This document shows positions 1 through 39,766 of a DNA stretch of 39,766 nt, piece by piece. Source of the stretch: Bacteroidetes bacterium QS_3_64_15 (GTDB taxonomy: Bacteria > Bacteroidota > Rhodothermia > Rhodothermales > Salinibacteraceae); assembly GCA_003022565.1 (NCBI GenBank), contig PXTN01000123.1, forward strand, positions 39,157 to 78,922, written 5' to 3'. The translations under genes and the position numbers were made by a program. Numbering within the stretch: position 1 is the stretch's first letter; each line of letters starts with the position of its first letter. A model generated the notes under the pieces. The model worked only from the letters and a program-made list of their open reading frames with translations. It did not search any database and was not told where the DNA came from.

Positions 1-3000
1 ACAACCGTCGTTGAAGACGGGAATGGACGATGGGCCCTCGCGGCCTGGACCCCCGTGAAACGAGGGGGGGACGTGCTTGGAACCGTTCGGGTTGTCCGCG
101 TCGTCCGGTATCGACCACCGGTACAGAACCGATACGTGGGGACCCGGAGTCTGGAAGATCGATGGCGTCGACACACGGGCGAGCTGGTTCGGGTGCGATG
201 GGCCTCCACGCCTCCCCGCACGCCGCACCGTGCGCTTCGTGGAGTTGACGGAGCGATCCTCGGATACGGGACCGTCGATCCCCCCTCTCCGGACCGTCTG
301 GTTGAACGAACGGACTCCTTCTACACCGATCTCCTCGTGGCCTGGGTCGTCGGTCTGGTCGGCTGGGGGCTCAGCCTCGTGGTGCTTTGGTACCTGCGCC
401 TTGCCCGGCGCGAGGGCCTGCGTCGGCACCGACGGGCCCGGAAGGCGGCGGCGCAGCGTCTAGTCGTTGTGGCTCTCCTGGCTATCGGGGCCCGCTACGC
501 GATGTTGTCACTCGACGTGCCGGCCCGATGGGCGGGGGGCGGCACAGGACTGGACCCCCTCTTCGACCCGACGTACCTGGCGTCCACCATCGGTGGGGGA
601 ATCTTTCGGTCCATCGGAGACCTGCTCCTCACGGGACTGTGGGCGGGCGGCCTCGCCGTGGCCCTGGGGATTCTGGCCCGTCACTATCGGCCGCGGGCCG
701 ACGCGCTAAGTGAACTCCCAACGGCCTTGCGCACGTATGCGCCGAAGGAGCCGCATGCTGCCCACTTTCTCGGCATTCTCGTCGGGCTCGTGGCGGGGAG
801 CCTAGGGGGGATCGTGGCCCTCGCCTCCGTGGTGAGACGGGCTGTGCTCGACAGTACACTCGACTTCTTTTCCCGGACCGGACTGCTTCCGGAGCCGCTC
901 GTCCTCGGGGTCCTGTGTGGCCTGTTCTTGCTGATGGCCGCTGGGATCCTCGTGGGCGTTGGGAGTACGTGGATCGCCCTCCGTCGCCTTCTTCATCGGC
1001 GACCGCGCCGCTGGCCCCGGGGCATCGGGCTTGTCCTCGGGACGGTGCTGTTCGGGGGCGGGGTAACGGCACTGTATCTTGGAACGGACGTACAGTCCCT
1101 CATCTCGCTGCCGTACACACTGGGAATTCTTGGCGGGCTCGGTGGGGGGGCGGTCTATGGGCTCGTGGGGACCCGCAAGGGCGACGAGATTCTGACGCTT
1201 CGGGGACTGTTGGGCGGACTCTTTGCGGTGACCGTGTTGCTGTATCCGTTGCTCTACGCCGGCATGGACGCCAAGCGGCAAGAGCACATGGTCGACGCAG
1301 CCCTCTCGTTCGAAGAAGGGGAGGATCCCCGCGTCCTCTATTCCATGCGTCAGGTGCTTCGCTCTGCGTCGGAGACGCTCGCTCCGCCCCTCCAATCCGG
1401 CCCCCCGGAGTCTGCGCGGATCGACTCGACTGCCACGCAGCTCGTGCGCCAGTCGTTACTGTCGTCCCTCGACACCTACGAGGTCCGGCTCAGCATGCTC
1501 GGGGGCGACGGGGTCGTCCGCCGCCAGTACACCTCTGACGGACGTGTGCAAGAGAAACGCTTCGACCGGACCGTCCGAGACGTCTTCGCAGCCCTCCGGC
1601 CTGTCTATGAACGAAGTCCGGGGGCGGTGGTCGAACAGCTTTCCCGAGAGGCCACGGCGCGGCCCTCCGAGCAAAGTCGCTTCCAGTACGCCGGTCTTCT
1701 CGGCGTTCCGCCGGGCGCCGACTCCGTGGACACCTGGATCCTCCTTCGGATTGAGCCGAAATCGCTGTTGCCCGGCACCGGCTTCGGGGTCTCCCGCGTG
1801 CTCCTGCCCAACGGCTCATTTGGCGACCTTTACGCGGACCTGTCTCTGGCCGAATTTCAGGACGGGACGTTCATCCGCAGCGTGGGCCGCGACTTTGGAC
1901 GGACGCGCCTCCGGCCCACGGAGCGCGAGGTCCTCCAGGAGCAATCAACCCTGTGGCGTCGGGAGGCCGTGCGGGGGCGTCAGCACCTGACGTACTATCG
2001 TCGATTCGCCTCGGACGCCGGGGAATCCTCCACTGTGGCGGGGCGCATCCCCGCCATTCTCGCCTTCGATCACCTCTACTACCTGCTCCGACTTACAGTT
2101 GCCGGGCTCTGCGTGGGGCTCCTGGTCTACCTGCTCGGGCTCTACGTACGATACCGTCGAGGGCAGCTACCGGCTTCCCGTGTGCGGTTCCGCAACAAGG
2201 TCCTCAACGCCTTCCTCGTGGTCGGCATTGTCTCGATGGTGGCGGTGGGAGTGGTGGGGGTGCGCGTGGTGACCGGCGAGAACGAGCGCACCATCGAGCG
2301 CCGCATGCACGAGCACCTCGCCCGCGTAGAGGAGACGCTCGCCCTGGAGGCCCGTCCCGACGAGCGCCTGTGGCACGTGGCCCAGCGGATGGACGTGGAT
2401 ACCCTCGCTGCACGCGTCGGCCTGGACCTTCATCTCTACCAGGACGGACAGCTCATTCGGACGAGCCGCCCGCGCCTTCTCCGCGACGGACTGGTGAACG
2501 AACGCCTGTCCGGCAGCGTGTACCACGATCTCTACGACGAGGCGTACCGGTTCGTGACCGCCGAAGCGTCCATCGGCCAGTTTCGGTATCGGGTGGGCTA
2601 CCAGGCCCTGGTCGACGACGAGGGGCGCCCGCAACTGGTGGTGGGGGTGCCCACGCTCGCGCAGCAGGAGCAGTTGCTGGAGGAAACCTCGCGGACCCTG
2701 GCCTACCTCTTCGGGGCCCTCCTCCTGCTGGTCGTGGTCGTCGTGCTCACGGGCATGGTCCTGGCGAACGCCCTGGCCCAGCCCATTGCCCAGCTCCGGC
2801 AGGGCCTGAAGGCGGTCGGCAAAGGCCGGTTTACGCGGACCCTCACCGTGGACACGCGGGACGAGATTGGCGACCTCGTGCAGACGTTCAACGAGATGCG
2901 CGACCAGCTCGCCGAGAGCCGCCGCAAGCTGGCCCGGCAGGAGCGGGAGCTGGCCTGGCGGGAGATGGCCCGGCAGGTGGCACACGAAATTAAAAATCCG

Positions 3001-3657
3001 CTCACCCCCATGAAGCTGTCCATCCAGCACCTGCGCCGGGCCTTCGAGCGGGCCGACGACGTGAGGGAATCCTCCGACTTTGCCGAGGTCTTCGACCGCA
3101 TCACGAGCACGCTTATCGAGCAGGTCGAATCGCTCGTGCGCATCGCCGACGAGTTTTCGACGTTTGCGCGCCTGCCGACTCGCGTGCCCGAGCCGGTCGA
3201 CCTCACCGAGGTCATTCAGGAGGCTGCGTCGCTCATGGAGGAGGAGGCCGCCAATCATGACGCTCTGGACCTTCATCTTCCCGACGAGCCCGTAGTAGTG
3301 GAGGCAGACCGCGAGGAGCTGCGGCGTATCTACATCAATCTTCTCAAGAATGCCCTCCAGGCCATCCCGGAGGATCGCGAGGGGCGCGTGCGGGTCACGG
3401 CGCGGCGGACTGGAGAGGGCGACGGGCGTCCCTCAGCCGTGTACAGCGAGGTGACCGATAACGGGATCGGCATCCCGCTGGACGCGCAGGACAAGGTGTT
3501 CGAGCCCAACTTCTCGACGAAGACGAGCGGCACGGGACTCGGGCTCGCCATTGCTCAGAAGAGCATCGACGAGTTGGGGGGCGAGATTGACTACGAAACG
3601 ACAGAGGGGGAGGGCACGACGTTCTGGATTCGGTTGCCTCAGGCGGAGGAGGGATGA
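1..3657 (+). CDS. Multi-pass sensor histidine kinase, NtrY-like C-terminus (5' end outside window)
   Basis: Membrane sensor kinase, presumed to autophosphorylate on His and pass the phosphate to a response regulator not in this window. The frame is open to base 1, so the true start lies upstream; the first in-window start is GTG at 55, used for numbering here. About eight hydrophobic segments lie between residues ~90 and ~405, followed by a large extracytoplasmic stretch (~410-670), two TMs (~675-700, ~715-740), a second external loop and a last TM (~881-903). HAMP follows (~905-955), then the H-box VAHEIKNPLTP (His977), N-box YINLLKNALQ (Asn1099), G1 DNGIGIP, F-box FEPNFSTK and G2 GTGLGLAI. 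The catalytic part resembles NtrY-type kinases. The eleven-TM double-sensor layout is larger than usual for the family. The downstream neighbour is convergent, so no regulator is paired with it here. Kinase identity is firm; the stimulus is unknown. Confidence 0.93.
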   Translation, partial: TTVVEDGNGRWALAAWTPVKRGGDVLGTVRVVRVVRYRPPVQNRYVGTRSLEDRWRRHTGELVRVRWASTPPRTPHRALRGVDGAILGYGTVDPPSPDRLVERTDSFYTDLLVAWVVGLVGWGLSLVVLWYLRLARREGLRRHRRARKAAAQRLVVVALLAIGARYAMLSLDVPARWAGGGTGLDPLFDPTYLASTIGGGIFRSIGDLLLTGLWAGGLAVALGILARHYRPRADALSELPTALRTYAPKEPHAAHFLGILVGLVAGSLGGIVALASVVRRAVLDSTLDFFSRTGLLPEPLVLGVLCGLFLLMAAGILVGVGSTWIALRRLLHRRPRRWPRGIGLVLGTVLFGGGVTALYLGTDVQSLISLPYTLGILGGLGGGAVYGLVGTRKGDEILTLRGLLGGLFAVTVLLYPLLYAGMDAKRQEHMVDAALSFEEGEDPRVLYSMRQVLRSASETLAPPLQSGPPESARIDSTATQLVRQSLLSSLDTYEVRLSMLGGDGVVRRQYTSDGRVQEKRFDRTVRDVFAALRPVYERSPGAVVEQLSREATARPSEQSRFQYAGLLGVPPGADSVDTWILLRIEPKSLLPGTGFGVSRVLLPNGSFGDLYADLSLAEFQDGTFIRSVGRDFGRTRLRPTEREVLQEQSTLWRREAVRGRQHLTYYRRFASDAGESSTVAGRIPAILAFDHLYYLLRLTVAGLCVGLLVYLLGLYVRYRRGQLPASRVRFRNKVLNAFLVVGIVSMVAVGVVGVRVVTGENERTIERRMHEHLARVEETLALEARPDERLWHVAQRMDVDTLAARVGLDLHLYQDGQLIRTSRPRLLRDGLVNERLSGSVYHDLYDEAYRFVTAEASIGQFRYRVGYQALVDDEGRPQLVVGVPTLAQQEQLLEETSRTLAYLFGALLLLVVVVVLTGMVLANALAQPIAQLRQGLKAVGKGRFTRTLTVDTRDEIGDLVQTFNEMRDQLAESRRKLARQERELAWREMARQVAHEIKNPLTPMKLSIQHLRRAFERADDVRESSDFAEVFDRITSTLIEQVESLVRIADEFSTFARLPTRVPEPVDLTEVIQEAASLMEEEAANHDALDLHLPDEPVVVEADREELRRIYINLLKNALQAIPEDREGRVRVTARRTGEGDGRPSAVYSEVTDNGIGIPLDAQDKVFEPNFSTKTSGTGLGLAIAQKSIDELGGEIDYETTEGEGTTFWIRLPQAEEG

Positions 3658-3707
3658 GTCATGAGGGATGAGTCATGAGGGATGAGTCATGAGGGATGAG
3701 TCACGAG
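3652..3707 (+). repeat. Four tandem copies of a 14-bp unit at the kinase stop codon
   Basis: The unit GGATGAGTCATGAG (two heptads) occurs four times head to tail; the last copy has one change (TCACGAG). The first copy contains the kinase stop codon TGA (3655-3657). It belongs to the gene-bounding periodic arrays described in the findings. Confidence 0.9.
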
Positions 3708-3743
3708 GTTGCGAGTCATGATGAGTTGTGGGGAAGTTCTTGA

Positions 3744-3772
3744 GGTAGAAGCCGTTCCGCCGGGACGGCTCA
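3744..3772. repeat. Palindromic GTAGA...CCGCCGGGACGG element, copy 1
   Basis: An imperfect palindrome with stem GCCGTTCC / GGGACGGC (3751-3758 with 3762-3769), preceded by GTAGAA. It shares the core CCGCCGGGACG and the GTAGA flank with the element at 17287-17315. It lies between convergent genes, where a transcribed hairpin could act as a bidirectional terminator, but there is no T-run. Dispersed palindromic repeat is the safer reading. Confidence 0.6.
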
Positions 3773-3821
3773 GTGCTGCGCATCGGCCTGTGAGTCCGTA
3801 CAACGGGGATGTCCAGGTTGT

Positions 3822-5072
3822 CTACGCTGGCTTGGTCGTTGTGCGCGAGTGAAGGGCGTCGATGCGATCGAGGAGGGGCGGGTGGGAGTAGTCGAGCGCG
3901 ACGGTGAGCGGGTGCGGCGTGAGATTCGAGAGGTTCGCTTCGGCGAGGCGCTTGAGGCCGCTGACGAGCGTCTCGGTCCGGCCCGTGGTGTCGACGGCAA
4001 AGCGGTCGGCCTGAAACTCGTGACGGCGCGACCAGGCATTAAGCGGGATCGAGAGCAGCAACTCGACCGGTGAGTAGAGCAGGCCGAAGAAGAGCAGGCC
4101 GGTGTAGACGGCGGGCTGGTCGACGTAAAAGGCCTGAAACAGCCCGTCGACCTGCAGGAAGACGGAGAGCAGCAGAAAGAGCACCCCGGTCTGCACCACA
4201 CTAATCGCAATGCGCTGCGGGATGTGGTGCAGCTTGTAGTGCCCCATTTCGTGCGCCACCACCGACAGCAGTTCGTCCACCGAGAGCTGCTCGACGAGCG
4301 TATCGAAGAGCACGATCCGCCGGTTGGACCCGAAGCCGGTAAAGAACGCGTTGGCTTTGTTCGACCGGCGCGATCCGTCCATCACGTACACCTCGTTCAC
4401 CGGAAACTCGACCTGGCCAGCGTACGAGAGAATTGCCTCGCGAAGCTCCCCCTCCTCTAGCGGCTCGAAGTCGTTGAAAAGAGGCATCAGGTAGCGGGGC
4501 GCGAAGAACTGCAGGAGCAGCATCACGGCTGACACTACGACCCACGCGTACACCCACCCGTACGGACCGGTGGACTGGAAGAACCACAGGATGGCGGCCA
4601 GCAGCGGCCCCCCGATGGCCACGCCGAGGGCGACGCTCTTGAGCCGATCGAGCACGAATGTTTTCGGGGTCGTCTCGTTGAAGCCGAAGCGCTCCTCGAT
4701 CACAAACGTAGAGTAGGCTGAGAACGGCAGCGACAGCAGCCCGCGCCCCAGCACGAGGAGGCCGATGTAACACAGGCCCCGCACAATCGGCCCGAGCTCC
4801 CACCCGCGCACCAGCGTGTCGAGCCACTCGAAGCCGCCCGCGAACCAGAAGGCCAGGAGCACGGCGAGGGCGAAGGTGGAGGAAAGGAGTCCAAACCGGG
4901 TGCGCGCACGGGTGTACGCCTGGGTCCGCTCGTACTCCTCTTCGTCGAACGTGTCACGAACCTCCTCCGGCAATGCCGGCTGGAGGTGGCGGATGTTGAG
5001 GAGGTCCGAGACGAGGTTCAGTCCGTATTCGACCAAGAGAGCGCCGAGGATGATGATGGCGTATGTGTTCAC
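3822..5072 (-). CDS. M48 family (Ste24/CAAX prenyl protease-like) integral membrane metalloprotease
   Basis: Zinc metalloprotease embedded in the inner membrane, related to Ste24/HtpX; probably cleaves membrane or lipidated proteins. The 416-residue product has about seven hydrophobic segments, the zinc motif VVAHEMGHYKLHH near residue 276 and the third ligand in the HEFQADRF segment near 352. The start chosen is GTG at 5072 (VNTYAIIILGALL), which places the first TM at the N-terminus and gives the usual ~415-residue length; an upstream in-frame start at 5228 would add a non-conserved, non-hydrophobic leader. The gene is convergent with the histidine kinase. Family assignment is firm; substrate is unknown. 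Confidence 0.9.
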   Translation of the reverse strand: MNTYAIIILGALLVEYGLNLVSDLLNIRHLQPALPEEVRDTFDEEEYERTQAYTRARTRFGLLSSTFALAVLLAFWFAGGFEWLDTLVRGWELGPIVRGLCYIGLLVLGRGLLSLPFSAYSTFVIEERFGFNETTPKTFVLDRLKSVALGVAIGGPLLAAILWFFQSTGPYGWVYAWVVVSAVMLLLQFFAPRYLMPLFNDFEPLEEGELREAILSYAGQVEFPVNEVYVMDGSRRSNKANAFFTGFGSNRRIVLFDTLVEQLSVDELLSVVAHEMGHYKLHHIPQRIAISVVQTGVLFLLLSVFLQVDGLFQAFYVDQPAVYTGLLFFGLLYSPVELLLSIPLNAWSRRHEFQADRFAVDTTGRTETLVSGLKRLAEANLSNLTPHPLTVALDYSHPPLLDRIDALHSRTTTKPA

Positions 5073-5224
5073 AGACGCTAGGGGGCAGATTACTGAGAGA
5101 TCAATGGATCGAGGCGTTCTGCGCTCTCCCACACACCAGCGTTTCGAAGGGAGGCCAGGAGATATGGACGAGCGGATGCAGGGGCGGGGCAGGCTGCTTG
5201 CAAGATTTCTTCCACCGCTGTTCG

Positions 5225-5335
5225 TCACACTCGCTCGTGCCCTTCACGAATTGCACTCACAATTTGCTCGCGGGTGATCGAGGTCTCGACGTGGCCCACG
5301 TCGAGCGGGGACTTGTCCTGATCCTGTTCTGACAT
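5225..5335 (-). CDS. Possible 36-residue acidic protein or gene remnant
   Basis: A short frame from ATG at 5335 (MSEQDQDKSPLDVGHVETS) to TGA at 5225. Composition is acidic like the rest of the proteome and the ending ITREQIVSAIREGHERV is predicted amphipathic helix. No family is recognised. It may be a remnant of an antitoxin-like gene next to the toxin-antitoxin module that follows. Weak call: no Shine-Dalgarno and very short. Confidence 0.3.
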   Translation of the reverse strand: MSEQDQDKSPLDVGHVETSITREQIVSAIREGHERV

Positions 5336-5539
5336 GGTGGTGATCGAGACGTTCCTCTGCTCCAGTGCCGGTTCGGAACTGCTATGATTGACGCCGTTCC
5401 AGTTCCGCCTACGAAAGCTAAAGGGAATTGATGTGCAGTTTTGCTCAACTGATTGGAACCGAGAGAAATTTATCTGAACCGCTGTGGCGGCCGGGACGTA
5501 GGTTGACTGTACATCCTTTTCCATGGGACACGATCAGCG

Positions 5540-5779
5540 ATGCAGGTCACTTTTGAGTTCCCGGATGACCTTGACCTCGATGAGCGTGAGGCACGACAAG
5601 TCTTCGTCACTGCCCTCTACGGGCAGGGACAGTTATCTGAAAAGGAGGCGTGCGACGTGCTTAATGCTTCGCGGCGTGAGTTTCAGGATCTGCTCGAAAA
5701 ACTCGGGATTCCTTACATGACGGCGGACGAGTCCTCAGCTCGCGCTGAGGTGCGGGCCGCGGAGCGCTGGCGCTCGTGA
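5540..5779 (+). CDS. UPF0175 family small protein, probable antitoxin
   Basis: A 79-residue protein starting MQVTFEFPDDLDLDEREARQ. It has the usual UPF0175 layout: a short beta-strand N-terminus, then a helical HTH-like segment (LSEKEACDVLNASRREFQDLLEKLGIPY). UPF0175 proteins commonly sit directly upstream of DUF3368 PIN-domain proteins and are taken to be antitoxins. That arrangement is seen here: the stop TGA (5777-5779) overlaps the next start GTG (5776) by four bases, implying translational coupling. An upstream in-frame extension is absent, so the ATG at 5540 is the natural start. Confidence 0.75.
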   Translation: MQVTFEFPDDLDLDEREARQVFVTALYGQGQLSEKEACDVLNASRREFQDLLEKLGIPYMTADESSARAEVRAAERWRS

Positions 5780-5964
5780 AGAAGCGAGAGGTCGTAAGCG
5801 ATACGGGACCGCTCATCTCTCTTGAACGGCTCCCCGACGGACATCAGTGGATGCAGGAGCTCTACACCGGAATTGTCATGCCTCCGAGCGTAACGGATGA
5901 GTTGCTCGCTGACCGTGGACGCATCAATCAGAGGGTTTTCGACACAGTTCGGCCTCAGCTTTGA
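5776..5964 (+). pseudogene. Truncated DUF3368/PIN-domain toxin
   Basis: The product starts with the DUF3368 signature VSDTGPLISLERL, where Asp is the first PIN catalytic acid, and continues to MPPSVTDELLADRG; it stops after 62 residues. Intact family members are about 150-160 residues and carry further conserved acidic residues in the missing part. Only 53 bp separate the stop from the treY stop codon on the other strand, so the 3' half has been lost. It is coupled to the UPF0175 gene by a GTGA overlap. An orphaned antitoxin with an inactivated toxin is the likely state. Confidence 0.7.
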
Positions 5965-6017
5965 GCCTCACGCTGTTGGGACGGGCCTCGTCGGTCATCG
6001 CCTACACACATCGGCTT

Positions 6018-8693
6018 CTACTCGGCCGCAAGGACCGCCACCTGATCCGCAGGCAGGGACTGTAGGTCGAGCGCTTCCTGTGCCTCAACGGTGGTCCCCG
6101 TCAGCACGTCCGTCCACGTCCGATTGGCGAGCGGATCGGCGAGCGGAATCGTCGCCGGAGCGTCGGGGTCTCGGGTGAACGGATGGCGGGCCACGACCGT
6201 GAGGAGGGCCGAATCGGGGCCGTCCTCCGAACCGGTGAAGCGGCCGAACGCGAGCCAGTCGTCCGCGCCCGGTCCTTCCGTCGCAAGATCCACGTAGTGC
6301 TCGGTGGCCGCGTGGGTCGGATGGGCGCGGCGCCACCGCAGCAGACGGGCCGTAAGGTAGAGGTAGGCGCGCGGGTTGGGTGCGTCGAAGAGGGAGCGAA
6401 CCGCATCGACGGTTGGCTCGTCGAGCAGCGGGACGAGGGCGTCGAGGGCGGATCGGCGGGCGTCCCAGTCCACCGGGCGGCGGTTGTCAGGGTCCACGAG
6501 CGAGAGGTCGGCCAACTCGGTACCGCGGTATACGTCCGGCACGCCGGGGGCCGTGCATTTCATGGTCAGCTGGCTGAGGCGGTTGGCGAAGCCGGCCTTG
6601 GCGAGCTGGATGGCAAATGGGTTGAGAAGATCCGGCGTCTCCGGGTCGGTCGTGACGCCCTGCACGAAGGCCGCCAGGTCGTCCTCGTAGTCGGTGTTCG
6701 GGTTGATCCAGCTCGTCTGCTGCTTCGCCTCGCGAGCGGCCTTTTCCATGTAGTCCGCGAGGCGGTCGGCCAGATCTGCCCGGGCGTCGGCGTCGCGGGG
6801 CGTGCCGTGGGTATCGGTCCAGAGCGCCGCCAGCGTCTGGTAGAACAGGTAGGCGTCCTTGTCCGACGGCCCGTGCGGGCCGCGATGCGTTTCCCCAAGA
6901 TCCGACAGCGTCTCCACGACCTCGGCCCAGCGCTCCGGCATCTCTGCAATGGCGAGGAGCCGCATTCGGGTGTCGGCGCCGCGCTTGTGGTCGTGGGTGG
7001 CGGTGGTGAGGAGGGCCTCCGGGTACTCGCGCGCCCGAAATCGATTGCGGGCGTGGACGGCGTGATCGTGGACGCCGAACGAATCGGGCTCGCCGCCCAC
7101 TTCGTTGAGGGCTGCGAGCGGCACGTGGCGGTAGAGGGCCGTGTCCTCGATGCCTTTGGCCGCCACGGGCCCGGTGTACTGCTGGAGGCGGCCCACCCAG
7201 TCCTGCTGGGCCTCGTGCAGGTCTTCTCGCAGCTCGCCCAGGATGGCCCGTTCCACGAACTGGTAGACCGTCGGCTCGGTCGCGGGATTGCGCTGCAGGG
7301 CGCGGTGGGTGGCTTCCTCGATCACCGTCCGGGCCGTGTCGGGGGCGTGGGGGAGGAAGGTGCGGTACCGGTCGATGGCAGCGATCACCTCCCGGAGCGC
7401 TTCACGCAGGGCCGCGAGGGTGACGTCGCGGGTGTGATAGTCGGCCTCCGAGAGGCGATCGAGCTCGTAGGCCAGCCGGGCCAGCTCGCTGGAGAGGGTC
7501 TGCTCGATCACGAGCAGCTTGCTGCGGTAGACGGTCGTCTCGTAGCTCGGCGCATCGGGCACGGCGCGGCGGTAGGTGCGGCGCAGGGCCTTCTCGTGGT
7601 CCGTACGCAGCAGCGCCCCCATCGCGTCGTTCAGGAAGTCGTAGCCGGTGGTTCCGTCGACCGGCCAGCCGTCGGGCAGCGTCTCGCGGGGCGCCAGAAT
7701 CTTCTCCACCCAGATCCGATCGGCGCCCAGGTCCTTCAAGCGGTCGAGATACTCGTGCGGATCGAAGAGGCCGTCGATGTGATCGATGCGCACGCCGTCG
7801 ATGCCCTCCTCCGCCAGCAGGTCGCCGAGCAGGCGGTGGGTGCGCCAGAACACCTCCTCGTCTTCCATCCGAAGGCCCACGAGGTCATTGATCGTGAAGA
7901 AGCGGCGATAGTTGATTTCGCGCCCCGCCGTCTTCCAGTACGCCAGGCGCCAGTGTTGCTCCTCCAGCAGTTCGTGAAGGGCGTCGCGATCGAGCTGGTC
8001 GTCCAGCGCGTCCGCGTCGAAGGACACGTCCACGGCGTCGAGGCGGCGGCACAGGGCCTCGGCCCGCTCGCGGGCGTCCGCGTCGAGGGCGTCAAACGCG
8101 TCGCGCACGTCCTGCAGGTCGAAGTACGCGTCGGTGCGTTCGAACTCCGGCAGCAGCGCGTCGAGGATCGGTGGGTAGGTGCGCGGGCTGAGCGCGAAGC
8201 GGTGCTCGTAGTAGGTGGCGTAAAAGCGCCCGTCATCGTAGGACAGGCCGATGTCGCCGTCGTCGAGCACCGTGCCGTAGGTGTCGCCGAGAAACGGGAG
8301 CAGGATCTTGCCCTGGAGCTCGGGCTTGAGGGGCGTCCAGTCGATGTCGAAGTGGTGCGCGGAAGCCGAGTGGCGGCCGTAGGCGAGCACGTCCTGCCAC
8401 TCTTCGTTGGCCGGGCCCACGCCGGCGTGGTTGGGCACAAAGTCGAGCACGATCCCGAGCCCCGCCTCTACCGCCGCTTCGCGCAGCGACTCGAAGCCCT
8501 CGCGTCCCCCGTAGGCCTCGCGCACCCGGTTGTGGTCGATCACGTCGTAACCGTGCGTGCTGCCGGACCGCGCCTCGGTGATGGGGGAGAGGTAGAGGTG
8601 GCTCACGCCGAGCCGGTCCAGGTACGGAATGAGGGTCTCGGCTTCGGCGAAGCCAACGTCGGGGGTGAGCTGGAGGCGGTAGGTGGCAGTCAT
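6018..8693 (-). CDS. treY: Malto-oligosyltrehalose synthase (TreY)
   Basis: GH13-type enzyme that converts the reducing-end alpha-1,4 bond of malto-oligosaccharides to an alpha,alpha-1,1 bond, giving maltooligosyltrehalose for TreZ. The 891-residue length is slightly above the family norm. The start MTATYRLQLTPDVGF (ATG at 8693) matches the family N-terminus; the frame continues 13 codons upstream without conserved sequence. Seen motifs: SHLYLSPITEARSGSTHGYD, FVPNHAG, nucleophile region DGVRIDHIDGL (near residue 300), acid/base region IWVEKIL and TATHDHKRGADTRMRL near the third catalytic Asp, plus MKCTAPGVPDVYRGTE. treZ and malQ are encoded on the same strand upstream. treX, the debranching enzyme often in this cluster, is absent here. 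Trehalose is a known compatible solute. Confidence 0.96.
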   Translation of the reverse strand: MTATYRLQLTPDVGFAEAETLIPYLDRLGVSHLYLSPITEARSGSTHGYDVIDHNRVREAYGGREGFESLREAAVEAGLGIVLDFVPNHAGVGPANEEWQDVLAYGRHSASAHHFDIDWTPLKPELQGKILLPFLGDTYGTVLDDGDIGLSYDDGRFYATYYEHRFALSPRTYPPILDALLPEFERTDAYFDLQDVRDAFDALDADARERAEALCRRLDAVDVSFDADALDDQLDRDALHELLEEQHWRLAYWKTAGREINYRRFFTINDLVGLRMEDEEVFWRTHRLLGDLLAEEGIDGVRIDHIDGLFDPHEYLDRLKDLGADRIWVEKILAPRETLPDGWPVDGTTGYDFLNDAMGALLRTDHEKALRRTYRRAVPDAPSYETTVYRSKLLVIEQTLSSELARLAYELDRLSEADYHTRDVTLAALREALREVIAAIDRYRTFLPHAPDTARTVIEEATHRALQRNPATEPTVYQFVERAILGELREDLHEAQQDWVGRLQQYTGPVAAKGIEDTALYRHVPLAALNEVGGEPDSFGVHDHAVHARNRFRAREYPEALLTTATHDHKRGADTRMRLLAIAEMPERWAEVVETLSDLGETHRGPHGPSDKDAYLFYQTLAALWTDTHGTPRDADARADLADRLADYMEKAAREAKQQTSWINPNTDYEDDLAAFVQGVTTDPETPDLLNPFAIQLAKAGFANRLSQLTMKCTAPGVPDVYRGTELADLSLVDPDNRRPVDWDARRSALDALVPLLDEPTVDAVRSLFDAPNPRAYLYLTARLLRWRRAHPTHAATEHYVDLATEGPGADDWLAFGRFTGSEDGPDSALLTVVARHPFTRDPDAPATIPLADPLANRTWTDVLTGTTVEAQEALDLQSLPADQVAVLAAE

Positions 8694-8723
8694 CAGAAGG
8701 TGCGACTCAGCAGAATGGGGCCT

Positions 8724-8771
8724 TGAGGACACCGAGGCGCATCCAATTCGGAAGGCATTGCGGTGTCCTCA
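8724..8771. promoter_or_regulatory. Perfect 11-bp inverted repeat upstream of treY
   Basis: TGAGGACACCG (8724-8734) and CGGTGTCCTCA (8761-8771) are exact reverse complements separated by 26 bp. They sit between the end of the secreted-protein gene and treY, both leftward. No T-run follows on the transcribed strand, so a simple intrinsic terminator is unlikely. A leader hairpin or a split operator for treY is possible. Confidence 0.55.
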
Positions 8772-8813
8772 CGAATCGACTCGATAATCTCGAGAGGGGG
8801 AGGCAACACGATA

Positions 8814-10046
8814 TCATTCCCAAGGATCTCGACGGAGCCGTAGGCCTAATTCGACGAGTGGACCGCTGTCAAGATGTTCCCCAAGAACAAAGCCCTCTGT
8901 CTTATAACCGAGTGTGACAACGCCCGACACGGGCCAGTCCGAAGACGGCCGCACCGAGGCGGTTGCTTCGATCCGGCCCCCGAGCTCACGGGGGAGAGAT
9001 TCGGGCGTCGAACGCACTTCGTTGGGGATCACCTGAGGCTGGTACCAGAAGTTAAGTCGCGTACCTACCTCAAGACGGTCGGTGGAAAGGAGAGGATTCG
9101 CCTCGAAACCGACCCCGGCGAATTCCATCGTCCATAGCTGATTATCGCGCACGACGAGATGCTCCAGCACCACTTCGGGTCCGAATGGCGCGAGAGAAAG
9201 GTGGACGGAGGGGAGGTACTTTGCCGATCCAATATCTAACATCCAGAGAGAGGAAGAGGACGAGCCGCGCCAGAGGTAATCCTGAAGGAGTGCGCGGACG
9301 GCCATCCAGGCAAACGGATCGGCGAGGGTGACGAGAGCACGTTTCTTCAGGTCGTCGAGGGTGAGCGACGAACGATCGCGGCCGTAGAATTGGAGTCCGC
9401 TAACGTAACTGGCAATATCCCCAATCTTAGATACACCGTCTTCGGGGGTTCCCCAAATGTACGTAGGCGTGTTGAGGTGGCCAGCAAGGCCTAAAAGCGC
9501 TTCGTCATATCGCAGGGAGCCACGACGGGCCGCTTGATCTCGAACCGTCTGCCCGAGAACAAGATTTCCGTTCACGCCATTCGCACTCATCCAGGCGTCC
9601 TCGAGGCCCCTAAGTCGCGCTCCCGGTGATGGACGGGCCAGTCCGCCTCCCGGACCGTATGGAAAAGGAAGTCGAAGAACATATTCGTCCGCGTGTCCCC
9701 CGACATGGCGATAGGCCGCGCCGTGTCCAAACACCTCGTGCTGGCTAAGGGCTGCCATGTACACGAGGGGGAAGTCAATGAGTACGGACCGGGCCATGCG
9801 GTACGAAATGCCGATCACCTTCTTGACAGCCGTATTTTCATCCGTCCAGCGAGGGGGAAGGTAGCGGTTTTCAAGGGCAGAAAAACCCCGGTGCACCGTG
9901 CTGATGTTTTCCGCACCTGCCCGAGATGAGAAGGCTGGGTCCCAGAGCAGGTCGTGCGAGATCTGCGCATGCGCCATTGATCCCGGCAAGAGGGTTAGGG
10001 GGATTGCTACCGCTGTGGCCCGAAGAAGAGTGAGTGGGAGAAACAT
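8814..10046 (-). CDS. Secreted/outer-envelope protein of unknown function with HExxxH
   Basis: A 410-residue protein with a clear N-terminal signal peptide (MFLPLTLLRATAVAIPLTLL then AHAQ), so it is exported. Around residue 105 it has SQHEVFGHGAAYRH, an HExxxH arrangement that could bind metal but is not the canonical HExxH zincin motif. The C-terminal half has alternating polar/hydrophobic stretches and ends in LGLRLRRDPWE, compatible with beta structure near the outer membrane. I do not recognise a family. It lies between treY and treZ in the same orientation, but its base composition is visibly less GC-rich than theirs, which suggests later insertion into the trehalose cluster. Confidence 0.75.
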   Translation of the reverse strand: MFLPLTLLRATAVAIPLTLLPGSMAHAQISHDLLWDPAFSSRAGAENISTVHRGFSALENRYLPPRWTDENTAVKKVIGISYRMARSVLIDFPLVYMAALSQHEVFGHGAAYRHVGGHADEYVLRLPFPYGPGGGLARPSPGARLRGLEDAWMSANGVNGNLVLGQTVRDQAARRGSLRYDEALLGLAGHLNTPTYIWGTPEDGVSKIGDIASYVSGLQFYGRDRSSLTLDDLKKRALVTLADPFAWMAVRALLQDYLWRGSSSSSLWMLDIGSAKYLPSVHLSLAPFGPEVVLEHLVVRDNQLWTMEFAGVGFEANPLLSTDRLEVGTRLNFWYQPQVIPNEVRSTPESLPRELGGRIEATASVRPSSDWPVSGVVTLGYKTEGFVLGEHLDSGPLVELGLRLRRDPWE

Positions 10047-10377
10047 ACAGAATCCAGTTCCCTGCGCGAATGGTGACGGGAAAAGGAAATGCAGTTACAT
10101 CTTCAACGTAGCGATCTTATGCCGATCAGGGGTTGAACCGCCGAGTCGGCCCTGAGCCACTGCTGAGGGTGATTTGCTTTTCGAGGAGCCGGATTCAACG
10201 TGCCTTCAGAGCCTGCAAATGGCGATTCAGCTCAACTCCTGATTCGCATATCTTGTCTTCGACTTGTGATTCAGGTCGTACTAACAGATCTACTATATGC
10301 TTGACCTTTTCTCTCACATCCGATTGACCGATGATGGCAGGAAAGCACAGGTGGAAGAGCGCAGCGGAGTCGAAGAA
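10047..10377. other. Non-coding, AT-richer gap
   Basis: No convincing gene. A minus-strand frame beginning with GTG at 10317 (VREKVKHIVDLLVRPESQVE) runs 40 residues to a stop and resembles coding sequence in composition, but no family is recognised. No tRNA cloverleaf was found. Together with the decayed antitoxin next door this reads as a small island of degraded accessory DNA. Confidence 0.4.
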
Positions 10378-10629
10378 TCACTTGGAAGACTGGCGGAAAC
10401 GCCCCATGATATCGTTTTCGCTAAATTTGAAGAGATTCACCCCAGGAGCACTCGGTCACTGCGTTCCCAGCTCCCTGGCTGCTTCCGCCTGCGTGATGCC
10501 GCGCTCTCGGACGGAGCGTTCCAGGGGAGCCATCAGTCGGGCCCGGACACGGAGGGTCTCCGCGTCGCTGCCCTCGAAGCTAAAATCCTCAAAGACGTTG
10601 CCGGACGAGTGGGTAATGTCGCGTTCCAT
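10378..10629 (-). pseudogene. Decayed XRE-type helix-turn-helix antitoxin-like gene
   Basis: From ATG at 10629 the frame reads MERDITHSSGNVFEDFSFEG, then RVRARLMAPLERSVRERG and ITQAEAARELGTQ, and meets TGA at codon 58. This matches the N-terminal two thirds of small XRE regulators of toxin-antitoxin loci, which have SGNVF...DL, then ARL, then GLTQAEAA.LLG. After the stop the same frame continues PSAPGVNLFKFSENDIMGRF, which looks like the tail of the family (recognition helix, then LFxL) with several residues missing from the recognition helix. So this is a stop plus a small deletion, not a short functional protein. No partner toxin is visible upstream. Confidence 0.6.
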
Positions 10630-10755
10630 GACTGAAGTCGGTTGTAGAAAACCGAAGTTGCAAGGTGTAATCGTTATGCCATGGAGGATGTCCGAGTGCG
10701 GACGGCGGACCGCCTCACACGCTGTATTCGGCGGTCTGCGGTCTGCCGTCTGCCG

Positions 10756-12525
10756 TCATTTCGCCCGCACCACCGCCGCCCCGGACCGCGAGAACGACAC
10801 CGTCTCCTCGCCGAGCGCAGGCGGTCGCGGGTCGAGCGTGTAGCCGCCCTGCTCGGTGTGCAGCAGCACGGAGGCCTTGGGGGGCAGTTCCATCTCGGCG
10901 GCCCCCTCCAGGTTCACGGCCACGTGGACCGGCGGGCGCTCCACCAGCAGCGTCGTGTCGCTCGGGGCCGCCACGCGCATCTCATCGCCGAGCCTCGGGC
11001 GCAGGGCCAGCAGGTCGTGGTAGAGGGCCAGGACGCCGTCGTGCGGGGGGCGGCGCGGCTCGTCCCAGTCCAGCACGCTGCGCTCGAAGGTGGCCGGGGC
11101 TTGGGGATCGGGCACCTCGCCCTCGAACCCGGAGAAGTCCGCGAACTCCTTCCTGCGCCCCTCGGTCACCTGCGGGCCGAGCTCGTCGTTGTGGTCGGTG
11201 AAAAACTGGAACGGGGTGGAGGCGGCCCACTCCTGCCCCATGAAGAGGAGCGGCAGCTCCTCCACCATGCAGATGAGCACCGAGAGGGCGCGGTACGTCG
11301 CGGGGGATACGTCGTCGGTGAGCCGATTGCCGGTCGGTCGGTTTCCCACCTGGTCGTGGTTCTGGATGAACACGACGCACTGGGTGCGATCCACCGGACC
11401 GGGGTCGGTGCCCCGTGGGTCGTCGAGGTGCTCGGAATGCTCGCCCCGGAAGAACCAGCCGTCGCGCAGGGTCGTGGCGAGGTCGGCGGCCGTGGTGTTC
11501 TGGTAGTCGCGGTAGTAGCCCTCCGTGTCGCCCGCCGTGAGGACGCGGCACTGGTGGTGCAGGTCGTCGCTCCAGACGGCGTCGAGGCCGTAGCCGTCCT
11601 CGTCGCGCGGCTGCATGAGCCGGTTCAGGTTGCGGTGGTCCTCGGCGATGAGGTGGCGCTCAGGGCCGTCGACGTAATCGTCCACGGCGGCCGACAGCTC
11701 CGCCAGAAAGTGCGGCGTGCTCTCGTCGCGGAGGGCGTGGGTGGCGTCGAGCCGGAGGCCGTCCACGTGGTACTCGCGCAGCCAGTGCAGCGCGTTGTCG
11801 AGGAAAAAGCGCCGCACGCCCTCGGAGTCCTCATCGTCGAGGTTAATGGCCGGGCCCCACGGCGTCTCGTACTTGTCGGTGAGGAAGGGCGCGAAGGCGT
11901 TGGCGTAGGCGCCGTCCGGCCCCAGGTGGTTGTAGATAACGTCCAGGATCACGGCGAGGCCCGTTTGGTGTGCCGCGTCCACGAGGCGGCGCACGGCGTT
12001 TGGGCGTCCGTAGGCGCTGGCCGGGGCGAAGAGCGCTGCCGGGTCGTAGCCCCAGTTGCGCTCGCCGGGAAAGTCGTGCACCGGCATCAGCTCGATCGCC
12101 GTCACGCCGAGGTCTTTCAGGTACGAGAGCTGCTCCCGCACCGCGTCGTAGCTCCCGGCGTCGGTGAAGGCGCCGACGTGCAGCTCGTAGATCACGAGGT
12201 TCTCGCGGGCCACCCCGTTCCAGTTGTCGTCGGTCCACGCGTAGGCGTTCGGGTCGATCACCTCGGAGGGGCCGTGCACGCCCGCCGGCTGATAGCGGGA
12301 GGCGGGATCGGGGAACGGCCCGTCGCCGTCCAGCCGAAACTGGTAGCGCGACCCGGGCCTCGCCGCATCGGTGGTGCACTCAAACAGGCCGGTGCCTGTG
12401 TCCGACAGGGCGAGGGAGGGTCCGTCGTCGAGCTCCAGGGTGACGGTGTCCGCCGCCGGAGCCCAGGCCCGGAACGTGACGCCATCGTCGTGGGGAAGGG
12501 CGCCGTGAACAGGAAAATCGATCAT
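10756..12525 (-). CDS. treZ: Malto-oligosyltrehalose trehalohydrolase (TreZ)
   Basis: GH13 enzyme that hydrolyses maltooligosyltrehalose to release free trehalose, completing the TreY-TreZ route. The 589-residue product begins MIDFPVHGALPHDDG (ATG at 12525), followed by the family's N-terminal beta domain (VTFRAWAPAADTVTLEL). Later motifs: LGVTAIELMPVHDFPGERNW, VIYNHLGPDG, YHVDGLRLDATHALRD with the nucleophile Asp, RHLIAEDHRN with the acid/base Glu, and FIQNHDQVGNRPTGNRL with the third Asp. The upstream in-frame ATG at 12597 adds a basic, non-conserved leader and nearly touches malQ, so it was not used. It lies 81 bp after malQ and is probably cotranscribed with it. Confidence 0.96.
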   Translation of the reverse strand: MIDFPVHGALPHDDGVTFRAWAPAADTVTLELDDGPSLALSDTGTGLFECTTDAARPGSRYQFRLDGDGPFPDPASRYQPAGVHGPSEVIDPNAYAWTDDNWNGVARENLVIYELHVGAFTDAGSYDAVREQLSYLKDLGVTAIELMPVHDFPGERNWGYDPAALFAPASAYGRPNAVRRLVDAAHQTGLAVILDVIYNHLGPDGAYANAFAPFLTDKYETPWGPAINLDDEDSEGVRRFFLDNALHWLREYHVDGLRLDATHALRDESTPHFLAELSAAVDDYVDGPERHLIAEDHRNLNRLMQPRDEDGYGLDAVWSDDLHHQCRVLTAGDTEGYYRDYQNTTAADLATTLRDGWFFRGEHSEHLDDPRGTDPGPVDRTQCVVFIQNHDQVGNRPTGNRLTDDVSPATYRALSVLICMVEELPLLFMGQEWAASTPFQFFTDHNDELGPQVTEGRRKEFADFSGFEGEVPDPQAPATFERSVLDWDEPRRPPHDGVLALYHDLLALRPRLGDEMRVAAPSDTTLLVERPPVHVAVNLEGAAEMELPPKASVLLHTEQGGYTLDPRPPALGEETVSFSRSGAAVVRAK

Positions 12526-12606
12526 GCCGTTGCGAGAGCGTTGGACGTGCTGGTGTCTGGTCCCCTTCGATGCGAACAGGCGCTGGGGCGCGGGCATCAG
12601 AGAGAG

Positions 12607-14130
12607 TCAATCGTAGCTCGACGCCCGGCCGTACAGGTGGGTAAGCTTTTCCAGGACCTCCTCGTCCTCCTCAGAAAGTTGTTCGGGCGTGAAGCGCCAC
12701 GCCCAGTTGCCGTCCATGGTCCCCGGAGTGTTCATGCGGCCCTCGCTCCCCAGGCCGATGACGTCCTGCAAGGGAAACACCACGCGGTCGGCCACCGACG
12801 CAATGATTGCCCGGACGGCGGATCGATGGATGTCGACGTCCTCCTCATGTTCGGGGAGGTTGAGGTAGGAGCGGGCAAACTCCTTTCCCTCGTCGGAGAG
12901 CTCCTCCTCCCACCAGCCCACGGTGGTGTTGTTGTCATGGGTCCCCGTGTAGACGACCAGGTTGCGGCGGTGGTTGTGCGGGAGAAACTCATTGTCGGGA
13001 CTCCCCCCGAAGGCAAACTGGAGGACGGCCATGCCCGGAAACTCAAACGTGTCGCGCAGGGCCTTTACTGAGTCAGTGATGATGCCGAGATCCTCCGCGA
13101 CGACGGGCAGTTCCTCGAATTCGTCCTTCATCGCTTGGAAGAAGGGCGCCCCCGGCCCCTCTTTCCACTCACCATCGATGGCCGTGCTGTGATCGGCCGG
13201 AATTTGCCAGTACTCGTCGAGGCCCCGAAAGTGATCGAGCCGGACGAGATCAAAGAGTTCGAATGCCCGGCGCAGCCGCTCGGTCCACCACCGATACCCG
13301 CGCTCCTGCATGCGGTCCCAGCGATAGATGGGGTTGCCCCAGAGCTGACCTTCCGGACTAAAGTAATCGGGCGGCACGCCGGCCACCACGCCCGGCTCGC
13401 CCTCGTCGTCAAGATGAAACAGGTCCTGGTGGGCCCATACGTCGGCGCTGTCGTGGGCCACGTAGATCGGCAGGTCCCCGAAGAGGCGGATGTCACGGGC
13501 GCGGCAGTAGGCCTGCAGGGCCGTCCACTGGCGATGGAAGAGGTACTGCCAGAAGATGTGCTTCTCGATCGCCGCGGCGTGCGTCTTTCGTGCGCGGTCC
13601 AGCGCCTCCGGCTTACGGTGGGCCAGGGCGGGCGTCCACTCCGTCCACGGTGCCCCATCGTGGGCCTCCTTCAGGGCCGCGTAGAGCGCGTACTCATCCA
13701 GCCAGGCAGACTGTGTGTCCCGAAATTTCTTGAGGCGCGTCGCGTCAACGGTCGTCGTGTCGTCTCGAAATCGGCGGAAGGCCGTGCGCAGCACCTTCCG
13801 CTTCCGGGGGACGAGACGTGCGTAGTCGACGTGGTCGTTGGGCAACTCCGCGAGGGGCGCCAGTTCCTCGTCCGTGACCAGCCCGTTCTCGATGAGGGGC
13901 TGGGGGCTGATCAGGAGGGGGTTGCCGGCAAAGGTCGAGGGGCTCGAATAAGGCGAGGCGCCGGTCCCGACGGCTGTCGGGACCACCGGCAACATTTGCC
14001 AGAGGCGCTGATTGGTGCGGGTCAAGAAATCGGCAAACCGGTAGGCGGCCGGTCCGAGGTCCCCAACGCCGTACTCGCTGGGGAGCGAGGTAATGTGGAG
14101 GAGAATGCCGCTAACGCGTCGAGAGTCCAC
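12607..14130 (-). CDS. malQ: 4-alpha-glucanotransferase (amylomaltase, MalQ)
   Basis: GH77 disproportionating enzyme that moves alpha-1,4-glucan segments between malto-oligosaccharides; in this setting it would supply chains long enough for TreY. The 507-residue product starts with GTG at 14130 (DSRRVSGILLHITSLPSEYG), which fits the family N-terminus closely. Motifs: ASPYSSPSTFAGNPLLIS, FGDLPIYVAHDSADVWA, FDLVRLDHFRGLDEYW with the nucleophile, PVVAEDLGIIT with the acid/base Glu, and YTGTHDNNTTVGWW. It heads the leftward malQ-treZ block. A pyrimidine-rich octad array lies upstream on its coding strand. Confidence 0.96.
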   Translation of the reverse strand: MDSRRVSGILLHITSLPSEYGVGDLGPAAYRFADFLTRTNQRLWQMLPVVPTAVGTGASPYSSPSTFAGNPLLISPQPLIENGLVTDEELAPLAELPNDHVDYARLVPRKRKVLRTAFRRFRDDTTTVDATRLKKFRDTQSAWLDEYALYAALKEAHDGAPWTEWTPALAHRKPEALDRARKTHAAAIEKHIFWQYLFHRQWTALQAYCRARDIRLFGDLPIYVAHDSADVWAHQDLFHLDDEGEPGVVAGVPPDYFSPEGQLWGNPIYRWDRMQERGYRWWTERLRRAFELFDLVRLDHFRGLDEYWQIPADHSTAIDGEWKEGPGAPFFQAMKDEFEELPVVAEDLGIITDSVKALRDTFEFPGMAVLQFAFGGSPDNEFLPHNHRRNLVVYTGTHDNNTTVGWWEEELSDEGKEFARSYLNLPEHEEDVDIHRSAVRAIIASVADRVVFPLQDVIGLGSEGRMNTPGTMDGNWAWRFTPEQLSEEDEEVLEKLTHLYGRASSYD

Positions 14131-14198
14131 AGTGAAAAGGTGGTTTTGAGGCTGACTAGTCAGGGGACATTCCGGTTCGTACGAGCGTCACGGGAGCG

Positions 14199-14238
14199 GG
14201 GAATGGGGAACGGGAGCGTGGGGGAAAGGGAGCGTGGG
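14199..14238 (-). repeat. 8-bp periodic array upstream of malQ
   Basis: On the plus strand it reads in consecutive octads gggaatgg, ggaacggg, agcgtggg, ggaaaggg, agcgtggg. In malQ sense it is the complementary C-rich array, about 70 bp before the GTG start. Confidence 0.75.
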
Positions 14239-14355
14239 GGGGCATCCATGCTCTCTCGAACGGTCGGCACCGCATTTCCTCGTGGAAACAGTGGGGCATC
14301 GAGGGGGCGTCCTACCGTGAGGCCGCAGCGCATGCGTACGGGAAAAGCGACGGGC

Positions 14356-16077
14356 TCACTCGCTCGGCTCCCCGATAGATTCGTCGGTGGGGAGGCGGGG
14401 GCGTTCGTCGGGATCGAGCCGCGTGTCGGGTGCGCCGGTCGCTGCTTCCACGCGGGAGCGGTACAGCGCCTTAAAGCGCTGGTAGAGGGTGTTGAACTGG
14501 GCATCGGCCTCGTCGGCGGGCACGTCGATCACCTCCGGGTACGCAAACGTGGCGGCCCCGGCCGTGTCCACGAAGAGCGTCTTGAGACCGAGGCGCCGCT
14601 GAAAGATCGACGCGGTGGCGTGGAAGACGTGGAATTTCTCGACCGGCACGATCCACAGGTAGTGCGAGACCACGCCCCGCCGGATGTAGAAGCCGTCCTC
14701 GCTCGCCGCGTACTCGTGATTGCGGTACTGGAGCAGGGCCCAGCCCAGGGTAAGGGGCACGAGGCCGAAGCCCCACCAGGGCAGGGCGACACCGCCCAGA
14801 TACGGCCACCCGACCGGCCAAAAGTAGACGGTGGGAAGAAGCAGGGCCGTGAGCACGGCGGTATATCGGAAGAACCGACGGCGGATGGTCAACGGCGAGA
14901 CGTTGGCGAAGGAGTCGGGAAGTTCGAAGGTGCGCACACGGCGGGCCAACTCGAGGAGGCGGTCGCCCCCCGCAAACGGAGCAATCACGCGGTGGCCCTG
15001 TTCCTCCACGTTAATGCCGATGGTCTGCACCTTCAACTCGTACCATCCGAAGGCCCGCATGAGGGGATTGGTGCGGAGGATGAGCGTCTGCACCTTGTCG
15101 AGCGGAATGGTGCCCTCCGTCACCGTAAAGAGGCCATGGCGCTTACGCAGCTTGTCGCCGTCCAGCCACAGCTGAAAGTCGTAGTAGCGCGCCAGGTGCA
15201 CGGCAATGCCGCTGATCCATCCCAGGATGACCGCCACGAGGACCGAGGCGAAAATGGCGAGCGCCGGGTGACTGAACATCACTTCCGTAAGCCAGTCCAG
15301 ACGGTCTGCTCGAATGAATCGCTGGATGAGCGTTTCCGGGTTGAAGAGCTCGAGCACCGAAAAGATGACGGCGAGATAGAGCAGCGAAAAGCGAAAGGCC
15401 CCCGATAGCAGCACGCGCCGCAGCGACATGTCGAGCAGCGTCTCGACGTCCGCCTCGTCCTCGTCGGTCGCGTCCGCCTCGGCGTCCGCAGATTCTCGTT
15501 GAAACGAGCGGACCACCTGCCGGATCTTGCGGGCCTCGCCCTGGTGCACGTACTCAAGGCTGCCCTCGGTGCTGGAGCTCCCGGCCGTCTCGATCTTTAC
15601 CTTCGCAAGCCCGAGCATCCGGGCGACGAGGTTGCGCTCGATCTGGGTGTTCTGGACGCGCTCGATGGGAATGCTCCGGTTTTTTCGGTTCAGCACGCCG
15701 CTCTGGATGACAATCTGCTTCGGCGTGATGCGGTAGCTGAACCGCCAGTACTGGAGCAAAATAGCCGGCAGGGCGAACAGGCCGTACAGTACGCCCAGCA
15801 CGAGGGAGGTGAGGTTCTCCGTGGAGCCCGGATTCCGGAGAATGGGGAGCAGGATCACCAGCAGGGCGGGAAGGCTCGCGCCCACTCGCAGCAATAGCGT
15901 GAGGGGGTGCAGGCGCTGCGGCTCGTGGATGGCCCCGAGCGTCGCGGCGGCCGGATCCGCTTCGTTCGACGAGAGATCGTCCGCTGAGTCGTCTGTGGAC
16001 GAAGGATCCGGGGCGGATGCGGCATCTGGTACGGAGGGATTCGGCTCCGTGGGGGAGGACGAGGGGGACGGCATCAC
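14356..16077 (-). CDS. PH domain-containing membrane protein, YdbT-like
   Basis: A 573-residue membrane protein with repeated bacterial PH (bPH2, DUF304) domains. The acidic, Ser-rich N-terminus (residues 1-50) is followed by a TM pair (~55-105), the first PH-like unit (FSYRITPKQIVIQSGVLNRK...VQNTQIERN), TM pairs near 215-300, a second unit (LRKRHGLFTVTEGTIPLDKVQTLILR), another TM pair and a third unit (YAASEDGFYIRRGV...FHATASIFQRRLGLK). This is the YdbT pattern. Its ATG overlaps the stop of the smaller PH protein upstream by four bases (16074-16077), so the two are translationally coupled. Function is poorly known; related proteins have been linked to envelope stress or export. Family firm, role unknown. 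Confidence 0.9.
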   Translation of the reverse strand: MMPSPSSSPTEPNPSVPDAASAPDPSSTDDSADDLSSNEADPAAATLGAIHEPQRLHPLTLLLRVGASLPALLVILLPILRNPGSTENLTSLVLGVLYGLFALPAILLQYWRFSYRITPKQIVIQSGVLNRKNRSIPIERVQNTQIERNLVARMLGLAKVKIETAGSSSTEGSLEYVHQGEARKIRQVVRSFQRESADAEADATDEDEADVETLLDMSLRRVLLSGAFRFSLLYLAVIFSVLELFNPETLIQRFIRADRLDWLTEVMFSHPALAIFASVLVAVILGWISGIAVHLARYYDFQLWLDGDKLRKRHGLFTVTEGTIPLDKVQTLILRTNPLMRAFGWYELKVQTIGINVEEQGHRVIAPFAGGDRLLELARRVRTFELPDSFANVSPLTIRRRFFRYTAVLTALLLPTVYFWPVGWPYLGGVALPWWGFGLVPLTLGWALLQYRNHEYAASEDGFYIRRGVVSHYLWIVPVEKFHVFHATASIFQRRLGLKTLFVDTAGAATFAYPEVIDVPADEADAQFNTLYQRFKALYRSRVEAATGAPDTRLDPDERPRLPTDESIGEPSE

Positions 16078-16610
16078 ACCGGCTCTTCGATGAGGGGATC
16101 TTCAAGGATGAAGCGCTTGATCTTGTCCCGAATCTCCTCGGCATCCGGGAGCGGGAGCCCGGGAATCACGACGTCGCTGCTGCGGGACCCGGCCGTGTGG
16201 ACGACGAGGCGCCCGAGCGCAAACTCGCGCTCGATCAGGTCCTGCGACACGTCGACGTGCTGGATGCGGCGGAGGGGCACCACCGTGCGAACGTGCTTCA
16301 GCACGCCGTGCTCCATGTAAATCTCCTCGGGCCGCAGCGCAAAGCCCCACGACTGGTAGCGCAGGCGCGGCCACGCCAGGCAGTACAGCGTCGCCGCCAC
16401 GAGCACGCCCCCCGAGAGCACGCCGAACGGGAGCCAGGCGTTGGGCGAGAACAGGTGGGTGAGGTCGTAGAAGAGTGCCGGGAGAAAGAGAATCGTCGAC
16501 GCGCCGGCCATCTTAATCATCCAGATGGTCCGGATCGACGGATCGAGCGATCGAACCGGCTCTCCGGCTGCCACGTCTGCGAGGGCGGCGTCGGAAGCAG
16601 GGGCTTCCAT
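16074..16610 (-). CDS. PH domain-containing protein, YdbS-like
   Basis: A 178-residue protein with a TM pair (TIWMIKMAGASTILFLPALF and LSGGVLVAATLYCLAW) followed by one bPH2 domain (WGFALRPEEIYMEHGVLKHV...VVPLRRIQHVDVSQDLIERE, ending in VIPGLPLPDAEEIRDKIKRF). It is the short partner in the YdbS-YdbT pair and overlaps the long partner by ATGA. The start MEAPASDAALADV (ATG at 16610) was preferred over the frame's first start at 16664, which adds an unlikely leader. The two proteins probably form a membrane complex; that is inference from fixed pairing. Confidence 0.88.
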   Translation of the reverse strand: MEAPASDAALADVAAGEPVRSLDPSIRTIWMIKMAGASTILFLPALFYDLTHLFSPNAWLPFGVLSGGVLVAATLYCLAWPRLRYQSWGFALRPEEIYMEHGVLKHVRTVVPLRRIQHVDVSQDLIEREFALGRLVVHTAGSRSSDVVIPGLPLPDAEEIRDKIKRFILEDPLIEEPV

Positions 16611-16693
16611 AGAACGAGAGGGGGAGCTCCGATGCGCAACCAGTTGCTCAACATATTGAAGCAAGGGAGCCGGTCGAGGTTTCCAGGAGTTCG

Positions 16694-16733
16694 TTGGGGC
16701 GAACGGGAGAACGGGTGATGGGGATGGGTCAGG
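16694..16733 (-). repeat. 8-bp periodic array upstream of the PH-domain pair
   Basis: Plus-strand octads ttggggcg, aacgggag, aacgggtg, atggggat, gggtcagg. In the leftward sense it is pyrimidine-rich, upstream of the YdbS-like gene; its end overlaps the aroK stop codon (16729-16731). Confidence 0.65.
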
Positions 16734-17265
16734 GGGAGGAATGGTTGGCGACGAGCTGGACGAGGTCTGTTACCACTTCCTCCACCGGGCGATCAGCACT
16801 TAGGGTATGGTGGGCTGCCTCGTAGGAGGCGCGGCGCTCGTCCAGTAGCTCCTCGATGCGATTCCGCTGCTCGTCGTGCGGCAGGCGGGTACCGGTGTCC
16901 TCTTCCAGCAGCGGACGACGGGTGTCGTCGCCGGCCACCCGCTCCAGGATGGTGTCGACCGGCACCTTCAGGTAGACCACGAGCCCATGCGCCTTGGCAA
17001 ACGCGCGATTGTCGTCGTCGACGAGGGCCCCGCCGCCCACGGCCACGACGGGGTCGTCGGTCTCGGTCGTTCGGGAAAGCATCTCGGTTTCGAGGGTCCG
17101 AAAATAGTCCTCCCCGTCCTCCGCGAACACAGTGGGAATAGAGCGTCCCTCGTGGGCCGTAATGAGGCGGTCGAGGTCGAGGAACGGCTGGCCCAGCCGC
17201 GCCGCAGCTCTAGGGCCGACGGTCGACTTGCCACTGGCCATGAAGCCGGTAAGATACACGCGCAT
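16729..17265 (-). CDS. aroK: Shikimate kinase
   Basis: Phosphorylates shikimate at the 3-hydroxyl with ATP, the fifth step of the shikimate pathway; cytoplasmic. The 178-residue product has the Walker A loop GFMASGKST (residues 7-15), the shikimate-binding Asp in FLDLDRLI, the family Arg in DYFRTLETE, the glycine-rich shikimate loop VVAVGGGALVDDDN, and the lid Arg in GDDTRRPLLEE. Length is normal. ATG at 17265 gives the standard MRVYLTGFMASGKS start. aroA, the next step but one, lies about 10 kb away in this window and is not in an operon with it. Confidence 0.95.
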   Translation of the reverse strand: MRVYLTGFMASGKSTVGPRAAARLGQPFLDLDRLITAHEGRSIPTVFAEDGEDYFRTLETEMLSRTTETDDPVVAVGGGALVDDDNRAFAKAHGLVVYLKVPVDTILERVAGDDTRRPLLEEDTGTRLPHDEQRNRIEELLDERRASYEAAHHTLSADRPVEEVVTDLVQLVANHSSP

Positions 17266-17286
17266 AGCAGGTGGGTTGATTTTAAA

Positions 17287-17315
17287 GTAGAGACGTCCCG
17301 CCGGGACGCCTCTAC
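17287..17315. repeat. Near-perfect palindromic element, copy 2
   Basis: GTAGAGACGTCCCG (17287-17300) and CGGGACGCCTCTAC (17302-17315) are inverse complements with one mismatch and a single base between. It lies in the divergent gap between aroK and truA, 22 bp upstream of aroK. The CCGCCGGGACG core and GTAGA end are shared with 3744-3772, marking a dispersed palindromic repeat. Confidence 0.7.
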
Positions 17316-17356
17316 GGAGGATGACACAAGATGAGACTACTCCGGCCCAAGACCGT

Positions 17357-17399
17357 ACGCCCCCACGCCCTCACGCCCAAACGCTCCCGCGCCCAAACG
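17357..17399 (+). repeat. 8-bp periodic array ending at the truA start codon
   Basis: Consecutive octads ACGCCCCC, ACGCCCTC, ACGCCCAA, ACGCTCCC, GCGCCCAA, then ACG; the next base is the A of the truA ATG at 17400. Exact 8-bp spacing of ACG/GCG throughout. It is pyrimidine-rich in truA sense. Confidence 0.8.
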
Positions 17400-18185
17400 A
17401 TGCCTCGCTACCGGATGCTCATCGAATACGACGGAACCGACTTCCACGGGTGGCAGATCCAATCGGACGTGTCGACGGTGCAGGGTGCCCTGGAGGAGGC
17501 CGTGGAGACCATCGTGTCGTCGGCGTGTCGGGTCACGGGGTCGGGCCGCACGGACGCTGGGGTGCACGCCCGCGGGCAGGTGGCCCACGTCGATCTGCCG
17601 AAGGCGCGCGACCCGTATCGACTGCGCGGCTCGCTGAACGGGCTCACGCCCGACGCCATCGCAGTGCGCCAGGTAGAACGGGCGCCGGACGACTTCCACG
17701 CCCGCTACGACGCCCGCCGGCGCCGCTACCACTATCACCTCCACACCCAGCCCTGCGCGCTGGAGCGACAGATGCGCACGCGGATTCGTCCCGCTCCGGA
17801 CTTCGACCGCGTCCGGGCGGCTACGCCCGACCTCCTCGGGCAACACGACTTCAGTTCGTTCTGCCTCACCCAGTCCGACACCGAAAACCGCGTCTGCACG
17901 CTCCACCACGCGCGGTGGGTTGAGGAGGAGCGGCGCGGCTTCTGGCGGTTCGAGATTGTCGGGACGCGGTTTCTGCACGGCATGGTCCGGGCCCTCGTGG
18001 GCACCCTTCTCGAAATCGGGCATGGCAAGCGGGCGGCCGACAGTATTCCGGACGTTCTCGCCGCTCAAGACCGGCGCGTGGCCGGACCGTCGCTGCCGGC
18101 CGAGGGGCTCGTGCTGGAGCACGTTCGGTATGAGCAAGAGGTGCTCAGCCGGCCCGCCGTCTCGTCTCTGCGCTCCGACCTGTAA
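17400..18185 (+). CDS. truA: tRNA pseudouridine(38-40) synthase
   Basis: Isomerises uridine to pseudouridine at positions 38-40 of the tRNA anticodon stem-loop. The 261-residue protein starts [20 protein letters not shown], the typical TruA N-terminus; the frame's earlier start at 17331 would translate the upstream octad repeat and was rejected. The catalytic Asp is in [14 protein letters not shown]. Other family motifs: [27 protein letters not shown] and [17 protein letters not shown]. Length is normal. It starts the rightward series that includes the small membrane protein and arginine deiminase. Confidence 0.95.
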
Positions 18186-18263
18186 CAGTCCGTCCCCGCC
18201 ACCCGTGTTAGTGATGTCCGATTCCTGCTGTCCCGCACTCTTCCTCACCAGGCCCAACGTTCC

Positions 18264-18449
18264 ATGGATCTCGATCTCCAAACGGTCATCCGCTGGCTCA
18301 TCATCGGCGTGGTCGCGCTTCTTGGCCTCAGCCTCCTGGGGGTGCTGGTCAACGTTGCGACTGCGTTGCTCCAGTTCGTCCTCAAGGCGGGCGCGATCGT
18401 GCTCGTGGTGCTCCTCGTGATTCGCGCGCTGGAAGGCGTGCGATCGTGA
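18264..18449 (+). CDS. Small two-TM membrane protein
   Basis: A 61-residue protein, MDLDLQTVIRWLIIGVVALL and onward, with two hydrophobic segments (~9-30 and ~33-55) and a short charged C-terminus (IRALEGVRS). No family is recognised. Its stop codon TGA overlaps a GTG that opens the longer version of the arginine deiminase frame (GTGA, 18446-18449), so the two could be coupled. GC-rich codon use like its neighbours supports a real gene. Function unknown. Confidence 0.65.
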   Translation: MDLDLQTVIRWLIIGVVALLGLSLLGVLVNVATALLQFVLKAGAIVLVVLLVIRALEGVRS

Positions 18450-18562
18450 CGGCGGCCCCCGCGGACGATCCGGCCGATGTCCGCGGTGGCTTTTCTGCCG
18501 GTCACTTCCGACCTTGGGTGCACCCTGGTTGCTTTGCTCACGAACCCGGTGCCCCACTCACT

Positions 18563-19858
18563 GTGGACACAATTGAAGCTCCATCCCCTCCGTCCGTCGA
18601 CCCGTCCCCCGCCGCCTACAGCATTCCCGCCGAGGCCCATCTGCTCGAGCAGGTGATCGTGCACACGCCGGGCCCAGAGATGGAACTCGTGTCGCCCGAA
18701 AACCGGGAGGACCTGCTCTTCGATGACATTCTCTTCGTGGGGCACGCGCGGCAGGAGCACCTGCTCATGTGCTCGGTGTTCGAAAAAATCGTGGGCCGTC
18801 CCGACACGGTGCTTCAGATTAAGGATCTCCTGCTCGACACCTTCGAGGCGGAGGAGGCCGCGCGGCATTCCTTCGTGGAGAAGCTGTGCCGGAGCCTACC
18901 GGAGCAAAACCTGGGGGCTGTCGAAGACGAGCTTAAGCGCTTCTCGCCGGAGGACCTGCAGCAGTTTGCCCTCACCGGCCAGTCGGAGCTCCCCATCCGG
19001 GCCCAGCCGGTCCCTAATCTCATGTTTACGCGGGACCTCGCCGCCGTGGTGCACGACCACATCATCCTGAGCCACGCCGCGACGGTGGCTCGCACCCGGG
19101 AGAGCATCATCATCAACGTCATCCTCCATCATCATCCCCGGTTTGCGCCGCACAGCGACACGGTCATCGAGCTGCCCCCCGGCGTCACCTTCGAAGGGGG
19201 CGATCTGCTCGTGGCGAGCCCCGACACGGTCCTCATCGGCCATTCGGAGCGGACCTCCCTCGGGGCCGTCATGGCCATTGTGCACGAGCTGTTCGAGCGC
19301 ACGCCGGTGGAGCATGTCCTCGCCGTGGACCTGCCCAAGCGGCGGTCCACCATGCACCTCGACACGGTGTTTACCTTCGCCTCGCCGACCGAGGTCATCG
19401 TTTTTCCGCCCCTGCTCGAAACCCACGGCTTCGGGTACGCGGTGCATTTTACGGCCGCGGACGGGACGGGCCGCTTCGTCACCGACATGCGCCGCAACCT
19501 ACGCGACGTGCTCGACGAGCTGCTCGACCGCGACCTCACGTATATCCCCTGCGGGGGCACCGAGCGACTGCACCAGGAGCGTGAGCAGTGGACGGATGGG
19601 GCCAACGTGTTCGCGGCTGCACCCGGCGCCATCCTGGGCTACGAGCGCAACAGCCGCACCTTTGAGCGACTGCGCGAGCACGGATACCGGATCGTCTCCG
19701 CCGAGAGCTTCCTGTCCTACTTTGAGTCCGGCCAGTTCCATCCCGGGCAGGAGAAGGTTGCGATTCAGTTGGGCGGCACGGAGCTGTCTCGGGGGCGGGG
19801 CGGTCCGCGCTGCATGACCCTCCCCGTCTCCCGACACGCTTCCCCCGCGGGGGAATGA
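18563..19858 (+). CDS. arcA: Arginine deiminase
   Basis: Hydrolyses arginine to citrulline and ammonia, first step of the ADI pathway. Motifs: HTPGPEMELVSPEN near the N-terminus, PNLMFTRDLAAVV with the guanidinium-binding Asp, EGGD, RSTMHLDTVFTF with the catalytic His, and the C-terminal GRGGPRCMT with the catalytic Cys. GTG at 18563 gives 431 residues, close to the family size. The frame stays open back to GTG at 18446, which overlaps the upstream small gene; the added 39 residues (ADDPADVRGGFSAGH etc.) look non-conserved, so the downstream start is preferred but not certain. No ornithine carbamoyltransferase or carbamate kinase lies nearby, so fermentative arginine use cannot be inferred from this window. 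Confidence 0.9.
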   Translation: MDTIEAPSPPSVDPSPAAYSIPAEAHLLEQVIVHTPGPEMELVSPENREDLLFDDILFVGHARQEHLLMCSVFEKIVGRPDTVLQIKDLLLDTFEAEEAARHSFVEKLCRSLPEQNLGAVEDELKRFSPEDLQQFALTGQSELPIRAQPVPNLMFTRDLAAVVHDHIILSHAATVARTRESIIINVILHHHPRFAPHSDTVIELPPGVTFEGGDLLVASPDTVLIGHSERTSLGAVMAIVHELFERTPVEHVLAVDLPKRRSTMHLDTVFTFASPTEVIVFPPLLETHGFGYAVHFTAADGTGRFVTDMRRNLRDVLDELLDRDLTYIPCGGTERLHQEREQWTDGANVFAAAPGAILGYERNSRTFERLREHGYRIVSAESFLSYFESGQFHPGQEKVAIQLGGTELSRGRGGPRCMTLPVSRHASPAGE

Positions 19859-19894
19859 GGAGTGGGGAGTTTGGAGTGGGGAGTTCGGAACTGG
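19853..19894 (+). repeat. 7/14-bp periodic array at the arcA stop codon
   Basis: Heptads gaatgag, gagtggg, gagtttg, gagtggg, gagttcg, gaactgg in perfect register, with a 14-bp higher-order repeat. The first heptad contains the arcA stop TGA. Purine-rich in arcA sense. Confidence 0.85.
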
Positions 19895-19914
19895 AAAGGA
19901 TGAGTTGAAGAGCC

Positions 19915-20059
19915 TTCCCCAAGTCCCCGCGTCCCAACGTCCCCGCGTCTCCCAATCGCTCCCTCGCCCGTTCTTCCTTTCGCCTACGCCCCTGCACTTC
20001 CGCGCTCTCTTTCTCCCACGCCCCCACGCTCTCGTTCCCCCATCCTCCCATTCTCCAAG
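19915..20059 (+). repeat. Two 8-bp periodic arrays upstream of ypdA
   Basis: 19923-19970 reads in octads gtccccgc, gtcccaac, gtccccgc, gtctccca, atcgctcc, ctcgcccg. 20015-20054 reads cccacgcc, cccacgct, ctcgttcc, cccatcct, cccattct. Both are C-rich on the ypdA coding strand. No gene lies in this 277-bp gap. Confidence 0.8.
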
Positions 20060-20135
20060 TAAGGCCTCGAAACTGCCGACCGCGTCTGCAGGTTCAGAAA
20101 ACGCGTGTGTATCCCGAACCCACTGATTGGTGTTC

Positions 20136-21122
20136 ATGCACGACGTTATCGTCATCGGAGCCGGGCCTGTGGGCCTCGCCTGTAGCATTGAGGCCAAGCG
20201 TCGAGGGCTCGATTCGCTCATCATCGAGAAGGGAGCCCTCTGCAACTCCTTTATCGGGTATCCTACACAGATGGAGTTCTTCTCCACGCCCGAGTTGTTG
20301 GAAATCGGCGGCCACCCGTTTCCCACGCGCGACTACAAGCCGCGCCGCGAGGAGGCGCTCGACTACTACCGCGGGGTGGCCACGGCGGAAGACCTCGACC
20401 TACGCCTCTACGAGCCGGTGACGGACCTGCGGGGCAGCGACGGGCACTTCACGGTCGTGACTGATGAGGCCACCCATGAAACGCGAAAAGTGGTGGTGGC
20501 CACTGGCTTCTACGACGTGCCTAACCGCATGAACGTGCCGGGTGAGGACCTCGACAAGGTGCGGCACTACTTCAAGGAGCCCTACCCCTACGCCCTGACG
20601 GACGTGGCCGTGGTAGGCGGCGCCAATTCGGCGGTGAAGGCGGCCCTGAACTGCTACCGCCACGAGGCGACCGTGACGATGGTGGTGCGCGAGCCGACCC
20701 TCGACGACGGGGTGAAGTACTGGCTCCGGCCCGACGCGGAGAACCGCATCGCGGAGGGGTCCATCGACGCCTACTTCAACACCACCGTCTCGGCCATCGA
20801 GCCGGAGACGCTCCACCTCGACACCCCCGACGGCCCCGAGCGCATCGACAACGACTTCGTGCTCGCCATGACGGGCTACCGGCCCAATTACGACTTCCTG
20901 GAGCAGCTCGGCATTGCGATCCGCGACGACGAGGCCCGCACGCCAGTACACGACGAGGAGGGGGAAACCTTCGAAACGAACCGCGACGGCCTGTACCTTG
21001 CCGGTACCATCTGCGGCGGCTGCAATACGAGCCGCTGGTTCATCGAAAACGGTCGCTTCCACGCCGAGAGGATCATGGACCACATTGCCGTGACCCTCGA
21101 GACCGAGCCCGCTGTGGCCTGA
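20136..21122 (+). CDS. ypdA: YpdA family FAD/NAD(P)-dependent reductase (putative bacillithiol disulfide reductase)
   Basis: A 328-residue flavoprotein of the thioredoxin-reductase-like fold. It has the FAD motif DVIVIGAGPVGLACSIEAK at the N-terminus, the YpdA-typical SFIGYPTQMEFFSTPELLEI segment, ATGFYDVPN, the NAD(P) motif VAVVGGANSAVKAAL near residue 155, and the C-terminal FAD contact DGLYLAGTICGG. YpdA members reduce bacillithiol disulfide in Firmicutes; whether this organism uses bacillithiol cannot be seen here. There is no CxxC thioredoxin-reductase active site. ATG at 20136 was preferred to TTG at 20127 because it puts the FAD motif directly at the N-terminus. Confidence 0.88.
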   Translation: MHDVIVIGAGPVGLACSIEAKRRGLDSLIIEKGALCNSFIGYPTQMEFFSTPELLEIGGHPFPTRDYKPRREEALDYYRGVATAEDLDLRLYEPVTDLRGSDGHFTVVTDEATHETRKVVVATGFYDVPNRMNVPGEDLDKVRHYFKEPYPYALTDVAVVGGANSAVKAALNCYRHEATVTMVVREPTLDDGVKYWLRPDAENRIAEGSIDAYFNTTVSAIEPETLHLDTPDGPERIDNDFVLAMTGYRPNYDFLEQLGIAIRDDEARTPVHDEEGETFETNRDGLYLAGTICGGCNTSRWFIENGRFHAERIMDHIAVTLETEPAVA

Positions 21123-21170
21123 TGCGTGACGCCTGATGCGTGACGCCTGATGCGTGACGCGTGATGAGTC
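21119..21170 (+). repeat. 14-bp tandem repeat at the ypdA stop codon
   Basis: Unit CTGATGCGTGACGC is repeated three times exactly (21119-21160) with a degenerate fourth. The TGA of the first unit (21120-21122) is the ypdA stop codon. Confidence 0.9.
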
Positions 21171-21190
21171 AGCGAAGGGCATGGGGGCCT

Positions 21191-21258
21191 CACGTTTCAC
21201 TCTTCATGCATCACTCGCCCTTGCCCCCGCGCTCCCGCGCCCTCATTCCCCACGCTCA
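21191..21258 (-). repeat. Heptad then octad array ending in the serA stop codon
   Basis: Plus-strand heptads cacgttt, cactctt, catgcat, cactcgc, then octads ccttgccc, ccgcgctc, ccgcgccc, tcattccc, cacgctca. The last three bases (21256-21258) are the serA stop read on the minus strand. In serA sense the array is purine-rich. With 21119-21170 it makes an imperfect inverted pair between convergent genes. Confidence 0.8.
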
Positions 21259-22596
21259 GCCACTTTCGTTCACCTTGAACTGACGGAGGGTTCGGATGGC
21301 TCGGGGGTCGTCGGAGAGCGACACGGCCGCCTCAATGATGTTGTGGAGTTGCCGATCGCTCAGGGGTTGATCGATCGCGTTCACGTCATAGGCAATGCCG
21401 AGGTCGGGAAAGTCGCGGTGGCTGGATTGCAGGTTGCTGGCCCCGGCCTCGTAGACGCTGTCATCGATCGCCTTCTTCGTCCCGCGCACGTCGCTGTGCA
21501 CCACCGCCAGAATCCAGTGGGGCGGCTCGGCATTGACCCCGATCGTGTGCCCCTGCCCGAACACCGTGTCGCGCACAGTGCCCTGTTCGTTGAGGAGCCG
21601 CGTGGAGGTGGCCATGCGGGACGCAATGCGGGGCTGCGCCTCCTGCGTGGCGGCGCCGATGTGGGGCGTGGTGAAGACGTTGTCCCGCTCGGCGTAGGGG
21701 TTGGTCCAGTCCTCGTCGGCGCTGCCCGGCTCCTCGGGAAACACGTCGACAGCCGCGGCCCGCACGTGGCCCTCATCGAGGGCCCGCTTCAGATCCCCAG
21801 GGTCGTGTAGGAAGCCGCGGGCAGCGTTGACGAAGGCGCGGGGGCTGTTGTCCGGTCGGTCCGCCCCGAGCTGGCGGAAGTGATCGTAGTTCAGCAGTCC
21901 CTCATTAGACTGTCCCTGCGGGTCCTCCGCGGAGACGTGCACCGTCACGAAGTCGCCTGTCCGGAACGCCTCCGCTAGGCTGGAGCAGGAGGTCCACCCC
22001 AGGGTGGTGCCCACCTCCTGCGCCACGTCCGACTTGTCGTAGAAGCAGATGTCCATCCCGAGATCGTCGGCCACCCGCGCCAGCTGCTTACCAATGTTGC
22101 CCAGCCCAATGATGGAGAGCGTCTTGTCCATCAGTTCGTAGCGACGCGTGCTGTCCTTCGTCCACCGGTGCCGCCGCCCCGATTCGTTGGCCGTGTAGAG
22201 CCGGCGGGCCAGCACAATCATTTCGCCCATCACCATTTCGACCACCGAGCGGCCGTTGCTCACCGGGTCGTTGAGCACCAGCACGCCCTCCTCCGCGCAC
22301 GCCGGCTTGTCCACTGTGTCGTCGCCGATGCAGCACAGCATGACGGCGGCCAGGTTGTCCGACGCCTCCACGATACGCTGGTCGACGACGAACTTGCTCC
22401 GCTTGTAGATGAGATCGTGCTGTCCCTCACGCAGGCGCTCCACCATCGCCTCCTGGTCGTAGCACTCCGGTTTGGGGACCCGCTCCGGCTCGATGCCCTG
22501 ATCGCGCAGATAGTCGTCGAGGCTGGGGTCGGGCTCCTCGAGGATCAGCGCCTTCTCGAAGTGGTCGTTCAGGAACCGGGTGCGCGGGTGCTCCAT
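21256..22596 (-). CDS. serA: D-3-phosphoglycerate dehydrogenase-like 2-hydroxyacid dehydrogenase with C-terminal ACT-like domain
   Basis: NAD-dependent oxidation of 3-phosphoglycerate, first step of serine synthesis, is the likely role. The 446-residue product has the substrate-domain start (KALILEEPDPSLDDYL), the SNGRSVVEMVMGEMIVLARR helix, the NAD motif SIIGLGNIGKQLARVADDLG, FVNAARGFL with the catalytic Arg region, VDVFPEEP, and TPHIGAATQEAQPRIA with the active-site His. The last ~90 residues (HWILAVVHSDVRGTKKAIDD...) resemble an ACT domain, as in E. coli-type SerA with serine feedback. The variable loop RQLGADRPDNSPRAFVNAARG is a little longer than usual. Other hydroxyacid substrates cannot be excluded. 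No serC or serB is adjacent. Confidence 0.85.
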   Translation of the reverse strand: MEHPRTRFLNDHFEKALILEEPDPSLDDYLRDQGIEPERVPKPECYDQEAMVERLREGQHDLIYKRSKFVVDQRIVEASDNLAAVMLCCIGDDTVDKPACAEEGVLVLNDPVSNGRSVVEMVMGEMIVLARRLYTANESGRRHRWTKDSTRRYELMDKTLSIIGLGNIGKQLARVADDLGMDICFYDKSDVAQEVGTTLGWTSCSSLAEAFRTGDFVTVHVSAEDPQGQSNEGLLNYDHFRQLGADRPDNSPRAFVNAARGFLHDPGDLKRALDEGHVRAAAVDVFPEEPGSADEDWTNPYAERDNVFTTPHIGAATQEAQPRIASRMATSTRLLNEQGTVRDTVFGQGHTIGVNAEPPHWILAVVHSDVRGTKKAIDDSVYEAGASNLQSSHRDFPDLGIAYDVNAIDQPLSDRQLHNIIEAAVSLSDDPRAIRTLRQFKVNESG

Positions 22597-22652
22597 GACG
22601 GGTCGGTAGGGGATGACGAGGAAAACCGGGGGCGGCTCGAACGATCAAATAA

Positions 22653-22668
22653 GACGAGGGGACTCGTC
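22653..22668. promoter_or_regulatory. Perfect inverted repeat upstream of serA
   Basis: GACGAG-GGGA-CTCGTC: six-base arms with a four-base centre, 57 bp upstream of the serA ATG on the template side. Just downstream of it in the serA direction is TTATTTG, a partial match to the Bacteroidota -7 box. Operator or hairpin; untested. Confidence 0.4.
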
Positions 22669-22785
22669 AATTGCAGGACCCGTCCGTAAAAAACGAGCCA
22701 AGTTTGGAGAGCGATCCCCTCTCTACATAGAACAGGCCGCCGCGCCGGACAACACGCGACGGCTGAGGCGGAATCTGCTTCGTAC

Positions 22786-22802
22786 GGTCGGGACTCCCGA
22801 CC
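22786..22802. promoter_or_regulatory. Perfect 8+1+8 palindrome between sucD and serA
   Basis: GGTCGGGA-C-TCCCGACC with a one-base centre. The single-base centre suits a dimeric DNA-binding protein better than an RNA hairpin. It lies 69 bp past the sucD stop (22871) in the direction of sucD transcription, opposite the serA promoter side. Confidence 0.45.
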
Positions 22803-22870
22803 AGAAATAGCGTCTGTCAGGACCGAGACGTGCTACAGCCCCCTTGCAGCCGTCCGTGGTCGGCGGTCTC

Positions 22871-23737
22871 TTACAGTACGTCGCCGATCGTCTCTCCGAT
22901 GAGGGCTGGATTCTTCACCACGGTGGCGCCCGCCTCTTCGAGCGCCTGGAACTTGGCCTCGGCTGTGCCGGAACCGCCCGATACGATGGCCCCGGCGTGC
23001 CCCATGCGACGCCCCGGCGGGGCCGTGCGGCCCGCGATGAAGCCGAAGACCGGCGTATCCATGTAGTCGTGGATGTAGCGAGCGGCCTCCTGCTCGTCGG
23101 AGCCGCCAATCTCGCCAATGAGGACGACGCCCTCCGTGTGCGGATCGTCCTCGAACAGTTCGAGCGCGTCGACGAACCGCGTGCCAATCACCGGATCGCC
23201 GCCGATGCCCACGGCCGTGCTTTGCCCGAACCCAGCCCGCGTAATCTGGTCGACGGCCTCGTAGGTGAGTGTGCCCGACCGCGAGATGAGCCCGATGGAG
23301 CCCGGCTCGAAGATCATGGCGGGCATGATGCCGACCTTCGTCTCCCCCGGCGTGATGGCCCCGGGGCAATTCGGCCCGATGAGGTGGGCGCCCTGCTTCT
23401 TCACGTAGTGATAGGTCGGTTTCATGTCGGCCACCGGGATGCCCTCCGTAATGCAGGCGATGACCTCGATCCCCGCGTCGGCAGCCTCCTGGATCGCGTC
23501 GGCGGCGAAGGGAGGGGGCACGAAGATGATAGAGGTGTTGGCGTCCTCGTGCTCCACCGCCTCGGCGACGGTATCATAGACGGGCCGGTCCAGGTGAGTC
23601 TGCCCGCCCTTGCCGGGCGTGACGCCGGCCACCACGTTCGTGCCGTAGTTAAGCATCTGCTCGGCGTGGAAGGTGCCCTCCGAGCCCGTGAAGCCCTGCA
23701 CCACTACACGTGTATCGTCATCGACGAGAATACTCAT
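22871..23737 (-). CDS. sucD: Succinyl-CoA synthetase (ADP-forming) alpha subunit
   Basis: TCA-cycle enzyme subunit that carries the phosphohistidine and binds CoA; it works with SucC, which is not in this window. The 288-residue protein starts [20 protein letters not shown] (ATG at 23737) and has GYN-equivalent [14 protein letters not shown], the CoA-binding Rossmann fold, [38 protein letters not shown], and [17 protein letters not shown] with the phosphorylated His near residue 246. The frame continues 88 codons upstream, but that stretch translates the periodic repeats and has no conservation. Length is exactly typical. Confidence 0.96.
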
Positions 23738-23793
23738 GCGTTTGGAGAATTTGGAGTGTGGAGTTCGGAGTGTGGAGTTCGGAATGGAGAGGG
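23738..23793 (-). repeat. 7/14-bp array abutting the sucD start codon
   Basis: Plus-strand heptads tggagtg, tggagtt, cggagtg, tggagtt, cggaatg, gagaggg (23752-23793), continuing less regularly to the ATG at 23737. In sucD sense it is C-rich (units like CGAACTC and CACACTC). Confidence 0.85.
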
Positions 23794-23964
23794 AGGCGCC
23801 CAGCGGTTGGTCGACAGGTCCAATCTGTAGCCTAACGGCCGATTCGAACAACCACCAGGGATGTGGACGAAAAACAATCCAAAACCGGCATGCCCGTCCG
23901 TCGGGGCGCAATGCTTTTCGCGAGGAAGCATCTCTGCCCCGTGCCGACTGAGCGGGAGCGAAGC

Positions 23965-24040
23965 GCGTGATGCGTGAAACGTGACTCGTGACACTTCGCA
24001 TCGCGCATCCTCACGCATCACGTCTCACGCATCATTCCCC
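23965..24040. repeat. Opposed heptad arrays between sucD and gatA
   Basis: 23965-23992 reads gcgtgat, gcgtgaa, acgtgac, tcgtgac; 24011-24034 reads the inverse type, cacgcat, cacgtct, cacgcat. Together they form an imperfect inverted repeat. The gatA stop codon (24025-24027 on the minus strand) lies inside the second array. Confidence 0.8.
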
Positions 24041-25578
24041 ATAATCGCCTGCCCGATGCGCAGGAGGAGAGCTTCGTCGAAGTGGGGGCCGAGGAGCTGG
24101 AGGCCGACGGGCAGGCCCGGCGTGTCGGGGTGCTCACCGATGGGGACCGTGAGGCCGGGCAGCCCGGCGAGATTGGCCGTCACGGTGTAAATGTCGTTGA
24201 GGTACATTTCGAGCGGGTCGTCGGTCTTCTCGCCGAGCTGGAAGGGAGGCGTCGGCGTGGTGGGCGTGACGAGAGCGTCGACGTCCTCAAAGGCGCGCTC
24301 GAAGTCGTGGCGGATGAGGGTGCGGACGCGCTGAGCCTTCTGATAGTATTTGTCGTAGTAGCCGGCGGAGAGGGCGTAGGTGCCGAGCATAATGCGGCGC
24401 TTCACCTCTTCGCCGAAGCCCTCAGTGCGGGTGCGGGTGTAAAGGGCGTCGAGGGTGCTCTGCTCATCGTCGAGCTGCGCTTCGAGCTTGGCCACGCGCT
24501 CCTCGTCGCCCTGCGTGCGGGCGGAGGCGAGTTCGTTCTCCAAGTCCTCACGCTGCTTGCGGAGGGCCTGCGTCGTCTCCTGCAGGTCGGCCCGGTGGCC
24601 GTAGCGGATGCCGTCGTAACGGGCCAGGTTGCTGGAGGCCTCGGCCGTGGCGATGAGGTAGTAGGTGGCGACGCCGTATTCGGTGTGGGGCAGCGAGACC
24701 TCCTCGACGGTCGCGCCGGCGTCCTCGAGCTGCTGGACCTGCTCGTGCACCATGTGGCGGATGTCGTCGTCGAGCCCCTCGGCGAAATACTCTTCGGGGA
24801 GGCCGAGGCGGAGGCCCTCCACCCCGTCGCCGAGAGCGTCGGTGTAGTCGGGCACGGCGACCGGGGCGCTGGTCGAATCGCGCTCATCTTCCCCCGCGAT
24901 GACGTTCAGAAGCGCGGCTACGTCTTCCATGCTGCGCCCCAGCGGCCCGATGACGTCGAGCGACGAGGCGAACGCCACGAGGCCGGAGCGGCTCACGCGG
25001 CCGTAGGTGGGCTTGAGGCCCACGGTGCCGCAGAAGGCGGCAGGCTGGCGCACCGAGCCGCCGGTGTCGCTCCCCAAGGCCGCGTGGCACATGCCGGCGG
25101 CCACCGCCGCGGCCGACCCGCCCGAGGAGCCGCCCGGCACGTAGTCGGTGTGGTGCGGATTCCGCACGGGGCCGAAGTGAGAGGTTTCGTTCGACGAGCC
25201 CATCGCGAACTCGTCGCAGTTCGTCTTGCCGATGAAGATGGCCCCGGCGTCGCGCAGGCGATCGATGACCGTTGCGTCGTAGAGCGACGAGAAGTCCTCC
25301 AGCATCTTCGACCCGCACGTCACCGGGTAGCCGCGGATGCAGATATTGTCCTTGACCGCCAGGACGAGGCCCGCCAGGGGGCGCGGATTGCCCCGCTCGC
25401 GCTGGCTGTCGAGGTAGCGGGCGTGGTTGAGCGCCCCGTCCCGGTCGACCGTCGTGAACGCATTGATTTCATCGTCGCGCTCGTCGATGCGAGTCAAAAA
25501 AGAAGAGACCAGGGCTTCACAGCTGGTCTCCCCGGCGTCGAGGGCACGACGGGCATCGGCAAATGTCGGGTACTCCAT
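24025..25578 (-). CDS. gatA: Asp/Glu-tRNA amidotransferase subunit A with a coiled-coil insertion
   Basis: Glutaminase/amidase subunit of GatCAB, which converts Glu-tRNA(Gln) and Asp-tRNA(Asn) to the amidated forms. The amidase signature is complete: LVLAVKDNI with the catalytic Lys, GGSSGGSAAAVAAG, and GSDTGGSVRQPAAFCG with the cis-Ser and nucleophile Ser. C-terminal motifs EGFGEEVKRRIMLGTYALSA and NLAGLPGLTVPIG are typical. The 517-residue length is about 30-35 above the family norm. Roughly 45 extra residues (around 24454-24590, rich in E, Q, K and R: ALRKQREDLENELASARTQ, then LEAQLDDEQST) lie between YGHRAD and LDALYTRTRTEGFG and are predicted coiled coil. ATG at 25578 is chosen; the 13 codons upstream are not conserved. 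GatB and GatC are not adjacent. Confidence 0.95.
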   Translation of the reverse strand: MEYPTFADARRALDAGETSCEALVSSFLTRIDERDDEINAFTTVDRDGALNHARYLDSQRERGNPRPLAGLVLAVKDNICIRGYPVTCGSKMLEDFSSLYDATVIDRLRDAGAIFIGKTNCDEFAMGSSNETSHFGPVRNPHHTDYVPGGSSGGSAAAVAAGMCHAALGSDTGGSVRQPAAFCGTVGLKPTYGRVSRSGLVAFASSLDVIGPLGRSMEDVAALLNVIAGEDERDSTSAPVAVPDYTDALGDGVEGLRLGLPEEYFAEGLDDDIRHMVHEQVQQLEDAGATVEEVSLPHTEYGVATYYLIATAEASSNLARYDGIRYGHRADLQETTQALRKQREDLENELASARTQGDEERVAKLEAQLDDEQSTLDALYTRTRTEGFGEEVKRRIMLGTYALSAGYYDKYYQKAQRVRTLIRHDFERAFEDVDALVTPTTPTPPFQLGEKTDDPLEMYLNDIYTVTANLAGLPGLTVPIGEHPDTPGLPVGLQLLGPHFDEALLLRIGQAIMGNDA

Positions 25579-25680
25579 GCGTGGAGATGGGTCCTGCAGA
25601 AATGGGGTACAGCGCAATCCAACGGCGGTCTCAAGACGGGCCGCACTGCCCTTTCAATCAACGGGGCGGGGACGCCTGTG

Positions 25681-26046
25681 CTAGGAGGCCTCTTTCGCAT
25701 CCTGCGTGTTCGATTCGGCGACCTCCGACGACTGCGACTCCGACGTCTCGCCCGCGTTGTCGGTCGGAGTTGACTCCGAGGAGGTCTGTCGGGGCTGTCC
25801 TTGCTGCTGGTGCTGTCGCTGGTCCTGGCGGGGCTGAGGGGTGCCCTGCTGAGGCGTCTGCGGCTGGTTGATCTGACGCTCCTGGCTCTCAGCCTCGATC
25901 TCGCGGGAGATCTCATTCGTCGCGTCCTTGAACTCACGGATGCCCTTGCCAATGCCGCGCGCGATCTGGGGAATCCGCTTGGCCCCAAACACGAGGAGCA
26001 AGACGAGGAAGATGATGATAAGTTCGGGAAAACCAATGCCGCCCAT
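25681..26046 (-). CDS. tatA: Sec-independent translocase subunit TatA/TatE type
   Basis: Pore-forming subunit of the twin-arginine export system, which moves folded proteins and matters in halophiles. The 121-residue product has the standard layout: MGGIGFPELIIIFLVLLLVF (TM, residues 1-20), the FGAKRIPQIARGIG hinge, an amphipathic helix (KGIREFKDATNEISREIEAE), then an acidic tail rich in Q, S, T and E (~65-121). The tail is longer and more Q-rich than in most TatA. TatA rather than TatB is preferred because of FGAKRIP; TatC is not in this window. It may share a transcript with gatA, 102 bp downstream. Confidence 0.9.
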   Translation of the reverse strand: MGGIGFPELIIIFLVLLLVFGAKRIPQIARGIGKGIREFKDATNEISREIEAESQERQINQPQTPQQGTPQPRQDQRQHQQQGQPRQTSSESTPTDNAGETSESQSSEVAESNTQDAKEAS

Positions 26047-26355
26047 GTGTTTAGCGGAGGGTTTGAGAATGGACTGATGGGACTGCCTCGTCTCCCGACC
26101 AACGGTCTTGCCGCAGGCGAACTCGTTGAAGTCTGCCGGACAAGATCCGTAGACAGGACGCCACGCAAACGAGACGGGGAATTGGGGGTTCCCAGCCCCC
26201 GCCTCTGCGGTGAAGGAGGCAGCGCATTCGAAACAGCCCCCCGGGCGGTCGTGTTACGGACGAAAATCTCTCGGGTCTCGCACGTCGTAGGTCATAATGA
26301 CCTTCCGGGTGCGGTCGCCGTCTGCTTTGTGTCACACGTCCGTTTCCTCCTGCGC
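26047..26355. other. Divergent intergenic region tatA / add
   Basis: A 309-bp gap between two divergent genes, so it should hold both promoters. Frames crossing it are extensions of the adenosine deaminase frame and antisense shadows. I see no clear -33/-7 pair, repeat array or RNA gene. Confidence 0.5.
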
Positions 26356-27441
26356 ATGTCTCTGGAGCCGTCCACCGACGCCGTCGCGCTCACCCGAGAG
26401 GACATTCGTGCGTGGCCGAAGGCGGAGCTGCACTGTCACCTCGACGGCTCGATGCGTCTGGAGACGATGCTGGACGTGGCGAAGACGGAAGGCAAGATGG
26501 ACGTGCTCCCAGCCGATAGCGTCGACGGCTTGCGGAAGAAACTCCAGGGCGTGGAAGAGTCCGGCACACTGGAGGCCTACCTCACCTGGTTCGGGTACAC
26601 GATTCCCCTTCTGCAGTCGCGGGACGTCCTCCGGCGGGCCACCTACGAACTTGCGGCCGACAACGCCGCTGAAAATGTTCGGTATCTGGAGGTGCGCTAC
26701 TCGCCCATTCTGCACGTGGAGGAAGGTCTGTCTCTGGAGGCGGTAAACGATGCGGTTCTCGAAGGGCTCGAGCAGGCGGAGCAGGATCTGGACATCACGA
26801 CGTCGCTCATCATCTGCGGACTTCGGGATCGCTTCGAAAGCGCGTCGATGCGGCTGGCCGAACTGGCGATCGAGTACCAGCATGAGGGAGTCGTGGCCTT
26901 CGATCTGGCCGGTGGGGAGGCGGGCAATCCTCCGAAGGGGCACCTCCACGCGTTCTACCGCGCCCGCAACAACCTGCTGAACCTTACCATCCACGCCGGC
27001 GAGGCATGGGGCCCCGATTCCATCCGTCAGGCGCTCTTTTACTGCGGAGCTCACCGCATTGGGCACGGCATCTCGCTTCGGAAAGACCCGGAGCTCATGC
27101 AGTATTTTGCCAACCACCGCGTTCCGCTCGAAATCTGCCCCACGAGCAATGTAGACACGCAGGCGGTGCCGAGCCTGGAGGCCCACCCGATTGAGACCTA
27201 CGTCCGGTCCAACATTCCGGTGACGATAAACACCGACAACCGGCTCTTCAGCCGCACCTCCATGACGAAGGAGCTCTGGCGGGTGTATCAGCACTGCAAT
27301 CTGGAGGCCCGGCACCTGCGTGAGATCGCGCTGAACGGGTTCCGGTACGCCTTTCTCCCGTATCAACAAAAGCAGTCGCTGCTCCGCTCCGTCATGGAGG
27401 GCTTCCCGATGCAGGCGACGCCGGAAACCCCGCTGTGGTGA
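26356..27441 (+). CDS. add: Adenosine/adenine deaminase family protein
   Basis: Zinc-dependent purine (deoxy)nucleoside or base deaminase of the amidohydrolase fold. Ligands are complete: AELHCHLDGS with the HxH pair (residues ~26-28), LTIHAGEAWG with His and the catalytic Glu, HRIGHGISL with the catalytic His, and VTINTDNRLFS with the metal-binding Asp. ICGLRDRF and GVVAFDLAGGEAG are also typical. 361 residues. The start MSLEPSTDAVALTRED (ATG at 26356) is chosen because the frame's 185 further upstream codons overlap tatA on the other strand and lack conservation. Substrate (adenosine, adenine or a modified base) is not settled by the sequence. An octad array starts just after its stop. Confidence 0.92.
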   Translation: MSLEPSTDAVALTREDIRAWPKAELHCHLDGSMRLETMLDVAKTEGKMDVLPADSVDGLRKKLQGVEESGTLEAYLTWFGYTIPLLQSRDVLRRATYELAADNAAENVRYLEVRYSPILHVEEGLSLEAVNDAVLEGLEQAEQDLDITTSLIICGLRDRFESASMRLAELAIEYQHEGVVAFDLAGGEAGNPPKGHLHAFYRARNNLLNLTIHAGEAWGPDSIRQALFYCGAHRIGHGISLRKDPELMQYFANHRVPLEICPTSNVDTQAVPSLEAHPIETYVRSNIPVTINTDNRLFSRTSMTKELWRVYQHCNLEARHLREIALNGFRYAFLPYQQKQSLLRSVMEGFPMQATPETPLW

Positions 27442-27446
27442 TGCGA

Positions 27447-27490
27447 GCGTGAGAGCGTGGGGGCGTGGGAGAAAGAGGGCGTGGGTGCAT
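27447..27490 (+). repeat. 8-bp periodic array after the add stop codon
   Basis: GCGT or GCAT recurs at 27447, 27455, 27463, 27479 and 27487, an exact 8-bp register. Purine-rich in add sense. It begins 5 bp after the stop. Confidence 0.8.
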
Positions 27491-27508
27491 GAACGAACGC
27501 CTCGTTCA
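27490..27508 (+). terminator. Possible hairpin after add
   Basis: TGAACGA-ACGCC-TCGTTCA: a perfect seven-base stem with a five-base loop, 48 bp past the add stop. There is no long T-run (only CTTTC a few bases on), so the terminator role is tentative. Confidence 0.4.
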
Positions 27509-27557
27509 ACGTCTTTCACCAGCGCTGCGAGTGCGGGATTGTCGGAGAGCGGTCTGA

Positions 27558-27570
27558 TGCATATTATGCA
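27558..27570. promoter_or_regulatory. Palindrome upstream of aroA
   Basis: TGCATA-T-TATGCA, a perfect palindrome in an AT-rich patch 37 bp before the aroA ATG. The position suits an operator overlapping a promoter. Confidence 0.4.
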
Positions 27571-27606
27571 ACGCATCCGACTCGCGTTCTCACTGCCCCA
27601 TTGCTC

Positions 27607-28899
27607 ATGGTTCAGACAATTCCGCAGGCCACCTCGCTGCGCGGCACGGTGGCCCTGCCCGCCGACAAGTCCATCTCGCACCGCTCGGCCATCCTGTCGA
27701 CCCTCGGGGAGGGCCGCTCGCGCGTCTACAATTTTCCGACCTCGGCCGATCCGCAATCGACGCTCGACTGCGTGCGCACCCTTGGAATCGACACCGAGCG
27801 GGACGACGAAGGGGTTCTCACCATCCGGGGACGGGGGCTGGAGGGATTGCGGCCGCCGAGCACCCCGCTCAACTGCGGCAACTCCGGCACCACCATGCGC
27901 CTGCTCTCGGGCGTGATGGCCGGGCAAAAGTTCGGGAGCGTCCTCACGGGCGACGAATCGCTGCGGCAGCGCCCGATGGAGCGCATCGCCGATCCCCTGC
28001 AGGCGATGGGCGCACGCATCACCCTCCGAAGCGACCACGCCCCCATCCGCGTCCGCGGGACCCAGTCCGGCCTGAATCCGATTGAGTACCGCCTCCCGGT
28101 CGCCTCCGCGCAGGTGAAGTCGTGCGTTCTGCTGGCCGGATTGTATGCGAACGGTCGCACCGTCGTCATCGAGTCGACCCCCTCGCGCGACCACACCGAG
28201 CGCATGCTGGGTCTGGAGGTGCAGGAGGTGGGCGGCGAGCGGTACGTCATCGTGGAAGAGGGCCACACCGTCCCGGCGGCCAACTGGTCAGTGCCGGGCG
28301 ACTTCTCAGGCGCAGCCTTTTTCCTGGTGGCGGGCACGCTGGTGCCCGACAGCGAGCTGCACCTCGACGACGTGGGCCTCAACCCCTCGCGCACGGCCCT
28401 GCTTGACGTGCTCGATGGGATGGGCGCCGACATTACGATCGAGAACGAGCGCGTGCAGGGCAGCGAGCCAGTGGGCGACATTACGGTGCGCTCCGCGTCG
28501 CTCACTGGGATTGACGTGGGGGGACATCTCATTCCCAATCTCATCGACGAGATTCCGGTAATCGCCGTAGCGGCGGCCTGCGCGACGGGCCGCACCGAGA
28601 TTCGCGACGCCGAGGAGCTGCGCGTGAAAGAGACGGACCGCCTCCACGCGATGGCGCAGAACCTGACGGCCCTCGGGGCCGAGGTGCAGGAGCGGGAGGA
28701 CGGCCTCATCATCGATGGCAATGGCCCTAATCTGCTGGGCGGCACGGTGAAGAGCTACGACGACCATCGCATCGCCATGGCGATGGGCGTGGCCGGTCTT
28801 GTGGCGCACGGCACCACCACCGTGACCGACGCCGAGTGCGCCCGGGTGTCGTTTCCGGGGTTTTGGGACGAGCTTGCGCGCGTGGCGTCATCTGAATGA
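27607..28899 (+). CDS. aroA: 3-phosphoshikimate 1-carboxyvinyltransferase (EPSP synthase)
   Basis: Joins PEP to shikimate-3-phosphate, sixth step of the shikimate pathway, and the target of glyphosate. The 430-residue protein has PADKSISHRSAIL with the PEP-binding Lys, NCGNSGTTMRLLSG, GDESLRQRPMERI, SAQVKSCVLLAGLYANG, LIDEIPVIAVAAACATG with the catalytic Asp region, EELRVKETDRL with the catalytic Glu, and DDHRIAMAMGVAGL. The start MVQTIPQATSLRGTV (ATG at 27607) was preferred to TTG at 27601. It is not adjacent to other aro genes. A palindrome lies in its upstream region. Confidence 0.96.
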   Translation: MVQTIPQATSLRGTVALPADKSISHRSAILSTLGEGRSRVYNFPTSADPQSTLDCVRTLGIDTERDDEGVLTIRGRGLEGLRPPSTPLNCGNSGTTMRLLSGVMAGQKFGSVLTGDESLRQRPMERIADPLQAMGARITLRSDHAPIRVRGTQSGLNPIEYRLPVASAQVKSCVLLAGLYANGRTVVIESTPSRDHTERMLGLEVQEVGGERYVIVEEGHTVPAANWSVPGDFSGAAFFLVAGTLVPDSELHLDDVGLNPSRTALLDVLDGMGADITIENERVQGSEPVGDITVRSASLTGIDVGGHLIPNLIDEIPVIAVAAACATGRTEIRDAEELRVKETDRLHAMAQNLTALGAEVQEREDGLIIDGNGPNLLGGTVKSYDDHRIAMAMGVAGLVAHGTTTVTDAECARVSFPGFWDELARVASSE

Positions 28900-28928
28900 C
28901 GACGTCTCCGCGCCGGACGGCACTGACT

Positions 28929-29240
28929 GGTCCCGTCACGCAGACGGTGCCTGCCTGAGCGGGTCGAGGGAGGGGAGAGCGTCACGGGCGGTATCGCCGG
29001 CGATCCGCCGGGCGAGGAACCGACGGATGCGGTGCAGGCCCCATTCGGGGCATCCTCAGAAGCGGAGGTCGTAGCGGAGGGCGTCCTGCGAGGTGGTCAC
29101 CTCTACGCGGAAGCCCAGCTCGCACTTCTGCTCGTCGACGTGGAAGACGGCCCAGAAGGGCTTCCCGAGTCGCGCTAGCAGCCGCTCGACGGCGGCTCTC
29201 GGCCCGCATCGCGACGTAGCCCTGAAATCGTTTGTCTGTT
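28929..29240 (-). pseudogene. Unrecognised degraded coding remnant
   Basis: On the minus strand one frame reads AAVERLLARLGKPFWAVFHV, then DEQKCELGFRVEVTTSQDAL and RYDLRF, meets TGA, and continues in the same frame GCPEWGLHRIRRFLARRIAG to a second stop near 28929. The stretch has GC-rich codon use like real genes of this genome but no start codon and an internal stop. No family is recognised. It fills most of the 435-bp gap between aroA and the RHH antitoxin, where nothing else was seen. Confidence 0.35.
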
Positions 29241-29291
29241 GTTTTCGGCCCGGATCGGGAGGATACGAAACCGAGCTCTGCGCAGGTCTTT

Positions 29292-29306
29292 ATGCACTTG
29301 GTGCAT
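29292..29306 (+). promoter_or_regulatory. Probable operator of the RHH antitoxin
   Basis: ATGCAC-TTG-GTGCAT, a perfect six-base inverted repeat with a three-base centre, 28 bp upstream of the antitoxin ATG (29335). RHH antitoxins normally bind such palindromes to repress their own operon. Confidence 0.6.
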
Positions 29307-29334
29307 CATCCTCATAGATCATCGTTTTTTGTCT

Positions 29335-29602
29335 ATGAAGCGCGTAACCGTCAACGTGGACGACGACCTTGGGGCAGAGGCCGAAGCAATTGCGGACGAG
29401 CGGGACATGTCCGTGTCTCAGTTTTACGCAGAAGCGGTCGCCAAGGCAATCCGGGGGCACAAACGCCAGCAGGCCCTTCAAAAATCGAAGAAGAGATAGT
29501 GGGACGTGGGGCCAAGGTGTCCCGAGAGGCGTTCGATGAAGCCCACCATGAGATGCGGCACGACGACCCGAATAGAACGGAATCCACAGACTCTGCGGGG
29601 GC
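29335..29602 (+). pseudogene. Ribbon-helix-helix (CopG-like) antitoxin, frameshifted
   Basis: The N-terminus MKRVTVNVDDDLGAEAEAIA, then DERDMSVSQFYAEAVAKAI, is a standard RHH DNA-binding domain (beta strand then two helices). The frame then runs KRQQALQKSKKR and stops at 29499. A different frame picks up immediately with KIEEEIVGRGAKVSREAFDE and AHHEMRHDDPNRTE, which is the usual C-terminal toxin-binding tail of VapB-type antitoxins. The switch falls at an A5 run (29480-29484), so a one-base slip is the simple explanation. The PIN toxin start follows directly. The 54-residue product may still bind DNA. Confidence 0.6.
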
Positions 29603-29681
29603 ATGCGATACGCGCTCGATACGGAACTCTTCCTCGTCCTCGTCGACGATCCCAGTCGGACGGCTAGCTACCGGACAGTTT

Positions 29682-30848
29682 TCAGAAGTAGGGTAACAAT
29701 CGCATTTGAGGCGGCTCTCGGTTCCGAAGACACCTCCTGACCCATCGAAGTCCAATCGCCAGATAACTCCGATCTCGACGACCAGTACGATCCACGAGCC
29801 GGCGCCACCCTCGCTTGACGACGTAGCTGGCCACCGCTACCAGCCAGACATAGACCAGACTCAGCCCCAGAATCAACCGCGAGAGCGTTTCCGGTTCGTA
29901 AAGCCGAGTTTGATGCAAGTGGAACCGCTCCTCTTGCCAATCTCCGAACAGTTCTTCGACCCACATGCGCCTCTGGTAAAAACGCACAACTGTAAAACGC
30001 ACAACTGTAAAGTCAGGCGAGAGGTTTGTTACGAGCCGCCACGGCTCCTTTTCTCCTTCGGCCCAGTGGTAAACCAAGTTGACTGGGCCGAAGTCCCGGC
30101 TTTTCGCAATTCGAACGTCTTGGACGTATCGGCGCTCCCCTTCCACCGGATCGAGCGCTCGGCACTCCCTCCACGCCTGCTCTCCGTCGGTTTGCACGTA
30201 GGTGTCCGCATGCAAACGCACGCAGTAGGCCCAGCCTTCTTGTCTGGCCCTCTCCAGTAGATCAACCGAATGGAACTCTCCATCCCCAATCAGGACCGCC
30301 TCGGCCTCTGGCGGCGCAAGCTCGACCAGCTCTTCCAAGAAGCTGGCTTGCAGCTCTGCTCCAGTGGCACCGGTCTGCCGCTGAACGCGCCACCAGATGG
30401 GCAGTGCTCGACGGCGATATGCCAGCGCCGCGACCAACAGGCGCCGCTTCCCGCTCAGTTCCAATCGGTCAACCAAAATACGCAATCGGCCGCTCTTGGA
30501 GGCCTCCCGAAGAAGCATTCGAGCCACCGGACGGTACCATCGGCCCGGATCGACCTCCTCGTTGTTCAAAAACCGCCGCATTCGACGCGTTTTGCTGGTC
30601 TGCTGGGCCGGTCCGGGCAACTCGTCGACCATCGCCGACAGATGCACGTGCTCCGCTCGGTAGAGCCCAGTCAGCAGGCGGGACAGGTTCCGATGCCGGG
30701 TTTTCCGCAACGGCGGAAGCGTTTGGTCAATCAAAGTCTCGATCCTATCTTGAAGAAACAGGCTGTTGCTCATCGGAACGGATCGGTTGGTCAAAGGCAT
30801 GGTCACCTTTAACCTCCCGGCTCGATTCCGGTGATGCAACAGCCTCAT
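29682..30848 (-). CDS. IS4 family DDE transposase
   Basis: A 388-residue transposase; it probably catalyses cut-and-paste movement of the surrounding element. The first acidic residue is likely in RILVDRLELSGKRRLL, the second is in AVLIGDGEFHSVDLL, and the IS4-type Y-x2-R-x3-E signature is in YQRRMWVEELFGDWQ. The usual Lys of the YREK motif is Gln or absent here. The stop codon lies at the edge of the left inverted repeat. ATG at 30848 is used; internal ATGs at 30800 and about 30773 are alternatives. Just before the signature the protein has TVVRF twice in a row, from a 15-bp tandem duplication, which may impair activity. Confidence 0.88.
   Translation of the reverse strand: MRLLHHRNRAGRLKVTMPLTNRSVPMSNSLFLQDRIETLIDQTLPPLRKTRHRNLSRLLTGLYRAEHVHLSAMVDELPGPAQQTSKTRRMRRFLNNEEVDPGRWYRPVARMLLREASKSGRLRILVDRLELSGKRRLLVAALAYRRRALPIWWRVQRQTGATGAELQASFLEELVELAPPEAEAVLIGDGEFHSVDLLERARQEGWAYCVRLHADTYVQTDGEQAWRECRALDPVEGERRYVQDVRIAKSRDFGPVNLVYHWAEGEKEPWRLVTNLSPDFTVVRFTVVRFYQRRMWVEELFGDWQEERFHLHQTRLYEPETLSRLILGLSLVYVWLVAVASYVVKRGWRRLVDRTGRRDRSYLAIGLRWVRRCLRNREPPQMRLLPYF
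29979..30008. repeat. 15-bp tandem duplication inside the transposase gene
   Basis: AAAACGCACAACTGT occurs twice in direct succession (29979-29993 and 29994-30008). In the transposase it adds one TVVRF block in frame. Confidence 0.9.
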
Positions 30849-31243
30849 TCGCTTGAACGCAAAACTGTCCGGTAGCTAAGTCGGACGGTCTAGTCCGCCT
30901 GGAGTGATCTTCGCAGTGGAACCGCCCTCGGAATTGTGGCCGGCTCGGTTCTATTTGAGCTGCACCGCCATGCCCTCGTTGGTCATCTCGCTCCGTCGAG
31001 GGTGGACGTTCTTCTCGATCGATCGGGAGAGGCCTTCCGGCAATTGTGGATGGACACGCGTGAGGATGTCGAGCGGGCCGCCCGGCTTTCGCATGGGGGA
31101 GGACCTGTCGGTGTTCTAACTGGGAGAAAGACGGGTCCGGACTGGAGGGGTATAGCGACTATTCGCGTGGGACTGAAACAGAAGCCCACACCTCTGCCAC
31201 GGCTTTGGAAGTTCAGACTACTGAGGACGCACTTCGGTGGGTC

Positions 31244-31969
31244 ATGATTGACCATCTTCGCCAGATCGTTGAGGGCAGGGAGACGCCCGCGGCCTGGGCG
31301 TTCGACGTGACAGTTCAGGTCTTGATCGTTCTGTCGCTGATCTCGTTTCCGCTTGAGACGCTCCCAAATTTGCCGGACTGGGCGTACTGGGGGCTGCGCA
31401 CCTTCGAGGCCGTGAGTGTTACCATTTTCACGATCGAGTATCTCCTGCGGATCCTCGTCGCTGAAGATCGGATCGGTTTCATCTTCAGCTTCTACGGATT
31501 GGTCGACCTCTTAGCGATCCTACCATTTTACATATCTGCGGGGGCCGACTTCCGCGCCATCCGGGCCGTTCGGTTGTTTCGACTTTTGCGGTTGCTGAAA
31601 CTCGCTCGATACACGGATGCAGTTTCTCATTTCGCCAGGGCGCTACGGTCCATCCGAGAGGAGCTGATCCTCTTCTCGATTGTGAGCGTTTTGTTTATCT
31701 ACCTCGCATCATCAGGCATCTACTACTTTGAGCAATCCGCTCAACCGGGCGTCTTCAAGTCGATTCCACACTCGATATGGTGGGCTGTAGCTACGCTTAC
31801 GACAGTAGGGTACGGCGATGTGTACCCGGTGACAGTAGGTGGGAAAGTCTTTACTGCTATTGTTCTGCTTATCGGCCTTGGGATTGTGGCTGTCCCAACC
31901 GGTCTTCTCGCTAATGCGCTCTCAGAAGCGACCAAAAAACGCGAAGAAAATGAATCTACCCGTGACTAA
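31244..31969 (+). CDS. Voltage-gated-type potassium channel / ion transporter
   Basis: A 241-residue six-TM cation channel. S1 is VTVQVLIVLSLISFPLETLP, S2-S3 follow (VSVTIFTIEYLLRIL, YGLVDLLAILPFYIS), and S4 is the arginine-bearing segment AIRAVRLFRLLRLLKLARY. S5 (LILFSIVSVLFIYLASSGIY) leads to the pore helix and the K+ filter TTVGYGD, then S6 (VFTAIVLLIGLGIVAVPTGL). The cytoplasmic C-terminus is only about 18 residues, with no RCK or cyclic-nucleotide domain. ATG at 31244 gives MIDHLRQIVEGRET; a TTG at 31205 is possible but less likely. In a salt-in organism K+ flux is central; the exact role is inferred. Lower GC than most neighbours and the island setting suggest acquired DNA. Confidence 0.92.
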   Translation: MIDHLRQIVEGRETPAAWAFDVTVQVLIVLSLISFPLETLPNLPDWAYWGLRTFEAVSVTIFTIEYLLRILVAEDRIGFIFSFYGLVDLLAILPFYISAGADFRAIRAVRLFRLLRLLKLARYTDAVSHFARALRSIREELILFSIVSVLFIYLASSGIYYFEQSAQPGVFKSIPHSIWWAVATLTTVGYGDVYPVTVGGKVFTAIVLLIGLGIVAVPTGLLANALSEATKKREENESTRD

Positions 31970-32239
31970 CCCGGAATTCTCACGGGACGCTCCTGCGGCT
32001 TCCGAGGCAGCCCCGTCTGCTCGTTTTTACTCCTCGACGACGCGCGGCATCGCCTGCGGTGCGCACATGGCATCCTGAACGTGTCCCGACCCCTGTCGGG
32101 GCCGCCTCTTGTGCCTCGCCCCGATATGCGCGGAGGGAGCGTAGCGACGGTAGCGCATATCCGTGCGCTATGACATGACCATGCGCTATGGCCTTCCTCG
32201 TACCACTGCTTTTTCTTGGGTATTAAAACAGATACCGCT
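31970..32239. other. Non-coding gap with inverted repeats
   Basis: No gene recognised. Two structures: CCCGAC-CCCT-GTCGGG at 32085-32100, and the exact nine-base inverted repeat GATATGCGC / GCGCATATC (32123-32131 and 32153-32161) with a 21-bp centre. Directly after it TGCGCTATG occurs twice (32164-32172 and 32181-32189). The first could end the channel transcript; the others are unexplained. Confidence 0.5.
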
Positions 32240-32472
32240 GTGCGTACCTTTAGGACTGCAGTCTTTTTTCTCGTCCTGGTGCTGCCGGTATCTGCCCAGG
32301 AGCCCGGGCAGGCGTACACCGTTCGCGTCCAGAGCGTCATAGATGGAAGCACGTACGACGTGCGCGTCTCAGAAGGGCAGTCATTCACCATTCGTCTCTG
32401 GGGCACCAATGCTCCAGAAACATCCCAGCCGTGCGGGAAGGACGCGACCGCCCGAGCCCGCAAGTTCCTAGC
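32240..32472 (+). pseudogene. Secreted thermonuclease (SNase-like) fragment cut by the CRISPR array
   Basis: Starts with GTG at 32240 (or TTG at 32216): a signal peptide (RTFRTAVFFLVLVLPVSAQ) then YTVRVQSVIDGSTYDVRVSE and FTIRLWGTNAPETSQPCGKD, ending ATARARKFLA exactly where the first CRISPR repeat begins. This is the N-terminal half of a staphylococcal-nuclease fold; the C-terminal half with the catalytic Arg87 equivalent is missing. The two calcium-ligand Asp (D21 and D40 in Staphylococcus numbering) appear as Ser (IDGST) and Asn (GTNAPE), while Arg35 and Glu43 equivalents remain. Translation would run on into the array and stop at 32578. Loss of function is very likely. Confidence 0.7.
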
Positions 32473-35432
32473 GGTCTATCCCCGCGTGTGCGGGGCCATC
32501 CGACACGATGGAGTACCTTCGGGGACAGGCCCTGGTCTTCTATCCCCGCGTGTGCGGGGCCACCCGGCCCCATCGTAGAACCGAACGTCCCGCAGAGGGT
32601 CTATCCCCGCGTGTGCGGGGCCACCCAATCATCATCGGCGCGCTCGTTGCGATCCTAGGGTCTATCCCCGCGTGTGCGGGGCCACCGACGAGAGGCAGGG
32701 GGTTGTCGAGAACCCGGAAGGTCTATCCCCGCGTGTGCGGGGCCACCGGGAAAGGACAATGTCGACCCTGTCGCGCTGCGGGTCTATCCCCGCGTGTGCG
32801 GGGCCACCACGCGCTCGGCGAGCTGCGCCTGCTTCGCGCTCGGTCTATCCCCGCGTGTGCGGGGCCACCGAGGGTGCCCCGATCGAGGCTCAAAATGGCT
32901 CCGGTCTATCCCCGCGTGTGCGGGGCCACCGGGGAAGGAGGGAGCATTCTGGACAAGCAAATCGGTCTATCCCCGCGTGTGCGGGGCCACCGACGTGAAG
33001 TTTTCGGCTGCGGGCACGGCGAACGGTCTATCCCCGCGTGTGCGGGGCCACCATTTCGACGCGAAGGAGGTAGGGGCATACCTAGGGTCTATCCCCGCGT
33101 GTGCGGGGCCACCTCCGAAAAGTGCACCGAGCCGTCACCGAAAATGGGTCTATCCCCGCGTGTGCGGGGCCACCACGTGAGCACCGAGGACAGCCCACAG
33201 CGGCAAAGGTCTATCCCCGCGTGTGCGGGGCCACCCTCGTCCGGGTCGAAGGTGTAGGTCTGCCGCACGGGTCTATCCCCGCGTGTGCGGGGCCACCGGG
33301 AATTCCTGGACGTATCGGAGAAAGTGGAAAGGTCTATCCCCGCGTGTGCGGGGCCACCAAGGTCAAATGTCAACACCCGAACGTCGGTAAGGGTCTATCC
33401 CCGCGTGTGCGGGGCCACCAACCTCGGTGCAAACGGTGGACGGCGGACCGCAGGTCTATCCCCGCGTGTGCGGGGCCACCGCCTCGGTCACGAGACGCAC
33501 CTCAATGAAGGAGGGTCTATCCCCGCGTGTGCGGGGCCACCGACTGAAGGGCGTCGGGAATGATGGGGGGCAGGGGTCTATCCCCGCGTGTGCGGGGCCA
33601 CCCGTCATGAGCGGGCTTTCGTCGTGAAAATCCTCGGTCTATCCCCGCGTGTGCGGGGCCACCTTGCCGTCCTCGTCGACCCGCAGTCCAAAGAGGGGTC
33701 TATCCCCGCGTGTGCGGGGCCACCGCTGGCCAAACTGCTGCGGAAGGCCTCCTCCACGGTCTATCCCCGCGTGTGCGGGGCCACCGTCCGCGTGCAGGGG
33801 GACTTCCCCGACCAGTCTGGTCTATCCCCGCGTGTGCGGGGCCACCAGAAGTTCGCGTGGATCAAGACGAAACTGTCTGGGTCTATCCCCGCGTGTGCGG
33901 GGCCACCTATTTACTGGGCGGGCGGAGTTAATGCAGAAAAGGTCTATCCCCGCGTGTGCGGGGCCACCCCGTGAAGGTGCGCCGCTTCACCTCATGGATA
34001 TGGTCTATCCCCGCGTGTGCGGGGCCACCCACGCCGGCGGCCTCCAAGATGAGCTCGTGTAAGGTCTATCCCCGCGTGTGCGGGGCCACCTTAGAGGATG
34101 CGGAAACGCTGTAGTGCCGCAGGGGTCTATCCCCGCGTGTGCGGGGCCACCTTGAGATGTTTTTCTTCGACGAAGGTCAGCAAGGGTCTATCCCCGCGTG
34201 TGCGGGGCCACCTTACGTATTCGGCGAAAATGCTCCCGGGTGCAGGGTCTATCCCCGCGTGTGCGGGGCCACCCCTCACTCGTCTCTTGCTAATCGTTTG
34301 ATGTAGGGTCTATCCCCGCGTGTGCGGGGCCACCAGCCCACAACGTCGCTTTCGCTCGGTGTAGACGGGTCTATCCCCGCGTGTGCGGGGCCACCTTTCG
34401 GTGCCGCGCGATGAGCTTGCAACGACAAGGTCTATCCCCGCGTGTGCGGGGCCACCAAGGAAAGCCGTCTGAGGATGTCGAACGCGAACGGTCTATCCCC
34501 GCGTGTGCGGGGCCACCAAACCGTTTCTGAGCCCTCCTTGTACTTCTTGAGGTCTATCCCCGCGTGTGCGGGGCCACCGCCAGGCCACGAGCCCGCCGGA
34601 GCCAACGGCGGGGTCTATCCCCGCGTGTGCGGGGCCACCCTAAAGGAAAAGAAGAGGCCGTAGAAAAAGCCAGGTCTATCCCCGCGTGTGCGGGGCCACC
34701 ATCTTGAAGTACGTGAATAACTGCAATCCTCGGGGTCTATCCCCGCGTGTGCGGGGCCACCATGCTAAAATTGGTAAAAGAAATCAATACCGAGGGTCTA
34801 TCCCCGCGTGTGCGGGGCCACCATGAAATATTAGACACTATAAAACAGAAAATAAGGTCTATCCCCGCGTGTGCGGGGCCACCAAATAGATTTAGTAGGG
34901 CCAAACGAAAAAAAGGGGTCTATCCCCGCGTGTGCGGGGCCACCCCGGAAACTGAAAACGAGGAGACCGGCCGCCTCGGTCTATCCCCGCGTGTGCGGGG
35001 CCACCGGAACACCTCGTCCCAGCTGTCCCGAATAAGAGGGTCTATCCCCGCGTGTGCGGGGCCACCTCGAAGATTATGACTTAGATCCGGGAATGGACGG
35101 GTCTATCCCCGCGTGTGCGGGGCCACCACTTCCGCAATATTGTTCGCACTAAAGGAATCGGGTCTATCCCCGCGTGTGCGGGGCCACCCTAAATCGGAAA
35201 ATCCTACTCTACACTTCCAAGGGTCTATCCCCGCGTGTGCGGGGCCACCGTTGATTCCATCTTTTTGGATATGGGTAAATTGGGTCTATCCCCGCGTGTG
35301 CGGGGCCACCTTTCAAAGATCCACCGGAAAGATGAAGCGCAAGGGTCTATCCCCGCGTGTGCGGGGCCACCGACGCGCTGGCGGTTGTCGAGGCGCTTTG
35401 CCAGGGTCTATCCCCGCGTGTGCGGGGCCACC
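32473..35432 (-). CRISPR. Type I-E style CRISPR array: 49 repeats, 48 spacers, no cas genes in window
   Basis: The 28-bp repeat begins GGTCTATCCCC and ends GCGGGGCCACC on the plus strand. Period is 61 bp (33-bp spacers) apart from one 34-bp spacer (33236-33269). The reverse complement starts GGTGGCCCCGC and ends GCGGGGATAGACC, matching I-E repeats whose crRNA 5' handle resembles AUAAACCG; so transcription should run leftward, with the leader at the right end. The left-most repeat (32473-32500) has a changed end (CCATC), as expected at the old, trailer end. Repeat 2 carries a 3-bp insertion (TCT duplicated, starting at 32534). The other repeats look identical. Subtype from repeat likeness only. 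Confidence 0.97.
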
Positions 35433-35579
35433 CGTGCTACAGTTTGTCAGGAACTGGGCGCTACGGGCCCTTCGCTCCGTGTATCGCTCCAACGAGCGAC
35501 AGTCTGTCGCAGGGTGCAACTACAAGCGTAAGAAACGGACAATGCGGTTTGGAATGCAAACGTCGCCTCGGCGACCGCT
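35433..35579 (-). promoter_or_regulatory. Presumed CRISPR leader
   Basis: Non-coding 147 bp between the newest repeat and the usp gene. It has two touching inverted repeats: TCGCTC-CAAC-GAGCGA (35484-35499) and GCGACAG-T-CTGTCGC (35496-35510), about 55-75 bp from the first repeat, a distance at which leader-binding proteins such as IHF act in known I-E systems. The outer part (35520-35560) is AT-richer and could hold the promoter. Leader assignment follows from array polarity. Confidence 0.55.
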
Positions 35580-36506
35580 CTACGCCTCGCGCTCTCGCCG
35601 CGGCACCAGCGACTTGCCGAAGCTCTTGACAGTGAAGACGGGGCAGGGGGCGCTACGCACTACCTTCTCCGCCACGCTCCCGATGAGAAACCGCTGAAGC
35701 CCCGTGCGGCCGTGCGTGGCCATCACGATGAGATCGGCGGCGTACTCCTCGGCGAAGTCCACGATGTCGCGCGCCGCGTAGCCGGTGAGGGTGTGCGTGT
35801 TCAACGGCTCGTCGAAGTCCTCGATTTCTGCCGCCAGGGCTTTGAGCGCCTCGCGCGCTCGCTCCTGCACATCCGGATGGGAGGACGTGAGCGGATCCAT
35901 CCCATACGCGGTGGGAAAGGCCGTCTCCTCCACGACGTGCAGGAGGTCGATGGGCGCACCGTAGGCCGTAGCGAGGGCCGTGGCGTGGTCCAGCACCAGC
36001 GTTGATTGCTCCGAAAGGTCGACCGGAACGAGGACGCGGTCGATCGGGGTGTCGCCCCGTTCGCCACTCGGGGCCAGCACCGTAAACACCGGACACGGGG
36101 CCCCGCGCACCACCTCCTCGGCCACGCTTCCGCTCAGCAGCCGGTCCATGCCCTTCCGCCCGTGGGTGCCCATCACCACGAGGTCCGTGTCGTGCTCCAT
36201 GGCGTAGTCGATGATGCCCGTCGCGGGCGAGTCGCTGTCCGTTTGGGTGTACACGACCGGAACCGTACCGCGCTCCTGGGTCACGGTTTGCACCTCCACG
36301 CGCTGCGCCGGCGCGTCCTCTGTGGCATCCTCCGTCACCGGTGTCACGGGCAGAAATTCCATCGGGTTGGACCCCTCGCCGTCGCCGGGCGTCACGGCAT
36401 TGAAGACTGTAATTGTGGCCCCGTACTGCAGCGCCAGGTGGGCGGCGTGGGCGAACGCATCCTCGGCCACCGAAGAGAAGTCGGTCGGGAAGAGAATCGA
36501 GTCCAT
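35580..36506 (-). CDS. Tandem universal stress protein (two UspA domains)
   Basis: A 308-residue cytoplasmic protein with two UspA folds. Domain 1 starts MDSILFPTDFSSVAEDAFAH and ends VVMGTHGRKGMDRLLSGSVA...CPVFTV (~1-155); domain 2 starts RVLVPVDLSEQSTLVLDHA and ends IVMATHGRTGLQRFLIGSVA...CPVFTVKSF. Both carry the G-x2-G-x9-G-S ATP-binding motif, so this is the nucleotide-binding Usp class. ATG at 36506 gives the typical MDxILxPTDFS start; ATG at 36515 is three codons earlier and equally possible. Tandem Usp proteins are common in halophiles. A pyrimidine-rich periodic stretch lies upstream in its sense. Its 3' end faces the CRISPR leader. Confidence 0.93.
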   Translation of the reverse strand: MDSILFPTDFSSVAEDAFAHAAHLALQYGATITVFNAVTPGDGEGSNPMEFLPVTPVTEDATEDAPAQRVEVQTVTQERGTVPVVYTQTDSDSPATGIIDYAMEHDTDLVVMGTHGRKGMDRLLSGSVAEEVVRGAPCPVFTVLAPSGERGDTPIDRVLVPVDLSEQSTLVLDHATALATAYGAPIDLLHVVEETAFPTAYGMDPLTSSHPDVQERAREALKALAAEIEDFDEPLNTHTLTGYAARDIVDFAEEYAADLIVMATHGRTGLQRFLIGSVAEKVVRSAPCPVFTVKSFGKSLVPRREREA

Positions 36507-36529
36507 GTCGAGCATCGGGGGAAGCGAAA

Positions 36530-36566
36530 TAGGTGAAGTGAAAGAGGGAGACGTGGGGACGTGCCC
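36530..36566 (-). repeat. Weak periodic purine array upstream of usp
   Basis: Plus strand reads aggtgaagtgaaagaggg then agacgtggggacgtg, with a rough 7-8 bp recurrence of GTG/GAG. In usp sense it is pyrimidine-rich, like the other start-side arrays. Less regular than the rest. Confidence 0.4.
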
Positions 36567-36786
36567 GGGCACAAGAGGGGCGCCGGAAAGACCCTGGGCG
36601 GCTCCGTGCACCCCTCGCCCCTTTACGTCGCCTCCCGCGGATCGGTCCTCACGGCCCCACGTTTCCATCAAGCACTCGGCAAATTCGGCGTTCGCCCTCT
36701 TTCACGTTACCAGTGGACGCCGTCGGTTGCCTTCGTTACGTTACCATTCCACCATTCGCCGTTTTTCCTCATTGCTCTTTCCAAGC

Positions 36787-37422
36787 ATGCCCACCCTCAC
36801 CTCGTACCAGGAATCCCCGTCCGCGACGCTTCCGGCGCCGTATCCCACACAGCCGGTGGCGGGTCGCCCGGTCGACAGCGCCACTCCTGTGTTTGACTGG
36901 ACCCCGATCCCCGGCGCGGCACGCTATCAGGTGCAGATTGCGGCCACGGAGGCCTTTGAAACGATCTACTACGACGAGCAGGCGGAGCGCGGGGACGCCA
37001 TTTCTCTTGGTTCGACGTTGCCTAGCGACGCAGCAACGGTATACTGGCGAGTGCGGGCAGAGACGGAAGCGGGGGACGGGTCCGTCTGGAGCGAGCCGGC
37101 CCACTTTGCCGCTTCCTCGGCGGAGCCGGAGGGGGAGGAGGGAACCGTTCGCCTCGACGCACCACCGACGCCCATCCATCCGGAGACGACCCAGGAGGCG
37201 CCGGTCGACGTCAGCGCGGTCCCGTTCTCCTGGGAAGGCGTTCCGGAGGCCTCGGGCTACCGGTTTCAGGTGGCCTCAGCCGAGGATTTCGACGATCCGA
37301 TCGTCGATCTTACCGTCGACCGGACCACCTCGATCACGCTCCACGACGTGCTTTCCGCAGAGGATAGGTCGTTCTACTGGCGCGTCCGGCCGCTCGTTCG
37401 CGCGGAGAGCGGATCGCCATAG
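36787..37422 (+). CDS. Protein with two fibronectin type III-like units
   Basis: A 211-residue protein without signal peptide or TM. Two related units can be aligned: residues ~33-108 (TPVFDWTPIPGAARYQVQIA...VYWRVRAETEAGDGSVWSEP) and ~140-208 (VPFSWEGVPEASGYRFQVAS...FYWRVRPLVRA). The pattern W-x-P-V-x2-A-x2-Y-x-V/F-Q and YWRVR is that of Fn3-like beta-sandwiches in Bacteroidota proteins. The second unit ends abruptly after YWRVRPLVRAESGSP and lacks the closing strand seen in unit 1, so the gene may be truncated at its 3' end. The start MPTLTSYQESPS (ATG at 36787) is chosen; a long upstream extension of the frame is antisense to usp. Function unknown. Confidence 0.75.
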   Translation: MPTLTSYQESPSATLPAPYPTQPVAGRPVDSATPVFDWTPIPGAARYQVQIAATEAFETIYYDEQAERGDAISLGSTLPSDAATVYWRVRAETEAGDGSVWSEPAHFAASSAEPEGEEGTVRLDAPPTPIHPETTQEAPVDVSAVPFSWEGVPEASGYRFQVASAEDFDDPIVDLTVDRTTSITLHDVLSAEDRSFYWRVRPLVRAESGSP

Positions 37423-37481
37423 ACGTGCACGAAACTGAGGAGCTGAGGCGATAGGCCGATTGGGAGGAGGGGTTCGTTGCA

Positions 37482-37598
37482 ATGGCCGCAAAGGCGCGAA
37501 ACCCTCCGATCCGCAACGCCTACGTGCTCACCGGCGGCTCCCGCGGGCTCGGCCACCAGGTCTGCACGTGTCCCCGATTCACCTCCCACAACTCCTGA
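37482..37598 (+). pseudogene. N-terminal fragment of a possible short-chain dehydrogenase
   Basis: A 38-residue frame, MAAKARNPPIRNAYVLTGGS then RGLGHQV, ends just before the lactate dehydrogenase gene. VLTGGSRGLG is the classic TGxxxGxG cofactor loop of SDR enzymes preceded by a strand, but the remaining ~210 residues are missing. It could be a remnant or a chance match; the motif in a start-proximal position favours a remnant. Confidence 0.35.
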
Positions 37599-37610
37599 CC
37601 CATCATTCCA

Positions 37611-38561
37611 ATGATCCAACGACGCACCGTCGGCATCGTCGGCACCGGCAACGTGGGCACCGCGGCCGCCTACGCCCTGTTCAACCAGGGCCTCGCCAGT
37701 CAAATTCTGCTCCACGACAAAGATGCGCGCCGGGCTGAGGGCGAGGCGATGGACCTCATGCACGGGCAGCAGCTGGTGGGGCGTGTGGCGTGCCGGGCCG
37801 TCGACTATCCGGCCCTGAGCGATGCCCAAGTCATCGTCCTCTCGGCGGGCGCCAGTCAGCAGTCGCCCGATGAGACCCGGCTCGACCTCCTTCAGCGCAA
37901 CGCGGACATCTTCCGCGAGATCATCGTTCAGCTCGACAGACACGCCCCCGAGGCCATTCTCGTGGTTGCCACGAATCCGGTCGACGTGCTCACGTACATC
38001 TGCCAGAAGCTGAGCAGCCGCCCGAACCGCCGCATCATCGGCACCGGAACGCTGCTGGATACGGCCCGCTTCCGGGCGCTGCTGGGGCGCCACTATGGGG
38101 TGGACCCCCGCTCGGTGCACGCCTACATCCTGGGGGAGCACGGCGACTCGGAGGTGCCCATCTGGAGCAACGCCACGATCGGTGGGCAGACCATCTACGA
38201 GCGGACTGTGCTGGGGAAAGACTGGGAGCCCGACACGATGCAGTTCCTTTTCGAACAGGCCCGCGACGCGGCCTACGAAATTATTGATCGGAAGGGGCAT
38301 ACGGACACGGCCATCGGCGTCGTGATTGCCCGCATCGTGCGGGCCGTGCTCGAAGATCAGCAGAACGTGCTGCCGGTGAGCACGCGGCCCGACGGCGCAT
38401 ACGGAATCGAAGATGTGTGCCTGAGCATTCCGTGCGTGGTCGGGCTCGAAGGAGTAGAAAAGCGCGTGGACCCCGAGCTGAGCGACGACGAACGGGAGGC
38501 CCTTCAGGCATCCGCCCAGGCGCTCCACGAAAGCCGGCAGGGCCTACAGGTCGAGCCTTAA
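37611..38561 (+). CDS. ldh: L-lactate dehydrogenase (LDH/MDH superfamily)
   Basis: NAD-dependent interconversion of pyruvate and L-lactate. The 316-residue protein has the NAD motif VGIVGTGNVGTAAAYALF, Asp in LLHDKDARRAEGEAMDL, the substrate-specificity loop SAGASQQSPDETRLDLLQRN, ATNPVDVLTYI, TGTLLDTARFR and GEHGDSEVPIWSNATIGG with the catalytic His. Gln in the specificity loop before the Arg region (SQQSPDETR) is the LDH-type residue; MDHs have Arg there, so LDH is preferred. Length is normal. ATG at 37611 is 12 bp after the stop of the SDR-like fragment. Confidence 0.92.
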   Translation: MIQRRTVGIVGTGNVGTAAAYALFNQGLASQILLHDKDARRAEGEAMDLMHGQQLVGRVACRAVDYPALSDAQVIVLSAGASQQSPDETRLDLLQRNADIFREIIVQLDRHAPEAILVVATNPVDVLTYICQKLSSRPNRRIIGTGTLLDTARFRALLGRHYGVDPRSVHAYILGEHGDSEVPIWSNATIGGQTIYERTVLGKDWEPDTMQFLFEQARDAAYEIIDRKGHTDTAIGVVIARIVRAVLEDQQNVLPVSTRPDGAYGIEDVCLSIPCVVGLEGVEKRVDPELSDDEREALQASAQALHESRQGLQVEP

Positions 38562-38776
38562 GAAGCCGGCGTCAGGTGCGAAAACTCAGGCTTGACGAAA
38601 CATTCGTTTCTGGAATTCGTGCTGCGGGCAGTGACCGCACCGATCCGGCCTAAGTGCCGGAACGGTCATTCGCATCTAACAAAGACGTCTGGAAGCTCCT
38701 CCGTTTAGGCACCGCGCCTGTGCGGACCCTCCACGTTCCTCCTCAATTGTTCTCCTGCATAAATCTCCCCTCTCTC

Positions 38777-39139
38777 ATGACTGCAAGTGCCAGAGCATCA
38801 AGCGTGAGTGCGTCCGAGGTGGTGGAGCGCCTCGATCAATTTGCGTACTGGACCGACGAGTGCATTACCGTCCCCGTCCTTAATATTCGAGTCGGCCTCA
38901 ATCCGATCATCGGCCTCGTGCCGGGGTGGGGAGACGCTGTCGGTGCAATTGTCTCGTGCTACGTTCCTTATCAAGCCTACCGCGCTGGAGCCCCTATCTC
39001 CCTCATCTTCGCGATGCTCGCCATTATCGTGATAGAGGCCGTCGTTGGGACGATACCCGTAGTGGGCGACCTCGTTGACGCCGCGGTGAAGTCCAACAAG
39101 ATCAACGTACGAATGCTGAAAGACCATCTCGGCGTCTAA
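38777..39139 (+). CDS. DUF4112 family small membrane protein
   Basis: A 120-residue protein with the DUF4112 pattern: a helix (SASEVVERLDQFAYWTDECI), then TVPVLNIRVGLNPIIGLVPG with WGDAVGAIVSCYVPYQAYRA, and a final hydrophobic helix (LIFAMLAIIVIEAVVGTIPV) followed by VGDLVDAAVKSNKINVRMLK. The repeated P-x2-G-D motifs (PGWGD, PVVGD) are the family hallmark. Two or three TM helices. ATG at 38777 is preferred; the frame's extra 41 upstream codons are not conserved. Function of the family is unknown. Confidence 0.88.
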   Translation: MTASARASSVSASEVVERLDQFAYWTDECITVPVLNIRVGLNPIIGLVPGWGDAVGAIVSCYVPYQAYRAGAPISLIFAMLAIIVIEAVVGTIPVVGDLVDAAVKSNKINVRMLKDHLGV

Positions 39140-39199
39140 CACCGCATCCGAGATTCCAGGGGAGCGGTGGCGGTGCCCGGTCCACCGTCGGAAGACGAT

Positions 39200-39766
39200 T
39201 TAGGAGGGGGGCAGGTCCGGCTTCGTCACGCCTGTTGTCTCCACTGCATCGGCCTCTTCTTTGTCCTCGGGCCCCCCATCTCCACCGGCCTCGTCCCCCT
39301 CGTCCCAGTTCTCGATGGCCTCCAGGACCGCGTCCACGATCTCGTCTTCGGGGATCGTGTCCACGACCTCGCCGTGCTTGAAGAAGTGCGCACGGCCCCG
39401 GCCCAGCGACACGCCAAGGTCGGCCCCCTCCGCCTCTCCGGGTCCGTTCACGGCGCAGCCCATGAGCGCCACGTCGAGATTTTTGTCGAAGTCCTGCTCG
39501 GCGACGGCCTCTTCGACCTCCTCCACGACGGTGAAGAGGGCGCCCACGAGCCGGCCGCAGGTGGGGCACGCGATGATGTTGACGCCGGGCCGCCCGATGC
39601 CCAGCGACTTGAGGATCCGGTGGCCCACTTTCACCTCCTCCACCGGGTCCGCCGCCAGCGAGACGCGAATCGTGTCCCCGATGCCGTCGGCCAGCAGTGC
39701 CCCGATCCCGATGGAGCTTTTGACCGTGCCGGTGTCGAGGGTGCCGCTCTCCGTCACCCCTAGGTG
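39200..39766 (-). CDS. ispG: 4-hydroxy-3-methylbut-2-enyl diphosphate synthase, C-terminal part (5' end outside window)
   Basis: Iron-sulfur enzyme of the MEP isoprenoid pathway that converts MEcPP to HMBPP. The frame is open to the window edge (HLGVTESGTLDTG...IKSSIGIGALLADGIGDTIR-type sequence), so the gene continues to the right. The 4Fe-4S ligands are present in ACPTCGRL (two Cys) and VALMGCAVNGPGEAEGADLG (third Cys plus the Glu ligand of the motif). The acidic tail (DEGDEAGGDGGPEDKEEADA) beyond the catalytic domain is typical of a halophile. Large Bacteroidota-type IspG proteins contain an extra domain upstream; that part cannot be seen here. Confidence 0.95.
   Translation of the reverse strand, partial: HLGVTESGTLDTGTVKSSIGIGALLADGIGDTIRVSLAADPVEEVKVGHRILKSLGIGRPGVNIIACPTCGRLVGALFTVVEEVEEAVAEQDFDKNLDVALMGCAVNGPGEAEGADLGVSLGRGRAHFFKHGEVVDTIPEDEIVDAVLEAIENWDEGDEAGGDGGPEDKEEADAVETTGVTKPDLPPS

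Follow-up and report, generated by a model that had tools for sequence, protein, structure and literature searches.

The window analysed here is a stretch of 39,766 nt from Bacteroidetes bacterium QS_3_64_15 (Salinibacteraceae), corresponding to positions 39,157-78,922 of contig PXTN01000123.1, forward strand. Its genes and the short tandem arrays that lie beside them are listed in Table 1, where R arms are purine-rich and Y arms pyrimidine-rich; RY denotes a purine array followed by a facing pyrimidine array. The best NCBIfam match of the histidine kinase is AtoS-like, with a score below the cutoff of that model. A search of the window against the Rfam families gave no match at the gathering score.

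Table 1. Genes and tandem arrays of the window
Feature	Position	Strand	Basis
Sensor histidine kinase gene	55..3657	+	HATPase_c, HAMP, HisKA
Array after kinase, 14-bp unit x 4.3 (GAGGGATGAGTCAT), heptad sub-period, solitary	3649..3708	+	TRF, 97% matches
16-bp array, rich in pyrimidines when read in the sense of the closest start, at a distance of 74 nt	14205..14240	-	
Octad/16-mer pyrimidine array, divergent gap, 6 nt upstream of called start 17415	17346..17408	+	
Arginine deiminase (arcA)	18446..19858	+	Pfam ADI well above cutoff; NCBIfam arcA under cutoff
R arm after arcA stop, GGAGTNN heptads	19859..19889	+	
Y arm, octad/16-mer, facing the arcA R arm	19916..19949	+	
YpdA-family putative bacillithiol disulfide reductase	20127..21122	+	TIGR04018 above cutoff
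R arm after ypdA, 14-bp unit TGATGCGTGACGCC x 3.6, CGTGANN-related	21117..21166	+	
Degenerate Y arm opposite 21117-21166	21191..21218	+	Alone, 48/1000 shuffles
Phosphoglycerate-dehydrogenase-like gene, convergent to ypdA	21256..22596	-	Profile score under model's cutoff
sucD (succinate--CoA ligase alpha subunit)	22871..23737	-	TIGR01019 above cutoff
Start-side array, AACTCCACACTCCG-type 14-mers in sucD sense reaching ATG, solitary	23738..23793	-	
Y arm (gatA sense) of gatA 3' pair, CGTGANN family	23966..23991	-	
R arm (gatA sense), overlapping gatA stop, 19-nt loop	24011..24029	-	
gatA (Asp/Glu-tRNA amidotransferase subunit A)	24025..25617	-	TIGR00132 above cutoff
Adenosine deaminase family gene	25801..27441	+	Profile matches
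Octad array GAGCGTGG directly after adenosine deaminase stop	27442..27469	+	

The arrays were tested by counting how many of 1000 dinucleotide shuffles reached the observed score. Five of the six arrays named in the initial annotation were confirmed: no shuffle reached the score at 3652-3707 (98% identity at lag 14, 69% at lag 7), 19853-19894, 21119-21170 or 23738-23793, and one did at 23965-24034. The sixth, 21191-21218, is weak on its own (48/1000) and reads better as a degenerate partner arm of 21119-21170, since it pairs with the ypdA R arm at a score of 10.5 against a 99% null of 10.2. The array after the adenosine deaminase gene (27442-27490) has 63% at lag 8 and 21% at lag 7, with 0/1000 shuffles. 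Folding z-scores were -3.2 for 19856-19960, which holds both arcA arms, -2.87 for the RNA of the ypdA arms (21120-21220) and -1.63 for the gatA 3' pair (24027-23955). No folding signal was found in the kinase array (RNA z -0.18) or the adenosine deaminase array (z +0.33), and the sucD start-side array is predicted to be unstructured (MFE 0.0, z +1.69). By eye, the kinase array is absent from the five genus orthologues read and the arcA array from six, heptad RY structures stand 3' of ypdA in two other genomes (G005 and G006), and several genus members have pyrimidine-rich leaders at the position equivalent to the sucD array. An in-frame ATG at 17331 would place the array 17346..17408 within the ORF.

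Three stop codons had been assigned to the first repeat unit of an array. This holds for the kinase (TGA at 3655-3657) and ypdA, but for arcA the stop falls, by eye, in a degenerate unit that immediately precedes the clean array. The gatA stop does lie inside an array, as had been noted, and seems to derive from it, because four orthologues (G003, G004, G005 and G007) end in ATG-GAG and a stop, while the QS_3_64_15 gene runs three codons further. The overlap is in part an ORF artefact, for a CGTGANN array has a TGA at every seventh nucleotide and therefore in all three frames, so that any frame entering it in the sense direction stops there.

Such arrays are abundant in the genome to which the window belongs (G000). 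In a sample of 352 kb, consisting of contigs picked for repeat hits, 73 intergenic arrays of period 7, 8, 14 or 16 were found, against 2.2 in shuffles; 19 have period 7, 20 period 14, 16 period 8 and 18 period 16. The period had been described as constant, which is not the case, as octads and 16-mers are as common in the sampled genome and form the arrays at 14205-14240, 17346-17408, 19916-19949 and 27442-27469. An excess at lags 7 and 14 is indeed present in the sampled genome and is confined to intergenic DNA, coding DNA having the codon period only. On start sides, some other lags, 12 and 21 for instance, show an excess at least as large as that at lags 7 and 14. Array-bearing gaps per kb numbered 1.31 (convergent), 0.96 (tandem) and 0.30 (divergent) in G000, 1.19, 0.62 and 0.13 in G011, and 0.40, 0.31 and 0 in G003, so that convergent gaps rank first and divergent ones last in all three. 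Samples of 200 kb each from G004 and G015 contained 0 and 1 arrays, respectively.

The main unit is CGTGANN, with a constant 5-nt core, which alone recurs, and a free dinucleotide. Its three-unit pattern has 94 matches in the own genome, overlapping ones included, and at least one match in 13 of 13 genus genomes; over these 13 genomes together the reversed core gave a single match and the same core at octad spacing none. With regard to the preference of GGGNATC-type repeats for four units, among 78 runs of at least three CGTGANN units (shorter ones were left uncounted) 27 have three, 32 four, 8 five and 11 more. Adjacent NN dinucleotides are alike in 80 of 346 cases, which is rarer than the 112.5 expected from shuffles. 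Substitution between close species differs little between core (76/502) and NN (41/202). The dominant core CGTGA lacks GGG, and some minor octads (GGGGGAAT-like) carry it. By our own reading, a single genome holds a number of cores that are unrelated to one another. An RNA- or DNA-binding protein of the cold-shock, S1 or CsrA-like kind could recognise a constant core with a free NN at intervals of 7-8 nt; MacGregor proposed such binding for TAACTGA, citing a cold-shock protein with one protein per heptamer (PMC4679880). For the present arrays we consider protein binding very improbable, given the unrelated cores within one genome and the similar substitution of core and NN.

Polarity was counted for arrays within 60 nt of a stop or start as G versus C richness in the sense of the gene. 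In the own genome 26 arrays near stops are G-rich and 6 are not, and near starts 1 is and 11 are not. The proposed rule (purine-rich after a stop, pyrimidine-rich before a start) thus stands there, and the strand of an array is linked to the orientation of the gene (Fisher p = 1.6e-5), but both relations are weak or absent in the other genomes sampled. The counts were 9 vs 5 at stops (weak) and 1 vs 3 at starts in G011, 3 vs 2 and 1 vs 2 in G003, and 2 vs 0 and 1 vs 1 in G010, the last two having too few arrays to weigh; in the outgroup G025 stops are reversed (0 vs 7) and starts give 2 vs 5. When arrays with a stop codon on either strand are set aside, the own genome retains 23, with 11 G>C against 3 C>G at stops and 0 against 6 at starts; G011 has 2 and 4 at stops and 0 and 4 at starts, so that the polarity at stops fails there under this filter. 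Part of the polarity is a matter of geometry and need not reflect transcription: because an RY pair sits inside the gap, it places purines after any stop and pyrimidines before any start.

Facing pairs are the prevailing arrangement of the main family. Neighbouring CGTGANN arrays are RY in 25 cases, YR in 0, RR in 3 and YY in 3, against means of 0.175 RY and 0.075 YR for 40 permuted control words. Neighbouring arrays of any family are 19 RY, 3 YR, 5 YY and 2 RR, and 119 loci with the CGTGANN core from many phyla gave 30 RY, 1 YR, 9 YY and 5 RR. Over all families, neighbouring arms pair better with their own partner than with others (8.88 vs 6.69; 0/5000 permutations), although the top 5% is reached by only 13 of 108 items. 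When CGTGANN arms are compared among themselves, a cognate match has no advantage over a non-cognate one (permutation p 0.97).

Stop-side sequences that bear arrays also fold more stably relative to shuffles than array-free ones. In the own genome the z-score is -2.09 with arrays (n = 33) and -0.56 without (n = 136), only 48% of the 33 falling below -2, and an inverted repeat above the 99% null is present in 20 of 33 array-bearing and 15 of 145 array-free stop regions. A role as UTR signal, one of the two initial proposals, is possible from these scores, as a candidate only. Of 50 sequences flanking CGTGANN pairs, just 5 have at least 4 T within 15 nt; as the T-tract is missing beyond the arms, these are not ordinary intrinsic terminators. 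Ten orthologous CGTGANN pairs had 45 both-side changes, against 23.6 expected if the sides were independent; covariation was not found at them, since 19 of the 45 still pair, which is about chance. In a set of ten orthologues only five fold with a z under -2, and one more reaches -1.65.

The arrays turn over fast, alongside tandem-copy differences of 13-17 bp. Between G003 and G011, 16 of 22 tandem-copy differences of at least 6 nt are 13-17 nt long, 8 of them 16 nt; without the stretches chosen for pattern hits the figures are 14 of 19 and again 8. Copies of 14/16 bp account for differences at several orthologous gaps, and these observations in two close species support the slippage-like turnover that had been the other proposal. 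Ten orthologous pairs mostly diverged within the same family, with one partial loss, of a facing arm, and two apparent family swaps; at one gap a CGTGANN pair in G011 corresponds to a GCGTATTN pair in G003, between flanks 94% and 88% identical.

Swaps and losses of this kind, and the dispersal of one core in facing pairs, are what small mobile palindromes inserted beside genes (REP/BIME- or MITE-like) could produce. REP/BIME are extragenic stem-loops near gene 3' ends, present in many copies and with a conserved palindrome sequence, unlike the present arrays with their recurring 5-nt core and free NN. A fixed element sequence or length was not seen, and several orthologous gaps differ by 14/16-bp copies; we consider insertion very improbable. 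A neutral by-product has a real, though lesser than even, chance of being the whole explanation: a polymerase or repair process would produce tandem duplications of about 13-17 bp and, through template switching at inverted copies close by, the facing arms; arrays would accumulate in gaps, as genes do not tolerate them, and no function would be involved. It is favoured by the 19 of 22 G003/G011 differences in which the shorter allele has no prior array, by the 15-20% of positions at which CGTGANN units differ between two close species against 8.3% for intergenic DNA, and by the patchy presence among orthologues, the missing covariation and the near absence from the G004 and G015 samples. However, copying of single units predicts like neighbours, which are too rare here (14-mer copying would fit), template switching predicts best-matching cognate CGTGANN arms, which are not observed, and neutral slippage does not readily explain why RY occurs without YR in unrelated phyla.

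A tentative assignment, with close to an even chance of being right, is to the heptad class (STRR / GGGNATC type) of short tandem repeats in bacterial intergenic DNA, in many cases with two arrays of one unit family in facing RY arrangement, which would form 3' stem-loops. Our best guess at a candidate function is that of evolvable stem-loops at mRNA 3' ends. A duplication-prone mutational process would feed in 14/16-bp copies, gaps downstream of genes would tolerate them, and some arrays may be kept as their facing arms form a stem-loop near the mRNA 3' end. The benefit would be stability or a block to read-through, shape outweighing sequence. The sucD pyrimidine array is probably separate, an unstructured leader in a clade with pyrimidine-rich start regions anyway. 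A broader version, which we hold to be unlikely, is a bacteria-wide class of sequence-free 3' stem-loops that arise as facing heptad/octad arrays by duplication of about 14-16 bp, are selected for shape and exchange unit families while keeping the RY hairpin; copy-number changes would then slide the pairing register by 7 or 8 nt, only core-core pairs would survive, and a constant core with free NN would result. The free NN and the 14-bp alternation bear on the choice between simple slippage and maintenance of shape, and the 13-17-bp peak is a measurable source of arrays. Should shape be what is maintained, swaps of repeat cassettes would be the way in which the mRNA 3' ends of these bacteria evolve.

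Heptamers named STRR were reportedly described in filamentous cyanobacteria by Mazel in 1990. Their unit sequences differ from those found here. STRR are 7-bp tandem repeats able to fold into hairpins, with a possible influence on translational coupling or the stability of transcripts; unlike for the present arrays, the available description states no genome-wide facing-pair rule (PMC2670836). TAACTGA repeats occur in Beggiatoaceae, Cyanobacteria and some Bacteroidetes (MacGregor 2015, PMC4679880). According to the accessible text, they resemble our arrays as heptad direct repeats, patchy across phyla, with copy-number indels in close strains, but consist of one unit, mostly in sense just upstream of starts in the main genome rather than in facing pairs after stops, and their indels are of 7 nt, not 14/16 nt (PMC4679880). 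TAACTGA is not among the recurring units here, and our start-side arrays are of the pyrimidine strand.

The closest relatives are the intergenic heptads GGGAATC / GGGGA(C/T)T of Xanthomonas and Nostoc. The initial annotation knew of no named element with this behaviour; this was wrong, since Rehm et al. 2015 report heptads with the same polarity, stop overlap and facing pairs (PMC4692102). There, the G-rich strand is in sense within 50 bp after stops, overlap with the stop included, and antisense within 50 bp before starts; the repeats are scarce between divergent genes, vary in length among close species, and form facing inverted pairs in 70 and 75 cases in two Xanthomonas and in few in Nostoc. 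Reports cited in PMC4692102 and PMC4679880 describe heptads as over-represented among the long simple repeats of many bacteria; the former paper leaves their function open and the latter only suggests one. Our arrays share with the GGGAATC type the tandem 7-nt intergenic units, the polarity (in the own genome) and the facing pairs, and include octads too. As far as the accessible account goes (PMC4692102), they differ in that the main family lacks the GGG tract, and with it the G-quadruplex potential of the GGGNATC type, that neighbouring CGTGANN arrays are RY as a rule, and that presence across orthologues looks patchier. What is new here is that a single genome holds several unit families, with periods of 7 and 8 nt, that the dinucleotides are free and show a 14-bp alternation, and that at two orthologous gaps one family appears to have been swapped for another. 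The facing-pair rule, found for one core across phyla, offers a single geometric account of the polarity described for the Xanthomonas heptads, which have another unit (PMC4692102).

The genome of Bacteroidetes bacterium QS_3_64_15, whose genus, shared with its close relatives, we take to be Salinibacter-like, comprises 131 contigs (2.62 Mb), and the window accounts for 39,766 bases of it. The own-genome sample consisted of the window and 18 further stretches (352,122 bases, or 352 kb of 2.62 Mb), and its array density is biased upwards, since its nine other contigs were all picked through similarity to window DNA. Counts of the pattern CGTGANN, a constant core followed by a free dinucleotide (NN), were made over whole genomes and do not carry this bias. 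Extra stretches of related genomes were taken for comparison, and one set of them, centred on pattern matches, enters the analyses of CGTGANN divergence, alternation, tandem copies, covariation and orthologous pairs. Genes in the sampled stretches were called by a custom codon-score script (coding cover of 76% in the own genome, with uncertain starts), and the named window genes were confirmed using Pfam and NCBIfam. Gaps of 30-600 nt (197-gap lag analysis) or 30-800 nt (later analyses) were used, with 20 shuffles per sequence for lag excess and 30 for RNA folding z.

The periodic arrays described in the initial annotation are real, as intergenic DNA exceeded dinucleotide shuffles at lags 7 and 14 on the stop sides (z of 9.6 and 10.1, respectively, in 197 own-genome gaps) and in gaps between convergent genes (9.6 and 6.0). 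The start-side values were only 3.2 and 3.9, with equally large values at lags 3, 12 and 21, and coding DNA of the own-genome sample displayed the codon period only. Within 209 own-genome gaps 73 arrays of period 7, 8, 14 or 16 were found vs 2.2 expected. Of the six arrays initially located in the window, five greatly exceed chance and the other is weak. The single constant period proposed for them proved too narrow, because octads and 16-mers roughly equal heptads and 14-mers in number. Arrays were also present in the samples of the relatives G003 (14 in 186 gaps), G011 (27 in 173) and G010 (9 in 124) and of the order-level outgroup G025 (25 in 126), and those of G004 (0 in 93) and G015 (1 in 118) were nearly empty, with 0.5-1.8 arrays expected in these six samples.

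As we read the arrays, several unit families occur side by side: CGTGANN and GGAGTNN, both of 7 nt, and octads such as GGGCGTNN, GGAGGTNN and GGGGGAAT. Three-unit CGTGANN matches, overlapping ones included, number 94 in the own genome, and each of the 13 genus genomes has one or more (a single one in G004); a reversed-core control matched once over these 13 genomes together, and the CGTGA core at octad spacing gave no matches in the pattern search. Among 18 other relatives the family is patchy, with 49 matches in G018, 39 in G023, 12 in G024, 4 in G030, 2 in G017, 1 in G027 and none in the remaining 12. In the phylum sample it was found in 21 of 247 genomes, genus members included, vs about 31 for the reversed-core control, so that the idea of CGTGA as a specially favoured core there finds no support and other heptads are equally common. 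The control was frequent in G120 (58+34), G185 (31+25) and G241 (68+57), and these compared genomes are rich in other heptad families. In 78 CGTGANN runs of at least three units, the NN of neighbouring units was alike more rarely than in shuffles (80 of 346 vs 112.5 ± 6.5), and that of next-but-one units more commonly (102 of 190 vs 65.5 ± 6.8), so that these arrays behave in the genus as 14-mers of two dissimilar heptads. This alternation did not prove general: it was not seen in arrays selected at lag 7 or 8, nor plainly across phyla, where 45 of 150 runs among the matches listed were perfect heptads.

Array strand had been reported to follow gene orientation, purine-rich after stops and pyrimidine-rich before starts. 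This was borne out in the own genome, where, of 59 arrays read in gene sense, 26 were G-rich vs 6 C-rich within 60 nt of a stop and 1 vs 11 within 60 nt of a start (Fisher p 1.6e-5 for these two groups), and 13 of the 39 stop-nearest arrays start no more than 3 nt from the stop. Beyond 60 nt the counts were 1 vs 6 with a stop nearest and 0 vs 8 with a start nearest; arrays free of stop codons on both strands gave 11 vs 3 at stops and 0 vs 6 at starts. Polarity was weaker in G011 (9 vs 5 at stops, 1 vs 3 at starts; 2 vs 4 and 0 vs 4 under the stop-codon filter) and reversed at the stops of G025 (0 vs 7). The start-side bias is partly background, since start regions contain 56-68% pyrimidine in all seven sampled genomes.

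Eight groups of stretches, 2.10 Mb together, held 46 and 48 CGTGANN clusters on one strand and the other; among neighbours at most 150 nt apart, purine-rich (R) and pyrimidine-rich (Y) arms followed each other as RY 25 times, YR 0, RR 3 and YY 3, and 40 permuted control words gave means of 0.175 RY and 0.075 YR. Neighbours of any family in four genomes were RY 19, YR 3, YY 5 and RR 2, and a set of at least 119 loci on named contigs of many phyla, chosen for CGTGANN x 4, gave RY 30, YR 1, YY 9 and RR 5 (119 loci among the matches listed). Placement of the latter by a longest-ORF caller was discarded, as the stop-free array strand breeds spurious ORFs; it had put 70 arrays within an antisense ORF and 19 at an edge (119 loci among the matches listed) and, for 75 placed arrays among the matches listed, gave 27 sense and 4 antisense at stops and 27 and 17 at starts. 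An RY pair within a gap leaves purines after a stop and pyrimidines before a start in any gene arrangement, so that polarity need not involve transcription, and transcription-coupled strand bias is unnecessary as its sole cause.

Arms of all families paired better with their own partner (8.88) than with others (6.69; 0 of 5000 permutations). Taken singly, only 13 of 108 arms had their own partner in the top 5%. Copying of one CGTGANN arm from the other found no support, cognate arms matching no better than non-cognate ones (p 0.97). Of 33 array-bearing stop regions, 20 held inverted repeats exceeding the 99% level of shuffles, vs 15 of 145 array-free ones, and some of these array-free cases are members of two further families of dispersed palindromes. 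Mean folding z over the 130 nt after own-genome stops was -2.09 with arrays (33) vs -0.56 without (136); the corresponding values were -1.52 (13) vs -0.29 (112) in G011, -1.36 (10) vs -0.32 (124) in G003, -1.25 (4) vs -0.82 (101) in G010 and -1.23 (14) vs -0.68 (65) in G025. In the window, predicted folds were good downstream of arcA (-3.2) and ypdA (-2.87), moderate for gatA (-1.63) and within shuffle range for the kinase (-0.18) and adenosine deaminase (+0.33), and the sucD leader was predicted to be unstructured. Canonical intrinsic terminators were rejected because the T-tract is missing, and no known RNA family was detected in the window. A modest role at 3' ends, on top of a mutational source, is given nearly even chances.

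Array-free convergent gaps folded more weakly in G000, the own genome (mean z -1.06), G003 (-0.83) and G011 (-0.46) than in G010 (-1.83), G015 (-2.17) and G025 (-1.90), as if, judging from predicted folds, ordinary terminator hairpins were scarcer in the former three. Other elements noted in the sampled stretches are listed in the table.

Elements and repeats observed beside the arrays
Feature	Stretch	Position	Remarks
MITE-like element	L075 (G011)	~13146-13350	~200 bp; terminal inverted repeats AGAAGCTGTTTGGTGGA / TCCGCCAAACAGCTTCT; missing from the orthologous L059 gap (G003)
Inverted ends resembling AGAAGCTGTTTGGTGGA/TCCGCCAAACAGCTTCT	L012	10918-11141	
Same	L017	6290-6602	
Same	L020	904-1543	
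Same	L020	12204-12523	
CRISPR-like array	window	32903-34944	28-nt repeat GGTCTATCCCCGCGTGTGCGGGGCCACC, spacing ~61 nt, several blocks
Palindromes, GTAGAGACGTCCCGCCGGGACGT and GTAAAGCCGTCCCG types	L016	16340-16542	after genes
Same	L018	18300-18457	after genes
String resembling GTAGAGACGTCCCGCCGGGACGT/GTAAAGCCGTCCCG palindromes	window	~3745-3775	follows the kinase array
Perfect 15-bp tandem repeat	window	29979-30011	AAAACGCACAACTGT x 2.2; falls in the 13-17-bp size class

Window sites, compared by eye, differ sharply between orthologues. Clear counterparts of the kinase and arcA arrays were missing in five and six genus orthologues, respectively. At ypdA a heptad pair is common to the own genome, G005 and G006, octad-like GT/CA pairs occupy the site in G008, in G010 and in G018, a member of the family, and no pairs were seen there in G001, G002, G003, G004, G011 and G012; facing structures with differing units recur after gatA in G000, G005, G011 and G007.

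G003 and G011 diverge by 3.9% in coding and 8.3% in intergenic DNA, and differ by 22 unpolarised intergenic tandem-copy indels of at least 6 nt, 16 of which measure 13-17 nt (eight of exactly 16 nt); the shorter allele had no prior array in 19 of the 22. When stretches picked for pattern matches are excluded, 14 of 19 fall within 13-17 nt, again with eight of 16 nt. This peak, with its mode at 16, occurs in unique sequence too, and is possibly a lineage-specific mutational signature.

Between the same two genomes CGTGANN core positions differed by 15.1% and NN positions by 20.3% (units counted from both species, in repeats that may misalign), values that give no support to the core having been under strong purifying selection recently. 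Ten orthologous CGTGANN pairs with flank identity of 77-100% were compared: folding z was below -2 in five orthologues and -1.65 in a sixth, the facing arm was lost in one, and two carried another unit family, of GCGTATTN type, in G003, the aligned piece of one of these folding within shuffle range, perhaps because it was cut short. Covariation was sought at these ten loci as proof of RNA pairing and not found: both sides changed at 45 paired columns vs 23.6 if independent and 19 still pair, with no compensatory excess; at five of the loci, identity (33-65%) was too low to align columns reliably. That the arrays are a wholly neutral product is a plausible alternative, somewhat less probable than a 3'-end role. 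The best supported account is that duplication would feed intergenic arrays, which would settle where tolerated, chiefly downstream of genes, and which, often facing each other, could fold according to the predictions.

Our search of open-access papers on Salinibacter intergenic repeats and heptad repeats, by title or start of abstract, found none on arrays in this clade, on multiple families per genome or on family swaps. The kind of repeat is already known from three reports: TAACTGA heptads sit before starts (MacGregor 2015, PMC4679880), hairpin-forming 7-bp STRRs occur in filamentous cyanobacteria (PMC2670836), and Rehm et al. 2015 (PMC4692102) describe heptads, with GGGAATC-type units for Xanthomonas and GGGGA(C/T)T units for Nostoc. 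The heptads of this last report share the strand polarity of the present arrays; they too overlap stops and are scarce between divergent genes, and those of Xanthomonas also form facing pairs.
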